DNA of 61,217 nt. Origin: Acidobacterium sp. S8. GTDB lineage: Bacteria > Acidobacteriota > Terriglobia > Terriglobales > Acidobacteriaceae. The stretch covers positions 511,615 through 572,831 of the forward strand of contig NZ_LMUM01000037.1 of the NCBI RefSeq assembly GCF_009765985.1, given 5' to 3'. Shown here piece by piece: positions 1 through 61,217 of this stretch (the first letter of the stretch is position 1; the number at the start of each line of letters is the position of its first letter). Under the pieces are notes generated by a model. The model did no database searches. It had not been told where the DNA came from and saw only the letters and a program-made list of their open reading frames with translations. Both the position numbers and the translations under genes were made by a program.

Positions 1-219
1 CTTACGCGAACAGCAACCGGAACGGCAGCGGGTCTGCTGGCTTTCCAGCTGGTAAGGCACGGCGTGGTCGAAGATGGCGCAACTATCTATATCGAGCAGG
101 GCTACGATATGAAGCGCCCAGTTCGTTGGCATCCTCAACCAATTTACAAAAGATTTTGCTTAAGCCTAAATCCAGCTAATGAACCGAATCCGGCCGAAGC
201 TTTGTATAAGCAACGCTGA
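1..219 (+). CDS. PhzF-family isomerase, C-terminal part (5' end outside window)
   Basis: Frame 1 is open from the first base to a TGA at 217-219, giving about 72 residues. It carries the pattern TATGTAAGLLAFQLVRHG followed by IYIEQGYDMKRP. This matches the C-terminal glycine-rich, VRHG and EQG-x-x-x-x-RP motifs of the PhzF / phenazine-biosynthesis-like epimerase fold. The last thirty residues after the RP do not look like the usual short PhzF ending, so a late frameshift or a divergent tail is possible. The gene ends 52 bp before the FAH-family gene on the same strand, so the two could be cotranscribed. Substrate is unknown. Confidence 0.6.
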   Translation, partial: LTRTATGTAAGLLAFQLVRHGVVEDGATIYIEQGYDMKRPVRWHPQPIYKRFCLSLNPANEPNPAEALYKQR

Positions 220-271
220 TTTGTACTACTATGACTTTGTTCAGTGATTCGTTTATTGAGCCAGGTCAATT

Positions 272-1105
272 ATGCCTCTGACCGTTTATCGAACATCAAA
301 AGGCCTTTTCGTGGAGAGCGATCAGAAAGGCGGCCTCATTGAGGCGGTCTCTCTGGATTCGATTCTGAGACAACCAGACCCCGAAGAATTTCTGAAGACC
401 TCACTTGTTTCAGCGCGTTCTTCTCCGTTGCCGACGGCAGAAGAAATTATGGCGCCCATCGAGAACCAGGAAGTATGGGCCTCTGGCGTGACCTATTACC
501 GCAGCCGCAACGCGCGTATGGAAGAGTCGAAAGATGCCGGCGGGGGAAATTTTTACGATCGTGTATACACGGCGGAACGCCCAGAGCTATTTTTTAAGGC
601 GACGGCCCATCGTGTTGTGGGACCCCAAAAGCCAGTGAGGATTCGCCGCGATGCAGCCTGGACAGTACCAGAGCCTGAGCTCACGTTGGTTATCAACGCT
701 CATGGACAAATTGTCGGATACACGATTGGAAATGACATGAGTTCGCGCGATATTGAAGGAGAAAATCCGCTTTATCTGCCGCAGGCGAAGGTTTATGACG
801 GCAGCTGTGCTTTGGGTCCTTCAATCCTGATGACAGATCGACCGCCGCATCCAAATACGAAAATTGAAATGCAAATTCGCCGTTCCGGCATGGTGACATT
901 TTCGGGTTCAACAACGTTGTCTGAGATCAAGCGCGATTTTAAGACTTTGGTTGAGTATCTCTATCGAGAAATGACTTTTCCTGATGGCTGTTTTCTTATG
1001 ACGGGCACAGGCATTGTGCCCCCAGACTCGTTCACGCTGCAGTCGAAGGATGAAGTTCGCATCACCATCGAGCCCATCGGCACGCTTGTGAATCACGTTG
1101 CCTGA
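272..1105 (+). CDS. FAH-family hydrolase/dehydratase, probably 2-keto-3-deoxy-pentonate dehydratase
   Basis: The 277-residue protein belongs to the fumarylacetoacetate hydrolase superfamily. It shows YYRSRNARMEES near residue 75, ERPELFFKAT, the metal-ligand stretch PEPEL, GNDMSSRDIEGENPLYLPQAKVYDG in the core and a GTGIVPP loop near the C terminus. Members adjacent to a ketoglutarate-semialdehyde dehydrogenase commonly act in non-phosphorylative pentose or sugar-acid oxidation, converting 2-keto-3-deoxy-pentonate to 2,5-dioxopentanoate. The next gene, 51 bp downstream, is such a dehydrogenase, which supports that role over fumarylacetoacetate cleavage. Family assignment is firm; the substrate is inference from context. 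Confidence 0.85.
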   Translation: MPLTVYRTSKGLFVESDQKGGLIEAVSLDSILRQPDPEEFLKTSLVSARSSPLPTAEEIMAPIENQEVWASGVTYYRSRNARMEESKDAGGGNFYDRVYTAERPELFFKATAHRVVGPQKPVRIRRDAAWTVPEPELTLVINAHGQIVGYTIGNDMSSRDIEGENPLYLPQAKVYDGSCALGPSILMTDRPPHPNTKIEMQIRRSGMVTFSGSTTLSEIKRDFKTLVEYLYREMTFPDGCFLMTGTGIVPPDSFTLQSKDEVRITIEPIGTLVNHVA

Positions 1106-1156
1106 TGTAAACTTGTTCACCGCGCCTGCGCTTATCTATTCAAGGGGAATGCGCTC

Positions 1157-2686
1157 ATGAATCGAGAATCAGCACTCGTATGGATCGCTGGAAAATGGCG
1201 GCAAAGCACATCCACAGAGTATTTTCACTCGGAAAACCCAGCACTCGGCGAACCGTTGCCTGAAAGCTATCCCATTTCCGATTGGGAAGAAGTGCATGAA
1301 TGCATTCAAGCTGGCGCGGCAGCAGCGGAGATATTAGAGACGACTCCCGGTGAGCAAATTGCCGCATTCTTTGAAGCCTACGCAAGAGAAATTGAAGCAA
1401 GCAGCGATGGGCTGGTGCAATGTGCAAATGCCGAAACGGGCCTTCCCATTACTCCACGGCTGAGAGAGGTGGAACTGCCGCGCACGACGGATCAGTTGCG
1501 CCAAGCTGCCAAAGTGGTGCGCGACGAAACCTGGCGGCGACCTGTCCATGATGAGGCGCGCAATATTCATTCGATCTTTGCGCCTCTTGGTGGCCCGATT
1601 GTGGTGATGGGGCCAAATAACTTTCCTTTTGCATTTAATTCGATTGCAGGTGGGGACTTTGCTGCCGCACTTGTGGCTCACAATCCGGTTATCGCTAAAG
1701 CGAATCCAGCGCATGCCGGGACAACCAAGCTCTTTGCAGAAGCGGCAGATCGCGCGCTGCGTAAAGCCGGCTTACCTTCAGCCACGATTCAGTTGATTTA
1801 TGACTTGTCGAAGGATGATGGCTTGAAACTCGTCTCACACCCACTGACGGCAGCCACAGGTTTTACTGGAAGCAGAATGGGTGGAATGAAGCTGAAGGCG
1901 GCCGCAGATGCCGCCGGCAAACTTATTTATCTGGAGATGTCGAGCGTGAACCCCGTTATTCTGCTTCCGGGAGTGCTAGGCGAGCGAGGGGCCGCCCTGG
2001 CCGAGGAGTTCTTCGTATCCTGCACGATGGCAGCCGGCCAGTTCTGCACTAATCCCGGATTTCTTATCGTTCCAGCGATTCCGGATGGGGATGCCTTCAT
2101 TCAAGTAGCAGCGCAACGATTTGCAAGCGCGACGCCTGGTGTTCTTCTAACTCGCAGTGGAGTTAACGCCGCCAAGGATGGTGTGCAGTTGCTGCAGAAG
2201 TATGGCGCAACGGTTCTCTGCGGCGGCGAACCTGTTGCCGGGTCCGGGTTTCGATTTCAGAACACGGTACTTACAATTACGGGAGACCGTTTCTTACAAC
2301 ATCCGAAGGAGTTACAGACGGAAGTATTCGGTCCGGTAGCTCTGATCGTGACGTCGGCAGACGCATCCCAAACCCGCTCTATTTTGCAATGTATCGAGGG
2401 TAGCCTGACGGGAACCATCTATTCGGGCGATTCGTCAGCCGACACACAAGCCTATACGCAAATCGAACCGGTGCTGAGACGCCGAGTAGGCCGATTGGTT
2501 AGTAACCGCATGCCGACCGGAGTTGCGGTTTCGCCGGCGATGAACCACGGCGGACCTTTTCCAGCCACGGCTCACCCCGGTTTTACCTCTGTTGGGTTAC
2601 CGTTCAGTGCCCAACGTTTCGCCGCTCTACATTGCTATGACAACGTAGCGAAGGCAAATCTGCCACCTTCGTTGAGGAATTTCTGA
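1157..2686 (+). CDS. NAD(P)-dependent aldehyde dehydrogenase, 2,5-dioxovalerate (ketoglutarate semialdehyde) type
   Basis: The 509-residue protein has the full aldehyde dehydrogenase layout: the GPNNFPFAF motif near residue 152, the general-base glutamate in LEMSSVNP, and the catalytic cysteine in GQFCTNPG, a form typical of alpha-ketoglutarate semialdehyde dehydrogenases. A GGGGA-like ribosome site precedes the ATG. It would oxidise 2,5-dioxopentanoate to 2-oxoglutarate, the last step of non-phosphorylative pentose or hydroxyproline catabolism. The upstream FAH-family gene favours the pentose route. Length is normal and no lesion is visible. Confidence 0.88.
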   Translation: MNRESALVWIAGKWRQSTSTEYFHSENPALGEPLPESYPISDWEEVHECIQAGAAAAEILETTPGEQIAAFFEAYAREIEASSDGLVQCANAETGLPITPRLREVELPRTTDQLRQAAKVVRDETWRRPVHDEARNIHSIFAPLGGPIVVMGPNNFPFAFNSIAGGDFAAALVAHNPVIAKANPAHAGTTKLFAEAADRALRKAGLPSATIQLIYDLSKDDGLKLVSHPLTAATGFTGSRMGGMKLKAAADAAGKLIYLEMSSVNPVILLPGVLGERGAALAEEFFVSCTMAAGQFCTNPGFLIVPAIPDGDAFIQVAAQRFASATPGVLLTRSGVNAAKDGVQLLQKYGATVLCGGEPVAGSGFRFQNTVLTITGDRFLQHPKELQTEVFGPVALIVTSADASQTRSILQCIEGSLTGTIYSGDSSADTQAYTQIEPVLRRRVGRLVSNRMPTGVAVSPAMNHGGPFPATAHPGFTSVGLPFSAQRFAALHCYDNVAKANLPPSLRNF

Positions 2687-2696
2687 ATCTGGGTCA

Positions 2697-2714
2697 GTCC
2701 GCTACTCAGCGGAC
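2697..2714. terminator. Hairpin downstream of the aldehyde dehydrogenase
   Basis: A perfect 7-bp stem, GTCCGCT/AGCGGAC, with a 4-nt loop lies 11 bp after the stop of the aldehyde dehydrogenase gene. No run of T follows on either strand, so it is a terminator-like or transcript-protecting hairpin only. It also overlaps the last codons of the esterase relic. Confidence 0.3.
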
Positions 2715-2893
2715 CTCACGGGCTAGTCCCAATTGATCGATGATCACGTGTTGGATTTGCATGGAAATCTGTTGACCGCCTGCGTCTGAAGGATGAACTC
2801 GGTCTGATGTGAGAATCCCGCTTTGGTTTGCTGCGGAGAACGATTTCCAGATCTCACCGAGATCAAGATATCCCGCCTGCTGATTCGTTGCTA
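2706..2893 (-). pseudogene. SGNH/GDSL-type esterase, C-terminal relic
   Basis: The minus strand, in a frame different from the MFS gene that abuts it, reads VATNQQAGYLDLGEIWKSF, then ILTSDRVHPSDAGGQQI, ending at a TGA at 2706-2708. The D-x-x-H-P-S-D-A-G-G pattern is the catalytic Asp/His block close to the C terminus of SGNH hydrolases. Only about 63 residues remain and no start is present. Its 5' boundary meets the truncated MFS gene at about 2890-2900, so it looks like the right-hand side of a deletion junction. Confidence 0.65.
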
Positions 2894-3595
2894 CCTAACG
2901 AGCGGCTTCTCGATATTGATACTGAGAAAGCCCCAGCGAATTTCGCATTTTGCCTCGGAGAGAGGGCTTGGGCGAGAGGCATCTATACCCGCCGCAGTCC
3001 GTGTAGGGATTGAGCTTCTGGCGGGAAGGAATGCCCATAGCGCGAGGAAGAGCAGAAAGCCGAAAGCTCCCAGTAGATAAAAGCCCATCCTCCATGAAAA
3101 ATGTTCGGCCATAAAACCGCCATAGAAACCGCCGAGCCCGGCCCCGGCCGGCAGTCCTGTGAGGACTAAGGCATTTGCCAGAGACCGTGTCGAATCGGAA
3201 TGAAATGTGGCAATATGCGCTACTGCGGCTGGAAGAAACAATGCTTCCGAAATGCCAAGCAGAACCCGCAGCATAAGAAATTGTGTCTGACTTTGAGCAG
3301 AGCCGTTTGCGAGGGTTACGGCGCTAAAAATGAGAAGACTATAGAGGATCAGGGGCTTGCGGCGAACGCGATCGCCGAGATATCCGCCGAGAGGCGAACA
3401 GATTCCATATACCCATAGGAAGACCGATCCGAGCATCGCCAGCGCTACATTCGACAAGCGCATCTCCCGCTGGAGGATGGGGAAGATTGCAAAGACGACC
3501 ATGCGATCCATGTAGTTCAGACACGCTACCATCCAGAGCAATGCAACGACGACCCATTTGCTGTACTGATCAGACACTGTCGCCGCCTTGTCCAT
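2891..3595 (-). CDS. MFS transporter, truncated to the N-terminal half
   Basis: The 234-residue product starts like an anion:cation symporter family MFS protein: WVVVALLWMVACLNYMDRM forms TM1, and GGYLGDRVRRKP is MFS motif A between TM2 and TM3. About six membrane segments follow, ending near residue 200. A normal member has about 420 residues and twelve segments. The reading frame then runs into unrelated sequence and stops at 2891, exactly where an esterase relic begins. The gene is therefore almost certainly non-functional, the remaining half of a deletion event. Its original substrate may have been a sugar acid, judging by the neighbouring catabolic genes, but this is a guess. Confidence 0.75.
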   Translation of the reverse strand: MDKAATVSDQYSKWVVVALLWMVACLNYMDRMVVFAIFPILQREMRLSNVALAMLGSVFLWVYGICSPLGGYLGDRVRRKPLILYSLLIFSAVTLANGSAQSQTQFLMLRVLLGISEALFLPAAVAHIATFHSDSTRSLANALVLTGLPAGAGLGGFYGGFMAEHFSWRMGFYLLGAFGFLLFLALWAFLPARSSIPTRTAAGIDASRPSPLSEAKCEIRWGFLSINIEKPLVR

Positions 3596-4631
3596 GGGAT
3601 AAAAGAATCGCAGCAGCTGAAGATGCCGCAGCGCTTAACCTGCCGACCAGAATATCCTTATGGTTACTGCCGCTGCTTCGTTAGCGTAGAAGCTGCGAGG
3701 TCATCGCTTGCTCGACCGTTCATTCTGCGGAACAGATTCTTCGAAATCTTTGGGGAACCCAACATGAAAGTCATTTGAGTGCGTGCTCGAAGGGTTCTGT
3801 CGATACGAAGGCTGTACCGAATGCAAGTACACCCTCTTTGAAATGATCACAGTCTTTCTAATCGGTCGAGTTGGTAGGCGGGAAACAATATGGGAACACC
3901 CGGGGAGGAAACCATCCCGAATGATCTCAAGCAATCCTAAAGCACCGCCGCTCTAACGTCTTTCGTATCAATCGCATCGGATGGTTCTTTATGCCGATGG
4001 CGCTCCCGAATCCAAGACCCAAAGAAGGAGGACCTTGGGATGGAGCCCCTCCTGCATTTATGGAAGAGAAACGGAATCTCGGCGCCAACGAATTGGTCAA
4101 TGCTTTCATCGAAGAATTGTTTCAGTGGTCGGAGTTGCCTCCTCGGATAAGGGCAGCGTGGCGATATTACATTGCTGCCGTCCTGAACTATCCGGCTGAT
4201 TGAACAGAAGTAAAGCAATTTTTTATCCCCTGTTCCACTCTATGGGATGACGCGACGAGTGATGGGCGATGAAGAGTTCTTCGACCTGTTCCCCCCCCGA
4301 GGAAGAGCGGCATCTGGATCCCGTCTTCTTGGGAAGAACTAGCGTCACTTCGGAAAGGCCTCCATGCAAAATGCATTAATTGATCTACTCTCCTCCTGCG
4401 AATTCTGCTAGTTTCCAAGGGCAGCGAAATGGAATAGCCTTGAAACCTTGGCGAGATCGAGGAAAACAGCTGTGCCTGCGACCAACGTCTCCGGTGCAGA
4501 TACGCCACCAGCCAAAGATCTGCCAGACGAGTGGGTGTTGACACCCATTTTGCAGCAGGACTGTGACCTTGGAAGCGGCGGCGCGCGCAAGCCAGGGACG
4601 ACGCCGGAAGCGGCACGGGGGAGAGGCGAGC
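3596..4631. other. Long intergenic region with no well-supported gene
   Basis: About 1 kb separates the truncated MFS gene from the hybrid kinase. It must hold the promoters of both divergent genes. Apart from one weak 70-codon frame described separately, no reading frame has a convincing start, ribosome site and composition. The recurring 16-bp palindrome seen elsewhere is absent here. Confidence 0.5.
3991..4203 (+). CDS. Small hypothetical protein
   Basis: A 70-codon frame encodes a soluble acidic/amphipathic peptide with the helical-looking stretch ANELVNAFIEELFQWSELPPRI followed by RAAWRYYIAAVLNYPAD. Composition is protein-like, but the ribosome site (GGAT about 10 nt upstream) is weak and no family is recognised. 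An internal ATG at residue 24 is an alternative start. It may be a real small gene or chance. Confidence 0.35.
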   Translation: MPMALPNPRPKEGGPWDGAPPAFMEEKRNLGANELVNAFIEELFQWSELPPRIRAAWRYYIAAVLNYPAD

Positions 4632-7600
4632 ATGCTAGCAAATTTGAAGATCCGGAGTAAACTGCTGATCGCCTTGCTGCCTCTGGTGGCTATGGTATTC
4701 GTGGCGGTAGCGTATTCATCCATTGAGATGTACCGTGCGGACGCCAGGTATTCCCTCATCCTGGATGAGGATGTAAAGGCACTCCGGACTGTGATTGACG
4801 CGCGGGCAACGAACAATCAGTTCGGTCGGCTCCTTTATGAAGAGATAGCCGAGTCCGAGGCTGGTGGAAAGCACCGGGTCGATGCTGATGTTGACAAGAC
4901 TGCGGATGCATTTTACACCGCTGTCAACGAGGCGGCACGAGAGAGTCCGAGTCGGACACCGGCGATCAAAGCAATCGAAGCTGCATTCGATCGAGTCGTG
5001 CCGGGCTCGCGTCAGGTTCGGGCTGCAACGTTCGACAATGACAATTCGACCGCATTAGCTTTGATGCGCGGAATCGTAGATCCAAACCTGGAGCAAGTAA
5101 GGCAACGGATCGCTGACCTGATTGACGAGATGGACAGGTCGATCGCTCGGCAGTCCGATGACCTGACGGTCCAAATGCACAAGACCATCCTGATCGTCTG
5201 GATCGTAGTCGGGCTCGGACTTGTTGCGTCTTTCTCCTTCGCCCTGTTTATTGTCCAGCATGAGGTTGTTGATCTATTGCAATTGTTCCGTGGCCGTATC
5301 TTGGATGTGGCGGAAGAGCGATGCGACCAACCCATCTCTAATCTTGAACGCACAGATGAGATTGGCGACATGAGCCGTGCGCTGCACACACTGCAGTGCG
5401 CTGCCCGGGAACGGCAAATCCAAGCTTGGGTCAAGGCAGAAGTGGCAACCACGATGCGGCGTCTGCAGTCCGCCGAGGACTTTCAGGGCTTCGCCCAAGC
5501 GTTGTTTTCACGGATATCGGAATCTATAGAATTGCTGTATGGGGCCTTCTACCTCGCCGATTCAAGTCATACGCGATTTACGATGGTCGGAGGTTTTGCC
5601 CTCCACGCATCTGAAGAGTCCAAGTCCTTCTCACTTGGAGAAGGACTGATTGGACAAACTGCTGCCGAGAAGCGTCCGCTGGAAGCTGCGACCACGGATG
5701 ATAATCAACTGCAGATTTCAGCAGGCATCGCGAATGTGGAGACACGGTATCTGCATTTTTTGCCAGTCGTCGCGCACGATGCCGTAGTGGCAGTAATGGA
5801 GCTGGCCCCCGGGCATCCTTTGACAGGAGCCCAAAAGTCCTTGCTCGAAGCGCTTCTGCCGAGAGTTGCGCTGAATACTGAAATTCTGATCGGCACACTC
5901 GAGACCAAAAAGTTGCTCGAACAGACCCGTCTTCAAGCAGCTACTGTTGCCGCGGCAGAGGAGCGGTCACGTCTGATTTTGGGATCGGTCAACGAAGGTA
6001 TTTGCGGACTGGACACTGAAGGACTCACAACATTTGTGAACCCGGCGGGTGCGAAGATGCTCGGCTATGAGCCGGACGAGCTGGTTGGCCAGCCTCTGCA
6101 TGCGCAAGTCCACTTTGCAAATCCTGACGGATCAGAATTTCTTTTGGATCTCTGTTCTATGAATAAGACCGCCAGGGATGGCCAGCCTCGAGTGGTTGTC
6201 GATGAGGTTCTGTGGCGCAAGGACCGTTCCAGTTTTCCAGTCGAGTACACAGTTACGCCTATCCGCAGGATGGGACAGGTTGTGGGGAGTGTCGTTGCCT
6301 TTCGCGACATAACGCAACGGCGTGCCGCGGAAAAACGACTACAGTTCACGCAACACGCTGTCGATAATGCTGCGGATGCCGTCTTCTGGGTCAATCCCTC
6401 GGGCGGCGGGATTGAATATGCAAACGAAGCAGCTTGCCGGACTCTTGGTTTCCGACGCGAAGAGCTGCTTGGAATGAATATTGCCGATATCAATCCCGCC
6501 GTTACCATCGAAAGACTCGCCGAGATGATGACTCAGCTGCGAGAGAAACATGTCTTGAGCTGGGAGGGGCAGCATCGCACCAAGGATGATCGGAGCTTCG
6601 ACGTCGAAATAACGATATTTCTCGCTGATTATCTGGACCGCCAGATGATGGTCACCAATGTTAAGGACATCACGGAGCGCAAATTGGCTGAGGCGGAAAT
6701 ACGCCGATCCAAGGAGATAGCCGAAGCTGCGACGCGAACCAAATCGGATTTTCTCGCCAACATGAGCCACGAGATTCGCACGCCGATGAACGCCATCATC
6801 GGGCTGACCTATCTGGCCCTGAAGACCGAGCTAACCCGAAAGCAAGAAGATTACCTGGTCAAGATCAAGTCCGCCGCCCAGGCCCTGCTCGGCATCATCA
6901 ATGACATCCTGGACTTTTCCAAAATCGAAGCCGGCAAGCTCGATATGGAGAAGACAGACTTCCGGCTTGAGGATGTGTTGGATAACCTGTCATCCATCGT
7001 CAGTCAGAAAGCGCAGGAGAAGAACCTTGAGTTTCTTATTTCCGCGCAGCACGATCTTCCACTCAATCTGATCGGAGATCCATTACGACTCGGGCAGATT
7101 TTGATCAACCTGGTAAACAATGCCGTCAAGTTCACCGAACGCGGTGAGGTGGTGGTAAGTGTCGGACTGGAAGAACAGATTGGTGAACGAGTCAAACTGA
7201 AGTTCTCCGTCCGCGATAGCGGAATCGGCATGACGCCGGAACAAAGCGCTCACTTGTTCCAAGCATTTTCACAGGCGGATACGTCCACCACTCGGAAGTA
7301 TGGCGGAACCGGACTTGGACTTTCTATCTCCAAGCGGCTAGTGGAGATGATGGAAGGGACTATCTGGGCTGAAAGTGAATACGGGGTGGGGAGTACGTTT
7401 CGTTTCACCGCATGGTTCGGAGTCGGAACGGGTGTGGAACATCGCAAGCGCTTTATTCCCGATCTTGCCGGTATTCGCGCTCTGGTCGTGGATGATAACG
7501 CGCAAGCGCGAGAGATTCTCACAGAGAATCTACGGGTATTCGCGCTTCGAGCAGAAGCAGTTTCGTCCGGCGAAGATGCAGTTCGGGAATTAGTTGCGGC

Positions 7601-8966
7601 TGACTCACACGATCCCTATCAGCTCGTATTGATGGACTGGCACATGCCCGGTATGGACGGTCTGGAGGCAAGTAGCCTTATCAAGCGCGGCGGACGTCTG
7701 CAACATGTTCCCAAAATCGCCATGGTGACTGCTTTCGGACGAGAGGATATCCGTGCTCAGGCGGAAGAGATCGGGATCGAAAATTATCTGCTGAAGCCGG
7801 TAAATTCTTCGCTTTTGTACGACACCCTGATAGACATGTTTGCCATAGCCGTAGTAGAAGGCGATGATCGGCGTGCGGCAAAAGATAATATACCCACTCA
7901 GGATGCCAGTGGCATTCGGATTCTGCTGGTCGAGGACAACGAAATGAATCAGCAAGTCGCAACTGAGTTGTTGGAGAGCGCAGGGGCAATAGTGACCATA
8001 GCTAATCATGGCGCTGAAGCAGTGAAAATCCTGACGCAAAGTCATGAGCCACCGCCTTTTGACGTTGTGTTGATGGATCTACAGATGCCTGAGATGGACG
8101 GTATTACGGCAACCAAGCATCTTCGGGCCAAGCCAAACCTTCAGACGCTGCCGATCATAGCGATGACTGCGCATGCGTTAGTGGAGGAGCGCCAGCGGTG
8201 TCTCGATGCCGGGATGAACGATCATATTAGTAAGCCCATCGATCCCGACGTGTTGTTTGCGACTCTGGCGCGTTGGGTGAAGCCACTTCACGTGAATGCT
8301 TCGGCGACACGAGCGAAACAAGACGGACCGCCGACTGATGTAATTGTCCCTCAGGTAAAGGGTATCGATTTGGACGGAGGCCTCAAGCGTGTCGCAGGTA
8401 ATAAGAGGCTGTACCGCGATCTTCTGGGGCAGTTTGCGCAGAAACAGGGCGATGCCGAGACCCAGATTTCGGAGGCGCTGAGAAATGGGGACCGTCAGTT
8501 GGCCGAACGAGTGGCCCACACAGTCAAAGGTGTTGCGGGTAATATTGGGATTACGCAGATACAGTCAGCTTCCGCTCGCGTAGAGAAGGCGATCCGCGAG
8601 AATGACCCAGCGATTCCGGTCCTCTTGGCGGAATTTAGTAAGCTCCTTCAATCGCAAATCCAGTTGATTGTGACAGGCTTGAATGAAACACAACCGGAGC
8701 CGCCTGATACCCATGCGAATTCAACATTCGATGCAAACGCAGTTTCGGCTGAGGTCGTTCGGCTCAGGAGGCTGCTGGAGGCTAGCGACGGTGATGCGGG
8801 AGAGGCTTTTAGCAAACTCCAGGACGCATTTGCTGGTCGAGTCGAGAATGCCCGGTTGAATGCTCTCAGTGACGACATTCGCGATTTTGAATATGAATCC
8901 GCGCTCGTGAAGCTCGACGCAATTGTTCATGAACTTAGCTTGAACGACGGAAAGGTAGCGGGATGA
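4632..8966 (+). CDS. Membrane hybrid histidine kinase (HAMP-GAF-PAS-PAS-HisKA-HATPase-REC-REC-HPt)
   Basis: The ATG at 4632 is chosen over one 69 bp upstream because a GGGGAGAGGCGAG ribosome site precedes it and the product then starts directly before TM1. The 1444-residue protein has TM1 (about 11-32), a periplasmic four-helix-type sensor, TM2 (185-209), HAMP, GAF (about 275-430), two PAS domains (about 445-690), HisKA with phospho-accepting His713 in MSHEIRTPMN, an ATPase domain, two receiver domains with phospho-Asp1002 and Asp1149, and a C-terminal HPt with His1296 in AHTVKG. It is a complete phosphorelay in one chain. Its stop overlaps the start of the next gene by four bases (ATGA), so the PP2C-type regulator downstream is the likely partner. 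The input ligand is not deducible. Confidence 0.9.
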   Translation: MLANLKIRSKLLIALLPLVAMVFVAVAYSSIEMYRADARYSLILDEDVKALRTVIDARATNNQFGRLLYEEIAESEAGGKHRVDADVDKTADAFYTAVNEAARESPSRTPAIKAIEAAFDRVVPGSRQVRAATFDNDNSTALALMRGIVDPNLEQVRQRIADLIDEMDRSIARQSDDLTVQMHKTILIVWIVVGLGLVASFSFALFIVQHEVVDLLQLFRGRILDVAEERCDQPISNLERTDEIGDMSRALHTLQCAARERQIQAWVKAEVATTMRRLQSAEDFQGFAQALFSRISESIELLYGAFYLADSSHTRFTMVGGFALHASEESKSFSLGEGLIGQTAAEKRPLEAATTDDNQLQISAGIANVETRYLHFLPVVAHDAVVAVMELAPGHPLTGAQKSLLEALLPRVALNTEILIGTLETKKLLEQTRLQAATVAAAEERSRLILGSVNEGICGLDTEGLTTFVNPAGAKMLGYEPDELVGQPLHAQVHFANPDGSEFLLDLCSMNKTARDGQPRVVVDEVLWRKDRSSFPVEYTVTPIRRMGQVVGSVVAFRDITQRRAAEKRLQFTQHAVDNAADAVFWVNPSGGGIEYANEAACRTLGFRREELLGMNIADINPAVTIERLAEMMTQLREKHVLSWEGQHRTKDDRSFDVEITIFLADYLDRQMMVTNVKDITERKLAEAEIRRSKEIAEAATRTKSDFLANMSHEIRTPMNAIIGLTYLALKTELTRKQEDYLVKIKSAAQALLGIINDILDFSKIEAGKLDMEKTDFRLEDVLDNLSSIVSQKAQEKNLEFLISAQHDLPLNLIGDPLRLGQILINLVNNAVKFTERGEVVVSVGLEEQIGERVKLKFSVRDSGIGMTPEQSAHLFQAFSQADTSTTRKYGGTGLGLSISKRLVEMMEGTIWAESEYGVGSTFRFTAWFGVGTGVEHRKRFIPDLAGIRALVVDDNAQAREILTENLRVFALRAEAVSSGEDAVRELVAADSHDPYQLVLMDWHMPGMDGLEASSLIKRGGRLQHVPKIAMVTAFGREDIRAQAEEIGIENYLLKPVNSSLLYDTLIDMFAIAVVEGDDRRAAKDNIPTQDASGIRILLVEDNEMNQQVATELLESAGAIVTIANHGAEAVKILTQSHEPPPFDVVLMDLQMPEMDGITATKHLRAKPNLQTLPIIAMTAHALVEERQRCLDAGMNDHISKPIDPDVLFATLARWVKPLHVNASATRAKQDGPPTDVIVPQVKGIDLDGGLKRVAGNKRLYRDLLGQFAQKQGDAETQISEALRNGDRQLAERVAHTVKGVAGNIGITQIQSASARVEKAIRENDPAIPVLLAEFSKLLQSQIQLIVTGLNETQPEPPDTHANSTFDANAVSAEVVRLRRLLEASDGDAGEAFSKLQDAFAGRVENARLNALSDDIRDFEYESALVKLDAIVHELSLNDGKVAG

Positions 8967-10135
8967 ATGCCGACACGAAGAAAATTCTTTTGTTGGTCGA
9001 CGATACTCCGGCCAACATTCAAATCGCGCTTGCAATTCTCAAGGATTTATACCAGGTCAGAGTTGCTACCAACGGGACCAAGGCTCTGGAATTGGCCAAC
9101 ACTGAACCACCACCAGATTTGATTCTGCTGGACGTAATGATGCCTGGAATGGATGGTTTTGAAGTGTGTATCCGCTTAAAGGCTGACGCAAAGACCTGCG
9201 AAATCCCAGTGATATTTCTTACAGGCCAGACCGAAATTGAGGATGAAACCAGAGGCTTCGAAGTTGGAGGTGTGGATTACATTCACAAGCCATTTTCGCC
9301 CGCAGTTGTAAAGGCAAGGGTACATACTCATCTGGTTCTGCGCGGAATGCGCGAGCAGTTGAAGCAGCAATTAATGGCGATCAGGAGCGAACTGGAAACT
9401 GCGCGGCAAATCCAGCTATCGATCCTTCCGCGTGAGATGCCGAAAATTGAAGGTCTGGACATCGCCGCCCGCTATATTCCGATGACCGAAGTCGCAGGCG
9501 ATTTCTATGATTTCATAGTCGTGGACGAGAGACGGCTGGGCGTCCTGGTTGCGGATGTCTCGGGGCACGGCATGCCTGCCGCACTCATTTCTTCAATGCT
9601 CAAGATCGCGCTTGCGGCACAAGCTCCGTTTGCTACGGACCCGGCACGAGTTCTCACAGGTTTGAATGATGCATTGTGTGGAAAGTTTCAAGGTCATTTC
9701 GTCACAGCGGCTTATCTTTTTATAGACACGGGGAACCGGAAAATCCGCTATGCCGGTGCCGGCCACCCGCCGCTAATTTTGAGAAATCAGGCGGCTGGCA
9801 GCACCATTGACATTGAGGAGAATGGTCTGATGCTGGGTGCTTTCCCGGACGCTACCTATTCCGCCGTGGAGATGCCCTTGCATGAGGATGGTTGGAGCTT
9901 GCTTTACACGGACGGCATCCTCGAAGCGGCAAATTCGTCGGAGGAAGAATTTGGAATAGGCGGCATTAAGCTGTTTCTGGAAAACAATGACGGCCTCACT
10001 GTAGACATGTTCATCGACGGATTACTAGAGCGGTTGTCGTGCTGGACCTCCGGACAGGAGACACAAGACGACCTTACGTTGTTGGCGATCCACTTTAAGG
10101 GCAGCTCGAGTGCGCGAGTAGTATCAGATATTTAG
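8963..10135 (+). CDS. Response regulator with PP2C (RsbU/SpoIIE-type) phosphatase output
   Basis: The 390-residue protein begins with a receiver domain (LVDDTPANIQ, phospho-Asp57 in LLDVMM, the conserved Lys in HKPFSP), followed by a short coiled-coil linker ending in ARQIQLSILP. A SpoIIE/RsbU phosphatase domain follows with AGDFYDF, ADVSGHGMPAALIS and YTDGILEA, which carry the metal-binding aspartates. Such proteins dephosphorylate anti-sigma-factor antagonists in partner-switching stress pathways. The four-base overlap with the hybrid kinase gene implies translational coupling and one pathway. No anti-sigma factor or antagonist is encoded nearby, so the downstream target is elsewhere. Confidence 0.9.
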   Translation: MNADTKKILLLVDDTPANIQIALAILKDLYQVRVATNGTKALELANTEPPPDLILLDVMMPGMDGFEVCIRLKADAKTCEIPVIFLTGQTEIEDETRGFEVGGVDYIHKPFSPAVVKARVHTHLVLRGMREQLKQQLMAIRSELETARQIQLSILPREMPKIEGLDIAARYIPMTEVAGDFYDFIVVDERRLGVLVADVSGHGMPAALISSMLKIALAAQAPFATDPARVLTGLNDALCGKFQGHFVTAAYLFIDTGNRKIRYAGAGHPPLILRNQAAGSTIDIEENGLMLGAFPDATYSAVEMPLHEDGWSLLYTDGILEAANSSEEEFGIGGIKLFLENNDGLTVDMFIDGLLERLSCWTSGQETQDDLTLLAIHFKGSSSARVVSDI

Positions 10136-10237
10136 AACATGATCTCCACGATCACGACCATGCAGGCCTTTCAACCTGAGCGAACTCTGAACTTTGCTGA
10201 TCCGAGTTCGGACTGGAGTCTCGATTGCAACGGTCGG

Positions 10238-11668
10238 CTACTGCATCCCGAGGTCGGCTAGCTGTTTAGGATTGGCCTCGTCAACAGCCAGTAGATTGTG
10301 ACAGAGCGAGCAGTCGTTGCTGATGCTCTTTTCATTCTTTGCAGTGTGGCTCCCGTCATGACAGCGAAAGCATCCCGGATAGTCGTTGTGGCCGATGTTG
10401 TTCGGATGTGTTCCCCAGGTGACCTTCATAAAAGGAAAGACATTCTCGCCATAAAGCTTGACGAGAGTTCCGGCTGCCTGGTCGATCTGCTCCCGTTGTC
10501 CACTCCACACAGCCGGATATTGCGACTGGTAGAAATTCTCGAGACCTACAGTGATTTTCGATGTCGCGTCTTCCTGTGAGCTGTAGTCGGCTTTGATCAA
10601 AGCGAGTCCCTCCTTGCGCACAAAGGGAAGAGAAGCATTCGGGCTCCCGGCTGCCATGGCTTTGTTCAGTGCTGCTTCTGGTGTGTCGAAGGAATGGGCA
10701 GCGCGATTGTGGCAGTCGATGCAATCCATCACCCGCTTCTGACCGGCCATCGGCTCTTTAGCATCGCTAGACACAAACTCAGTTGTTGAGCCATCAGCGT
10801 TGATCTTGCTGACCCAGGGAATTGTTTGATGCGTCGTATCGGTTGCGATGTATTCGATGCGGCCCAGGTGCGCTCCATGGATTCCACTCAGCTTGCCAAA
10901 CTGATCGCGTCCACCGATATGCAACAGAACCAGCGTCCGCGTCATCGAGTTCTGTTCGTCATCGGCATAGGAGGTTTTTACGAGGAGCTTGTCCCCGATG
11001 AATTTATTCGGATTATGGCAGCTGAGGCAGGTTACCTCTGCCGGCGGTAGTTTTTCTTCTGCCATGATCGGCGTGGGGTAGCTGTGAAACGCCACTTGCA
11101 TGAGTTGTCTAGTTCCATTGACCTTCGCATGTACGAAGCCCTTTATTCCTTCCGCGATATGACATCTCGTGCAGGCAACACCCTGATGAGAAGAAACATG
11201 ATAGGCAGCCCATTCAGGAGCCATTACATGGCATGACTGGCCACAAAAGTTTGGCGTATCCATATGGGCGACGGCGCGATAGCTTCCGGTTCCCACGATG
11301 ATGAAGTTGATAACGGTAGCGATGAGAACAATATCAAGTCCGTGCCGAAAACGTGGATCCCTTAGATCAATCTGCGGATACTGCGTAGGCAGTTGTCCCG
11401 TGACTTTGAGATGTCTTCGGCGCAACCACATCCCGATCGGGATAAGAATCAGTCCCAGAACGAAAAGCCCGGGCAGGCAGAGATCAAAAATGATCCCGAC
11501 ATACGGGTTGCCGGAGCCTCCATGACCGAAGAAAGCGACAACCCAGAAGCCGATGAGGGTAGCAGCCGAAGCGGTGGTCAGTGCGCCACCGATCAAGCTC
11601 AGTAGATTGTTTCCGAAGAAGAAAAAGGGCCGTAGCCAGTTTTCTCTTAACTTGCCGAACGGAGCCAT
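10238..11668 (-). CDS. Membrane-anchored multiheme cytochrome c, NapC/NirT-related
   Basis: The 476-residue protein has three predicted membrane segments in its first 130 residues (about 22-47, 58-80, 112-127) and then a periplasmic domain with six haem sites: one CX3CH (FCGQSCH, residues 142-147) and five CXXCH (CTRCH, CLSCH, CIDCH, CFRCH, CSLCH). The arrangement fits a quinol-oxidising cytochrome of the NapC/NirT/NrfH class that passes electrons to periplasmic carriers. It is the last gene of a four-gene operon with a small cytochrome c, an MtrB/PioB-like barrel and an MtrA-like decaheme cytochrome, 23 bp behind its neighbour. It is the likely inner-membrane link of that chain. Confidence 0.85.
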   Translation of the reverse strand: MAPFGKLRENWLRPFFFFGNNLLSLIGGALTTASAATLIGFWVVAFFGHGGSGNPYVGIIFDLCLPGLFVLGLILIPIGMWLRRRHLKVTGQLPTQYPQIDLRDPRFRHGLDIVLIATVINFIIVGTGSYRAVAHMDTPNFCGQSCHVMAPEWAAYHVSSHQGVACTRCHIAEGIKGFVHAKVNGTRQLMQVAFHSYPTPIMAEEKLPPAEVTCLSCHNPNKFIGDKLLVKTSYADDEQNSMTRTLVLLHIGGRDQFGKLSGIHGAHLGRIEYIATDTTHQTIPWVSKINADGSTTEFVSSDAKEPMAGQKRVMDCIDCHNRAAHSFDTPEAALNKAMAAGSPNASLPFVRKEGLALIKADYSSQEDATSKITVGLENFYQSQYPAVWSGQREQIDQAAGTLVKLYGENVFPFMKVTWGTHPNNIGHNDYPGCFRCHDGSHTAKNEKSISNDCSLCHNLLAVDEANPKQLADLGMQ

Positions 11669-11691
11669 GCAAGCCTCGCTTTTAGCGCGGA

Positions 11692-12012
11692 CTATTTCTG
11701 CAATGTACGGATGTAGGCGACGACGTCCTTAATCTGCGCGTCTGTCAGTTTGCCCTTATAGGCAGGCATCTTGCCCTTACCGTTTTTCGTTGCGGCGATC
11801 AGGTCGTCGTCCGATGCCTTGACGAGTTCAGGCGAGTTAAAGGGAAGAGCCTTCATCGATTTCCCTGCAGGGGTGCTGCCGCTGCCATCGGCGGCGTGAC
11901 AACTCACGCATTTGGCCTTATAAGTATCCGCCCCGCTTTGGGCCAGTGCTGTTGTAGACCCGAAAGCTGATATGACGCTCACGACGATCCATGTCCATGT
12001 GACTTTTTTCAT
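11692..12012 (-). CDS. Small periplasmic class I cytochrome c
   Basis: The start at 12012 (MKKVTWTW) is preferred over one 42 bp upstream because GGGAGACC lies directly before it and the product then begins with a signal peptide cleaved near ALAQ. The mature protein of about 80 residues has one haem site, CVSCH, and a distal methionine in KGKMPAYKG, as in single-haem class I cytochromes. The C-terminal helix VVAYIRTLQK is typical of the family. Located between the barrel gene and the membrane multihaem gene, it probably shuttles electrons in the periplasm between the quinol-linked cytochrome and the decaheme protein. Confidence 0.88.
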   Translation of the reverse strand: MKKVTWTWIVVSVISAFGSTTALAQSGADTYKAKCVSCHAADGSGSTPAGKSMKALPFNSPELVKASDDDLIAATKNGKGKMPAYKGKLTDAQIKDVVAYIRTLQK

Positions 12013-12065
12013 TGTTCGGTCTCCCTGCTCCAGTGTGTTGAATTTACTTTCCATACAAGACCCGG

Positions 12066-14396
12066 TCAGAACTCATAATGCATACTAAGCGTGTAGACGT
12101 TCCCGCGGAAACTACGCGGCAGCGTCGGCCCAATCGGAGTGCCTTCGCCATATCCGTAATAATTCCAATCGGCTTTCCATGCCCAGGCTGAAGAAAAATT
12201 CCACGCGATATTTGCATATGGTGTCTGGTATTGCGATTGAAGCGAGCCTGGAACCTGCCGCGGATTAAGAAACTCTGTTGTGCCATTCACGGCACTCATG
12301 CGATAGCCGAGAGCGGAGCGAAACTGCTTTACTGGGGCCAGTGTAATACCAATCGATCCATACTGCGTCGGAGAGTCATAGTATCCCGTGCCCAGATAGA
12401 TATTGTTGCCGCATCCCGTCCCGGCAGGAACGCCTACCGCGCCCGCAGGTGCTGGCGACGCGGCATAGCATAAGGACGTTCGCGAGAAGACGTCCATATA
12501 GCCGTAGCTGAGTTCAAGCCCATAGTGCTCGTTGGGCATGAATGAAGCGCCGACTGTGGCACTGCGGCTGTGATCCAGATGATTTACATAAAGAACATTA
12601 TTCCGCCGTTCCAGATCGTTGAAGGTTCCCGAAATCGTGGCCCAGTCTCTGGGTTTGTAGGTCGTATGGATCTGATAGTGCTGCAGCGCTCGCGGATTGA
12701 TCTGGGTATATGTCCTATTTGCGTACGATGCTTCGACACTCCCATTGATTCGCCACTGCAGCGTGGGGCGAAGAACAACACCCAGTATGCCGCCGTTCTC
12801 GTGAATGTCTAATGTGTACGGATTGCCTTCGGGTGGCGCGCCGTCTTCACCCAGCAACAAGGAATAGTTGAGCGCACGAGAGCGATAGCGATAAGCCAAT
12901 GACATGCTTGCTTTCGGAGAAGCCTGCCACGCTGCGGTCAATGTGTTGGTTTGTGTTTTCTGCCCGAGAAAAGAATCTGCGACAGTGGTCGTCGGTGCTG
13001 AGGGAGGCCCAGGCGCGGCTAACATCGAAGTTCCTGACTGATCGACTTCTGAGAGATAGTTGTTTCCAGGCTGGCGGAAGTTCCAGAAGTCGTACTGGTC
13101 GGAGAGACTGACCTTCTCCGATACCTGCCAGACGACACCGTAATCGGCCGAAACGTTGATCCGTTGCGCACTGGAGTAACCAGTCACCGTCGAGGCCCGC
13201 AGCTTACTCCTGCTGCTGAGGCCGTTGAAATATTCGTTGTAGTTGGGCAGATCCATATTTGCGTCGGTGTAGCGAACGCGGCCATTCATTTGAATGTTCC
13301 TAATCGATGAACTCTGGAACTTAAATTCTTCGGTGGGGAACAACTCCCGCGTTGGCGAATAACGATGGTACTGCAGAAAGCCATTGCACGTGTCATTGGC
13401 AGTAGTAGGGGTAGTCGAACTGTTAAGGATTGCCGGCCCGGTGCAGCTGGGCACGGCGACATTGTCGAAGCCAAGACTTACAGGCGCTCCATTCGAGAGC
13501 TGTAGATTCAGCCCGCTAAGCTGCCAGTTGGTATCTCCCTTGTAGTGCGTTATGTGCTCCTCATAGGTGAGGGTGGTCTTAGGCAACACCCTCCAGTCGA
13601 CCGCGCCCAGCCAGTTGTCTGTGCTGTTGCGCCAGTTCTGAAGTAACAGGCCCTGCGTTCCTTCATGGATCGAACTATATGTCGGCCCCTGGTTGATGTT
13701 CTGCGAATATCCGGTGCGAAAGCTGATCTTTGAAATTGGCAGGAGTGTCAGGTTCACGTCCGTCATACGGCGGACGGTATTGAAAAGATGCGGCGAACTG
13801 TTTATATGCGGGAATGTGTAGCCATTCGAAGTCAGTCCATCCGGGATCAGCGGATTCGCGAATAGGTCGTAGTCAAAATACTGGCGGTTGCGCCGGAATA
13901 GCCCTTGAAAGTCATACAGTTTTCCTTTGGACATGCGGAGCACGGTTACATTGATTGGGTCACCTCCATAGCCGGTGCTCGACGTCATCAAAGTGTCGAA
14001 AAACGGATATTTCACTTTCCCTACCGCGTGCATTTCCAGCGATTGACTGAGAATGCGCGGCCCGCTCTGCAGATTGACCAGCGTGGCATACATCGGATCG
14101 CTGCCCGAGTGTTCGGCGATATGACCGCCAAGGTCGACCGTTTGATGAATCGCGTATCCGTCCTTGATGGTCTCCTTTGGCTGGGTTGTAGTTTCCTGTG
14201 CCGGAGGTGTCGTCTCCTTTGACGGGGTTTTAGTTTCCTGCGCTGGAGCCGTCGTTTCCTGTGGTGGACTTGTCTCCTGCGCTAATGAGCTAGCCTGCAG
14301 GGGCACTGCGCACATGGAAATACCTAGCGCGATACGCACCGCGAACGCACGGAGTGAGGATACATCGAACGTCGTAGATGAGAGACGACCCATCAT
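12066..14396 (-). CDS. MtrB/PioB-like outer-membrane beta-barrel
   Basis: The 776-residue protein has an N-terminal signal (ends near ASSLAQ), a low-complexity linker of repeated QETT-P/K units (residues about 39-75), then a long run of alternating amphipathic strands ending in LSMHYEF, with the terminal Phe typical of outer-membrane barrels. Size and operon place are those of MtrB/PioB, the sheath that holds a decaheme cytochrome across the outer membrane. The decaheme gene lies 16 bp upstream. AAGGAGCG precedes tandem ATG codons. No N-terminal CXXC like that of Shewanella MtrB is seen. Identification rests mostly on architecture and neighbours. Confidence 0.78.
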   Translation of the reverse strand: MMGRLSSTTFDVSSLRAFAVRIALGISMCAVPLQASSLAQETSPPQETTAPAQETKTPSKETTPPAQETTTQPKETIKDGYAIHQTVDLGGHIAEHSGSDPMYATLVNLQSGPRILSQSLEMHAVGKVKYPFFDTLMTSSTGYGGDPINVTVLRMSKGKLYDFQGLFRRNRQYFDYDLFANPLIPDGLTSNGYTFPHINSSPHLFNTVRRMTDVNLTLLPISKISFRTGYSQNINQGPTYSSIHEGTQGLLLQNWRNSTDNWLGAVDWRVLPKTTLTYEEHITHYKGDTNWQLSGLNLQLSNGAPVSLGFDNVAVPSCTGPAILNSSTTPTTANDTCNGFLQYHRYSPTRELFPTEEFKFQSSSIRNIQMNGRVRYTDANMDLPNYNEYFNGLSSRSKLRASTVTGYSSAQRINVSADYGVVWQVSEKVSLSDQYDFWNFRQPGNNYLSEVDQSGTSMLAAPGPPSAPTTTVADSFLGQKTQTNTLTAAWQASPKASMSLAYRYRSRALNYSLLLGEDGAPPEGNPYTLDIHENGGILGVVLRPTLQWRINGSVEASYANRTYTQINPRALQHYQIHTTYKPRDWATISGTFNDLERRNNVLYVNHLDHSRSATVGASFMPNEHYGLELSYGYMDVFSRTSLCYAASPAPAGAVGVPAGTGCGNNIYLGTGYYDSPTQYGSIGITLAPVKQFRSALGYRMSAVNGTTEFLNPRQVPGSLQSQYQTPYANIAWNFSSAWAWKADWNYYGYGEGTPIGPTLPRSFRGNVYTLSMHYEF

Positions 14397-14412
14397 CGCT
14401 CCTTACGCCTCC

Positions 14413-15354
14413 TCAGTGAAAGAAAACGCTGTCTGAGTTCGAGCCGTGGATCTGCGTATGACAATTGATGCAAGCTACATATTGCGTAGCCTGGTTGTGG
14501 TTCGGCCCACTAGGGGAAACGGCGTGCGGGAATGCTCCCATGTTGGTTTCTGAATGACATTGCAGACAGAGCGTATTCACGTTCGCCACATTCAACAGAC
14601 GTGGATTGGGGGAGCCGTGAGGCGAATGGCAAATGGTGCAGCCTTCGGTCTTCACTACGGGGTGCTCATAAACGAAGGGCCCGGCAGTTTCTGTATGGCA
14701 TTTCACGCAAATTGCGTTCTGGTCGGCTGTGGACTTGAGTTGCGTGGTCTGAAACGTGCCATGCGGATTGTGGCAATCGCTGCACTTCATCAACCCTTCA
14801 TCTACTTTGTGATGGAAAGGCTGTGCGAATGCCGCTTTCAGGTCTGTATGGCAGGTGTAGCAAAGCTTCGGCTGCGATACTTTCAGCAAACTCGCCTCAT
14901 CCTCAAACTTGTGAATACTGTGACAACTGGTGCAGCTCAGGTTTGCCTTGCCATGTTCGGAGCGTTCAAAGTTGGGATGTGCGGTTGCATGGCAGCCAAG
15001 GCATGTCTTGTCGATCTGCTTTACTGAGGCTTCAGTGAAGCGGAAAATCTTCGTGATGTCCCCGCCCCCATCGACGTGCTCTTTCCCCGGGCCGTGGCAG
15101 CTTTCGCAGGTGACCCCTTTGCCTCCATGCATCAGCGCCAGGCGTGAATGAGGATTCTTGGCAAACTTATTCACCACATCTTCATGACACGCCATGCAGG
15201 TTTCAGAACCCAGGTAATCAGCGGATTTATCCGCAGTTTTCGTCTGCTGATGAGCTGGTTGCTGGTCCTGATTACGCGCTGCATTTACGCTGCTCACCCG
15301 CCACAGTGCGGGCAGCAAGACTAAGAGGACGGAACTGTATAGCAAACGCTTCAT
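14413..15354 (-). CDS. Periplasmic decaheme cytochrome c, MtrA/DmsE family
   Basis: The 313-residue protein has a signal peptide (MKRLLYSSVLLVLLPALW) and exactly ten CXXCH haem sites: CMACH, CESCH, CLGCH, CTSCH, CYTCH, CSDCH, CVKCH, CTICH, CLQCH and CINCH. Length, haem number and spacing match the DmsE/MtrA/PioA decaheme family, which forms a molecular wire inside an outer-membrane barrel. It is the first gene of the operon and is followed by the barrel gene. The direction of electron flow, outward to a metal or inward from an external donor, cannot be told from sequence. No outer-surface MtrC-like cytochrome is present in the window. Confidence 0.92.
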   Translation of the reverse strand: MKRLLYSSVLLVLLPALWRVSSVNAARNQDQQPAHQQTKTADKSADYLGSETCMACHEDVVNKFAKNPHSRLALMHGGKGVTCESCHGPGKEHVDGGGDITKIFRFTEASVKQIDKTCLGCHATAHPNFERSEHGKANLSCTSCHSIHKFEDEASLLKVSQPKLCYTCHTDLKAAFAQPFHHKVDEGLMKCSDCHNPHGTFQTTQLKSTADQNAICVKCHTETAGPFVYEHPVVKTEGCTICHSPHGSPNPRLLNVANVNTLCLQCHSETNMGAFPHAVSPSGPNHNQATQYVACINCHTQIHGSNSDSVFFH

Positions 15355-15781
15355 CCGAACCTATCCGTCTTTCATCACCACTAGCTTACAATTGGTGCAA
15401 CTCTTTCCTGCTCGTTGCACGTGACCTTGTCCATCTGGCGGTCGGGCGGTTTTGTCGTTCTTGCGTCGTTTTACGGGGTCAACAGCCTCATGTTTCGATA
15501 GGAAATCCGGTACGAATCAGTCTGACATATGCGCTTCGTTTAGATAATTTCGACCCATTGCGCAGCCGAAATTAGGTGCCTCAATAAAAGCACAATTGGC
15601 AGCAATTCAACACCTGTCAATTCGTACAGGTATGGACAGCCTTCGAGATGTCATATTGCCCACCGTTAGATCTCCTCGCATTTGATTAGAAAGCCTTGAG
15701 GCCCTCAGAACGAGATTGCGCACAGGTACTCTCCACCGCTTCAACGCTCGCAGTCATTTGTCTTTCCCCTACTTCTGCCGG
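15355..15781. other. Intergenic region between the cytochrome operon and ackA
   Basis: This 427-bp AT-richer space should hold the promoter of the minus-strand cytochrome operon. It contains one lux-box-like palindrome at 15612-15631. I see no credible reading frame or RNA gene in it and no clear terminator for ackA. Confidence 0.5.
15612..15631. promoter_or_regulatory. Palindromic operator site 1, ACCTGTCAATTCGTACAGGT
   Basis: This 20-bp inverted repeat has 6-bp arms (ACCTGT/ACAGGT) and shares the CTGT-N8-ACAG core of the other sites in the window. It lies about 258 bp before the start of the decaheme cytochrome gene. Unlike most of the set it lacks a clear -10-like hexamer at 23 nt on either side, so its target is uncertain. 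Confidence 0.5.
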
Positions 15782-16978
15782 TTAAGAAACGGGCTGCATT
15801 AAGCCAAGTAGCGACCAGGTGTGGCGCGCGATCATGAGTTCCTCATTGGTCGGAACGACCCATGCCGAAACCTTGCTTTGCGCAGTCGATATGCGCGACA
15901 CGCCGCTAACGTTCGCCTGCGGATCCAGATCCACGCCCAGCCATGAAGATGCCTCACAGATGCGACGGCGGATTTCCGGTGAATTTTCTCCGATGCCTGC
16001 CGTGAACACGAGCCCATCGATACCACCCAGGACCGCGGTCAAAGCGCCGATTTCCTTCGCTGCACGATATACGAAGTAATCCACCGCCAGCTGAGCTTCG
16101 GGTTCGCTTCTGCCGAGCAGATCACGCATGTCGTTGCTGATCCCGGAAATCCCTAACAAACCCGATTGTTTGTATAGCATCGTCTCTACTTCTTTAGCGG
16201 TGAGCTCTAGGCTTTGGAAGAGATATAAAACGACTCCCGGATCGAGCGCCCCCGGCCTCGTTCCCATGCAGAGCCCGTCCAACGCCGTGAAGCCCAGAGT
16301 GCTATCAACGCTTTTTCCGTCGTTCAAGGCGCACAGACTCGCGCCGCTTCCAAGATGCGCCACGATGACTCTCCCTTTAGCAATCTCGGGGGCAACCTCC
16401 GGCAATACAGAAGCAATGTACTCGTAGGACAGGCCGTGGAAACCGTATCGCTGCAGGCCCGATTTGCAAATGTTTCTTGGCAGTGGGATCAGGTCTGCTA
16501 CCTGCGAATGGCCGGAATGAAAGCCCGTATCAAAGCAGGCGATCTGCGGTACGTCGGGCATGCGCTCGAAAACGGCATCGATGGCTGCGAGGTTGTACGG
16601 CTGATGTAACGGAGCCAGTGGGACGACTTCGTACAGATGAGAAAGTATCTGCCGAGTCACCAGCACCGGCTGACCGTATCGCATCCCTCCATGAACAACT
16701 CTGTGTCCAATGCCCAGCACGTGTGCGCCGTGCCACTTTGACCGGAGCCATGACGCGAGTGCGTCGATGGCTGCGTGCCCATCGGAAACAGTGGCATCCA
16801 GGCTGTTGCCTGCAAGTACTACACCCCGAGCATCCTTCGCAGAGAGTCGTGGCGCAGTCCCGATGCCCTCGATCTGGCCGCGCGACGCAACTTGCCAGTC
16901 TTTCTCGCTGAGTCGCTGGAAAACACAGAACTTCAGGCTTGATGAGCCTGCATTAAGCACAAGTGCATAGTCGTCCAT
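15782..16978 (-). CDS. ackA: Acetate kinase
   Basis: The 398-residue protein carries the acetokinase signatures: LNAGSSSLKF at the N terminus, IACFDTGFH, the RYGFHGLSY motif, HLGSGASLCA, MGTRPGALDPG and FTAGIGENSPEIR. It interconverts acetyl phosphate plus ADP and acetate plus ATP. AGGAGTGG precedes the ATG and the phosphate acyltransferase gene ends only 9 bp upstream, so they form one operon. With the phosphoketolase encoded at 50-53 kb it can turn sugar phosphates into acetate with ATP formation by substrate-level phosphorylation. Confidence 0.96.
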   Translation of the reverse strand: MDDYALVLNAGSSSLKFCVFQRLSEKDWQVASRGQIEGIGTAPRLSAKDARGVVLAGNSLDATVSDGHAAIDALASWLRSKWHGAHVLGIGHRVVHGGMRYGQPVLVTRQILSHLYEVVPLAPLHQPYNLAAIDAVFERMPDVPQIACFDTGFHSGHSQVADLIPLPRNICKSGLQRYGFHGLSYEYIASVLPEVAPEIAKGRVIVAHLGSGASLCALNDGKSVDSTLGFTALDGLCMGTRPGALDPGVVLYLFQSLELTAKEVETMLYKQSGLLGISGISNDMRDLLGRSEPEAQLAVDYFVYRAAKEIGALTAVLGGIDGLVFTAGIGENSPEIRRRICEASSWLGVDLDPQANVSGVSRISTAQSKVSAWVVPTNEELMIARHTWSLLGLMQPVS

Positions 16979-16987
16979 ATACCACTC

Positions 16988-17926
16988 CTACGGATTGTTT
17001 CGACGGGCATGCGCGGCGAGCATCGCGACGGCACAACTTGCAATTCGCGACCGCACGCTATCGGCCCGGCTGGTCAGGATGATCGGGACTCTCGCGCCGA
17101 GCACCAACCCGGCACTGTCAGCTTTCGCCAGGAAGCTGAGTTGTTTGGCAAGAATGTTTCCCGCTTCGAGGTCCGGCGCCAGCACGATGTCAGGATCACC
17201 GGCGACTTCAGAGTGAATACCTTTGGTCAGGGCGGCCTCCTTGCTGATCGCGTTATCAAACGCCAGCGGGCCATCGAGTATGGCTCCGGTAATCTGTTTC
17301 CGATCGGCCATCTTGCAGAGAGCCGCCGCATCGATCGTGGCCGGCATCTTTGACGTCACCGTTTCGACTGCTGCCAGGATTGCGACCTTGGGTTTCTTAA
17401 GGCCGAGCGAGATGGCGAGATCGATAGCGTTCTGGCAGATGTCTGCTTTGTCTTCCAATGTGGGAAATATATTGATCGCACCGTCAGTGACGATCAGGAC
17501 CTTGTGATATGTCGGAATATCCATCACAAAGACGTGACTAATTCGGCGGCCGGTCCGCAATCCTCCTTCGCGAGAAACGACCGCCGCCATCAGTTCGTCC
17601 GTGTGCAGGCTGCCTTTCATCAGAAGTTCTGCCTGCGCCAAGCGCACCAATTCGACAGCCTTTGCCGCAGATGCATTGCTGTGCGAAGTGTCCACTATTT
17701 CAAAGCTGCTGATGTCGAGTCCCGCAGATTTGGCGGTGGCCTCTATCTTGTCCCGAGGTCCGACCAGGATGGGAATAATGATTCCCAGGTTCGCTGCCTC
17801 GACTGCGCCAGACAGCGCCGACGCCTCGCACGGATGTGCCACCGCAGTTGGAATCGGCTTCATGTTCTTGCACGTCACCAACATCTGTTCATATTTTCCG
17901 GTTCCGCTTCCGGCTTGGTGAATCAT
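16988..17926 (-). CDS. Phosphate acetyl/butyryltransferase
   Basis: The start at 17926 (MIHQAGSGTGKYEQML) follows a strong GGAGGTGCAAGG site and overlaps the stop of the upstream MFS gene as ATGA, which is better supported than the far upstream in-frame ATG. The 312-residue protein matches the short Pta/Ptb family: PTAVAHPCEASALSGAVEAA, GPRDKIE, KGSLHTDELM, SHVFVMD, LDGPLAFDNA and the C-terminal APDLEAGNILAKQL. It exchanges CoA and phosphate on short acyl groups. Next to acetate kinase, acetyl-CoA/acetyl phosphate is the probable physiological pair, although butyryl specificity cannot be excluded. Confidence 0.9.
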   Translation of the reverse strand: MIHQAGSGTGKYEQMLVTCKNMKPIPTAVAHPCEASALSGAVEAANLGIIIPILVGPRDKIEATAKSAGLDISSFEIVDTSHSNASAAKAVELVRLAQAELLMKGSLHTDELMAAVVSREGGLRTGRRISHVFVMDIPTYHKVLIVTDGAINIFPTLEDKADICQNAIDLAISLGLKKPKVAILAAVETVTSKMPATIDAAALCKMADRKQITGAILDGPLAFDNAISKEAALTKGIHSEVAGDPDIVLAPDLEAGNILAKQLSFLAKADSAGLVLGARVPIILTSRADSVRSRIASCAVAMLAAHARRNNP

Positions 17927-19141
17927 CCTTGCACCTCCTGTACTGCGTTTGAGGACAATCCTCGGGTCGCGGGGCCGGTTTCCTTCAGAAGAAACGTCAG
18001 AACGATTGCTCCGGCAACCTCGAGAAGCAGCGGTGCAAACGCTGTCTGATAATGTCCCTTTTCCATTAGCTCGGTACCGCCAGACACGTGCTGAAGAATC
18101 CATGCAAAGACCGAATCAAGCAGAGCGCTGAATGTAAAATTCAGAAAATTGATCACACCGGTCGCCGTGCCGCCAAACTGCGGAGGGTTAGCTTCCTTAA
18201 TCACGGCGTACGGCAGCATAGCTGCGCCCGATGCCAATCCTGCCGTGAGCCGATCATATAAAGAGGGAAAACTCCTGTATCGCCGAACAATATCCATGCC
18301 AAGCAGGCCAGAAGCAGGGCCGCGCCTGCCATGATCACCGGCTTTCGTCGCCCGAGGCGGTCGGAGATGAAACCGAGAAGCGGACAGCCGATGATCCACC
18401 CAAGGGCACCGCGGACGAGCGCATGACTGCTGACGCATAATCGAATCCGTGTGCCTCCTGGAGATAACGCACTCCCCAGACCATATCAAAGATCGTGGTC
18501 GGGATAAAAAGCAGTCCTGCAATCAAACCGCACAAGATCGACTGCGGATTGCTGAACCCAATGCGGAATGATCCGACCGTACTGCCCCACCAATTGTTGG
18601 GGTGCGCTTCGCGTTTCTGCTTCGGCAGGAGAAGGAGAGCGCATGTCTCGAGGCCGGCGATTCCCATGCCGACCCAGAAACGGTTCCACGCAAGGCCGCC
18701 GCCACCGATCATTGGTCCAACGACGAACTGCCCAGCCGATCTACCGGGCATTCCAAACATTTGAGTTGCGCCGACCAGAGTGGCGGCCTTCGAGGTCCGA
18801 AAATTCTTAGTGGCGATGTAAATTTCGCCCATAAAGGCAAAGACTCTGCCGGTTCCCTGAAGAACCCTGCCCACGCTCGCGACATCGCTGCGGCCAGTAG
18901 CAAACAACAATGCCCCTACGCCCACCATAGCTGCAGCAATCGGCAGAACTTTCCACGGTCCAAGTTGGTCCATCGCAGCGCCAGCGACCAGATTGAACGG
19001 GGAATACCCGTAATAGAACAGGCCCACGATTGAGGCCACGCCGAGCGCGGTCACCCCGAAGGTCTCCGACAACTGCGGCATCATGACAGAGGGAGCCGAG
19101 CAGAGTGCGTACTGGTAAAAGTAGTAGACCGCCGTCAACAC
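17923..19141 (-). pseudogene. MFS transporter (oxalate/formate antiporter-like), broken by two frameshifts
   Basis: Three frames together encode one MFS protein. The first part (GTG at 19141) reads VYYFYQYALCSAPSVMMPQL and five further membrane segments. Near 18420 the protein moves to a second frame, which carries GWIIGCPLLGFISDRLGRRKP (MFS motif A) and ends near 18250. A third frame then reads LASGAAMLPYAVIKEAN to the stop at 17923. An in-frame TGA also sits just before the GTG, preceded by a plausible continuation (KPQIGKSLGIAALA). The stop overlaps the start of the phosphate acyltransferase (ATGA), so the original unit was a transporter-pta-ackA operon, perhaps exporting acetate or exchanging carboxylates. 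Confidence 0.8.
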
Positions 19142-19400
19142 TCAGGCAAGGGCAGCTATACCGAGACTCTTCCCGATCTGCGGCTTGCTTTCTAATTGTG
19201 CAGCTCCCGCACCCGGTTCCCGAAGCGTTAATTACGTTGAGTGGGTCTCCCATTGCATGCTCCGCTCGAGTCACCCTTTCGCGCCCCTCAGTTGGCCTCT
19301 TACCAGAACCATCTGATTGGAGGAGTTATAGCGACACATGCGCAGCCAAGCCTCGGCGCCATCTACCGAGAACATCTCAAACGGCTATATAGCCTGGGAA

Positions 19401-19416
19401 CTGTCAGTTCTACTAG
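19401..19416 (-). promoter_or_regulatory. Palindromic operator site 2, CTGTCAGTTCTACTAG
   Basis: A copy of the recurrent 16-bp palindrome with one imperfect end (CTAG for ACAG). It lies some 190-260 bp upstream of the broken MFS-pta-ackA operon. No -10-like TAnnnT is found at 22-23 nt on the operon side; on the other side TGCATT starts at 23 nt. Its assignment to the operon is therefore tentative. Confidence 0.45.
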
Positions 19417-19590
19417 CAACTACGCATGAAGTGGTAATGTGCATTCTTCATCGGTCTATTCAGTCATAGATCCTTAGAGTGCTTTCAGAAGAGAGTGTTT
19501 TGGCATATGGACGCTCCAAGTCGGAAAGCTTTTTCTGGCCCGCATCGGCCAGGAATCGCCAATTATCCGCCGTATTCAGCTAAAGATACT

Positions 19591-19863
19591 TCAGGATCGA
19601 GCTCGGATGCGCAGCTTAACTGCGCGACACCAGCGGCACGCCGGGTAAAGTATGACAAGCATCGTGACCGAAATATCGTACGTGGCAGTCAGGCCGTCGA
19701 AGCCTCGCAAGCCAAAATATGTTGCCCGTACTTCGAACGCAGGACGATGGACGATGTAGAAGAACACCGCAATCTGCCCGAACACGTAAAACATGCCGTT
19801 CTCCCGGAGACCGATGCGCAGCTCGAGCCTTCTGAGCAACGCGAGACTCGCTGAGCATGTCAC
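19591..19863 (-). pseudogene. Heparan-alpha-glucosaminide N-acetyltransferase (DUF1624) family, C-terminal relic
   Basis: A minus-strand frame reads GMFYVFGQIAVFFYIVHRP and ends with VTMLVILYPACRWCRAVK. These are the two last membrane segments of DUF1624 acyltransferase-like proteins, which end in a YPLCRW-x-x-x-x-K motif. Only about 70 of the expected 370 or more residues remain and the frame has no believable start. I call it a decayed gene end. The opposite-strand frame 19495-19854 is its shadow. Confidence 0.5.
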
Positions 19864-19976
19864 TCACATGAGTTATTGCACGCTCCGTTCCTTAGCATAA
19901 GTGACTAACTCCGAGTCGGTAACATAGCTAGATATCAGTCCTTGCTCGAAGCCAGCGAAGTGCGGCGAGTTTATGT

Positions 19977-19992
19977 CTGGCAGAACTGACAG
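19977..19992 (+). promoter_or_regulatory. Palindromic operator site 3, CTGGCAGAACTGACAG
   Basis: A good copy of the recurrent palindrome (CTGGCA-N4-TGACAG) in the space before the DcaP-like porin gene, 247 bp from its start. The -10-like hexamer at 23 nt present at most other copies is not seen; a TAATCT begins 16 nt downstream. The regulated gene may be the porin or the decayed DUF1624 gene on the other strand. Confidence 0.45.
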
Positions 19993-20239
19993 TTTACGAG
20001 AGCTTTTCTAATCTGGCACCCTTTTCTGTGAAGCTGGCGGGCTTCGCTTAAGACAGAACCAGGCATTCGGCTTGAAGACATCTTCTACACTGCGGCAGCG
20101 GTGACGCTTGTGTGCGTGATGTCGCTACACGCTCTTAGGACTTCCCAACTGTGCTCACCGTTCATCTGCGGGAGAGCACCACTAGCTGACGTGAGTCCGG
20201 TTAGCGATGTGGAGTGAAGTTCCGGGGGCAGGAGCTTTT

Positions 20240-21121
20240 ATGAGGTCGAGTCTTCGGATCACCTTGAGACGAATCCGCACTGCCGTGCTGTCGCTGTTCG
20301 TCGTTTCCGCCATCTGGATTCAGCCGGCGAGAGCGCAATCCCAGGACAGCAGGCAGCAAGACATACAGCAACTGAAAGATAAGCTTGAGCAGCTGGACAG
20401 GATGATGAAGGAGGCCAGGGCAGAGCTCAACGCCCTGGAAGGAGAGGAACACGGCCCACCGAGTGCTCAGGCTGCGGCACAAGGGCCAGCCGGAGCAGAG
20501 ACGTCTGCAAAGCCGGCACCCAGGATCGCCGTTCCGTCGGAGGCAGTCATTGCTGCTCCCCAGGCCTCAGCCGTGCCGATGGAAGGTGAAATAACAGAGT
20601 CGAAGGACAGTGTGAATTTCTATGGATTCGCCATGCTCGACTCCGGATATGACTTCGGGCAGGTGAATCCGAACTGGTACGACGTACTCCGTCCCACCCA
20701 GTTGCCGTCCTACCCCAACGAATTTGCGCCGAGTGGAAACGTCTACGCTAGCGTCCGCCAGAGTCGTTTCGGGGTGAAGACGTCCACACCTACACGGTTC
20801 GGCGACCTGAACACAATATTCGAATTCGAACTATTTGGGACTGGAGTTGACGCAGGCCAGACAGCCTTCCACCCGAGGCACGCTTATGGCGAGATGGGCC
20901 AGTTCGGAGTCGGGCAAACCTGGAGCCCGTTCATGGACATTGGCGTCTTTCCGAACACGATTGAGTACTGGGGACCTAGCGGGATGGTCTCTTTCCGCAA
21001 TGTACAGGTGCGCTGGATGCCGATCCGAAGTGAGAAAGGCAGCGTCACAATTGCATTGGAGAGACCCGGTGCCAGCGGTGATCAGGGCATTTATGCCGAC
21101 CGCATCGAGTTATTGAAATAG
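20240..21121 (+). CDS. DcaP-like outer-membrane porin, C-terminally truncated
   Basis: The ATG at 20240 (MRSSLRITLRR) has CAGGAGC before it and is followed by a signal peptide ending near PARAQS; a start 33 bp upstream is less likely. After the signal come a coiled-coil (QQLKDKLEQLDRMMKEARAEL), a Pro/Ala linker, and the barrel part with VNFYGFAMLDSGYDFG, ASVRQSRFGVKTSTPT, FEFELFGTG and GQTWSPFMD. This order is that of DcaP-type trimeric porins, which have about 420 residues. Here translation stops after 293 residues at GIYADRIELLK, so the second half of the barrel is missing. The gene is probably inactive. Confidence 0.7.
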   Translation: MRSSLRITLRRIRTAVLSLFVVSAIWIQPARAQSQDSRQQDIQQLKDKLEQLDRMMKEARAELNALEGEEHGPPSAQAAAQGPAGAETSAKPAPRIAVPSEAVIAAPQASAVPMEGEITESKDSVNFYGFAMLDSGYDFGQVNPNWYDVLRPTQLPSYPNEFAPSGNVYASVRQSRFGVKTSTPTRFGDLNTIFEFELFGTGVDAGQTAFHPRHAYGEMGQFGVGQTWSPFMDIGVFPNTIEYWGPSGMVSFRNVQVRWMPIRSEKGSVTIALERPGASGDQGIYADRIELLK

Positions 21122-21387
21122 ACGTTCCCGAGTTCCTCTGAGGTTGTAAGCAAGCGATGGTAGCTTATCTTTCTCAAGTGAAGGCTCTGCTGATGCGTCA
21201 CCCACGAACCACAATTAGCTGGGCTCATATGGAAATGCGTCGCGTCGTTTTGTGACCGCGCCAGACAACAGGTGCGCGCGTCTGGGAGCCGCAGCATGTG
21301 AAGTAATACGCTGGCGAAATTCAGGAAACCAGGGGCCATATGGGCAGAGTTTAGCTTGCGGAACGTTCAGAAAAGGAGAACAAATTC

Positions 21388-22167
21388 ATGAAACGCAACA
21401 TTGGATACACAATCGCGTTGCTCGCGCTCGCAACGGGCCTTTCCGTCCCGTTGCCGGCTCAGCAACCCAGTGCCGAGACATCAGACCTGATCGATTCCTC
21501 GGCGATGGATGCCTTAAACCAGATGGGCACCTATCTTCGCTCTCTCAAGGATTTCCAGGTTAAAGCTAACGCCACGTCGGAGGATGTTCTGGAGGACGGA
21601 GAGAAATTAATGTTCGCTCGCACAACGGACATGCTTGCCGTTCGGCCCAATAAGCTTCGCATCGATATCCAGGGAGACCAGATGTCGGGTCTGCTCCTGT
21701 ATGACGGGAAGACATTCACGCTCTTCGCCCGTGGTGCGGGTTACTACGCATCTGGGAACGCACCCCCAACCATCGCTGAACTGATCGAGATTACGCGCGA
21801 AAAGTACGGCATAGAGCTTCCCCTCGTGGATCTCTTCCTGTGGGGCAGCCCGCAGGCCTCCGCTAACAAGATCACCGAAGCTACTGATTTTGGCCCTGGC
21901 GATGTTGAAGGAACCACCTGCGAGCGTTACGCGTTCCGGCAGCCCGGCCTCGACTGGCAGGTCTGGATCCAGGCAGGTGATCATCCTCTGCCTAGAAAAC
22001 TGGTTTTGACCACCACCACTGACGAGGCACGTCCGCAGCACGTTTCGATACTGACCTGGAATCTCGCGCCGTCCTACAACGATGCGGCCTTCGTCTTCGA
22101 TCCTCCGGCGGATGCCCACAAAATTGTTTTTGCCGAACAGAATGCGGCCGCAACAGGCAACAACTAG
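21388..22167 (+). CDS. DUF2092 periplasmic protein
   Basis: A 259-residue secreted protein with a signal peptide (MKRNIGYTIALLALATGLSVPLPAQ) and the DUF2092 pattern: a conserved N-terminal MGTYLRSLKDFQVKA, VRPNKLRIDI, LLYDGKTFTLF and LTWNLAPSYNDAAFVFDPP at the end. The fold is thought to be related to LolA/LolB lipoprotein carriers; its role is unknown. AAAAGGAGAAC precedes the ATG. It is followed after 9 bp by an asparagine-rich secreted protein gene and the pair is probably cotranscribed. Confidence 0.82.
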   Translation: MKRNIGYTIALLALATGLSVPLPAQQPSAETSDLIDSSAMDALNQMGTYLRSLKDFQVKANATSEDVLEDGEKLMFARTTDMLAVRPNKLRIDIQGDQMSGLLLYDGKTFTLFARGAGYYASGNAPPTIAELIEITREKYGIELPLVDLFLWGSPQASANKITEATDFGPGDVEGTTCERYAFRQPGLDWQVWIQAGDHPLPRKLVLTTTTDEARPQHVSILTWNLAPSYNDAAFVFDPPADAHKIVFAEQNAAATGNN

Positions 22168-22176
22168 GAGCTACAC

Positions 22177-22767
22177 ATGAAACTCAATATTAGAATTATT
22201 CCATCTTTCTCGATCGCGCTCCTTTTGGCACTTCCATCCGTTGCCCAACGCGCTAGCGGCGGTGGTGGCAACAGAGGTGGTGGCAACAGAAACAATGGAG
22301 CTGTCCGTTCGACTTCCAACAGCAGCGTCAACCAGCCGAGTTCCTCAAGAAATGCTGCCTCGAATCGCAACACCACCAACAACGCCAATGCCAACCGCAA
22401 TGGCAACGTCAACCAGAATGCGAACGTAAACCGTAACGCCAACGTCAACCAGAACACGAACGTAAACCGCAATGTCAACGTCAACCAGGACATCAACGTA
22501 AACCGCAACGTTAATGTCAACGGTGGGTACAACGGCGGATACTACGGGGGTGGCGGTTGCTGCTATCACCCCGTTGCGGCTGCGGCTGCGGTTACAGCGG
22601 CAGTTGCGGTCACTGCCGCTGCGATCGGATCGATGGTAAATACGCTTCCGCCCAACTGCCAACCCGTCGCCGCCAACGGTGTCACATACCAGCAATGCGG
22701 CGGAACCTACTATCAGCCGCAGTTTTCCGGTGGGAACACGACCTATGTAGTGGTCAACCAGCCATAG
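22177..22767 (+). CDS. Secreted asparagine-repeat protein with DUF6515-like C terminus
   Basis: A 196-residue protein with a signal peptide (ends SVAQ), a Gly/Asn-rich stretch, then a repeat of the type NVNQNANVNRNA at residues about 71-115, an alanine-rich hydrophobic helix (AAAAAVTAAVAVTAAAIGSM), and a C-terminal domain PPNCQPVAANGVTYQQCGGTYYQPQF ending in TYVVVNQP. The C-terminal Cys/Tyr pattern resembles DUF6515 domains. The regular two-residue N-x alternation suggests a beta-helical or amyloid-like surface filament, which is inference. It lies 9 bp behind the DUF2092 gene. Confidence 0.72.
   Translation: MKLNIRIIPSFSIALLLALPSVAQRASGGGGNRGGGNRNNGAVRSTSNSSVNQPSSSRNAASNRNTTNNANANRNGNVNQNANVNRNANVNQNTNVNRNVNVNQDINVNRNVNVNGGYNGGYYGGGGCCYHPVAAAAAVTAAVAVTAAAIGSMVNTLPPNCQPVAANGVTYQQCGGTYYQPQFSGGNTTYVVVNQP
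22387..22521 (+). repeat. In-frame tandem repeat coding for NVNQNANVNRNA-type units
   Basis: DNA units of about 36 bp alternate AACGTCAACCAGAA and AACGTAAACCGCAA blocks about four times. The repeat stays in frame and degenerates mainly at third positions, so the peptide repeat is under selection or has recently expanded. Confidence 0.7.
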
Positions 22768-22807
22768 GTTGTGGCGGATAGCAACGAACGTGCGGGGCCC
22801 CAACGCG

Positions 22808-22835
22808 CCGCCTGCGAGAATCGGCCCGCAGGCGG
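22808..22835 (+). terminator. Hairpin after the asparagine-repeat gene
   Basis: An 8-bp perfect stem (CCGCCTGC/GCAGGCGG) with a 12-nt loop lies 40 bp after the stop of the repeat protein. There is no T tract, so termination would have to be factor-assisted. Confidence 0.35.
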
Positions 22836-22954
22836 TGAGCGAGAAATTGCGGGAGGTCGTCTTTGCTTTATGCGGATAAATCAGGTTCAAAGGGACAGTC
22901 GTGTTGGCGCCGAAACAGAAGAATCCTCACGGGCCAAGTGGAAGGAAACATCAA

Positions 22955-24036
22955 ATGATCCATAACCGCAGAATAATATTGTTATTTCTCCTGCTCGTCG
23001 CCCTTGAAAGTTCTTTCCTGCCCTCTGCCGAAGCAGATCAAGCGAAAAAGCTTCCTAATATCGTCATCTTAGCCACCGGCGGGACCATTGCCGGAGCGGC
23101 GGCCACAGGGACCCAGGCAGCCTATACCTCTGGTGCGGTGACCATCGACGCGATGCTTGCGGCGGTTCCTGGAATCCGGGATCTCGTCAATATCAAGGGC
23201 GAGCAGATCTCAAATGTCGGATCACAGGATATGACGATTGATATCATGCTCACCCGCGCCAAGCGTATCAATGTCCTGCTAGCACAAAACGATATCGATG
23301 GCGTGGTCGTTACGCATGGTACCGACACCATGGAAGAGACCGCCTTCTTCCTGAACCTGGTAGTGAAGAGTCAAAAACCCATAGTGCTGGTGGGGTCGAT
23401 GCGGCCATCGACGGCAGTCAGCGCGGATGGACCTCTGAGCTTGTTTGATGCGATCGCAGTTGCGGCTGATCCAAGCGCTGCAGGACGCGGTGTACTCGTA
23501 GTGATGAATGACTGGATCCACGGCGCACACTCGCTTACCAAGACGAGCACAACCGCTGTCCAGACTTTCATGTCTCCGCTACGCGGCATCGTAGGTGTCT
23601 CCACTTACGGCAAGAATGACTTCTATAACACGCCGCAATGGAAGCACACTGCGGAAAGCGAGTTTGACATATCCAACATTACCAAGTTGCCCCGTGTTGA
23701 TATTCTTTACGCCTATGCAGACATGTCTGCCGATCTGATTGACGCCTCTGTTGCCAACGGCGCGAGGGCATTGTTATCGCCGGAGTCGGAAACGGAAATA
23801 TGAACAAAGTAACATTGGAAGCTGCAGGGAGGACTGCTAAGCAGGGAGTCGTCGTCGTCCGAAGCAGCCGCGTACCGACGGGAAGCGTCGGACGGAACGT
23901 TGAAGTGAACGATGATGACATGAGCTTCGTGGCATCTGATGAACTTAACCCACAGAAGGCCAGGATCCTGCTCATGCTGGCGCTCCTCAAACCTCGCTCT
24001 ACTGCGGAAATCCAGAACCTCTGCTACACCTACTAA
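22955..24036 (+). pseudogene. Type II L-asparaginase, frameshifted
   Basis: The start at 22955 (MIHNRRIILLFLL) follows GGAAGGA and begins a signal peptide ending near AEADQ. The protein shows both catalytic threonine motifs, LATGGTIAGAA and VVTHGTDTMEET, plus VGSMRPSTA and DGPLSLFDA, so it is a periplasmic type II asparaginase. Near 23760-23766 (AACGGCGCGAGGGCATTG) the frame is lost: the expected EGIVIAGVGNGN continues in the +1 frame as MNKVTLEAA to the stop at 24036. The joined product would have about 360 residues, the normal length. Either a one-base deletion inactivated the gene recently or it is a sequence error; all motifs are otherwise intact. Confidence 0.85.
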
Positions 24037-24157
24037 GCATCGGGCGCGATCAAGTTATTTGTTGTAACTTTGAAGTGCGCTACCCGGCAAGAGCAAGGAT
24101 CAACGGACTAGCGGGATTCCCCTCGTCGCCCATCAGGCGACTCTCGAGAGGTCCACC

Positions 24158-25219
24158 ATGAAATGCCAAAGATTAATTCTTTGTTTTGCTTTTCATCTTA
24201 TCCTTCCCACCGCCCTGTTCGCACATGACCAAACAGACCGCCTGGTCATGAAGAATGGCGACTCTATGACGTGTGAAATCAAGGGTCTCGACTCCGGCGT
24301 GCTATACGTCAGCTTTGATTACATCGACGGGACATCATCTGTTGACTGGACGAAAGTAGCCCGGCTGGAAAGTACCCAGTTGTTTGTTGTGAAAACAGAA
24401 GATGGCTCGGTGTACACGGGCGCTCTGCGTACGGCAGAGACGGGAGGCGGCAGACCGGAGCAGATCCAAGTCCTGGAGGCTCCCGAGCAAGTGCACACGA
24501 TGGAGCGATCACAGGTTGTTCATATGGTGGCTACGTCTGAAAAGGTCTGGGAGCGATTTAACGGCGAGGTAAGCTTTGGGACGATCTATTCCAAGGGCAA
24601 CGAATCAACGCAATACAACCTGGGCGCGGACACCGTGTACGTGCGGGAGCGCTGGAATGCTGCTGCCAACTATGACTCTACTCTTTCTAAGAGCACCGGC
24701 ACCACGGCTTCCACACGAAACTCGCTCACCTTCTCTGCCCTCCACTTGATGTCCCAGAGAAATTGGTTTTATCAGGGCATTGGCGGTCTGCTCCAAAGTT
24801 CGGAACAAGGCATTTCGTTGCAGACTTTGCTCGGCGGCGGCGTGGGACGCTATTTGAAGAATACGAACCGGGCGAGTGTCCAGTTGCTTGGGGGCGGAGC
24901 CTGGCAGGCCACAACTTATCAAAACTCCAGCGTGCCCATTCATCACCAGAACACTGCGGCAGCCTTGATTTATTTGAATGCCAGCTTCTTCAAGTTCAGC
25001 AAAACTAACTTTGATGCAACCGCTTCGTTTTTACCTGCGCTCTCTGAGCCAGGTCGCATTCGTATTGATACGAATGGGACCTATTACATCAAGATCATCA
25101 GTAACCTGAAATGGAATATCTCTTTTTATGGAAACTGGGATAACCAGCCGCCGCCAGGTTTTTCTGGCAGTGATTACGGAACCAGCTCCGGGCTCAGCTG
25201 GACCTACGGCCTGAAATGA
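24158..25219 (+). CDS. DUF481 (YdiY-like) outer-membrane protein
   Basis: The 353-residue protein has a signal peptide (ends LFAHD), an SH3-like N-terminal region (DRLVMKNGDSMTCEIKGLDSGVLYVSFDYIDG, VDWTKVARLES), and a C-terminal beta-barrel of the DUF481 family with EVSFGTIYSKGNESTQYN and closing strands GTSSGLSWTYGLK. Such proteins are salt- or acid-inducible barrels of unknown function. GAGAGG precedes the ATG. It converges with the SemiSWEET-like gene, whose end lies only 18 bp away. Confidence 0.8.
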   Translation: MKCQRLILCFAFHLILPTALFAHDQTDRLVMKNGDSMTCEIKGLDSGVLYVSFDYIDGTSSVDWTKVARLESTQLFVVKTEDGSVYTGALRTAETGGGRPEQIQVLEAPEQVHTMERSQVVHMVATSEKVWERFNGEVSFGTIYSKGNESTQYNLGADTVYVRERWNAAANYDSTLSKSTGTTASTRNSLTFSALHLMSQRNWFYQGIGGLLQSSEQGISLQTLLGGGVGRYLKNTNRASVQLLGGGAWQATTYQNSSVPIHHQNTAAALIYLNASFFKFSKTNFDATASFLPALSEPGRIRIDTNGTYYIKIISNLKWNISFYGNWDNQPPPGFSGSDYGTSSGLSWTYGLK

Positions 25220-25237
25220 AGTGTGCATGGGTGCTCG

Positions 25238-25642
25238 TCAACTCCCGACACGACTCGCTGCGAGCAATTTTTCTTTGCGGGAGAAATAAACGTAGGCGCC
25301 GACGCTGAGAAAATTAATCAACACGCCAATCACGTTCCACACGACCACAGGTCGCGAAATAATCAATAAGCCGTAGTAAACCCAAAGAATTTGAAACGTA
25401 CCTATGATTGCCGCCATCCTGGGGTTCATCCCAGCGCTGGAGCGGCGCCTAAGCATCGCGATCAGATCGGGCAACGCGGCGAAAGTTGTTCCCATTCCTG
25501 CCAGGAAGCCGAAGAGCTCTGACCGGAGAAATCTTGGAATGAACAAGCTATGCACGTCGTGCGGAACCGGACCCTGACAGCCATAAAGCGTGAAGAGAAA
25601 CACACAAGGAATAATGAGCGTCACTGAATTGAATCGGGACAT
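25238..25642 (-). CDS. SemiSWEET/PQ-loop family membrane protein
   Basis: The start at 25642 (MSRFNSVTLII) has GGAGG directly upstream, unlike the ATG 102 bp earlier. The 134-residue product has an N-terminal hydrophobic leader with a lipobox-like LYGC, then the three-helix unit of bacterial SemiSWEETs: FGFLAGMGTTFAALPDLIAMLRRRSSAGM, IGTFQILWVYYGLLI and VVVWNVIGVLINFLSV. The PQ motif is PD here and the WN pair is present. SemiSWEETs are sugar uniporters working as dimers. The extended N terminus is unusual. The promoter is predicted to contain operator site 4, 102 bp upstream. Confidence 0.68.
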   Translation of the reverse strand: MSRFNSVTLIIPCVFLFTLYGCQGPVPHDVHSLFIPRFLRSELFGFLAGMGTTFAALPDLIAMLRRRSSAGMNPRMAAIIGTFQILWVYYGLLIISRPVVVWNVIGVLINFLSVGAYVYFSRKEKLLAASRVGS

Positions 25643-25744
25643 TTGTGCCTCCGCGCGCAAGTTTGTGTTGGGCGGGTTAACAAGTAACATCAGGAGGATC
25701 GTTATCTCTATCCCGTATCGTAAACAGCTAAGTACAATTGCCAA

Positions 25745-25760
25745 CTGTCAGTTGAAACAG
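25745..25760 (-). promoter_or_regulatory. Palindromic operator site 4, CTGTCAGTTGAAACAG
   Basis: Copy of the recurrent palindrome. Reading towards the SemiSWEET-like gene, TACGAT (25717-25722) starts 22 nt after the palindrome, matching the geometry at the other sites. The gene start is 102 bp away. Confidence 0.68.
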
Positions 25761-25826
25761 GCCCCTCCTGTTTGTAAGCCGGTACTCGCCGGGCCCGTAG
25801 CTAAACTGCTGTGTCCAATCTGAAGT

Positions 25827-25842
25827 CTGTCAATTTCAACAG
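25827..25842 (+). promoter_or_regulatory. Palindromic operator site 5, CTGTCAATTTCAACAG
   Basis: Copy of the recurrent palindrome. Reading rightwards, TAGAAT (25866-25871) starts exactly 23 nt downstream. The next gene on that strand is the DUF3300 gene at 26144, so a leader of about 270 nt is predicted. Confidence 0.68.
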
Positions 25843-26143
25843 GTGCGCCGCGAAACGGTGCGACCTAGAATCGCGAGACATGATCGAGTAGGGAGGGCTG
25901 AGGAGCGGCCGGTGATACGCGGTGACTGCTTGCGGATGCTTCGAGTTGACCTGTCGGGATATCGCGAAACCCCGTGTTCATATGGTCCTTGGCGCATCTT
26001 TTCTGATTCGTCACTGAATCACGACGCCTTTCGGGCAGACTGCAGTATGCGATCCCCTCATAGGTATGTCGAAACGACTCTGCGGTGAATTACCGGCACG
26101 ATATGAAGGCGTGCCTCATCCGGAACGGGGAGGGAAGGTGGCC

Positions 26144-27613
26144 ATGAACCCGGAACTAAGAACATTGAGTGCAGGAATTCGACGTCTGGTGGTTGTGATA
26201 TGCACTATTACTCTCGTACCAGGAGACTCCCTGGCAATTATGCCGTCGCCTCGGCCGGCGCAGGCGTCAACGGGACAGGCGTCAACGACACAGCAACAGC
26301 CTGCGAAGATCCCTCCCGACCAACTCGATTCTCTAGTGGCGCCAATTGCGCTCTATCCCGATCCAATGCTGGCCCAGGTTCTTGCCGCATCGACTTACCC
26401 TCTCGAGATCATTCAGCTCCAACAATGGCTTTCGAAGAACTCGGGGTTGAAGGACAAAGCGCTCGCCGATGCTGTGGCGAAGCAGCCTTGGGACCCGAGC
26501 GTTCAGGCTCTGGCCGGCTTGCCCGACGTAGTCAAGCGTCTGGCAGACGACATCCAATGGGCCACCGATCTCGGCAACGCGTTTCTCGCCCAGCAAAATG
26601 ATGTCATGGAAGCCGTACAGCGTATGCGCAAGAAGGCCCAGGATACCGGCAATCTGAAATCGACTGAACAGCAGAAGGTAGAAACCAAGGTCATTGAAAG
26701 CAAGAGCGTGATCGTCGTAGAACAGGCGAATCCACAGGTCGTGTATGTGCCTTCCTACAATCCTACGGTGGTGTATGGACCACCGGTATACCCTTATCCT
26801 CCTATCTACTATCCGCCGCCAGGGTACTACGCGGCGGGAATGGCGATCTCTTTCGGCATCGGCGTTGCCATGGGTGCATTCTGGGGCGGCGGTGGCTGGG
26901 GCTGGGGATGCGGTTGGGGCGGCAATAATGACATCACCATTAACCGCAACAACAATTTCAACCGCAACACCAATATTAACGGCGGTAATCGTGTTAACGG
27001 AGGCAATCGACCGTCGCAACTACCCGCTCGTGGGGGAGCCGGGGGTGCTGGCGGTGTCGGCGGTGTCGGCGGCGCTGGAGGAGTGGGTGGCCCTGGCGGT
27101 GTCGGGGGAGCTGGCGGTGCCGGTGGCAACAGGTGGCAGCATAATCCGCAACATCGAGGGGGCGCTCCGTATCGCGACCGGGCTACCGCAGACCGGTTTG
27201 GCGGCACCGCTCGCGGAGACTCATTAGCCAACCGTCAAGCTGGCGCGCGGCAACAAGTTGGACGACAGGGCGGCAATCTGGCCAGCGATCGCGGCGGCGC
27301 TGGAGGTGCTGGCGGTGTTGGTAACCGGGGCAGTGCTGGAGGCCCTGGTGGAGCTGGCGGCGCCGGAGGAGTCGGTAATCGTGGAGGAGCTGGTGGTGCC
27401 GGAGGAGTTGGTAACCGCGGTGGTGCTGGTGGAACGAACAGCATAGGCAGCCGGGATCTTTCACGCAGCGGTGGCGGCAATCGGGATGCATTCGGCGGAG
27501 GGTCGAGGGGATATAACGGATCGACCGCGCGCGCCAGCAGTAGCCGGGGCTCGTCCAGCATGGGATCTCGAGGGGGCGGTGCAAGTCGAGGCGGCGGTGC
27601 ACGGCGCAGGTAA
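26144..27613 (+). CDS. DUF3300 secreted protein with glycine-rich tail
   Basis: The start at 26144 (MNPELRTLSAG) follows GGGAGGGAAGGTGG; an ATG 78 bp upstream lacks a site. The 489-residue protein has a signal segment, the DUF3300 domain (LDSLVAPIALYPDPMLAQVL, ASTYPLEIIQLQQWL, AVAKQPWDPSVQALAGLPDVV, LAQQNDVMEAVQRMR), a V-x-P-SYNPTVVYG proline/tyrosine segment, an aliphatic Gly/Trp helix and a C-terminal half built of GGAGGVGG-type repeats with Arg-rich spacers. DUF3300 genes are commonly next to DUF2950 genes, as here; function is unknown. The tail resembles a surface-exposed or RNA/polyanion-binding low-complexity region, which is inference. Confidence 0.85.
   Translation: MNPELRTLSAGIRRLVVVICTITLVPGDSLAIMPSPRPAQASTGQASTTQQQPAKIPPDQLDSLVAPIALYPDPMLAQVLAASTYPLEIIQLQQWLSKNSGLKDKALADAVAKQPWDPSVQALAGLPDVVKRLADDIQWATDLGNAFLAQQNDVMEAVQRMRKKAQDTGNLKSTEQQKVETKVIESKSVIVVEQANPQVVYVPSYNPTVVYGPPVYPYPPIYYPPPGYYAAGMAISFGIGVAMGAFWGGGGWGWGCGWGGNNDITINRNNNFNRNTNINGGNRVNGGNRPSQLPARGGAGGAGGVGGVGGAGGVGGPGGVGGAGGAGGNRWQHNPQHRGGAPYRDRATADRFGGTARGDSLANRQAGARQQVGRQGGNLASDRGGAGGAGGVGNRGSAGGPGGAGGAGGVGNRGGAGGAGGVGNRGGAGGTNSIGSRDLSRSGGGNRDAFGGGSRGYNGSTARASSSRGSSSMGSRGGGASRGGGARRR
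27022..27440 (+). repeat. Glycine-rich GGAGGVGG coding repeat
   Basis: Two blocks of imperfect 9-24 bp units rich in GGTGGCGCTGGAGG code for Gly-Gly-Ala-Gly-Gly-Val repeats within the DUF3300 protein, interrupted by NRGS/GNRGG spacers. The opposite strand is open for long stretches as a proline-rich shadow frame, which is an artefact of composition. Confidence 0.65.
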
Positions 27614-27643
27614 GTCATGGAAGAAAATCACAGGAGCATTGAG

Positions 27644-28639
27644 ATGAAATCAACAACTGGGAAAGCAAATCTCTCCAGACTCGCCTGGATTGCGTGCGCA
27701 GTAGCTGTGGGCTGTCTGTCTGCTCCGGTTCTTCTCGTTGCCCAGCAATCCACGGCAAAAGAGAGTCCGGCAGCGACCGCAGACGCTGCCGGAAGTCCCA
27801 AAGGCTTTGACACCCCGCAGCAGGCTGTCGATGCGTTGCTCGACGCGGCCGATCGGTTCGATGAAACAGCTCTGATGCATATTTTTGGAGCCGACGGCGT
27901 GGATATTGTATTTAGCGGGGAAGTCGTACAGGATCGAAAGCGTGCCGCTGATTTCGCTGCCAAAGCACACGAAAAGGAAACCGTTTCTGTAAATCCGAAG
28001 ACCGGGAATCGCGCATTCCTTCTGGTGGGCAACGAGGAATGGCCCTTTCCTGTGCCGATCGTAAAGAGAAGCGGCAAATGGTATTTCGACGGCAAAGCCG
28101 GCCGCCAGGAACTGTTGTACCGCCGCATCGGAGCTAACGAACTCGACGCCATTCAAATTTGCCACGGCTATGTGGAAGCACAGGAAGAATATGCTCTCCA
28201 ACCGCGCGAGGGCTACGACGTGAACCAGTACGCGCAGCGCATCATCAGCACTCCTGGGAAACAGGACGGTCTGGCATGGCAAAAGTCCGATGGCACTTGG
28301 GAAGGTCCAATTGGCGAAGAAATTGCCAAGGCGATTGCCCAGGGTTACACGAGCCGTGAGGAGCCGTACCACGGCTACTTTTTTAAGGTCTTGAAGGGGC
28401 AGGGACCCGACGCGCCGCTGGGACAGATGGACTACGTAGTGAAAGGCGTGATGATCGGGGGCTTTGCGTTGGTAGCGGCACCAGCCGAGTACCGCGTGAC
28501 CGGTGTGAAGACCTTCATTGTCAGCAATGACGGTGTTGTGTACGAGAAGAATTTTGGGCCTACCACCCTTGACGAGTTCAAGAAGATGGAGCTCTTCAAC
28601 CCAGATAGCTCCTGGAGCCCGGTCGGTGAAGACCAGTAG
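27644..28639 (+). CDS. DUF2950 secreted protein
   Basis: The ATG at 27644 (MKSTTGKANLSR) follows CAGGAGCATTGAG; an in-frame ATG at 27617 is the alternative. The 331-residue protein has a signal peptide (ends LLVAQ) and the DUF2950 domain: FDTPQQAVDALLDAADRFDE, VGNEEWPFPVPIVK, WYFDGKAGRQELLYRRIG, YGAREGYDV-like ALQPREGYDVNQYAQRI, GYFFKVLKGQGP and MIGGFALVAAPAEYRVTGV. Its role is unknown. It directly follows the DUF3300 gene, a pairing seen in many bacteria, and is presumably in the same transcript. A short relic of a second DUF2950 copy lies at 38.7 kb. Confidence 0.88.
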   Translation: MKSTTGKANLSRLAWIACAVAVGCLSAPVLLVAQQSTAKESPAATADAAGSPKGFDTPQQAVDALLDAADRFDETALMHIFGADGVDIVFSGEVVQDRKRAADFAAKAHEKETVSVNPKTGNRAFLLVGNEEWPFPVPIVKRSGKWYFDGKAGRQELLYRRIGANELDAIQICHGYVEAQEEYALQPREGYDVNQYAQRIISTPGKQDGLAWQKSDGTWEGPIGEEIAKAIAQGYTSREEPYHGYFFKVLKGQGPDAPLGQMDYVVKGVMIGGFALVAAPAEYRVTGVKTFIVSNDGVVYEKNFGPTTLDEFKKMELFNPDSSWSPVGEDQ

Positions 28640-28822
28640 TAGTTCCCGGTTGACTGGTGCGCCAATCCCAAGGGGAACAGAGGCGTCGCAATGAGTGACC
28701 GTCTGCATGGCCCGGCATGAAGAAACGGCCTGATATTGATCAGGTCGTGATGCGAAGATTCTACAGAGCGATACGGGCTATACCTCCACCGTCGAAGTAC
28801 TCACGCACATATAGGGCACGCA

Positions 28823-30430
28823 TTACCACGTGCCGATACGTAATACTGCGCCGGTGGTGATCCGCAGTGTGTTTTGTGGTTGGATCGTGCCCACATCTCC
28901 AATCCAGGAATGGGTGTACTCGACATTGAGGAGACGCCAGGCGAAGGGCCGGGCGACCACTACGTCAAAGCCGCCTCCGAAGCCGAGAGCCGGGCCATTG
29001 TTTGCGACTTCGACCGACCAATCGCTGCGCTTTGGGTAATGCGGCAAAGTCCCTTTGCCGTCGTCCCATTCGTCTAACAACTGAGTTCGTAGAGCAAGAT
29101 CGTCGGTTTCGTGAGTTACTTTCTTGCCGCCGAACATCACTTGCGCATAGGGTGAAACGCGATGTGCCGCCAGCGGAGTCCAGCGCAGTCCGCCGCCATA
29201 AAACAGGGAGTCGGCGCTCTGATTCGCAGCGGGCATGTGCATGATCAGGCATCCACTCACTTCGGCGACGAGTTGCAAGCTAGGATTAATGCGACTCGCT
29301 CCCGAGCCGCCACCACCAACACAGCTCCCGCCGTGTCCAATGAAGGTTTCGTAAACCGGGAAGGCCGTCAACTCGATGTCCGCTTCCTTTGGATACTCGC
29401 GATCGTCGTCGGGCTGAGGCAGGCGAACATATTCGAAGGGCTTCTCGCCGCCCGCCTTGTATTCCGCAACGAGTTCTTTGCGAGCGCGATACTCTTCTCC
29501 GCCCAAACCGATGCGATCTTCGCGACGCCACGGCACCTTGAATGCCATCACGTTTGCGAACGATCGGCCAGGATTCAGGAAACTCCGGGTGAGCGCGATT
29601 AAAGCTCGATTGGTCGTCCGGTTCTCCAGCCCCATGATCAGATATCGGTCTGCGGCGTCTTCTCCGATCATTTCGACCGTGCCGAGCGTGGGCGTGTCGA
29701 CGAGGGTAATGAACCCGGGAGAGGCATGCAGCATCACGTTGCCGATCGAGGCCTCGCTGGCAGGGCCGATCTTCCATTGCGTATGCCAGACGGCCGAATA
29801 TGCCAAGGAATGCAAAAGACTCATGTAGTAGACGCGGCCATCTCCCCACTGGACCTTGCTGTACCTGGGGTCATTTTGGCGCTCGATATATCCGAAGATA
29901 GAGCCTTCAATCGTGTGGCCTACATATGGCGCCATGAATCGGTCGCTGTCGCTCCAGCCGCGCAGTTCGCTCACAGAATCCAGATAGTGCGTAAGCCAGT
30001 GTCCATTCAACGTGTCGCGGGTTCCGGGCTCTGTCCAGATGTTGAATGTATGCATGATGCCCGTATAGAGAAGCGACTCCTGGATGGCAGCTATCCACTT
30101 TACGTTGGTGTCGGGGAGTGGCTGGCGTGAAGACTGAACCACGCCGGCTGAATCCAAAACGCCGGAGGATACCGTGCCGGAGCTATCCGGAAGCTTGTCG
30201 ATCTTGAGATAGGCATACCGGTAGGAACGAAGCGATGGATCGAAGCCGGAGGCGAGTGTTCCATACCTGCTGTCGAAGTTGAATCGAAAGAGCTCGTGCC
30301 CCGGCGCGTTTGATCCGGCATCTGATAGAGGCTGGCCCTTTGCGGAAGCCGATGGAATAAGGCTAGCAAAGACCAGCAGGATCGAAGCAAAGATGATCCA
30401 CCTCTGACTGAACTGACTTTTCATTCGCAT
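28823..30430 (-). CDS. Secreted protein with C-terminal outer-membrane barrel, unknown function
   Basis: The 535-residue protein has a signal peptide (ends SASAKG), a central region with conserved-looking YVGHTIEGSIFGYIERQNDP and a helical YYMSLLHSLAYSAVWHTQW, and a C-terminal set of about eight amphipathic strands ending LRITTGAVLRIGTW, typical of an outer-membrane barrel. The middle section faintly recalls DUF3943 proteins (His-Pro-x-Gly...Ser-x-x-Glu pattern), but I would not assign the family. It lies 230 bp downstream of the GH63-like gene on the same strand. Confidence 0.65.
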   Translation of the reverse strand: MRMKSQFSQRWIIFASILLVFASLIPSASAKGQPLSDAGSNAPGHELFRFNFDSRYGTLASGFDPSLRSYRYAYLKIDKLPDSSGTVSSGVLDSAGVVQSSRQPLPDTNVKWIAAIQESLLYTGIMHTFNIWTEPGTRDTLNGHWLTHYLDSVSELRGWSDSDRFMAPYVGHTIEGSIFGYIERQNDPRYSKVQWGDGRVYYMSLLHSLAYSAVWHTQWKIGPASEASIGNVMLHASPGFITLVDTPTLGTVEMIGEDAADRYLIMGLENRTTNRALIALTRSFLNPGRSFANVMAFKVPWRREDRIGLGGEEYRARKELVAEYKAGGEKPFEYVRLPQPDDDREYPKEADIELTAFPVYETFIGHGGSCVGGGGSGASRINPSLQLVAEVSGCLIMHMPAANQSADSLFYGGGLRWTPLAAHRVSPYAQVMFGGKKVTHETDDLALRTQLLDEWDDGKGTLPHYPKRSDWSVEVANNGPALGFGGGFDVVVARPFAWRLLNVEYTHSWIGDVGTIQPQNTLRITTGAVLRIGTW

Positions 30431-30659
30431 ACGGCGTTTCCCCCTAGTAGCGCAGGCGGAGACGATCCTGCTTTACTGCAACTCTCCCTTTAGGGGCTGG
30501 CGACGCGTTGGTGCTTCACTCGCGAATGCGCTTCGTTCACGCATTCGCTGGGCCACCCGCTTATCTGGTGACCGGGATTTCTAGTTCGAAGGCCAGCAAC
30601 GGCGAAGCAAGATCTTTTGGACGACGGTCTCGGGCGTCGCTGCAGATCCCGCTTCTTAA

Positions 30660-33413
30660 TCATCGAGCCCTTTGCCCCGCAACCTGCTCTCGAGTCATCT
30701 CAGCCAGCACGCCTTTGTTCAACTTCAGTATTTCTTCGGCCTTTAGGCGCGCGGACAGGTCCATGATGCGAGCGATCAGCCCAGTCCACCCAGTCTGGTG
30801 GCTGGCCCCCAGCCCGGCGCCGTTATCGCCATGGAAGTACTCATAGAACAGGATGTAATCCCGCCAGTGGGGATCCTCCTGAATTTTTTTCGTTCCTCCA
30901 TAGACTGGCCGTAGACCATTTGCATCTCGCAGAAAGATGCTCGACAATCTGCGGCTGATTTCTTTCGCCACTTCAAACAGCGTCAGGTAATTTCCTGAAC
31001 CAGTCGGACATTCAACCTTGAAGTCATCGCCATAAAACGGATACATCGCCAACAGGCCGCGTATCAACAAGCCATTTACCGGCATCCATATCGGCCCACG
31101 CCAGTTGGAATTGCCACCAAACATGCCGGTATTCGACTCTGCAGGAAGGTACTGAACTTTGTATTCTTGTCCGTCGAGATGAAGCACGAAGGGGTGCTCG
31201 AGATGATACTTCGACAGAGAGCGAATTCCATACGGACTGAGAAATTCGTCTTCGTCGAGCATATAACCGAGGATGCGTCGCAGCTTTTCCTTATTGCAGA
31301 CTGCGATCATCCTTCGATCCCCGTATCCCTGGAAGCTGTTGTCCGCTATCGCGATCTTTTCCAGGACCTCGGGATGGCGTTTTCGGAACAACTCAATCAG
31401 TTCACGCATGCGCGGATGGTGCCCAAACGTGTCCACCTCGAATACGGCTGCAGCGCAGAGTGGCAACAGGCCCACCATCGAGCGGATCTTCAGGCGCACG
31501 GCATCGCCATTCGGGAAATGCAGCAGATCGTAGAAGAAGCCGTCTTCCGTGTCCCACATTTCGTCGTGATGAACTCCAATTCGATCCATTGCATAGCTGA
31601 TCCAGACGAAATGCTCCAGAAAACGATAGGCGATCTCTTCGTACATCTGGTCGTACTCGGTCAGGATGAGCGCAATCTCAAGCATGCACAGGCAATAAAA
31701 CGCCATCCATGCGGTGCCGTCGGCTTGATCCAGATGGCCACCCGTAGGGAGCTCCGCACTACGATCGAAAACCCCGATGTTATCGAGCCCAAGAAATCCG
31801 CCTGCGAACACATTGCGTCCTTGCGGGTCCTTGCGGTTAACCCACCAGTTGAAATTCAGCATCAGCCCTTGGAAAGAGCGTTCCAGGAAGCGTAGATCAG
31901 CCCGCCCCAGCTCTGACTCAATCCTGTAAAGAAAGACGGTCGCCCATGCGTGGACCGGAGGATTCACGTCGCCGAAGTTCCACTCATACGCCGGAATCTG
32001 GCCATTCGGATGCGCATACAGGTTCCTCAACATCAGCAGGAGCTGTTCTTTGGCGAAGTCGAAGTCCACCAGTGAAAGTGCCAGCGTATGAAACGCCAGA
32101 TCCCACGCCGCGTACCACGGATACTCCCACTTGTCAGGCATGGAGATGATGTCACTGTTCAGCATGTGAAACCATTCAGCGTTTCGCGAGATTCCATTGC
32201 CGGATCCAACCAAGGGATGAGCGTCATGCTCGGTCAGCCATCGATCGAGATCGAAATGGTAATACTGCTTGGACCACAACATCCCGGCCAGCGCCTGTCG
32301 GTGGACACGACGTTCATCCTCGCCCAATTCCTTCGGAGTAATCCGTTCATAAAACTCGTTGGCATCCGTGATACGGCTGTCGACGACCTGATCAAACTGG
32401 CCAAATGCCTCACTCGACGGCTTGGCACTCAAACGCAAACGCACAATCTTGCTTCCGTTCGCTGGAACTTCAAGCACATATTGGGCTGCAGCTTTGGTCC
32501 CTGTCTTCGCTGGATTCACAACGTCGTGCGCGCCGGAGATCACATACTGGTGAAAGGCGTCTTTAACATACGGTGATGGATTAGGCTGCCCCCAAAGGTG
32601 GCTGGCGTTTGATTCGTTCTCGGTGAAAAGCAGTTCCGCTGCGCCTTCACAGTGCAATGTGTACTCACCAAGCCTGGGATGAGACGCATGGATCTTACTT
32701 CCATCAATCTGGCGCAGCGTAGGCTTCTGCTCGCCTTCCTCCCAAGTCCAGGTGTTTCGATACCACAGCGTCGGCAGTACATGGATCTGGGCTGCTTCAG
32801 GACCCCGATTGTGGACTGATATTCGGATCAGCGTGTCTTCCGGATCAGCCTTCGCATACTCTACAAAGACGTCGAAATATCGGTCGTCGTCAAAAATGCC
32901 CGTGTCGAGAAGTTCGTACTCAAGCTCTTCCCGCGAGCGCCGGCCGCTGGTTTCCACCAGATCGCGATAAGGGAACTCCGTCTGCGGGTACTTGTAGAGA
33001 TATTTCATGTAGGAATGCGTAGGTGTGCTGTCGAGATAGAAGTAATACTCCTTGACGTCTTCGCCATGGTTGGATTCGCTGTTTGTCAGGCCAAAGAGGC
33101 GCTCCTTTAGAATCGGGTCGCGTCCGTTCCACAGAGCCAGCGCAAAACAAAGCTGTTGCTCATCGTCGGAGTACCCTGCCAATCCATCTTCACCCCAGCG
33201 GTAGGCGCGTGAACGAGCTTGGTCGTGGGTGAAATAGTCCCAGGCATTGCCGTCTTTGCTGTAGTCCTCGCGCACCGTGCCCCACTGCCGTTCGCTGAGA
33301 TAGGGACCCCACTTCTTCCACGGAATATGTTGTTCGCGGGCGTCGTTCAATCGTTTCTGTTCAGTCACCTCGGCATATGAAAATGGGGTGGGCTTCTTTT
33401 TTTCAGCTGCCAT
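30660..33413 (-). CDS. GH63-like (MGH1-type) glycoside hydrolase
   Basis: The start at 33413 (MAAEKKKPTPFSYAEV) follows GGAGAGAGC; the upstream ATG at 33530 would add 39 residues of poor composition. The 917-residue protein shows the (alpha/alpha)6 barrel signatures of the mannosyl-oligosaccharide glucosidase clan: WKKWGPYLSERQWGTVREDYS at the N terminus, EYPWYAAWDLAFHTL, WNFGDVNPPVHAWA, DQADGTAWMAFYCL, MFGGNSNWRGPIWMPVNGLL and SHQTGWTGLIARI. It has no signal peptide, so it acts in the cytoplasm, probably on alpha-glucosides such as trehalose- or glucosylglycerate-like solutes or glycogen fragments. Operator site 6 lies 164 bp upstream. Confidence 0.85.
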   Translation of the reverse strand: MAAEKKKPTPFSYAEVTEQKRLNDAREQHIPWKKWGPYLSERQWGTVREDYSKDGNAWDYFTHDQARSRAYRWGEDGLAGYSDDEQQLCFALALWNGRDPILKERLFGLTNSESNHGEDVKEYYFYLDSTPTHSYMKYLYKYPQTEFPYRDLVETSGRRSREELEYELLDTGIFDDDRYFDVFVEYAKADPEDTLIRISVHNRGPEAAQIHVLPTLWYRNTWTWEEGEQKPTLRQIDGSKIHASHPRLGEYTLHCEGAAELLFTENESNASHLWGQPNPSPYVKDAFHQYVISGAHDVVNPAKTGTKAAAQYVLEVPANGSKIVRLRLSAKPSSEAFGQFDQVVDSRITDANEFYERITPKELGEDERRVHRQALAGMLWSKQYYHFDLDRWLTEHDAHPLVGSGNGISRNAEWFHMLNSDIISMPDKWEYPWYAAWDLAFHTLALSLVDFDFAKEQLLLMLRNLYAHPNGQIPAYEWNFGDVNPPVHAWATVFLYRIESELGRADLRFLERSFQGLMLNFNWWVNRKDPQGRNVFAGGFLGLDNIGVFDRSAELPTGGHLDQADGTAWMAFYCLCMLEIALILTEYDQMYEEIAYRFLEHFVWISYAMDRIGVHHDEMWDTEDGFFYDLLHFPNGDAVRLKIRSMVGLLPLCAAAVFEVDTFGHHPRMRELIELFRKRHPEVLEKIAIADNSFQGYGDRRMIAVCNKEKLRRILGYMLDEDEFLSPYGIRSLSKYHLEHPFVLHLDGQEYKVQYLPAESNTGMFGGNSNWRGPIWMPVNGLLIRGLLAMYPFYGDDFKVECPTGSGNYLTLFEVAKEISRRLSSIFLRDANGLRPVYGGTKKIQEDPHWRDYILFYEYFHGDNGAGLGASHQTGWTGLIARIMDLSARLKAEEILKLNKGVLAEMTREQVAGQRAR

Positions 33414-33559
33414 TGCTCTCTCCTTCACTCCAGCCGGGGCTGTCGGGAGGCTGCGTCGGACGCTTGCCGCGGGATCAGTGGTCAAAGTCGCGGTGTGTGT
33501 AACGAGGGGCGTCGGGCCGGCACGGCTCATCCCACCTGAATCGACAAGATAGTAGAGCT

Positions 33560-33706
33560 TTATGGTCGAGCTTCATACTGCCAGAAATGACAGTTCGAAA
33601 AAAGTCCACGGATTCCCTCGACACAAGGCAGCGTGACCATGTTCACATCCTCTGAGTAGACTACGGCTTCCGGCGTCACAATCTCGAGTTTTGTTGTGCT
33701 GCCCAT
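33560..33706 (-). pseudogene. atpC: ATP synthase epsilon subunit, N-terminal relic
   Basis: The minus strand from ATG 33706 reads KLEIVTPEAVVYSEDVNMV then TLPCVEGIRG, the start of F1 epsilon, whose members begin with LEIVTPE...V...V.LP...G. After about 37 residues the similarity ends and the frame closes at 33560-33562. It lies just downstream of an atpD relic in the normal atpD-atpC order. Operator site 6 overlaps the end of the frame. Confidence 0.7.
33578..33593 (-). promoter_or_regulatory. Palindromic operator site 6, CTGCCAGAAATGACAG
   Basis: Copy of the recurrent palindrome. Towards the GH63-like gene, TACTAT (33549-33554) starts exactly 23 nt beyond it. The gene start is 164 bp away. 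Confidence 0.7.
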
Positions 33707-33760
33707 GCTTTCAACATATCCACCCGCCGGACGTTATTCCAGCAATCAACACTTCAACTC

Positions 33761-34168
<408 letters not shown>

Positions 34169-34365
34169 TCAGTGGATTCATCGATACTCTAGGATGCAAA
34201 GGCCCTGATCTTCCTGTCCACATGCAAAACCTGGCAGGTAAGATATCCGTCGACAAGCTGCCAAGGCTAACAGTCTCTAATGAACGCGTTTAAGAGGTTA
34301 CAGCAACTTAGCCCCTCTCTGAATAGAGCGCTTTGATGAGTGGAAGGCAAATGAGCGGAAGGCAA

Positions 34366-35262
34366 CTAGTTGCCCTCTATATTTCCGGCAATGGCTTTAT
34401 TTTGCAGAACGCGCACTACTACACGACGATTTTCCGCCTGCCCTTCCACCGTCTTTTCATTGCCGACTTGCTCACTTTCTCCCATCGCACCCGGTGCCAG
34501 CATTCTGGTGAGCGAGACGCGCCCCTGCTGAAGCAGGATGGTCGTCACATTGTTGGCGCGGTCTTCGCTAAGTTTCTGGTTCAAAGCTGTGCTACCAGTC
34601 ACAGAGGCGTAGCCCTTCACTTCGATCATGTAGCCCTCGATTGCCTTCGCTTTTTCAGTCAGCGCCAGCAACTGCGAATTGTATTTCGGATCAACGTTGA
34701 CCTTGCCGTTGTCGAAGTAAACTGTTACCTCGTCCCTAATGTAGTAATCGTCCAGTTGACCAAAGCGCGCGACGGCGGCGTCGATGGCCGCCTTATTCGC
34801 CGCAACCTTGGTCTGCTGGTCAGTTAACTGCGCTTGTTGTCTCTCCAGCTCTTCCTTGTTCTGTTGAGTTTGTGCCTTGGTTTCGTGCATGCCGGCTGAA
34901 ATGGCTTGGGCCTGCTCCAAATCATTGCCCTTGAACCTCACCGAGTTGGCTACTAGTTGTCTTTGATCGTTGTATGTACCTTCTACCTTAACGGGCAGTC
35001 CGGGAATGAGAGCAGCCATTGACATTTCCTTCTTGCGCGCCTTGAGCATTCCCTGCACCTGGGCTACGTCTGTGCTATCGGTCAGTAAGACTACAAGGTT
35101 TGGGGAATCGGAGGTTTTCAGGATAATTGTGTCGCCGCTCCTTGCCTGGATCAGACCCTCGACCTTTACGGATTGCGCCGTGACCGCCGTACTGAATAAT
35201 GTGAGGCCGATGATGGATAGAGCAGCAACATACGCGAGGCGTGACAATTTGTACTTGGTCAT
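34366..35262 (-). CDS. OmpA-family protein
   Basis: The start at 35262 (MTKYKLSRLAYVA) follows GGAGAATGCC. The 298-residue protein has a signal peptide (ends AVTAQS), a small beta domain (SVKVEGLIQARSGDTIILKT...VKVEGTYNDQ), a coiled coil (QTQQNKEELERQQAQLTDQQTKVAANKAAI) and a C-terminal OmpA-like domain with VTVYFDNGKVNVDPKY, IEVKGYASVTGS, NQKLSEDRANNVTTIL and ENRRVVVRVL. The OmpA domain would bind peptidoglycan while the coiled coil spans the periplasm. Operator site 7 lies 180 bp upstream. Confidence 0.85.
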   Translation of the reverse strand: MTKYKLSRLAYVAALSIIGLTLFSTAVTAQSVKVEGLIQARSGDTIILKTSDSPNLVVLLTDSTDVAQVQGMLKARKKEMSMAALIPGLPVKVEGTYNDQRQLVANSVRFKGNDLEQAQAISAGMHETKAQTQQNKEELERQQAQLTDQQTKVAANKAAIDAAVARFGQLDDYYIRDEVTVYFDNGKVNVDPKYNSQLLALTEKAKAIEGYMIEVKGYASVTGSTALNQKLSEDRANNVTTILLQQGRVSLTRMLAPGAMGESEQVGNEKTVEGQAENRRVVVRVLQNKAIAGNIEGN

Positions 35263-35442
35263 GGCATTCTCCGTTCTCAACGTGACAATCCGGGTTCAAA
35301 GCAATCAGGAGTGCGCCAACTCGCAATTCACGTGAGCACCGAACATTACCGATACTTGCGCTTGAGGCTAACTTCATACTGCCTCTGTAACGAGATCGTC
35401 AAGGCTACGGAGAAATGTCTCAGACTTACCAGGTTCTGCAAA

Positions 35443-35458
35443 CTGTTAGTTCTGCCAG
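35443..35458 (-). promoter_or_regulatory. Palindromic operator site 7, CTGTTAGTTCTGCCAG
   Basis: Copy of the recurrent palindrome, one mismatch in each arm. Towards the OmpA-family gene, GACATT (35414-35419) starts 23 nt beyond it, a weaker -10 than TAnnnT but at the same place. Confidence 0.6.
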
Positions 35459-35642
35459 TGTCACACTTTCTCAGTGTGATATTTTTCGATGCGGTAATTG
35501 GGAGAGTACCTGGAATCAACTCTGCCCCGTCAAGCCAGATTAGTAACTAACCGATTTTATTCGTCAGAGTCGTATAGTAGGCACGTTACTATTACCGAAT
35601 AAAGCTATTCAATTCTGCGTAACATCTGACGGTATCAGCCTA

Positions 35643-35694
35643 CCAAAAAGACCGGGCCTGCTTCTGCTCACTGCATAGAGCATGAAACAGGCCC
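35643..35694 (-). terminator. Rho-independent terminator of the sortase/LPXTG operon
   Basis: On the minus strand, 25 bp after the LPXTG gene, GGGCCTG pairs with CAGGCCC, with an inner TGCTC/GAGCA stem, followed by GGTCTTTTTGG. Stem plus T run on the correct strand make this the best terminator in the window. Confidence 0.7.
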
Positions 35695-35718
35695 AGCTGC
35701 CGAAAATCGCGCCAAAGA

Positions 35719-36498
35719 TTATGCGGCTTTGCGAATCAGTCTTAGACCAAATGCTGACGCCAGGCTCAAAATTCCCAGCAGTCCATATAGCGGCAACTCG
35801 CTTCCCGTCTTCGGCAAGGCTGCAGGAGCGCCTTCCGTAGCTGTAGGTGCAGCCGCCGGTGAAGCTTCTACAGCGACCAGGATGGGAGCGTCCGCTGTCG
35901 GTGGCGTCGGTGCAGGCGGCATCTGGCCGGTCAGGTGTCTTGCATGCTCCACCTGCGTGATCGGTTCTTCCACCACCTTCGTTGCGGAGACCTTCATGCC
36001 CTTCTTCAAGCCCCATGCATCCACCATTTGTCCGTCAACGTTAAACTTCTGGCCCTTGGGAATCTTGAATTGTTGATTCGTTCCGTCCTCCAGCGTCAGA
36101 ATAACTGACGAAGGCGGCTGCACGTGCCACACCTTGCCCGTAACTGTCTGTGTAGTGGTAATCACTTTAGGAGTTGTGGTTGTGACTATCGTTCTCTGGA
36201 GAGTCATACCTGCTTTCAGATCATGAATCCCCAGTTGCTTACCATCCACGGTAACGCGGGCGCTTTCAGGCACGTTTGCTATATGCCGGATCGTGCCGTC
36301 TTCCATCTTGACTATCAGGTCATTCCCGATGACATCTACAACTTGTGCATGATCTACCTTCAGCTCCTTGCTCGACTGTCCAGTTGTAGTAGAGGTCTGT
36401 GTTTGTACCTGTGAGCTTCCGCTCAGGGCAAAGGTCAGGCAGACGGCCCCCACCGCGAGCACAAACCACGATCGTATGTATCTGTTGCTTCGGTTCAT
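35719..36498 (-). CDS. Secreted protein with LPXTG sorting signal
   Basis: The 259-residue protein has a signal peptide (ends near ALSGSSQ), two related small beta domains (VVDVIGNDLIVKMEDGTIRHI...VTVDGK and VWHVQPPSSVILTLEDGTNQQF...FNVDGQ), a Pro/Ala-rich spacer, and a C terminus with LPKTG (228-232), a hydrophobic helix and the positive tail RLIRKAA. That is a complete cell-wall-type sorting signal. The sortase gene lies 100 bp upstream on the same strand, so it is the dedicated substrate. Such a pair is unusual in a Gram-negative organism. What the protein would be attached to is unknown. Confidence 0.85.
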   Translation of the reverse strand: MNRSNRYIRSWFVLAVGAVCLTFALSGSSQVQTQTSTTTGQSSKELKVDHAQVVDVIGNDLIVKMEDGTIRHIANVPESARVTVDGKQLGIHDLKAGMTLQRTIVTTTTPKVITTTQTVTGKVWHVQPPSSVILTLEDGTNQQFKIPKGQKFNVDGQMVDAWGLKKGMKVSATKVVEEPITQVEHARHLTGQMPPAPTPPTADAPILVAVEASPAAAPTATEGAPAALPKTGSELPLYGLLGILSLASAFGLRLIRKAA

Positions 36499-36598
36499 TG
36501 TGTCCTCTCCTTGTTGGCTTTCGGAACTAGGAGCCGGAGCCCGTAGTGCCGGTTACTAAAACAGCTGCTTACATTTGCGTTTCACATTCGTTGATTCT

Positions 36599-37282
36599 TC
36601 ACAATTTCGCATTCTTATCAGCGCTCACGCTCGTCCCGACTGAACTCGCCAGGGAAGCCTGAACGATGTATCGCTGAGGAGCGCTGCCCACGAAGTAGAA
36701 CGGGTAGCAAGTCACCAGCGTTACGGAAGGACGCAACCGTGAAGCAAGAACCGAGACATCACTTGGATCGACTATGGTGATCTGGTCAATTACATACGTA
36801 GTAGTTTCCTTTTGCGTCATGATCTCGATCGTGTCTCCCGTGGCAACATCCTTCAGTCCTCGAAAAAACCCGTCCCTATGGCCGGCGATTCCGATATTGC
36901 CGTCGCTGGTTTCTCCCGGTCTGGCCGTACCTGCAATGTGTCCAACGGCCCGATTCAAACTAAGATCATCAGTGCCCTCGAGAACCGGAACTTCCAGATG
37001 AATCTTCGGAATGCGGAGCAGGGCCATCGCGGGAGTGAAATGAGAAGCCAGACTTTCCTGGTAGCCCTGAATGCGTTTCGGCGACCAAAGACTGAAATCG
37101 GGCGCCTTGCCAGTTGCTTCAGTTCCGTTGTGAAGCTCCTGGGCCAGCAATTGCTGGCTCTTGAATCTCTTGACTTCCGCACGTGACAGAATGAAACCAT
37201 GGATGCGAGCTCCCACATAGACGCAGAGCATCAACACCCCAACAATGAGCAGCAGGCGCTCGACCTTCCTCATCCATTGCAT
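36599..37282 (-). CDS. Sortase (class D-like)
   Basis: The 227-residue protein has one N-terminal membrane anchor (residues about 9-27) and a sortase beta-barrel: ALLRIPKIHLEVPVLEGTDD, NIGIAGHRDGFF with catalytic His135, VTLVTCYPF with Cys192, and APQRYIV with Arg204. All three catalytic residues are present, so it should be active. Spacing and sequence resemble class D sortases. It is followed by a gene for an LPKTG protein, its likely substrate. GAGGG lies upstream of ATG 37282; ATG 37273 is an alternative. Operator site 8 lies 89 bp upstream. Confidence 0.88.
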   Translation of the reverse strand: MQWMRKVERLLLIVGVLMLCVYVGARIHGFILSRAEVKRFKSQQLLAQELHNGTEATGKAPDFSLWSPKRIQGYQESLASHFTPAMALLRIPKIHLEVPVLEGTDDLSLNRAVGHIAGTARPGETSDGNIGIAGHRDGFFRGLKDVATGDTIEIMTQKETTTYVIDQITIVDPSDVSVLASRLRPSVTLVTCYPFYFVGSAPQRYIVQASLASSVGTSVSADKNAKL

Positions 37283-37371
37283 CGTGGCTTACCCTCGCCA
37301 ACCAAGAGAGGAACTTAGGCGTACGGCACTCCTCCTGTCAAGACAGTACAGTTAACTAATCAATCGCGTAA

Positions 37372-37387
37372 CTGTCACTACTAACAG
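37372..37387 (-). promoter_or_regulatory. Palindromic operator site 8, CTGTCACTACTAACAG
   Basis: Copy of the recurrent palindrome. Towards the sortase gene, TACTGT (37343-37348) starts exactly 23 nt beyond it. A shorter repeat, CTGTCAAGACAG, overlaps the -10 region and might be a second binding site. Confidence 0.7.
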
Positions 37388-37632
37388 TCTGGAATGGTAA
37401 TTCGCAGCACGGCCCCGCATATCTCGTCAACCACGTTCTCTCTCCGCCGCCATCCCTTGCAGCTAATGTCCCACTATCCAGAGAAACAGAAACCACACCA
37501 ATATTGCTCATCTGGCAAGGTGAAAGAAACAAAGGACTTGTTAGTCAATACAGCCTTGACGGCTGACATTAAAGTGAAGATTTCCGGCTCTGCAACCAGC
37601 TTCCCGTACGATTCATTTCTACACCAGGCTAG

Positions 37633-37722
37633 TGGCTGAGTTTGCGAGCTACTTTGACAAGTCACCCGCTCAACTCGACCCGGAACATATTCGTACCTGG
37701 GTGCTGCATCTGCTCAACGAAC
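37633..37722 (+). pseudogene. Tyrosine integrase, core-binding-domain relic
   Basis: Thirty codons read VAEFASYFDKSPAQLDPEHI then RTWVLHLLNER, the N-terminal SAM-like core-binding domain of Xer/phage-type tyrosine recombinases (pattern ARYFGRSPE-x-L-x-x-E-x-IR). Neither a start nor the catalytic domain is present. It is a small scar, possibly of a past mobile element. The rest of the space 37388-37986 shows no credible gene; a cupin-like VPLHAHAEAD string at about 37780-37805 is too short to call. Confidence 0.45.
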
Positions 37723-37986
37723 GCATCCTGGGCCTTGGGGGAGTTCTCCAGTGCGCCCGGTCCGCGCGTCGAAGTGCCCTTGCACGCGCACGCTGAAGCA
37801 GACCTAGCTCGATTCTCACCAAGAATCGGAGGCTCCGGTGAGGGACTGCCCGAGCAAACAGAGCGTGAATGGCTGCTCCTATTCGAGCCCCCGAGTCAAG
37901 CCGACATTTTGGGCGGTGTGATCGGGAGTTCGTTGTCGCTCACAAGAAATCAGTGTGGCGGCACTTGAGCGCGATATGTCACCTGA

Positions 37987-38002
37987 CTGGCAGATTTGCC
38001 AG
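37987..38002 (+). promoter_or_regulatory. Palindromic operator site 9, CTGGCAGATTTGCCAG
   Basis: A perfect inverted repeat (CTGGCA-N4-TGCCAG). GACAAT (38026-38031) starts exactly 23 nt downstream on the plus strand, towards the secreted protein gene at 38156. Confidence 0.65.
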
Positions 38003-38155
38003 TATCCCATTTCTCTCAGCGAACGGACAATAAGACTTCCCAAGGGATAGACGTCTCGCAGCGATCCGATCCCCGCCACGCTGGCAGCCGATAGTTGCGG
38101 GACAAAGGGCTAGAAGCCAACCCCTTAAGTGCAGATTCAACGAGGAGAAAATTTT

Positions 38156-38641
38156 ATGAAAACAGTAATTGTCATTTGTGCCATGTGTGTTCTATTCATG
38201 CCATCGGCACTGGCACAAACCGCTGATGTTACTGCCAAGCCGCTCAGCGATTCTGACATCCAACTACTTCGCTCCGATGTGCAGGCGGAGAAAAACGACA
38301 TCATTACACACACCATGGCGTTTAACGATCAGGAGTCGGCGGCGTTCTGGCCCATCTATCGGGACTACGCGCGCGACCAGCAGGTCATCGGTGACGATCG
38401 CTGGAAGCTAATCAAGGACTATGCGGCCAATTACGACGCTCTAGACGATGCCAAAGCAGATGACCTGGCCAAGCAAATGTTCAGCATCGATTCCAAAACC
38501 ACTAAGTTACGGGAAGACTATTGGCCGAAATTCCAAAAGGCCTTGGGTGGAAAGCGAGCAGCGAAGTTCTATCAAGTGGACGCCAGGCTCAGCCTGATTA
38601 TCAACCTGGAGTTGTCGTCCGAGATTCCGCTCTTAAGGTAG
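38156..38641 (+). CDS. Small secreted helical protein of unknown function
   Basis: The start at 38156 (MKTVIVICAMCVLFM) follows CGAGGAGAAAATTTT. The 161-residue product has a signal peptide (ends ALAQ) and a helical, charged mature domain: DIQLLRSDVQAEKNDIITHTM, FNDQESAAFWPIYRDYARDQ, KADDLAKQMFSIDSKTTKLR and YWPKFQKALGGKRAAKFYQVD. The layout, helices with a regulator-like F/W core, resembles periplasmic Spy/CpxP-like chaperone or sensor proteins, but no LTxxQ motif is seen, so this is only a comparison. Confidence 0.7.
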   Translation: MKTVIVICAMCVLFMPSALAQTADVTAKPLSDSDIQLLRSDVQAEKNDIITHTMAFNDQESAAFWPIYRDYARDQQVIGDDRWKLIKDYAANYDALDDAKADDLAKQMFSIDSKTTKLREDYWPKFQKALGGKRAAKFYQVDARLSLIINLELSSEIPLLR

Positions 38642-38689
38642 TGGCAGGTTGTAGAAGGGGGTGGTCGGGCTCCTTCGGAACAGGGTTGA

Positions 38690-38757
38690 ATTGAGATCCA
38701 AGGAGCTATGATCAGAGGCTTTGCCCTGATCGCTGTTCCCGCCGAATACCGTATGAC
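38690..38757 (+). pseudogene. DUF2950 relic
   Basis: About 22 codons read IEIQGAMIRGFALIAVPAEY RMT in pieces that align with GVMIGGFALVAAPAEYRVTG of the intact DUF2950 protein encoded at 27.6-28.6 kb. Flanking sequence does not continue the match. This is a remnant of a second copy. It sits directly before the AI-2E transporter gene. Confidence 0.6.
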
Positions 38758-38808
38758 GACGAAGCAGCATCGGACCGTAGCCTCATCCGTATCCCGGAGG
38801 AGTTAACC

Positions 38809-39894
38809 ATGGCCATCGAAGAATCTCTCAACGACAACAGGATTCGGGTACGTCGCGCCCTCGAAGTTACAATCCACGTCGGCCTGGCCCTTCTCCTCAC
38901 CGCAGCTTGCCTGTTGATCCTGCGCCCATTTCTACCTCTGGTAGCCTGGGGCATTGTCATAGCAATCGCCATATATCCAGCATACCGAAAGTTGCGGAGC
39001 CTTCTTGGTGGGCGCGGGACGCTGGCTGCGGTTCTATTTGCCTTGGTTTTTCTGGCGGTATTGATCGTTCCGGTCGCGTTGCTGACCGAAACAATGATCG
39101 AGAGTATCGGAACGCTCAGCGCTCACATCAAGGATGGAACCCTTAGCATTCCCCCGCCTCCTGCCAGCGTCGAAAACTGGCCTCTTATCGGGCCGTCTTT
39201 GGCAAAGTCGTGGGGTATGGCTTCTACGAACCTGACCGGCTTGCTGAAAAGTCTGTCCCCTCAGATTCGAGCGCTTGTCCCAGTGCTGCTCTCTGCTTCG
39301 GCAGGAATCGGCCTCACCGTACTGCAATTTGTCCTCGCCATTGTGGTAGCGGCAGTTCTACTTGCGAATGCTTCAGGTTGCGCGACAGTCAGCCGTTCCT
39401 TAGCCGGCCGCCTTTTTGGTGACCAGGGTCCTGAGTTTGAGGAACTTGCAGGATCCACCATCCGAAGCGTTACGAACGGAATCCTCGGTGTTGCCGTCAT
39501 CCAAACAATATGTGCCGGCCTTGGGTTTCTGGTGGCCGGACTGCCCGGCGCTGGATTGTGGACGTTGGTCTTCCTCTTCTCTGCCGTCCTTCAACTTGGA
39601 GGCCCGGTGCTTATTCTCCCAGTCATTTATATGTTTGCGATAGCCAGTACGACAAAGGCGATCGTATTTATGATCTGGTGTCTGTTTGTCGCGCTCATGG
39701 ATAACGTGTTGAAGCCCATGCTGCTAGGGCGCGGAGTGGCAGTTCCTATCGCGGTGGTTTTCCTGGGCGCGATTGGGGGATTCATTGCGGTGGGCATCAT
39801 CGGCCTTTTCCTGGGTGCCATCGTTCTGTCGGTGGGCTATAAGCTCTTCCTCGCATGGCTCGAAGGCCCAGTACAGGCGAAGCAAGGGATTTGA
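38809..39894 (+). CDS. AI-2E family transporter (PerM/TqsA-like)
   Basis: The 361-residue protein has about eight membrane helices in the AI-2E family pattern: a helical pair LLLTAACLLILRPFLPLVAWGIVIAIAIYP at the N terminus, ALVFLAVLIVPVALLTE, the soluble central part, TVLQFVLAIVVAAVLL, and the C-terminal GLGFLVAGLPGAGLWTLVFLFSAVLQLGGPV, MDNVLKPMLLGRG and FLGAIGGFIAVGIIGLFLGAIVLSV. The D-N-x-x-x-P motif is typical. Known members export quorum-sensing molecules or act as Na+/H+ antiporters; the substrate here is unknown. CCGGAGGAGTTAACC is a strong ribosome site. Confidence 0.88.
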   Translation: MAIEESLNDNRIRVRRALEVTIHVGLALLLTAACLLILRPFLPLVAWGIVIAIAIYPAYRKLRSLLGGRGTLAAVLFALVFLAVLIVPVALLTETMIESIGTLSAHIKDGTLSIPPPPASVENWPLIGPSLAKSWGMASTNLTGLLKSLSPQIRALVPVLLSASAGIGLTVLQFVLAIVVAAVLLANASGCATVSRSLAGRLFGDQGPEFEELAGSTIRSVTNGILGVAVIQTICAGLGFLVAGLPGAGLWTLVFLFSAVLQLGGPVLILPVIYMFAIASTTKAIVFMIWCLFVALMDNVLKPMLLGRGVAVPIAVVFLGAIGGFIAVGIIGLFLGAIVLSVGYKLFLAWLEGPVQAKQGI

Positions 39895-40216
39895 CCGTCC
39901 AATCCAGCTGACAACACCTACGAAGGACACGACAAGATTTGGGATGTGCGGCTTATCGGGCATACTCGGACTGATTTGTACTGAGTTTTTCAACACCGAC
40001 GCCTGTTCTCAACAGTTGAACGAGAAGGTCACTTGTCCGGAAAAGCGACGAAGGGGCGAGAGCGTTCTCCCATGTGGTCCTCAAATCGCCCAATTCATTT
40101 ACTTCCTGCACGTAATCAGAATTCGAACTATCAGAGGATGTCACTAACCATCCAAAGGAGCAGTCGCGAACGCGAGCCTTTGGCATAAAACAAAGGGGCC
40201 GGCATATTGACTTCGG
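39895..40216. other. Intergenic region with a hairpin
   Basis: The 322 bp between the AI-2E transporter and potassium channel genes contain no supported gene. The only structure is the inverted repeat at 40152-40183. The recurrent palindrome is absent. Confidence 0.5.
40152..40183. other. Inverted repeat (hairpin) before the potassium channel gene
   Basis: CCAAAGG and CCTTTGG enclose a second inverted repeat, TCGCG-aa-CGCGA, 34 bp before the channel gene. No T tract follows. In the transcript it would fold into a stable two-part stem and could act as an mRNA leader structure or operator. Confidence 0.45.
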
Positions 40217-40867
40217 ATGCATATAAAACTTCAATCACGGCCAGATTTATTTCTCCCGCTATCACTGTTGTCGGTCATCTTGATCTATCCGGTGCTGGAT
40301 CACGATGGTTTGCGAAGATTAATTCTAGGATGGTTGATGTTTGTGCCGATCATCCTGGCGACATTCAGATTGTCACAGACAAAGGGCTGGGTATTGCCCT
40401 CGATACTGCTAATGTCGGGCGCATCGCTCTTGAGCTTTGCGAGCACCTTCTTTCCCAATCGAATATTGATAGGAATGAAATGGGTGGTACTGGCCGCGTT
40501 CTTCACGCTCGCGGTTGTCGGACTCTTCTCGTATCTAAGAAATTCACGTACTATCCTGACTGCGCACCTCTATACCGCGATCAGTATTTACTTGTTGCTC
40601 GGGATGCAATGGTTTGCCGTTTACAGCGCGATCGACGTCTTCAGTCCGAGATCGTTTCTCTTCAACAATGCCACGATCGCCGACCGTCAAAGCGAACTGT
40701 TGTACTTCAGCCTGGTAACTCTCTCTACGATTGGTTACGGAGATATTGTCCCGCTTGACGGTGAAGTCCGCATGCTCGCGGCGTTGGAAGGGGTCACCGG
40801 AGTTCTCTACGTTGCAATTACGGTCGCGTTATTGGTGAGTGCATATAAGGAGCGAGCCCAGGAATAA
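40217..40867 (+). CDS. Two-pore-domain-type potassium channel subunit
   Basis: The 216-residue protein has six hydrophobic segments; the last two flank a pore loop with LVTLSTIGYGDIVPLDGEVRML, in which TIGYGD is the potassium selectivity filter. The first four segments lack the regular arginines of a voltage sensor, and no RCK/TrkA domain follows. It is a simple KvAP/KcsA-like channel of the Ion_trans_2 family. The start is chosen at the only ATG before the first helix; the ribosome site is weak. It seems to be monocistronic. Confidence 0.82.
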   Translation: MHIKLQSRPDLFLPLSLLSVILIYPVLDHDGLRRLILGWLMFVPIILATFRLSQTKGWVLPSILLMSGASLLSFASTFFPNRILIGMKWVVLAAFFTLAVVGLFSYLRNSRTILTAHLYTAISIYLLLGMQWFAVYSAIDVFSPRSFLFNNATIADRQSELLYFSLVTLSTIGYGDIVPLDGEVRMLAALEGVTGVLYVAITVALLVSAYKERAQE

Positions 40868-41017
40868 ATCACGCGGAATATAGTCCTGCAAACTTCGGTG
40901 CAGGCGATGGGTTTCGTCAGTCGTAATCTTGCGTATCTATGAATAGCCAAAAGCGCAAATGCTTGACCGACATCAATGAGGTCTAATTATGTGGTGCCGC
41001 TCCCGTCACTTGACGAA

Positions 41018-41602
41018 TCAGCTTGCAGGACTCGCCGCGGGTCCCTGTCCGCCGCGACGCGCAATACGGTTTGCCAGTGCGCGGGCCGTCGTGTAAGGCA
41101 CGGAAATTAGCACTGGGCCAAGGATTAAAGCAGCGCCTGGATGAATCTGGCGAAAGATAAGATATTGAGAAATGATATCCAGCAGGATTGCGATGGCAAC
41201 CAGATTGCGAACAGATTCAAGGGCGCTCCGCAACAGCTGTGGCCGATGCTCTCGATGGAAGATCAGTCCCCAAAGAAATGGATGCGCATGTTTCCGCGCA
41301 TCTTTCACACCGTCGCGCGAGCCAAGAAAAATAGCCACGACGGGCTGCAGGATAAATCGGAACCGGCCCGGTCCTGAGAGGCGCGCCACCATATCCTCGA
41401 AGAACTCTTGCGAAAACAAGTAGGGATTGCCAGTTTGAATCAGCCGGTGGATTGCGCCAGGCAGTGTTGCAAGGAGGATTGCAAGAACGATTATTGGCAA
41501 TATCCAGCCACGAAGCGGAGAGCGCATTGACACGATCCTGAATTTACTTACGGCACTCGAGGTTCCCTGGCTCAGTAAACTCTGCACGAATTTTCCCGCC
41601 AT
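41018..41602 (-). CDS. Membrane protein of unknown function
   Basis: The 194-residue protein has an N-terminal membrane helix (GWILPIIVLAILLATLPGAI) and two C-terminal ones (SVRNLVAIAILLDIISQYLIF and PGAALILGPVLISVPYTTARAL), separated by a basic segment with GPGRFRFILQPVVAIFLGSRDGVKDA. I do not recognise the family. The conserved-looking RDGVKDAR-x-x-x-P and RALANRIARR motifs suggest a real, widespread protein. It follows the DUF4136 gene by 97 bp on the same strand. Confidence 0.6.
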   Translation of the reverse strand: MAGKFVQSLLSQGTSSAVSKFRIVSMRSPLRGWILPIIVLAILLATLPGAIHRLIQTGNPYLFSQEFFEDMVARLSGPGRFRFILQPVVAIFLGSRDGVKDARKHAHPFLWGLIFHREHRPQLLRSALESVRNLVAIAILLDIISQYLIFRQIHPGAALILGPVLISVPYTTARALANRIARRGGQGPAASPAS

Positions 41603-41699
41603 AGATTGCTCACCAAAATCCGCGACACGTTCCGCGACTCATTGCGGCTAAACGCAATGCAACGATGATCTGGTCCGCAATCGACCGGATCGAGTAAAG

Positions 41700-42257
41700 C
41701 TACTGCGCCTTTGGTGGGTAGTTCTTAAAGAGCTTTGTAAGTGCCTTTGTGAGGTTCTTCTGGCGCTTGTCCGGCTTCGCTTTCGGATCGAGGGTCTTGC
41801 TCACCACTCCTCTCCAGACAAGGTCATGACCCGCCGGGCTATACATATCCACAGCGAGTTGCCCGGTATAAATGGTCGAGGTTTGGCCAGTTGTCATCCC
41901 CCCTCCGCCACCATACCATCCGCGTCCGTACCATCCCGGCCCATATCCCCAGCCGGAATCGTAAGATGTGAATTGCTTTTCCGTGCCCACCGCGGCCTGA
42001 TAGCCGATAAGAAGATTGGCGTCATCCCCCTCTACCTTGGTCAGACCTTTCGTTGCCAACTGAGCATCGATTGCTTCCTTGATCTGTTTGTCCGTGAGAT
42101 CATCCATCGGAGTTGCGCCCTTGAGGGTTACCCATTTGTATGTTTTGAAGGTCGAAAAATCGGCGTTCTTGTCGAAGTTGTAGCGAACATCCTGGCCGAG
42201 GGCGCTGCTCGCAATGGTGAACAATAGGGCTAGCCAAATAAACGAAATCCTCTTCAT
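41700..42257 (-). CDS. DUF4136 lipoprotein-like secreted protein
   Basis: The start at 42257 (MKRISFIWLALLF) follows GGAGATTAG; two in-frame ATGs upstream are less likely. The 185-residue product has a signal peptide (ends SALGQD) and the DUF4136 domain: VRYNFDKNADFSTFKTYKWV, IKEAIDAQLATKGLTKVEGDDANLLIGYQA, a Gly/Tyr/Trp-rich loop (WGYGPGWYGRGWYGGGGG), and LAVDMYSPAGHDLVWRGVVSK followed by KLFKNYPP. No lipobox Cys is present. Function is unknown. Operator site 10 lies 112 bp upstream. Confidence 0.85.
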   Translation of the reverse strand: MKRISFIWLALLFTIASSALGQDVRYNFDKNADFSTFKTYKWVTLKGATPMDDLTDKQIKEAIDAQLATKGLTKVEGDDANLLIGYQAAVGTEKQFTSYDSGWGYGPGWYGRGWYGGGGGMTTGQTSTIYTGQLAVDMYSPAGHDLVWRGVVSKTLDPKAKPDKRQKNLTKALTKLFKNYPPKAQ

Positions 42258-42369
42258 ATCTAATCTCCGATCCATCGAGTTTGTTGCGCCACGTCGACGT
42301 TCCACCCTCTTAGCTTGTCCGTCTTCGCGAATTCATGCTAATGCTAAGAGCCTGAAACGGCGATGTGAA

Positions 42370-42385
42370 CTGTCAGTCTTGACAG
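42370..42385 (-). promoter_or_regulatory. Palindromic operator site 10, CTGTCAGTCTTGACAG
   Basis: A perfect copy of CTGTCA-N4-TGACAG. Towards the DUF4136 gene, TAGCAT (42341-42346) starts exactly 23 nt beyond it. Confidence 0.75.
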
Positions 42386-42454
42386 ATGTGCAAAGGCTGG
42401 CAGATCAGAACTTGTAAGTCTAAACAGATTCCCGCAATCCACCTTCGGAGATCT

Positions 42455-42550
42455 CTGCGGCGGGACTTCGGCAATGCCCGCATAGGCCACTCCCTCCGGG
42501 ACCGACAAGCCTGCAAGCGCAATGCCTACGATCACGTCCGCACGTATGGT
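42455..42550 (-). pseudogene. SulP-family anion permease, N-terminal relic
   Basis: About 32 codons read TIRADVIVGIALAGLSVPEG then VAYAGIAEVPPQ, the first membrane helix and the signature of SulP sulfate/anion permeases (R-x-D-V-x-A-G-x-x-x-A-x-x-x-IP-x-x-x-AYA-x-IAG-x-PP). Both flanks are unrelated and no start is present. It is a small scar between the DUF4136 and PPK2 genes. Nothing else is supported in 42386-42689. Confidence 0.6.
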
Positions 42551-42689
42551 TTTTGGTGTGCAGGCGGGCAGCCTGTCTGTGATAGAAGAAACCGGGATAT
42601 GACGTGCCTAGACATTCATTTTTTACTCAAAAGCACCCTGCTGATTCCGAAGATTCAGCCGAGATATGAACATTCCTGCACGAGCAGTG

Positions 42690-43499
42690 TCAATAAATCT
42701 CGGGAATGAAATGCGCCTTCTTCAGTGGGGCTTGATCGTCATATCGTTTGCGGTTGTCTCGCGGTGGCAGTTTCACCTTTTCCCGCGGAACTTTTCCATA
42801 GGGAATCGTGCTCAGGAAATGCGAGATACAGTTGAGCCGTGCCTTCTTCTTGTTATCGGAACGAACGACGAACCAGGGAGCATGCCTGCTGTCGGTTGCC
42901 TTCAGCATGGCGTCACGCGCCATTGAATAGTCATACCAGCGGCCGAACGACTCGACATCCATCGGGCTCAGCTTCCATTGCCGTAGTGGGTCAGCAATCC
43001 GTGCCTTGAATCGCCTTTCCTGCTCATCAGGGCCCACTTCCAGCCAGTATTTGATGAGAATGATCCCAGCATCCACGATGTACTTTTCTAGCTGGGGGCA
43101 TTGCTCAAGGAAAGTGCGATGTTGATCCTTGGTGCAGAAGCCCATTACGTGCTCCACGCCGGCTCGGTTGTACCAACTGCGATCGAAGATCACGATCTCG
43201 CCCCCGGCAGGAAAACGATCGATATAACGCTGCATGAACATCTGGGTCTTTTCGCGGTCAGATGGAGCAGGCAAGGCTACGACCCGGAACACACGAGGGC
43301 TCACCCGTTCGGTCATCGCGCGGATCGTTCCTCCTTTGCCTGCGGCATCTCGTCCCTCAAATACGACAATCGCTCGAACTCCCTTGTATTTGACCCAGTC
43401 TTGAAGCTTGCACAACTCTGCCTGGAGGCGTCGAAGTTCTTTCATGTACTGTTTATTATTCAGGCTGTCGTCGTTCTTGCCGTTTACTGTTTCCGCCAT
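42690..43499 (-). CDS. ppk2: Polyphosphate kinase 2
   Basis: The 269-residue protein is a class I PPK2: Walker A in VVFEGRDAAGKGGTI, TERVSPRVFRVVALPAPSDREKTQMFMQRYI, Walker B IVIFDRSWYNRAGVEHVMG and the lid-region arginines in DEQERRFKARIADPLRQWKLSPMD. It moves phosphate between polyphosphate and nucleoside diphosphates, usually favouring ATP or GTP formation from polyphosphate. The ATG is preceded by GAGGCGATC. Operator site 11 lies 116 bp upstream, which places polyphosphate use in the same predicted regulon as phosphoketolase. Confidence 0.93.
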   Translation of the reverse strand: MAETVNGKNDDSLNNKQYMKELRRLQAELCKLQDWVKYKGVRAIVVFEGRDAAGKGGTIRAMTERVSPRVFRVVALPAPSDREKTQMFMQRYIDRFPAGGEIVIFDRSWYNRAGVEHVMGFCTKDQHRTFLEQCPQLEKYIVDAGIILIKYWLEVGPDEQERRFKARIADPLRQWKLSPMDVESFGRWYDYSMARDAMLKATDSRHAPWFVVRSDNKKKARLNCISHFLSTIPYGKVPREKVKLPPRDNRKRYDDQAPLKKAHFIPEIY

Positions 43500-43615
43500 G
43501 GATTGATCGCCTCTTTAGGAAGGCCGCGCCGTTTGAGGTTTCGCAAAATCGCGAAATGGCGAGGGCAGATTTTCACCAAAGACTTAAGGCTAGTGGGCGA
43601 ATGGAAATCTGGATA

Positions 43616-43631
43616 CTGTCAAAAACAACAG
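43616..43631 (-). promoter_or_regulatory. Palindromic operator site 11, CTGTCAAAAACAACAG
   Basis: Copy of the recurrent palindrome. Towards the PPK2 gene, TAGCCT (43587-43592) starts exactly 23 nt beyond it. Confidence 0.7.
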
Positions 43632-43656
43632 TGACGATTACATAGAGGACTGATTC

Positions 43657-45411
43657 TCATTGGGTTGGGGACTCGTTCGTCGGGGATAAGCCGGAAATCG
43701 AGGTCGCTCGGTTAGCACCGTTGTTTTCGGCGCCAGCCAGATTCATCCTGAAAGCAGGTGCCTTGTAATCTGGTTTGATATATTGCCCGGGAATCGCAAT
43801 CGTGTTTCCATCCCGCAACGAAGAAAAGTGCGGAGAACAAATCTCAACCCCGGCATCATTGAACTTGTCCTGAATGTTTCGATGGAGAGCCGAATATATG
43901 TTCAGCACTTCGCGGGGAGTATCGGTATAAGCATTTAGTTCGTAAGTCACATAAAAATCGTCAAGTGACCTCTGCAGCACGAATGGAGCCGGTTGCTGTA
44001 ATACATGGTCGGTGTTCAGTGCCGCGTCAATAAGCAATTCATGAACGGTCCGCCAAGGCGCGTCAAAGCCAATAGTTACCGCCGTATAAAAGATGACGCC
44101 CGCTTTCTTCGCCTCGGTACTATAGTTCTTAACGGGTCCGCTCATAACAGTAGAGTTGGGGATTGTAATGACCTCGGCCTTCGGCGTGAGTAGACGCGTC
44201 ACCAGCAGAGTCCTTTCGACCACTTCTCCCATGGTGTCGGCAATCTGAACCCAATCCCCAACCAGGAACGACCGCATATAGGTAAGGATCACGCCCGCGA
44301 TGGCGCTGGCTACAGCCGAAGAAGAACCCAATGACAACAGCACGCCTAGAAAGATGGAGATGCCTCGAAATGCAGGACTTGCGGCGCCGGGGAGATACGG
44401 AAATGCCACGATCAACGCGAGAACGAGAAGTAGCATCCGTATCAGCTTTGCCGTCGGGTCGGCCCAATCCGGATAGAAGCCGGGAATCTTCACATCGCCC
44501 TTACGAATCTGGCCAAAAATCAGCTTTACCAGCCGAATAGCATGATTAGTAATTATCGCAATCACAGCGACGACTAACAGGTTCGGGAGATAGTTCACTG
44601 CAGACGCGCCCAGCATCTCCAACTGCGTAAATAACCACCGGGTTACCGTAAGTGATATTTCACGAGTTGAGGAGTAGAAGCCCAGGGTAATCGTCAAAGC
44701 GGCTTCTAATAGAGCCAGGATAAGTAACCATCGCAGGAGAGTTCCTATAGCCAGAATCATCGGGCCAACGTAGGCGATAGAGAGATGCCAAGCCGACTCC
44801 TCTTTGAGTATTGTACTTTTCTGAATCCGTTCCAAAATTCGAACCCGAAAGAACAACCGACACCGCCGGACAAGCCAGAGGATTACGAGCAAAACAAGAA
44901 CGACCAGAGCGGTCTTGAAGATTGCACGCAGTATCATCCTCCAGCTATGTTCCTGTCGGTAAGTCTGGATGGTCCGACGGATACTCTCCGCATCCTCCAA
45001 GGCAAGTAGTTGACGACTCTTGCCAGTCGCCTTGGCATCGGCGTCGGTGACGGCCATAATCACGGTGCTGTCGGTTAAAATTTCGGTCCAGGAATCACGT
45101 GGTCGAATCCGCACCGATTCTGCTGGAATGCTTGTTTCTTTGGCGAGCGCGACGATGCGCCTTTCAATTCCTTGTGCACGAGCCTCAGGAGTAAGATTGG
45201 CAACCTGCTCATAAACCGTCAACACCGGACGGCCATCCACCAGTACCTGGCCGGCTGGGGTGGCTTCTTCCTCCGGAATTTCCTGTTCACTGACAGATTG
45301 GTTGTTCGTCGGAGCAGTCGACTGCTGTTGGGCCATTGCGGGCCAAGCATTGCTCGCCTGAAGCAGGCAAATTATGGCCACATGATAAACACGGAGAATC
45401 GGTCTCTTCAT
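43657..45411 (-). CDS. Mechanosensitive ion channel of the MscS family (large form)
   Basis: The 584-residue protein has a signal peptide (ends PAMAQ), a periplasmic domain of about 130 residues, and five or more membrane segments followed by the MscS core: GISIFLGVLLSLGSSSAVASAIAGVIL (pore-lining TM3), YMRSFLVGDWVQIADTMGEVVER, LLTPKAEVITIPNSTVM and a C-terminal cytoplasmic alpha/beta domain (DFYVTYELNAYTD). It opens under membrane tension and protects against hypo-osmotic shock. It follows glgX by 125 bp on the same strand and could share its transcript. Confidence 0.88.
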   Translation of the reverse strand: MKRPILRVYHVAIICLLQASNAWPAMAQQQSTAPTNNQSVSEQEIPEEEATPAGQVLVDGRPVLTVYEQVANLTPEARAQGIERRIVALAKETSIPAESVRIRPRDSWTEILTDSTVIMAVTDADAKATGKSRQLLALEDAESIRRTIQTYRQEHSWRMILRAIFKTALVVLVLLVILWLVRRCRLFFRVRILERIQKSTILKEESAWHLSIAYVGPMILAIGTLLRWLLILALLEAALTITLGFYSSTREISLTVTRWLFTQLEMLGASAVNYLPNLLVVAVIAIITNHAIRLVKLIFGQIRKGDVKIPGFYPDWADPTAKLIRMLLLVLALIVAFPYLPGAASPAFRGISIFLGVLLSLGSSSAVASAIAGVILTYMRSFLVGDWVQIADTMGEVVERTLLVTRLLTPKAEVITIPNSTVMSGPVKNYSTEAKKAGVIFYTAVTIGFDAPWRTVHELLIDAALNTDHVLQQPAPFVLQRSLDDFYVTYELNAYTDTPREVLNIYSALHRNIQDKFNDAGVEICSPHFSSLRDGNTIAIPGQYIKPDYKAPAFRMNLAGAENNGANRATSISGLSPTNESPTQ

Positions 45412-45536
45412 CGCGCGACTCTATCGGTAACACTTTCGATCTCGCCCAACGCTTGGAATGCTGAGAGCTGCAAGTTATCTCAGAGGGAGGCACTCACAAA
45501 AATGGCAAGATTTTCACAACAGCAAGATCAACCAAT

Positions 45537-47732
45537 TCACAGCATAGCCCTGGAACCACCGCTGGACTCAGCTAGAGCTATAGACGCAAGCAGGCCGTCG
45601 CCGATGCGTGCCCAAAGGATGACCAATGATCGAGGCCCTGCCTTATATGTCTGTTCAACAATGAAGGGCGATTCTTGCCACGGTACAATGTCCTGCGGTG
45701 CAGGCAGAGAAGTGTCAATCCATCGTTGCCATAAGCTCTCACTCCCATTCCCCACGCGCGGTAATTCGAAATCGAGAGCTTCCCAATATGCGTTGAAGAT
45801 GAAATGGATAAGAACATTTTCCCTCGCCAACTCAGCGCTGAACGCGATACTGTGCGAACAGGTGCTCCAGTCGGGTTGGTCAAGCTTCACTCCATGCCAG
45901 CCTTTGGAGCCTTTGGCGATCAGTTCGGTCAGGGTTATTCGCTGTCGTTGATCGCTGGCATCTCGCAACAGCCTTCTATTGATGAGCAACTTCACGAAGC
46001 GATGTACATCCGCGTGTTGGTTGAGCAGAGACCAATCGAACCAGTTAATATCTGCGTCCCGGCAGTAAGCATTGTTGTTACCAAGCTGCGTTCGCCGGAC
46101 CTCATCGCCCATGACAAACATTGGGATGCCGAGCGAAAGCAGCGTCACAGTCATAAAATTTTTCACCTGACGATTTCGGAGTTCCTCGATTGTAGGATCA
46201 TTCGTTGACCCCTCGGCTCCGCAATTCCAGCTTCGATTATCGTCACCACCGTCTCTATTGTTCTCGCCATTTGCCTCGTTGTGCTTCTGGTTGTAAGAGA
46301 CCACGTCATTGAGTGTGAATCCATCATGGCAAGTTACGAAGTTCACACTTTGTTCCGCTTCGCGCTCCTTGTGCCAGTACATCTCGTGGCTGCCGAGCAA
46401 GCGATCGGCGAAATGCCGCACGGCGCCTTCATCGCCGCGGAAGAAACTGCGCACGTCGTCCCGAAAGCGTCCATTCCACTCCCGCCAGCTATCTCCAACG
46501 AAACTGCCAACCTGATAGAGTCCAGCCGCGTCCCAGGCTTCGGCAATCATCTTTGTCCCAGCGAGTGTCGGGTCGGATTCAATATCCCAAAGAACCGGAG
46601 GGTTAGCCATGACATGGCCGCTTGAATCGCGCGCGAGAATGGACGCAAGGTCGAAGCGGAACCCGTCCACATGCATCTCTTGCACCCAGTAGCGGATGCT
46701 GTCGACGATCATACGTCGAACAATAGGATGATTGGCATTGAGCGTATTTCCCGTGCCACTGAAGTTTGCGTAACGTGAACGGTCCTGCTCCAGGACGTAG
46801 TAAGCGTTGTTGTCAAACCCGCGAAAACAGAACGTTGGTCCACAGTGATCGCCTTCCGCCGTGTGATTGAAGACAACATCAAGGATGACCTCAATGCCCG
46901 CCCGGTGCAGGGCTTTAACCATGTCGCGAAACTCAGTGACAGGGGCCAACGAGTCGCGACCCGAGCTGTATCCCTGGTGTGGCGCGAAGAAAGAGACGGG
47001 AGCATAACCCCAGTAATTGACGCGTCCCGGAGGACAATCCTGTGCATCGAACTGAAATACCGGAAGCAGTTCAACAGCCGAAATACCGAGGTCCTGCAGA
47101 TACGGGATCTTCTCGATGAGTCCGCGATAGGTGCCTCGCGTCTCTTCACTGATGCCCGAACTCGGATGCTGTGTAAAGCCCTTGACGTGCATTTCGTAGA
47201 TGATCGTGCGCGAAGGCGGACCAGCGAGCGGTGTATCGCCCTCCCAGTCATACGCCCTTGAATCAACTACGACGCTCTTCATCGCAGTTGCGGCGTTATC
47301 GCCCGGTCTCTGTGCTTCGTCGCGAGAGTAATTCTTCGGAACAACAATCCCACGACCATACGGATCGAGCAGAACTTTGGAGTCATCAAAGCGCATTCCC
47401 GCCGATGGATCGAAGGGTCCCCGCACTCGATATCCGTAGATCTGTCCCACTTTCACTCCCGGCACAAAGAGGTGCCAGTAATGGTAGGTGTGGTTGATGA
47501 ATGGGTCGAGAGGAATTACTCGCGCCGGTCGGGCATCGTCCCTGTCGAAAAGCAGCAAGTCCACGCCGGAGGCATCGCGTGAGTACACGCTGAAGTTCGC
47601 GCCGTTTGCTCCCGGCGTCGCGCCCAATGGGCAGCTTTGACCACGAAGCGCTTCGCTGGGAACGCTCTGAGTCTTATCGATTACTGGTTGGGCAGCGATC
47701 AATTGCGTTGTTCCCCCAAGTCCGTGCTTCAT
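45537..47732 (-). CDS. glgX: Glycogen debranching enzyme
   Basis: The start at 47732 (MKHGLGGTTQL) overlaps the stop of glgP as ATGA and has GGAG upstream; a start 27 bp earlier would overlap more. The 731-residue protein has an N-terminal CBM48 (SCPLGATPGANGANFSVYS), the GH13 barrel motifs DVVFNHTAEGD, DGFRFDLASIL (nucleophile Asp), MIAEAWDAAGLYQVG (acid Glu) and FVTCHDGFTLNDVVSYNQKH, and a C-terminal beta domain. It removes alpha-1,6 branches left by phosphorylase. Translational coupling to glgP assures equal expression. Confidence 0.95.
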   Translation of the reverse strand: MKHGLGGTTQLIAAQPVIDKTQSVPSEALRGQSCPLGATPGANGANFSVYSRDASGVDLLLFDRDDARPARVIPLDPFINHTYHYWHLFVPGVKVGQIYGYRVRGPFDPSAGMRFDDSKVLLDPYGRGIVVPKNYSRDEAQRPGDNAATAMKSVVVDSRAYDWEGDTPLAGPPSRTIIYEMHVKGFTQHPSSGISEETRGTYRGLIEKIPYLQDLGISAVELLPVFQFDAQDCPPGRVNYWGYAPVSFFAPHQGYSSGRDSLAPVTEFRDMVKALHRAGIEVILDVVFNHTAEGDHCGPTFCFRGFDNNAYYVLEQDRSRYANFSGTGNTLNANHPIVRRMIVDSIRYWVQEMHVDGFRFDLASILARDSSGHVMANPPVLWDIESDPTLAGTKMIAEAWDAAGLYQVGSFVGDSWREWNGRFRDDVRSFFRGDEGAVRHFADRLLGSHEMYWHKEREAEQSVNFVTCHDGFTLNDVVSYNQKHNEANGENNRDGGDDNRSWNCGAEGSTNDPTIEELRNRQVKNFMTVTLLSLGIPMFVMGDEVRRTQLGNNNAYCRDADINWFDWSLLNQHADVHRFVKLLINRRLLRDASDQRQRITLTELIAKGSKGWHGVKLDQPDWSTCSHSIAFSAELARENVLIHFIFNAYWEALDFELPRVGNGSESLWQRWIDTSLPAPQDIVPWQESPFIVEQTYKAGPRSLVILWARIGDGLLASIALAESSGGSRAML

Positions 47733-50251
47733 TTCACTCCGCACTCTGGAATCGGACATGATCCCACCTTCCAGATTTCTGTCGCGTAGTCAGTAATCGT
47801 ACGATCGCTCGAAAACTTTCCCGAACCCGCAATGTTCAGGATTGCTTTCCTCGCCCAAGCATCCGGATTGGAGTATAGAGTGCACAACTGTTGATCGGCG
47901 TCGAGATAAGAATTGAGATCCGCGAGATGCATGTAGTGATCTCCACCAGTCAGCAGTGTTTCGCGTAATGGTTCAAAGACGCCGGGTTCATTGCGGCTGA
48001 AGTAATCGGAGAAGATCATGTTCAGGGCCGCGCGCGTTTCCGGATCGTTCTGATAGTGCCACCAGGGGTTATACCAGCCGCGGCTGTCGGCCACTTGCTC
48101 AGCTGTCAGGCCAAACAGAAAGAAGTTCTCCTCCCCTGCCTCCTCCGCCATCTCAATCGTAGCGCCATCTCTAGTCCCAATTGTGAGTGCTCCGTTCATC
48201 ATGAATTTCATATTGCTGGTGCCACTCGCCTCGTATCCAGCCGTCGAAATCTGGTTCGATATATCGGTTGCCGGAATCAGGTGCTCCGCCATTGAAACGC
48301 AATACTCGGGCAGGAATAATACCTTGATTCGTTCTCGAACTGTGGGATCACCATCTATGGTCCCTGCGAGGTTGTTAATGAACTTGATGATGAGCTTCGC
48401 CAGTCTATAGGCAGGTGCAGCTTTACCCGCAAAAATGAACGTACGGTGCGCCATCTCAAGATTCGGGTTTTCCCGCAACCGGTTGTACAGCACCACGATT
48501 CTCAGTGCATTCAATAGTTGCCGCTTGTATTCGTGGATCCGCTTCACCTGGCAATCGATGATTGTGTCGCAGTCCACAATTTGGCCCGTCGTTGTTTTGA
48601 GCCAGGTGGCAAATTGAACCTTGGCATCGCGTTTGGCCTTAAGGAAGGCCTTATGAAAACCTTTGTCGTCCGCAAGCGATGAAAGCTTCTTCAATTGGCT
48701 TAGATCAGTGATCCAGGCATCGCCGATGGCTTCAGTGATAGCGCCGGAAAGTGCGGGATTGGCAAGCAGTAGCCAGCGCCGTGGTGTCACGCCGTTTGTC
48801 TTGTTATTGAAGCGATCAGGATACATCTCAGCCAGGTCTTTAACCGTCACGGTACGAAGCAATTCCGAGTGGATCGCCGCGACCCCATTCGTACTGTGCG
48901 ATCCAACGATTGCCAGGTTGGCCATGCGAACGTTGCGCTTCAGCCCCTCTTCGATCAAACTCACGCGGCCAACACGCCCTTCATCTCCGGGGAAACGCTC
49001 CCTGACCGAGCCGAGGAAGCGGCGGTTGATCTCATAGATGATCTCCAGATGGCGGGGCATGATTGCCTCAAACCATTCAACGGGCCACTTCTCTAACGCT
49101 TCAGGCAGCAGCGTATGGTTCGTGTAAGCCAGTGTCCGCTGCGTGATATCCCATGCCTGCTCCCATTCGAGGTGCTCGTCATCCAACAGGATGCGCATCA
49201 ATTCCGGTACGGCAAGCGTCGGATGCGTATCATTCAACTGGATGGCTGCTTTGTCAGGCAGAGTACTCCAGTCGGAGTTGTTTCTTCGGAAACGCCTCAC
49301 AAGATCGGCAAGTGAACAGGCCACAAGAAAATACTCCTGCACCAGGCGCAAAGCCTTACCCATGCTGGTGCTATCGTCGGGATACAGCACTCGCGTCAGG
49401 GATTCGGCAGCAAGAGTCTCGGTAAGCGCGCCGACAAAATCACCGCTGCTGAACTTCTGAAAATCGAAGTAGTCTGCTGTGGCCGCTGCCCACAGCCGTA
49501 GGGTGTTAATCGTTTTTCCGCCATAACCCACGATCGGTCGATCGAAGGGTATGCCGTACAAGAATGACGGGCGACCCGTCACAGCCCGCAACATTCCGTC
49601 GTGTAATTCGAAAGAGCAGTTCAGTTTGATTTCGACCCTCTCATGTGGACGGATCACTTCCCACGGGTCCGGTATACGCAGCCAGTTGTCCGGCTGTTCC
49701 TTTTGCCAGCCGTCCTCAATCACCTGTCTGAAGATGCCGTACTCGTAACGCAGACCGTAACCAGTTGCTGGCAACTGGAGGGTAGCCATGGAATCAAGGA
49801 AGCATGCCGCCAGTCGCCCGAGCCCTCCATTCCCTAGACCAGCATCGGGCTCCTCCTCTTGTATGGGGAAGAAGTCGATTTTCTTCTCTTTCTCTATCTG
49901 CTCCGCAATCCGGCTGAACAATAGATTAGTGATATTGTTGGACAGCGAGCGGCCCAGAAGAAACTCCATCGATAAGTAGTAAACGCGTTTGGCATTCTCG
50001 TGTTCGTAGGTTTTTTCAGTAAGAACCCACCGCTGCGAAAGCACATCGCGGATAGACCGCGCTGCCGCCTCGAAACGCTCTCTCGCGCCCATCCTCTCTT
50101 CGTCCTGGACGTTGTCAAAAAGGAGATGCCGCTCATACAACCCATCATTGCCGGTGAACTGAATCGGGCCGCATCCATATTGCCTCATGAGTTGTGCCAC
50201 ATCCGGATGCGCCGTCGTTGCCCTTGATTCCATCGCAGCCTTTGCACTCAT
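47729..50251 (-). CDS. glgP: Glycogen/starch phosphorylase
   Basis: The 840-residue protein has the GT35 signatures YYLSMEFLLGRSLSNN, DAGLGNGGLGRLAACFLDSMATL, YGLRYEYGIFRQ, AIQLNDTHPTLAVPELMRIL, VKRIHEYKRQLLN and the pyridoxal-phosphate site EASGTSNMKFMMNGALTIGT. It releases glucose 1-phosphate from glycogen. It is the middle gene of phosphoketolase-glgP-glgX, 132 bp after the first. Together with phosphoketolase and acetate kinase it gives a route from stored glycogen to acetate with ATP gain. Confidence 0.96.
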   Translation of the reverse strand: MSAKAAMESRATTAHPDVAQLMRQYGCGPIQFTGNDGLYERHLLFDNVQDEERMGARERFEAAARSIRDVLSQRWVLTEKTYEHENAKRVYYLSMEFLLGRSLSNNITNLLFSRIAEQIEKEKKIDFFPIQEEEPDAGLGNGGLGRLAACFLDSMATLQLPATGYGLRYEYGIFRQVIEDGWQKEQPDNWLRIPDPWEVIRPHERVEIKLNCSFELHDGMLRAVTGRPSFLYGIPFDRPIVGYGGKTINTLRLWAAATADYFDFQKFSSGDFVGALTETLAAESLTRVLYPDDSTSMGKALRLVQEYFLVACSLADLVRRFRRNNSDWSTLPDKAAIQLNDTHPTLAVPELMRILLDDEHLEWEQAWDITQRTLAYTNHTLLPEALEKWPVEWFEAIMPRHLEIIYEINRRFLGSVRERFPGDEGRVGRVSLIEEGLKRNVRMANLAIVGSHSTNGVAAIHSELLRTVTVKDLAEMYPDRFNNKTNGVTPRRWLLLANPALSGAITEAIGDAWITDLSQLKKLSSLADDKGFHKAFLKAKRDAKVQFATWLKTTTGQIVDCDTIIDCQVKRIHEYKRQLLNALRIVVLYNRLRENPNLEMAHRTFIFAGKAAPAYRLAKLIIKFINNLAGTIDGDPTVRERIKVLFLPEYCVSMAEHLIPATDISNQISTAGYEASGTSNMKFMMNGALTIGTRDGATIEMAEEAGEENFFLFGLTAEQVADSRGWYNPWWHYQNDPETRAALNMIFSDYFSRNEPGVFEPLRETLLTGGDHYMHLADLNSYLDADQQLCTLYSNPDAWARKAILNIAGSGKFSSDRTITDYATEIWKVGSCPIPECGVK

Positions 50252-50383
50252 TGCCTTAACCTTTCCGCTTCATATGCGCAGTTGTTCGGGTTGCTTCGTC
50301 TGTCGGAATGACAAATGAGTACAACGTGAAGTTCATCGCTGCTGACCGTTTCTGCGGCATCCCGCAACTGGGAGAGGGGCAGT

Positions 50384-52819
50384 TTAGTAAGGCCACTTCC
50401 AGCCAGCAACATCTGGGTTATCAGTTCCGTGCTTGAACGCATAGTTGCGGCATGCAATCTGCTCGTTCTGAAATTTTTCCTTGGCGTGGGCGCCTATTTG
50501 CTGCAGCCTCGGTACGCGCTTGATGGCATCCATCGCCAGGCTGAAGCGATCGATCTCGTTTTCGATCGCAAGTTCCAGCGGTGTATTGATGTTGCCCTGT
50601 TCCTTATATCCGCGGACGTGCATGTTGCGATGATTCGTTCGGCTGTACGCCAGACGATGGATGAGCCATGGATATCCGTGAAAGTTAAATATGATTGGCT
50701 TGTCGACGGTGAATAACGAATCAAAATCTTCATCAGTCAAACCATGCGGATGATCCCTGCTCGGCTGCAACTTAAATAGGTCCACTACGTTGATGTAGCG
50801 AATCTTGAGATCAGGAAATTCCTGCCGCAACAGCGTAATCGCGGCCAATGTTTCCTGGGTTGGTATGTCACCGGCTGACGCCATTACGACATCCGGTTCG
50901 CTCCCCTGATCGTTGCATGCCCAGTCCCACATTCCGATACCTTTGGTGCAATGTGTGATGGCTGCATCCATGTCCATGTATTGCATGTGCAGTTGCTTAT
51001 CGCAGACTATGACGTTGACATAGTTCTCGCTCCGCAGGCAGTGGTTAGCAACCGACAAAAGCGAATTGACGTCCGGCGGCATATAAATGCGCGTGACAGC
51101 AGAACTCTTGTTGACTACCACGTCCAGGAAGCCAGGATCCTGGTGCGTAAAACCATTGTGATCCTGTCGCCATACGGTAGACGTAACAAAGATGTTTAGA
51201 GAGGCGATGCTCTTACGCCACGAAAGATGATTACAGATAGACAGCCACTTAGCGTGTTGGTTAAACATGGAGTCGATGACATGGATAAAAGCTTCATAGG
51301 ATGAGATAAAACCGTGGCGCCCCGTGAGCAAGTACCCTTCAAGCATGCCCTCAACCGTGTGCTCACTGAGCATCTCAATGACGCGCCCGTCGGGTGCCAG
51401 TTCTCCGCCATCTGCGTCTTCCGGAAAATACTCAGCGATCCAGAATTTTTTACTGACTTCATAAATGTCGTTCAACTTATTCGACGTATTTTCGTCAGGT
51501 CCAAAGACGCGAAAATTTTTCATATTCAGCTTCATCACATCGCGAAGCAGCGCTCCCAGTGGCCGCGCGTTCTCTGCTTCAACTGTCCCTGGCTTTTCAA
51601 AGGTGAATGCATATTCCCTGAAGTCCGGGAGACGCAGAGCCCGCTTCAGGCCACCGCCATTGGCGTGCGGGTTGGCCCCCATGCGACGCGTACCGTTGGG
51701 TGCAAGTTCTTTTAGTTCAGCAATCAGCGTTCCTTTGGAATCGAAGAGTTCTTCCGGCTTATAGGAACGCATCCAGTTCTCGAGTTCCTGAAGTCGTTCC
51801 GGATTCTTTTTCACATCGGCCATCGGCACCTGGTGCGCCCGCCAGAATCCTTCCAGCCTGTGACCATCTATTTCCTTGGGAGCAGTCCAGCCCTTCGGCG
51901 TCCTCAACACAATCATTGGCCAGCGAACACGCTCAGGTACGCCCGTCTCACGGGCAGCCTTCTGCTGCTTTCTTATTTCGGAGACACAGCGCTCGGTTGT
52001 CGCGGCCATTGCCTGGTGCATGCTTTCGGGTTCAGAACCCTCAACGAAGTATGGCGTCCAGCCGTAGCCGCGAAATAGGCCTTCCAACTCCTCATGACTG
52101 ATACGGGCGAGTAGTGTAGGGTTGTTAATCTTGTAGCCGTTCAAATGCAAAATCGGCAGCACAGCTCCATCGCGAATCGGATTAATGAATTTGTTGATGT
52201 GCCAAGAGGTTGCGAGCGGTCCGGTTTCCGACTCGCCGTCGCCCACTACAGCGGCAACGATCAAGTCGGGATTATCAAACGCTGCTCCGCACGCATGTGA
52301 GAGCACGTAGCCAAGCTCGCCCCCTTCATGGATAGATCCCGGTGTTTCCGGCGTGCAGTGGCTTCCGATGCCACCCGGAAAAGAGAACTGCTTGAAAAAT
52401 TCGCGCATGCCCTCTTCGTCTTCGCATTTTTCGGTATAGATTTCGGAATAAGTTCCCTCCAGATAAACTGGCGCGAGCACGCCCGGCGCTCCATGTCCAG
52501 GCCCCGCAAGGAAAATCATGTCCAGGTCATATTTCTTGATGAGCCGGTTTAGGTGAATGTATGTAAAAGCCAATCCTGGGCTCGAGCCCCAGTGACCTAA
52601 GAGCCGATTCTTGATGTGCTCCGGCTTGAGAGGCTTCTTCAATAGAGGATTGTCCTGCAGGTAAATCATGCCAAGCATCAGGTATGTGCAGGCGCGCCAG
52701 TACGCGTGGATCTTGCGCAAATCTTCAGTGCCGAGAGGCGCACCTGATACTGTCGATCTGGCAGCGCCATACGCGGTTAAAATATTGTCCGCTTTCTCGA
52801 CAGGTACCGCGGTTGACAT
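50384..52819 (-). CDS. xfp: Xylulose-5-phosphate/fructose-6-phosphate phosphoketolase
   Basis: The 811-residue protein has the thiamine-diphosphate enzyme motifs of phosphoketolases: [53 protein letters not shown] (the diphosphate-binding GDG), [47 protein letters not shown] and [12 protein letters not shown]. It splits xylulose 5-phosphate or fructose 6-phosphate with phosphate to acetyl phosphate and an aldose phosphate. The acetyl phosphate feeds acetate kinase (15.8-17.0 kb). Operator site 12 is only 64 bp upstream. Confidence 0.96.
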
Positions 52820-53135
52820 CCATCACCTTCCATTGCCGGGCTGGCGACACGAAAAGCGTAAGGCCACACAACGCGACTGTCTTCTGTCAAAACTGACAGA
52901 GTTCAATAGTCAAATCACTATGCTCATCGCGTTCGTGATTTGGGCTATGTCTTGATCAGGCGCAATACACTGTCGAGAGAAGAGGATGAGGGTGAATGTG
53001 GGACTCGTTGCCGGCTCAAAGGCCGTCGCAGCCCAAAGCTCAAGGTCGTGATCTGTCGAGACGCAATCAAGGCAGCTTCGCTGGAAGCACTGGATCAGCA
53101 GATTGCTTCGAATTCAAGGCCGCAAGTCGATCCGC
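52820..53135. other. Intergenic region with operator site 12
   Basis: The 316 bp before the phosphoketolase gene contain its predicted promoter. The rest, 52900-53135, has no supported gene and no visible terminator for the upstream regulator operon. Confidence 0.5.
52884..52899 (-). promoter_or_regulatory. Palindromic operator site 12, CTGTCAAAACTGACAG
   Basis: A perfect copy of CTGTCA-N4-TGACAG. Towards the phosphoketolase gene, TACGCT (52855-52860) starts exactly 23 nt beyond it, giving a leader of about 30 nt. This is the most compact example of the arrangement. Confidence 0.78.
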
Positions 53136-53777
53136 CTATGCCGAAACCATGTGATTCCTTACTGCGTAGCGTACAAGTTCAGCGTTGCTCCTGGCGCCCA
53201 ACGATTCCATGATCCGATACTTATGAAAAGCCACCGTCCTGGTCGTCATGTTCAGGATGTCGCCAATTTCCTTCATCACCTTGCCTTCGGCCAACAGTTG
53301 CAGTACTTCCCGCTGTCTCTCAGTGAGCCGCTCATCTTCCAGCTTACTGTCCTTCCGACGAAGATAGTTGATCTCATCTTTGCAGAGACTCTCTGATATA
53401 TAGGATTTGCCGCACAAGACTGCGTGAACAGCAGTCACCAGCTCGGTCGCGGCGCAGGTTTTCAGTAGGTAGCCCGAAGCTCCCCGGCGAAATGCCTCTG
53501 CTGCGACTTCAATGTGGCTGTTCATGGTGAGAAAGAGGATCTTGACTGCGGGCATTGCCGCTTTTACTTGCTTGGCCGCATCCAGGCCGTTCAGAACCGG
53601 CATGCCAATGTCGACCACAATAACGTCCGGCTTCAACTCGCATGCCGATCGCACCATGGTACGCCCGTCGTTCACGACGCCCACTACTTCAAATTCTGTT
53701 TCGAGCAGCTTTCTGCACAATTCTGCCACTAGGGTGTGATCGTCAGCGACTAAAATGCGAGGACTGTTACTTAGCAT
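53136..53777 (-). CDS. NarL/FixJ-type response regulator (REC-LuxR HTH)
   Basis: The ATG at 53777 (MLSNSPRILVADDH) is chosen because AGGAGG lies 6 nt before it, whereas the ATG at 53783 touches the site. The 213-residue protein has a receiver domain (ADDH acidic pocket, phospho-Asp in VIVVDIGMP, Lys in YLLKTC) and a C-terminal LuxR-type HTH (LTERQREVLQLLAEGKVMKEIGDIL, TRTVAFHKYRIM). It is the last gene of the kinase-regulator cluster and 45% or so like the regulator at 54.5 kb by eye. A palindrome with the same promoter geometry as the operator set lies 50 bp upstream. Confidence 0.92.
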   Translation of the reverse strand: MLSNSPRILVADDHTLVAELCRKLLETEFEVVGVVNDGRTMVRSACELKPDVIVVDIGMPVLNGLDAAKQVKAAMPAVKILFLTMNSHIEVAAEAFRRGASGYLLKTCAATELVTAVHAVLCGKSYISESLCKDEINYLRRKDSKLEDERLTERQREVLQLLAEGKVMKEIGDILNMTTRTVAFHKYRIMESLGARSNAELVRYAVRNHMVSA

Positions 53778-53827
53778 GGTCATCCTCCTGCACGTTGATT
53801 TTTATGCAACGGCGCCTCCTGTGAAAA

Positions 53828-53843
53828 CTAGGAAAACTCCTAG
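53828..53843 (-). promoter_or_regulatory. Related palindrome, CTAGGAAAACTCCTAG
   Basis: A perfect 6-4-6 inverted repeat, CTAGGA-N4-TCCTAG, differs from the main consensus in the arms but has the same length. TAAAAA (53799-53804) starts exactly 23 nt beyond it towards the response regulator gene at 53777. It may be a diverged member of the operator set or a site for a paralogous regulator. Confidence 0.5.
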
Positions 53844-53913
53844 GTCACGGTCTACAGATACCAAAGGTTTAATGGCGGATTCGTTAATGGGCCAGTCCGC
53901 CTTTAGCCTCCAA

Positions 53914-54306
53914 TCAGCGAACAGATGGGGAGACGAAGGTATGGTTAGAAAGTGCTTCGTGTATCGCGGGAATAAGATCGCTTACCAATCGCGATTTCGT
54001 GACGTAGCCGAGACCTCCCTCGGCGAAGCATCCACGCACAAATGCGGGATCCTGATGAATAGTCAGGAAAACCAGCTTGGCCCGGGATCCAGCTTTGTGA
54101 AGCTCACGTGCGGCTTCAATTCCAGTAAGGAGCGGCATCGCGATGTCTAATACAATCACGTCCGGTTGAAGCCGTTGTGCTTCGCTAACCAGGCTCTTTC
54201 CATCATTGACCATCCCGATCACTTCAAAGTGAGGCTGTAACAGAGAAAGAACACGTGCGAGCACGGGATGATGGTCGTCAGCAAGAAGTATCCGTGGCCG
54301 CGCCAT
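53914..54306 (-). CDS. Single-domain response regulator (REC only)
   Basis: The start at 54306 (MARPRILLADDHH) follows AGAGAGGCCGAAC. The 130-residue protein is a receiver domain: ADDHHPVLARVL, phospho-Asp in VIVLDIAMPLLTGIEAARE, the Thr in FLTIHQD and the Lys in YVTKSRL. It lacks the LuxR HTH that its two neighbours carry, stopping soon after the receiver (HTFVSPSVR). It could be a phosphate sink or competitor for the shared kinase, or a regulator that lost its output. Operator site 13 lies 117 bp upstream. Confidence 0.85.
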   Translation of the reverse strand: MARPRILLADDHHPVLARVLSLLQPHFEVIGMVNDGKSLVSEAQRLQPDVIVLDIAMPLLTGIEAARELHKAGSRAKLVFLTIHQDPAFVRGCFAEGGLGYVTKSRLVSDLIPAIHEALSNHTFVSPSVR

Positions 54307-54423
54307 GTTCGGCCTCTCTTCTTCCGGAACTCCAAGGCCCGAACGATCCATTCCGATGTTTTCGCGGAAGTTCCGAATCAGATTTGAAGGTGCAATCCTA
54401 ACAAGATTGCTGACTCCCGCCAC

Positions 54424-54439
54424 CTAGCAGAATTGACAG
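54424..54439 (-). promoter_or_regulatory. Palindromic operator site 13, CTAGCAGAATTGACAG
   Basis: Copy of the recurrent palindrome with one imperfect end. Towards the REC gene, TAGGAT (54395-54400) starts exactly 23 nt beyond it. Its place inside the regulator cluster suggests feedback control. Confidence 0.68.
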
Positions 54440-54456
54440 ACCTTCTCGAGACCCGA

Positions 54457-55110
54457 TCAAGAGGAAATGAGGTGGCGTTTGAGCGCAAATAGAACCAACT
54501 CCGAGTTGTTCTTCAAGTTGAACGACCCCATGATCTGATACTTGTGAAACATGACGGTCTTTTCGCTGACTTGAAGAATGTCGGCTATTTCCTTCATCGG
54601 ACGACCTTCGGCAAGCAGTTGAAGCACTTCTTGTTGGCGGGGAGTCAACTCCTTTGAGCTTTGTCGGGCACGCGCCTTTCGGGTAGCCCAGTCGTCGGAA
54701 CGCAGTTTCGGCGTCACATAAGACCTGCCCTGAAGTACTTCGGAAACGGCCTTCAGCAATTCCGAGGTCGCGGCATGCTTGAGAACGTAGCCGACGGCTC
54801 CCAGGTCAAGAGCCGCGGCAGCAATGTTGGCGTCATCCTGCATCGTCAGGAAGACAAACTTTGTGCCGGGAACAGATTCTTTTACTCGAGCGGCTGCATC
54901 CAGACCGTTCAGCAACGGCATGCCGATATCCAGAACAATCACGTCTGGCTTCAGCTTGGGTGCTTCAACCAATAACTGCCGGCCGTCCTGAACAAGTCCA
55001 ACAACTTCGCAGCTTTTCTCAAGCAGCGAACGAAGCCCTTCGGCCACAATGCTGTGGTCATCAGCAATGAGGACGCGCGGGCGCTTTGTAAAAGGTTCTG
55101 GATCCTGCAT
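54457..55110 (-). CDS. NarL/FixJ-type response regulator (REC-LuxR HTH)
   Basis: The start at 55110 (MQDPEPFTKRPRVLIADDH) follows AGGAGTTGCC; the in-frame ATG at 55185 would overlap the kinase gene. The 217-residue protein has a receiver (ADDHSIVAEGL, phospho-Asp in VIVLDIGMPLLNGLDAA, Lys in YVLKHAA) and a LuxR-type HTH (LTPRQQEVLQLLAEGRPMKEIADIL, EKTVMFHKYQIM). It starts 44 bp after the sensor kinase stop, so it is the most likely direct target of that kinase and a candidate for binding the palindromic operators. Confidence 0.92.
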   Translation of the reverse strand: MQDPEPFTKRPRVLIADDHSIVAEGLRSLLEKSCEVVGLVQDGRQLLVEAPKLKPDVIVLDIGMPLLNGLDAAARVKESVPGTKFVFLTMQDDANIAAAALDLGAVGYVLKHAATSELLKAVSEVLQGRSYVTPKLRSDDWATRKARARQSSKELTPRQQEVLQLLAEGRPMKEIADILQVSEKTVMFHKYQIMGSFNLKNNSELVLFALKRHLISS

Positions 55111-55154
55111 GGCAACTCCTGATGAAAGCCCTGCATGCTTTGGATCTAACTTGT

Positions 55155-58100
55155 TTACGAACTGCCGATAGAGTAAGGCAGCCACGCGTCAATTCGAGTG
55201 CCTTCCATGGGTCGCGCGTGAACCTGCAGCTGCCCTCCCAATAGCCGCAAGCGTTCTTCCATGCTCCGAAGACCTATGCCATCTTTGCTTGAATGCACTG
55301 TAGCGTCAAACCCTCTCCCGCGATCGGAAATTGAGAGATGGAGTTTCTCGCCTGGCGCTTCCAGCCGAACCTCGGCCCGGTTGGCACCGCTGTGCTTCTT
55401 AACGTTACGCAGGCCCTCCTGAAGAATGCGAAAGAGACAGAGCGCCACATCGCCTGGAATGTCTGAGGGAACATTGTCGTATGTAAAATCAGTTTCTATT
55501 TCTTGTTGATCCGCGAATTCCTCACAGAAGGCTCTCGCCCCGGCAACGAGTCCCAGATTTTCGAGCGTGGAGGAATGCAAACGATGGGACAAAACATGCA
55601 GGTCGGCGCCGAGTTCACAGACTTGACTCCAAAGGTCATGCAAACGCCGCCCCGCTCCTACATCGGCATTCCCAATATTCTCGGCAAGTTCTTCCAGATC
55701 GATGGCGAGCACAGCCAGCCGTTGATTGTAGTCATCATGGATCTCGCGAGCGACCCGGCGGCGTTCTTCCTCTTGCGCCTCAATCAATCGTCCACCCAGA
55801 TTAATAAGGGCTTCCTCAGCCATTTTGCGTTCAGTAATATCTCGAATAATGACAGTGAATAGCTTTCTTCCGTAGGCTTCTACCTGGGAAATCGATGCCT
55901 CGATTGGGAACTCCTGGCCATTTGACCGAACTGCCCATAATGTGCCCTGCGAACCCACGGAACGCATCGAACCGTTCGTAGCACCAGAAATACCAAAATG
56001 GCCTATGTGTTTCTCGTATTCAGAATGAAACCGTTGGGGAATGAAGCGTTTTATTGAGCTTCCGGTGGCTTCGTCTACGTCACAGCCGAACATCTTCTCT
56101 GCCGCCGCATTGAACAGCACGATCCCTTGTTCCTCATCGACCGCAATGATGGCGTCCATTGCCGAAGCGACAATGCCTGCAAGTTTCCCCTCGCTTGCAT
56201 GAAGTTTCTCTTCGATCTGCTTGCGCTCGGTAATGTCCGCAACTACTGAGAGTACGCACGGTTCGTTGTCGATCTCGATGAGTTCTGCTGAGCCCAGGCC
56301 CGTTCGCTTCGTCCCATCCCTGCATAGAAGTTGGATCTCATAATTTCGAACGGAACCTTCGGCAAGCAGCCGCTTCACAAGTTCCACTCTTTCGGAGGGA
56401 TTTTCCCAGACGCCGATGTCAAATGGAGTCTTTCCGATTACTTCGTCACGGGGCCAGCCCGTCATCTGTTCGAACGTCTCGTTCACATCAAGGTAACGAC
56501 TGTCCTTCGCGCTGGTCAGGGTAAGGCCCATAGGGCTTTCCTGAAAGGCCATGGAGAACTTCTTCTCGGACTTCTTCAAGGCCTCTTCCATCTGTTTGCG
56601 CTCGGTGATCTCCACCGCCATGCCAAGCATTCGCACGGCGTCGTTGTGGTCTGCGTAATAAAATTTCCCCCTGGCTGTTATCCAGCACACGCTTCCGTCG
56701 GATCGCACGACCCTGAATTCTGCTGCGTATGGTTTCCGATTCTGCCTGGCATCCGCAACCACGCTCGATACCATCGCTCGATCCGCCGGGTGTATATTGC
56801 GCCTGAAGTCTTCAATCTCTCCGGCATAAGCGTCGGCTGGTATTCCGAATATGTTTTTCAGGTCACCGTACCGCCAGCCTCGGCCGCCCTTTAGGTCCCA
56901 ATCCCAGGCTACAGACCCTCCGACTTCAATAGCCAGGCGAAGGCGGTCGGTGCTGATCGCTAACTCCTCCTCTACCCTTCTCCGCCGCGCACGCTGCCAC
57001 AGCAGACCCGCAATCAGCAGAGTCTCCACCACGACGAGCGAAATGCCGCCGGCGACGTACCTCCGGTAGGCTTCCCAGATCGTTGGTGTCCGGTAAAGGA
57101 TGACACTGCCGGGCGGTAGATTGCTTTCTTTCAGTCCCCAGTGCCGCAAAGCGCGCCAATCGAACACGTAGAGGTTAGGGCTTTTCGCAACAGGGATGTC
57201 CCGGGTCTTCTCCCCATTAAGAACCCTCACGGCCATCGATGAGGCAACCTGGCCCTGGGCGGCAAAGCTCAACACATTGCCGCCCACTGTTCCGCTGCCG
57301 ATATCGACATCGTCCCCGACAAAAACAGGTGCGTTCGCCGCACTGACAATTAACGGGACTGACTGCCTTGCGTCAATGAAGCGGGCACCGGCTGCATCCT
57401 GCATAATTGACGTGTGATAGATGATGGTGTCGCTCGGAAGGTGACGCAGTCGGTCGAGCAGCGTGGGCATATCCAGGTCAGTAAGATAGGTAAAATCAAG
57501 TTTTGATTCGTACTTCTGCAGGCTTGTCCTGGTGATCGATTCTAGCTTCCGGTCATAGGCCGCAACACCACCGACCACAACTACATGCCTGGTAGATGGC
57601 TGCAGGCGGAGCGCCGATTCCAGAGTCTTGTCAGGCGTAGCTTCTCCCCACACTCCGGTAAAGTGAGAGTCCAGTTTCAATTCATCCAACATCTCTTCGG
57701 TGCTTCCACAGAAGATGATTGGAATGTTCGGGAAGACCTTTTCGTGTGCTTCCACCAGGAACTTGAGGGGATCCGGTCCGACAGCTATGATTATGTCGGG
57801 CTTGCGATCACTATACCTGCGGATAAACCACTCTCGGAAATCACGCTGGGAAGCTTCATCCGGAAACAACGACGCCTCCAGCTCCTCATGATAGAGTTCG
57901 ATCTGGTAAGGAGCTTTGCCGAGACCGGCAACAATCGCCTGGTCCATGACAGCAACTCCGGGAGAAGTAAGCGGACTGTAAACATTGATAATAAGCGCCC
58001 GCCGAACCTCTTGTAGAGGAGCGGCGCCAGTCAACTGTGGCAGCAGCAAAACCGCTGCAATCAGCAGCAGGGCACATTTTCTCCTGTCCTGGTTTCTCCT

Positions 58101-58205
58101 TGCGTCAAGTTGCCTGAACGCGAGCCGCGAAGGCCACCAAAGGACACATCTGATCCGGTGTTCCACAGGAACCGTCACGGGAGCCTCCCAGGGGCTTCTT
58201 ACCAA
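55155..58205 (-). CDS. Sensor histidine kinase with ABC-substrate-binding-like sensor, three PAS domains and HisKA_3
   Basis: The 1016-residue protein has an N-terminal membrane segment (ALLLIAAVLLLPQ), a periplasmic two-lobed domain of the ABC_sub_bind type (residues about 70-370, ALIINVYSPLTSPGVAVMDQ, DIIIAVGPDPLKFLVEAH), a second membrane helix (GGISLVVVETLLIAGLLW), three PAS domains (about 420-790), and a HisKA_3 dimerisation domain with phospho-His823 in REIHDDYNQRL, followed by an ATPase domain (DRGRGFDA, GIGLRSMEERL). This kinase class pairs with NarL/FixJ regulators, three of which follow. The ligand of the periplasmic domain is unknown. Confidence 0.9.
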   Translation of the reverse strand: MVRSPWEAPVTVPVEHRIRCVLWWPSRLAFRQLDARRNQDRRKCALLLIAAVLLLPQLTGAAPLQEVRRALIINVYSPLTSPGVAVMDQAIVAGLGKAPYQIELYHEELEASLFPDEASQRDFREWFIRRYSDRKPDIIIAVGPDPLKFLVEAHEKVFPNIPIIFCGSTEEMLDELKLDSHFTGVWGEATPDKTLESALRLQPSTRHVVVVGGVAAYDRKLESITRTSLQKYESKLDFTYLTDLDMPTLLDRLRHLPSDTIIYHTSIMQDAAGARFIDARQSVPLIVSAANAPVFVGDDVDIGSGTVGGNVLSFAAQGQVASSMAVRVLNGEKTRDIPVAKSPNLYVFDWRALRHWGLKESNLPPGSVILYRTPTIWEAYRRYVAGGISLVVVETLLIAGLLWQRARRRRVEEELAISTDRLRLAIEVGGSVAWDWDLKGGRGWRYGDLKNIFGIPADAYAGEIEDFRRNIHPADRAMVSSVVADARQNRKPYAAEFRVVRSDGSVCWITARGKFYYADHNDAVRMLGMAVEITERKQMEEALKKSEKKFSMAFQESPMGLTLTSAKDSRYLDVNETFEQMTGWPRDEVIGKTPFDIGVWENPSERVELVKRLLAEGSVRNYEIQLLCRDGTKRTGLGSAELIEIDNEPCVLSVVADITERKQIEEKLHASEGKLAGIVASAMDAIIAVDEEQGIVLFNAAAEKMFGCDVDEATGSSIKRFIPQRFHSEYEKHIGHFGISGATNGSMRSVGSQGTLWAVRSNGQEFPIEASISQVEAYGRKLFTVIIRDITERKMAEEALINLGGRLIEAQEEERRRVAREIHDDYNQRLAVLAIDLEELAENIGNADVGAGRRLHDLWSQVCELGADLHVLSHRLHSSTLENLGLVAGARAFCEEFADQQEIETDFTYDNVPSDIPGDVALCLFRILQEGLRNVKKHSGANRAEVRLEAPGEKLHLSISDRGRGFDATVHSSKDGIGLRSMEERLRLLGGQLQVHARPMEGTRIDAWLPYSIGSS

Positions 58206-58573
58206 CAGGGGCCCAATACAGCTGTGGAGAACAAACGCTGCGCTATCAATCCTTTTAGCGAAGCCAATCTAACATCGAAGATGCTGACGTATGTAGACGT
58301 ATGTAACGGTAGCAAGGACACCAGTATTTGGATATATAAATGTCCGATTCCCTGCGACACGCAAAAGACCTTGCAACGATTAGCCGCAGAGAAACCCTGA
58401 ATGGATTAGTTCGAAATCCGCTCGCTAGGAGGGCTCGAAGATCGCTAATGCTTTGATTTCAAATGAATAACTAGTTGACAGTGCGGACGCTGGGCATGGA
58501 TCCTATCACCAGTCCGCCAGTCATCGGCGCGGACGGCGTCGGAACTGTATTGGAAACAGCTCGACTGGCATCG
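58206..58573. other. Intergenic region, promoter side of the sensor kinase
   Basis: No gene, RNA or clear palindrome is seen. A short direct repeat, TATGTAGACGTATGTAACG, occurs at 58289-58308. The kinase promoter should lie here. Confidence 0.4.
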
Positions 58574-58801
58574 CGGACGGCCCGAGACAGGAAAACGTGG
58601 ATCTTGCGCTTTCAAAAAGAGTGCTGTGCTAAGCCTCATCAGAGCAACAGCCTCCAGTTTCGCGCTGAATTTTTCAATTTACTGAACCATCCGCCGTTCG
58701 CGAATCCCGACATCAAATTCGCATCGCCCCCGTTCGGCGTCATCATCAGCACGTCCGTGAGTTCTCGCGTCGGACAATTGGCGCTGAGATTCGCCTCATA
58801 G
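58574..58801 (+). pseudogene. TonB-dependent receptor (Oar-like), C-terminal relic
   Basis: The plus strand reads RKTWILRFQKE, then SLQFRAEFFNLLNHPPFANPD, FGVIISTSVSSRVGQLALRFAS and a stop. This is the closing part of the carboxypeptidase-regulatory-like TonB receptors abundant in acidobacteria, which end in LQFRAEFFN-x-x-NH-x-x-F...I-x-x-T...R-x-x-Q-x-x-LR. Only about 75 of more than 1000 residues remain. Confidence 0.68.
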
Positions 58802-58881
58802 AGGATGATGGCCAAAATTTATGCGTCGGTTCGATTCCTGTCCGTGGCCTCTACTCCCTTTCAATGACCTACGTGACAGAT

Positions 58882-60588
58882 TTACGTCAGTGCGGCGCTG
58901 GTAGGGTACCTGGTCCGGTTCCAAGTCCACCCGCCATCGCCGTCGATTTCCAGCAGTGCATCATACATATCAACTGATTCCGCGTCTTCGGCGAAAGTTA
59001 TATAGGTGATTGAGCTCTCATCTAACCGCCGCAGCGCCTCGCGGACCTGCGCCGGTTTGAGGGATGCAGTCACTCGATCAAGCATAGCGAAGGCAGGTCG
59101 GGCGAAGATCAGCCGGGTCAGCGCAAGCAGTTGCTGTTCCCCCAACGAGAGGATGGCCGACCAGTTGTGCTCAGTGTCCAATCCGCCGTACCTGGATGGA
59201 GCCCAAACCTGTATTATGCAGTGTATTCGTGATCTGAACGTCGGTGATGACCTGCTCCTGGTCAGTGCGAACGAGAAGATGCCGAAGCGTCCCCGGTGGC
59301 ATGTAGGGGCGCTGGGGTAAAAAGAAGATATTGTCCGACGGCGGGCGGACGAGCATCCCGGCCCCGGCGACCCAGATGCCAGCGGTAGCCCGAAATAGCG
59401 CGATTCTGGCAGCTTCGTTCGGCCCGAAGACCAGCACCCTCGTCCCGCGCGATTCTCCGCGGTCAGGTTTTGAAGCACCTCTCGGTCTCCTTCGGGTGAG
59501 AACAGTCTCAGTCCTTCGTACGCGATGCGCGCGTCGGCACCGATGACAGTGACCGGCTTGTGGGCCGATGGCGATCCTTTCTCGACGGTCCCCACCAGCT
59601 CGCTCAGACGGGCGATGACGGAGGCGAAAGAAGAGATGGACTGGAACTGATTAACGATTAACGAGAACGCTCCGAGCAGTTGGGTGAAGGCCACCGCCGA
59701 TTGCGGGATGACACCGAATTCCACCCGCCCGCGAATAAATAGCCGCGCAACGACCAGCGCCGGGATGATCTGTGTCAGATAGTTAAAGCCGGTGGTAAAA
59801 AACCCCAGGTTACGGTTTATCGAGATGATTCGCCGAAAGTTGTCTGCAAAGCCGTCGATACGCCGAAGGAGCCGGACAGTTAGTCGGTCTTCGTGCTGCA
59901 AGAGGGCAATTGATTCGCTGTTCTCGCGCACGTGGATCAGGTCGGAGCGGAAGGCAGCCTCTTGATCTGACTGGCGATAATTCAACCCGATCAGCGGACG
60001 CCCCAGATAGATCGTCGTCACCGTGCCAAGGAGAGCGTACCCGATTGTGATACCGAAGAGCAGCGGGCTGATTGTCCAGAGAACTCCCGAGAACGACAGG
60101 GCGGCGAGTATTCCGTTCATTAACATAAGCGTGAAAGAGAGGGAGGTGGCCGTAAACACACGAATGTCGTCAGCGATCCGCTGGTCGGGATTTTCAATCG
60201 TAGCCGATTCCTGGAGGTTAAGATAAGTCCGATCCGCTACGTACAAACGGGTGACACGTCGCGTCAGCCACTCCCTCCAGAACAGCCCGAGCCGATCTTC
60301 GGTAAATCGGTAAAAGACCGCTATCACGGTTGACGCGACGAGCAGTGCGACGAAGAGAATAGCTTCTCGAACGAATCCGGTCTGGTCGCGGTTGGAAATT
60401 GCGGTCATGAAATCGCGACCGACATAGCTGTTGATGACGTTCAGGCCGTTAACACTCAAGGCGAAGACGATGAGTAATGCGAACAGGCCTCGCGCACGCC
60501 AGCGCACCTCGGACGTGAAGAAGTACTTGACGGTGCGAAAGAATCGCCCTAGGGTTACCCGATCAAAAGTTACAGGCTGTTTGCCCAT
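58882..60588 (-). CDS. SbmA/BacA-like ABC transporter with degenerate ATPase domain
   Basis: The 568-residue frame begins with the fused permease of the SbmA/BacA (YddA) family: VKYFFTSEVRWRARGLFALL, VGRDFMTAISNRD, FWREWLTRRVTRLYVADRTYLNLQ, NPDQRIADDIRVF and LIHVRENSESIALLQHEDR. The ATPase part is damaged twice. Two compensating frameshifts (near 59435 and 59195) put about 80 codons out of frame; the correct frame there reads VLVFGPNEAARIALFRATAGIW and LPQRPYMPPGTLR. Even so the P loop lacks its Lys and Ser/Thr, the Walker B has LDR instead of LDE and the H loop is absent, although SLGEQQ is kept. It cannot hydrolyse ATP as a normal ABC protein. Confidence 0.75.
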   Translation of the reverse strand: MGKQPVTFDRVTLGRFFRTVKYFFTSEVRWRARGLFALLIVFALSVNGLNVINSYVGRDFMTAISNRDQTGFVREAILFVALLVASTVIAVFYRFTEDRLGLFWREWLTRRVTRLYVADRTYLNLQESATIENPDQRIADDIRVFTATSLSFTLMLMNGILAALSFSGVLWTISPLLFGITIGYALLGTVTTIYLGRPLIGLNYRQSDQEAAFRSDLIHVRENSESIALLQHEDRLTVRLLRRIDGFADNFRRIISINRNLGFFTTGFNYLTQIIPALVVARLFIRGRVEFGVIPQSAVAFTQLLGAFSLIVNQFQSISSFASVIARLSELVGTVEKGSPSAHKPVTVIGADARIAYEGLRLFSPEGDREVLQNLTAENRAGRGCWSSGRTKLPESRYFGLPLASGSPGPGCSSARRRTISSFYPSAPTCHRGRFGIFSFALTRSRSSPTFRSRIHCIIQVWAPSRYGGLDTEHNWSAILSLGEQQLLALTRLIFARPAFAMLDRVTASLKPAQVREALRRLDESSITYITFAEDAESVDMYDALLEIDGDGGWTWNRTRYPTSAALT

Positions 60589-60665
60589 ATGCCATCTCGA
60601 TAGTGGAGGGACACAGCAAACCTCAGGGTCCCTTCAGGGGATATCGAACTTGCGATGTTCCGACC

Positions 60666-61217
60666 CTATTTGACCGAATAGCCTCGCGCATCCATGCAGG
60701 CTGAGAACGCCCGCTTGAACGTACTCATCTGTTGGTCATACGCAGCCTTCTGGTTTTGGTACTGTTGTTGCACGTCCGCCCCAGCCTGCGCCGAGGCCTG
60801 ATCTTTGGCAGCCGCATTCGCTTTGCGCTGCTTTCTTCCGCCATGCACGGTACCCACACCAGCGCCTACCGCTGCACCTGTTCCTGCATCCCCGGCGATT
60901 CCACCAATCACCGCACCGCCAACTGCGCCCTTGGCTGCACCCTTGGCTCGCCCACCTTTTTGTTGCGGCGCGGCATCGGCCGCCTGCGCCTGAGCTGCCT
61001 GGATATCAGCAGAAGACGGCGGTTGGGGAGCCGGAGTATCTGCATTGACGCCTGTCTGCTGCTGAGCCGAGTTATAGCAGTCGGACTCATCGATGAGCTG
61101 CTGATCATGACTTTGGCCCTTTCCCGGATAGGCGTAAAGGCCCACTTTACTTGCGGCTGAGAAGGAAGGTACAGGTCCTGTCGGTGCGGCGGGGGCGGCG
61201 GGGGGGGGGGGGGGTGG
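60666..61217 (-). CDS. Glycine-zipper protein (5' end outside window)
   Basis: The frame is open to the window edge; the GTG at 61145 is internal-looking because SFSAASKVGLYAYPGKGQ runs across it. At least 183 residues are encoded: a proline/alanine-rich start (partly from the terminal G run), LYAYPGKGQSHDQQLIDESDCYNSAQQQTG, a Pro/Gln/Ala linker, a glycine zipper (GAAKGAVGGAVIGGIAGDAGTGAAVGAGVG) and a C-terminal helix ending SACMDARGYSVK. The YPxxGQ...D...C...A and CMxxRGY motifs are typical of YMGG-like glycine-zipper envelope proteins of unknown function. Confidence 0.75.
   Translation of the reverse strand, partial: PPPPPPAAPAAPTGPVPSFSAASKVGLYAYPGKGQSHDQQLIDESDCYNSAQQQTGVNADTPAPQPPSSADIQAAQAQAADAAPQQKGGRAKGAAKGAVGGAVIGGIAGDAGTGAAVGAGVGTVHGGRKQRKANAAAKDQASAQAGADVQQQYQNQKAAYDQQMSTFKRAFSACMDARGYSVK

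Follow-up and report, generated by a model that had tools for sequence, protein, structure and literature searches.

A palindromic operator with a fixed -10 spacing and its probable NarL/FixJ regulators in Acidobacteriota

The palindrome CTGTCA-N4-TGACAG recurs between the genes of a 61,217-nt stretch of acidobacterial DNA (the whole of which is hereafter called the window) and is probably the site through which a two-component system of Acidobacteriota controls a regulon: a NarL/FixJ response regulator, P0001 or P0002, would bind it and activate the genes of the surrounding island. The operator, its distance to a -10 box, its intergenic placement, its conservation upstream of orthologues and its co-occurrence with one regulator clade can all be read in the sequences compared. 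P0001 or P0002 is the most likely binder and activator, and the gene content hints at low oxygen or energy limitation as the signal. Few bacteria are commoner in soil than the Acidobacteria, and our literature search found no description of this operator or of such regulators among them. The motif and its fixed -10 box provide a ready list of targets, by which DUF2950, DUF3300, DUF2092, DUF6515 and a candidate sortase substrate would be tied to energy metabolism, and put one regulator pair and one promoter layout within direct reach of experiment.

Operator and promoter layout

A first-pass annotation of this DNA had taken thirteen shared sites and a related fourteenth, with a fixed promoter geometry, as the mark of a regulon. 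All 14 were found where it placed them, and the general proposal was borne out by matrix scores, spacing and intergenic placement. When up to two mismatches were allowed, CTGTCA-N4-TGACAG occurred 16 times in the window vs 2.3 expected, a count equalled in none of 100 shuffles. These matches comprised 12 of the 14 sites (19401 and 53828 being the missing ones) and four additional positions, i.e. 28518, 34258, 48103 and 58028, which scored at most 10.1 bits or were absent from the matrix list. Scoring relied on a symmetric matrix of 18 columns built from ten window sites, which reached 15.5-23.6 bits in leave-one-out scoring. Twelve of the thirteen shared sites were retained at 14.7-24.8 bits, and the one at 15614 is doubtful (Table 1). 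The fourteenth, 53828, scored 4.1 bits and was dropped; its proposed -10 box, TAAAAA, goes with it, and the start implied by that box would lie some 9 nt ahead of the P0001 start codon (ATG), where the ribosome-binding site is likely to be.

Table 1. Operator sites and selected genes of the window (window coordinates)
Feature	Position	Strand	Score (bits)	-10 box (distance; position)	Genes and remarks
Doubtful site	15614..15629	.	11.4	none at 23 nt	
Operator	19401..19416	.	15.5	not found at 22-24 nt	
Operator	19977..19992	+	24.4	no TANNNT at 23 nt	ahead of DcaP-like/DUF2092/DUF6515/asparaginase row
Operator	25745..25760	-	14.7	TACGAT (22 nt; 25717-25722)	toward called 150-aa gene 25238-25690 (homologue in genome G026, 78% identity over 110 aa)
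Operator	25827..25842	+	18.2	TAGAAT (23 nt; 25866-25871)	DUF3300, DUF2950 genes
Operator	33578..33593	-	21.7	TACTAT (23 nt; 33549-33554)	GH63/MGH1-like glucosidase
Operator	35443..35458	-	23.7	GACATT (23 nt; 35414-35419)	PdsO-like OmpA protein, below NCBIfam cut-off
Class D sortase	36599..37282	-			behind operator 37372
Operator	37372..37387	-	22.7	TACTGT (23 nt; 37343-37348)	class D sortase and LPxTG-type protein
Operator	37987..38002	+	23.4	GACAAT (23 nt; 38026-38031)	147-170-aa protein
Operator	42370..42385	-	22.9	TAGCAT (23 nt; 42341-42346)	185-201-aa protein; perfect consensus
PPK2 polyphosphate kinase	42690..43499	-			behind operator 43616
Operator	43616..43631	-	20.1	TAGCCT (23 nt; 43587-43592)	PPK2
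Phosphoketolase	50384..52819	-			first gene behind operator 52884
Operator	52884..52899	-	24.8	TACGCT (23 nt; 52855-52860)	phosphoketolase, glycogen phosphorylase, isoamylase, MscS row; perfect consensus
P0001, NarL/FixJ response regulator	53136..53783	-			best candidate operator binder; recognition helix TVAFHKYRIM
P0003, receiver-only response regulator	53914..54423	-			DNA-binding domain not found
Operator	54424..54439	-	18.1	TAGGAT (23 nt; 54395-54400)	receiver-only response regulator gene
P0002, second NarL/FixJ response regulator	54457..55185	-			helix TVMFHKYQIM
P0004, HisKA_3 histidine kinase	55155..58205	-			ABC_sub_bind-like region and PAS domains; likely partner kinase

The regulon extends beyond the window. 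In the 300 kb around it, 18 sites above 14 bits were detected over a span of about 71 kb, including six past the window end (window+61599, 61694, 62566, 64383, 69843 and 90139), vs a mean of 1.6 and a maximum of 9 matches for 200 column-permuted matrices. The expectation that the motif would be rarer in genes than between them was confirmed: all 18 sites are intergenic though 85% of this DNA is coding according to our home-made codon-score gene caller.

Spacing was assessed on 19 sites, each read on both strands. TANNNT starts at offset 23 in 11 of these 38 site/strand combinations and in at most two at each of 69 other offsets; in 5000 random sets of positions, sampled across the full 300 kb with coding DNA included, no offset was occupied more than five times. 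The constant spacing claimed earlier thus holds, as 23 nt with a single 22 (25745) instead of an even mix of 22 and 23. Likewise, ten of the eleven -10-like hexamers attributed to the 14 sites stand, nine of them ([TG]ANNNT) exactly 23 nt out toward the called gene and one at 22 nt, and the eleventh falls with 53828. TANNNT at 23 nt is missing from some strong sites, among them 19977, 61599, 61694 and 64383. If the promoter at 54424 is real, the true start of P0003 must lie below 54395. With the hexamer taken as -12 to -7, the 23-nt offset places the operator centre near -43, as had been proposed by analogy with class II activators, and suggests class II-like activation. A sequence logo of sites from five genomes, in which selection had fixed the -10 box at its T, A and T columns and left the remaining columns free, further displayed a poor, degenerate -35 element.

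The operator and the regulator clade across genomes

Loci of other genomes were largely chosen by a match to R1 or R2, two promoter models that contain the -10 box. Loci of 11 further genomes were analysed, ten of which gave sites (G006 gave none), and 97 of the 98 sites were intergenic. The spacing peak was found again in these loci (51 sites at 23 nt, 13 at 24 nt), also among the 50 sites lacking a listed R2 match (17 at 23, 10 at 24), a subset in which a few R2-matching sites may remain since exclusion used the R2 matches listed. Of the -10-like boxes lying 22-24 nt from a site, 91 of 98 in five genomes ([TG]ANNNT) and 55 of 66 in the further-genome loci (TANNNT) pointed toward a gene start. 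Conservation ahead of orthologues, on which the regulon proposal had been staked, was observed in other genera, which taken together have sites ahead of the genes for MscS, PPK2, the sortase, DUF3300 and the DcaP-like protein and ahead of regulator genes. Among 15 named loci, sites above 11 bits were present in five (L020, L022, L023, L024 and L026) and in none of the other ten; L021 encodes a P0002 homologue at 69% identity, yet its 10.3 kb hold no such site.

The class sample used to examine co-occurrence comprised 299 genomes, that of the window among them. R2 matches to the operator at E<=0.1 were listed in 22 of the 30 genomes carrying a P0001 homologue (E<=1e-60) vs 7 of the 269 without; at least five matches were found in 12 of 30 vs 1 of 269. 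R2 counts are lower bounds, 20 candidates having been scored per genome. The 1e-60 cut-off was set after the list had been viewed, G093 (1.5e-60, two matches) falling just outside, and alternative cut-offs gave agreeing results. The Fisher p-value (6e-21) overstates independence, because co-occurrence arises partly by descent and because G000 and G032 contributed sites to R2. Eight of the 30 regulator-bearing genomes had no R2 match listed, and G205 had at least 12 such matches with no close regulator homologue found in its assembly (90% complete). In a sample of 59 genomes of the family, at least five R1 matches occurred in four of the eight genomes in which a homologue reached E<1e-57; G031 and G054 had one, G018 and G038 none. 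Matrix scanning of the stretches fetched from R2-poor, regulator-bearing genomes revealed sites that were clear in G054; G031 had some and G038 two above 14 bits, and none were listed for G018 or G042.

A tree was built of 65 regulators from the fetched loci. Fifteen site-bearing genomes supplied 27 of its rows, and every one of these fell into a single clade of 35 rows (support 99/94), a result that partly reflects selection as only regulators in loci fetched around matches were included. A T[VIA]x[FY]HK[YH] helix was shared by 24 of the 27 site-bearing rows vs 7 of the 38 others. The two rows of G205, a genome that the tree labels as motif-poor, lie outside the clade. Genomes are called motif-rich when they hold at least five R2 matches or, for G026, G032, G037 and G040, at least five R1 matches; in the tree the term also covers G054 (one R2 match, several matrix sites). 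When a proteobacterial version was sought at the best plasmid match, in Rhizobium leguminosarum, two regulators were seen there along with a kinase-like protein and an MscS gene.

Candidate regulators and alternative readings

P0001 and P0002 each combine a receiver domain (PF00072) with a LuxR-type GerE DNA-binding domain (PF00196), and the best sequence matches of P0001 among solved structures are VraR, NarL and RcsB. Besides GerE in these two proteins, the only DNA-binding domain detected in the 49 distinct proteins scanned with Pfam, i.e. part of the island's genes, was a SelB winged helix. The regulators encoded at 53-55 kb had been named as candidate binders from the outset, and their tracking with the operator across genomes supports this choice. 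We propose that the neighbouring HisKA_3 kinase would phosphorylate P0001 or its paralogue P0002, a presumed role of phosphorylation, and that the regulator dimer would then bind aCTGTCA-n-WW-n-TG[A/C]CAGt, a site that has its centre near -43 and immediately precedes the degenerate -35. The bound dimer would recruit RNA polymerase to a TA[G/C]NNT box 23 nt off and switch on the island genes, which in the window include the gene for the receiver-only regulator and in relatives include genes of the P0001 type; the window's own site upstream of P0001 (53828) does not match the operator.

The first-pass annotation had left open whether a CRP/FNR or a LuxR-type protein binds, a choice that can now be narrowed: 12 of the 13 class genomes with at least five matches hold a close NarL/FixJ homologue, G205 being the exception. 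Binding by a CRP/FNR-type protein, with the response regulators as neighbours or targets, would suit the 5-4-5 spacing known from FNR boxes, but we regard it as improbable. Genes with a CRP/FNR-type HTH exist in all 12 motif-rich genomes searched, and the one subfamily that was followed lies inside site-bearing stretches of G238, G176, G252 and G242 and reaches E<1e-30 in 9 of 15 motif-rich vs 0 of 10 motif-poor genomes. However, no member was found at E<=1e-8 in three of the motif-rich genomes, G026, G037 (53% complete) and G120, and the members in G330 (a single contig, 99% complete), G101 and G188 are all remote (4e-9 to 9e-17). This subfamily, missing or remote in six of the 15 motif-rich genomes, appears disfavoured as a required binder; its homologue in the window's genome sits on another contig, and in G238 and G252 an operator stands upstream of a CRP gene itself (with a -10 at 23 nt only in G252), which fits a target. 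We give about as little weight to some other regulator co-inherited with the response regulators, even if genes inherited as a unit cannot be told apart by co-occurrence and G205 carries the motif without a close homologue in its assembly: G040 and G032 have sites on several contigs or at distant loci and still possess the regulator clade, and the Pfam scan of 49 proteins offered no further candidate beyond the SelB winged helix.

The outer letters, CTGT-N8-ACAG, were also said to resemble a lux box. A quorum-sensing LuxR system is nevertheless very improbable, as the GerE proteins here carry receiver instead of autoinducer-binding domains, and no acyl-homoserine-lactone-binding domain was detected among the 49 proteins scanned. 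As for the direction of control, the sites might be repressor operators at which the regulator silences genes until a signal releases them, since its sign is not readable from sequence alone. This appears unlikely: repression should not depend on a single exact distance, and the fixed 23-nt spacing, the position of the site upstream of the -10 box instead of over it and the poor -35 are what a class II-like activator needs. Activation by P0001 or P0002 is the reading we retain.

Comparison with known systems

DosR/DevR of mycobacteria is a NarL-family response regulator with a palindromic, A/T-centred operator, many target genes of unknown function and a low-oxygen theme. The present system resembles it in all these traits, low oxygen being here our own reading of the gene content, and differs in operator sequence and in the absence of the universal stress protein family from the 49 Pfam-scanned proteins. 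We tentatively envisage a DosR-like regulon for anoxia or energy starvation, possibly with tandem NarL/FixJ regulators and a receiver-only protein, operators acting two ways and a CRP/FNR second tier in some genomes. One operator, at window+69843, separates genes of selenium incorporation (selD-like, selA and selB) from the operon of a selenocysteine formate dehydrogenase, and on either side a -10 box stands at 23 nt.

In the FixLJ-FixK system of rhizobia, FixJ stands above FixK. The likeness consists of a FixJ-type regulator and an operator upstream of a CRP/FNR gene in G238 and G252; the difference is that such a cascade appears in these two genomes, not in the window's, and that the kinase scores 112 vs a FixL cut-off of 850. 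A FixL-type haem sensor was considered from this NCBIfam match; a haem ligand like that of FixL was not seen in the PAS domain, which is a tentative indication. MctR (NF052445) is the best NCBIfam model for both full regulators, but 156.2 and 150.5 bits vs a cut-off of 300 set them outside the family, as do 148 vs 700 for the kinase with MctS (NF052443), its best two-component kinase model.

The lxa locus of Burkholderia cenocepacia is likewise a large cluster tied to low-oxygen persistence (PMC6127331); the main text of that article does not contain 'phosphoketolase', 'acetate kinase' or 'promoter', and a shared operator is not known. Finally, the main text on Acidobacterium capsulatum under nanoxia lacks 'phosphoketolase', 'LuxR' and 'sortase', and the likeness is that in this acidobacterium, too, low oxygen raises the transcript of a histidine kinase, by 84-fold, and those of glycogen metabolism (PMC11636273).

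The operator and its promoter geometry

The palindromic operator CTGTCA-N4-TGACAG is part of a conserved operator-promoter unit that is real and defines a regulon reaching past the window. All 14 sites reported by the first-pass annotation were found in the window where it had placed them, and the plain consensus with at most two mismatches gave 16 matches there vs 2.3 expected. A symmetric, 18-column matrix built from ten sites was scanned across a 300-kb stretch enclosing the window (contig coordinates C29:411001-711000) and returned 18 sites above 14 bits, vs about 2 in first-order Markov sequence; column-permuted matrices (n = 200) gave a mean of 1.6 matches and a maximum of 9. All 18 sites fall within 531.0-601.8 kb of the contig, and a comparison of occurrences between and inside genes placed every one of them in intergenic DNA, with 85% of the 300 kb called coding. 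The listed site at 15614, present as described, scored 11.4 bits, below the 14-bit level, and the one at 53828, proposed as a related member, only 4.1 bits. Among the two promoter models made of operator plus -10, R1 (E<=10) had 16 matches in the entire genome, every one in the island, i.e. the gene stretch bearing operators, and R2 likewise had 16, of which 14 lie in the island. The plain consensus with at most one mismatch occurs at 20 places genome-wide (9 in the island) and the reversed pattern at 8, so the bare consensus is near background outside the island.

The fixed distance between operator and -10 box claimed earlier was borne out: of the 38 combinations of 19 sites with either strand, 11 had TANNNT exactly 23 nt beyond the site, other offsets from 0 to 69 never holding more than 2, and 5000 random sets never gave more than 5 at one offset. 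With the pattern [TG]A[CG]NNT the count rose to 13/38, gaining the sites at 35443 and 37987. In the pooled loci of five genomes, 110/113 sites above 14 bits were intergenic and [TG]ANNNT boxes 22-24 nt away pointed to the gene start in 91/98. Loci from 11 further genomes, with sites obtained in ten, gave 97/98 intergenic sites; the TANNNT boxes peaked at an offset of 23 (51 boxes), followed by 24 (13 boxes), with no other offset holding more than 4, and 55 of the 66 boxes at 22-24 pointed to the gene. Because many loci had been found by -10-containing models, the count was redone on those 50 of the 98 sites that have no R2 match among the matches listed (17 at 23, 10 at 24, no more than 3 at any other offset).

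A logo of 63 oriented promoters, chosen because they have [TG]ANNNT at 23 and face a gene, reads CTGTCA-n-W-W-n-TG[A/C]CAG-T, followed by a weak TTnnC immediately beyond the site, at the place expected for a -35 with a 17-nt spacer, then TA[G/C]NNT. If the -10 is set at -12 to -7, the operator extends from about -51 to -36. Class II-like activators have their sites at such a position, and we infer this arrangement here; the operator-bearing genes are likely activated by the regulator. Of 191 sites examined, 18 are flanked in both directions by [TG]ANNNT boxes at 22-24 nt.

Genes behind the operators

The table lists the genes concerned; the regulon's signal, as read from gene content, is a guess. 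Conservation ahead of orthologues was found: sites in genomes G026, G032, G037, G040 and G330 precede orthologues of island genes, namely MscS and PPK2 (both G026, G032), sortase (G026, G040), DUF3300 (G026, G037), DcaP-like (G026) and P0001-type genes (G026, G032, G037). In G330, of the same genus, sites lie ahead of PPK2 (91% identical), MscS, a multihaem cytochrome, the sortase gene and others. The window's class D sortase, LPxTG-type protein and PdsO-like OmpA protein are encoded in a Gram-negative; homologues of the first two remain neighbours in G026, G040 and G054.

Coordinates and position of the features (window+N, window frame continued past its end)
Feature	Location	Coordinates	Position or remark
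Phosphoketolase, glycogen phosphorylase, isoamylase, MscS row	window		behind operator
PPK2	window		behind operator
GH63-like glucosidase	window		behind operator
Class D sortase + LPxTG-type protein	window	34366-37282 (with PdsO-like protein)	behind operator
PdsO-like OmpA protein	window	34366-37282 (as above)	behind operator
DUF3300 and DUF2950	window		behind operator
DcaP-like porin row	window		behind operator
Receiver-only regulator	window	53914-54423	behind operator
533-535-aa protein without Pfam match	window	28823-30430	G040 homologue 70% identical
DUF3011 and Ysc84 proteins	beyond window		behind operators
RND efflux row	beyond window		behind operator
Selenium module	beyond window	L013:5804-17089 = window+65190 to +76475	around a single operator, window+69843
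Third regulator relative (L138)	other contig of window's genome	G000:C23:304176-304793	nearby sites <=14.6 bits
CRP/FNR genes	G238, G252	L148:5536-6384 and L153+L154:26655-27496	operator upstream

In the selenium module, the operator separates the selD-like/selA/selB side from a formate dehydrogenase gene with an in-frame TGA at residue 181, and has a TANNNT box 23 nt off in both directions. The tRNA-Sec gene adjoins this region and runs antisense to the leader predicted for the selD-like gene.

NarL/FixJ regulators and the CRP/FNR alternative

Judged from sequence, the best-supported candidate binders are the NarL/FixJ regulators adjoining the operators, P0001 and P0002, which consist of receiver and GerE domains. 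At least five R1 matches (E<=1) were found in 4/59 family genomes (G026 14, G037 19, G040 11, G032 5), all of which encode a P0002 homologue at E<1e-57; the remaining four bearers of this homologue had a single match (G031, G054) or none (G018, G038), and eight family genomes without it had one each. Across a class sample of 299 genomes, the window's own included, with presence taken as a P0001 homologue at E<=1e-60, R2 matches (E<=0.1) occurred, among the matches listed, in 22/30 genomes with the homologue vs 7/269 without, and at least five in 12/30 vs 1/269, a co-occurrence whose p-value is inflated by shared descent; alternative cut-offs gave a similar picture. Eight homologue-bearing genomes had no R2 match among those listed, and G205 (assembly 90% complete) had at least 12 with no close regulator found. 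In a tree of 65 regulators drawn from fetched loci, 27/27 rows from 15 site-bearing genomes fell in a single clade of 35 rows (99/94); G205, classed with the other genomes, had both its rows outside. The recognition helix T[VIA]x[FY]HK[YH] was present in 24/27 site-bearing-genome rows vs 7/38 others. L138 has a recognition helix of the same type as the regulators. The receiver-only regulator sits between two full NarL-type regulators, and its homologues lie close to regulators in several other genomes.

Alternatively, the operator could be bound by a CRP/FNR protein. Proteins with such an HTH occur in 12/12 motif-rich genomes searched, and the one subfamily followed does track the motif, lying inside site-bearing stretches of G238, G176, G252 and G242 and detected at E<1e-30 in 9/15 motif-rich vs 0/10 motif-poor genomes; however, it is missing or merely remote in G330, G101, G188, G026, G037 (53% complete) and G120. 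Since an operator stands upstream of a gene of this kind in G238 and G252 (a -10 at 23 being present only in G252), the CRP/FNR gene may act one level below the response regulator; such operators ahead of CRP/FNR genes resemble the FixJ-FixK cascade. We place the system among the two-component regulons, with an operator of its own.
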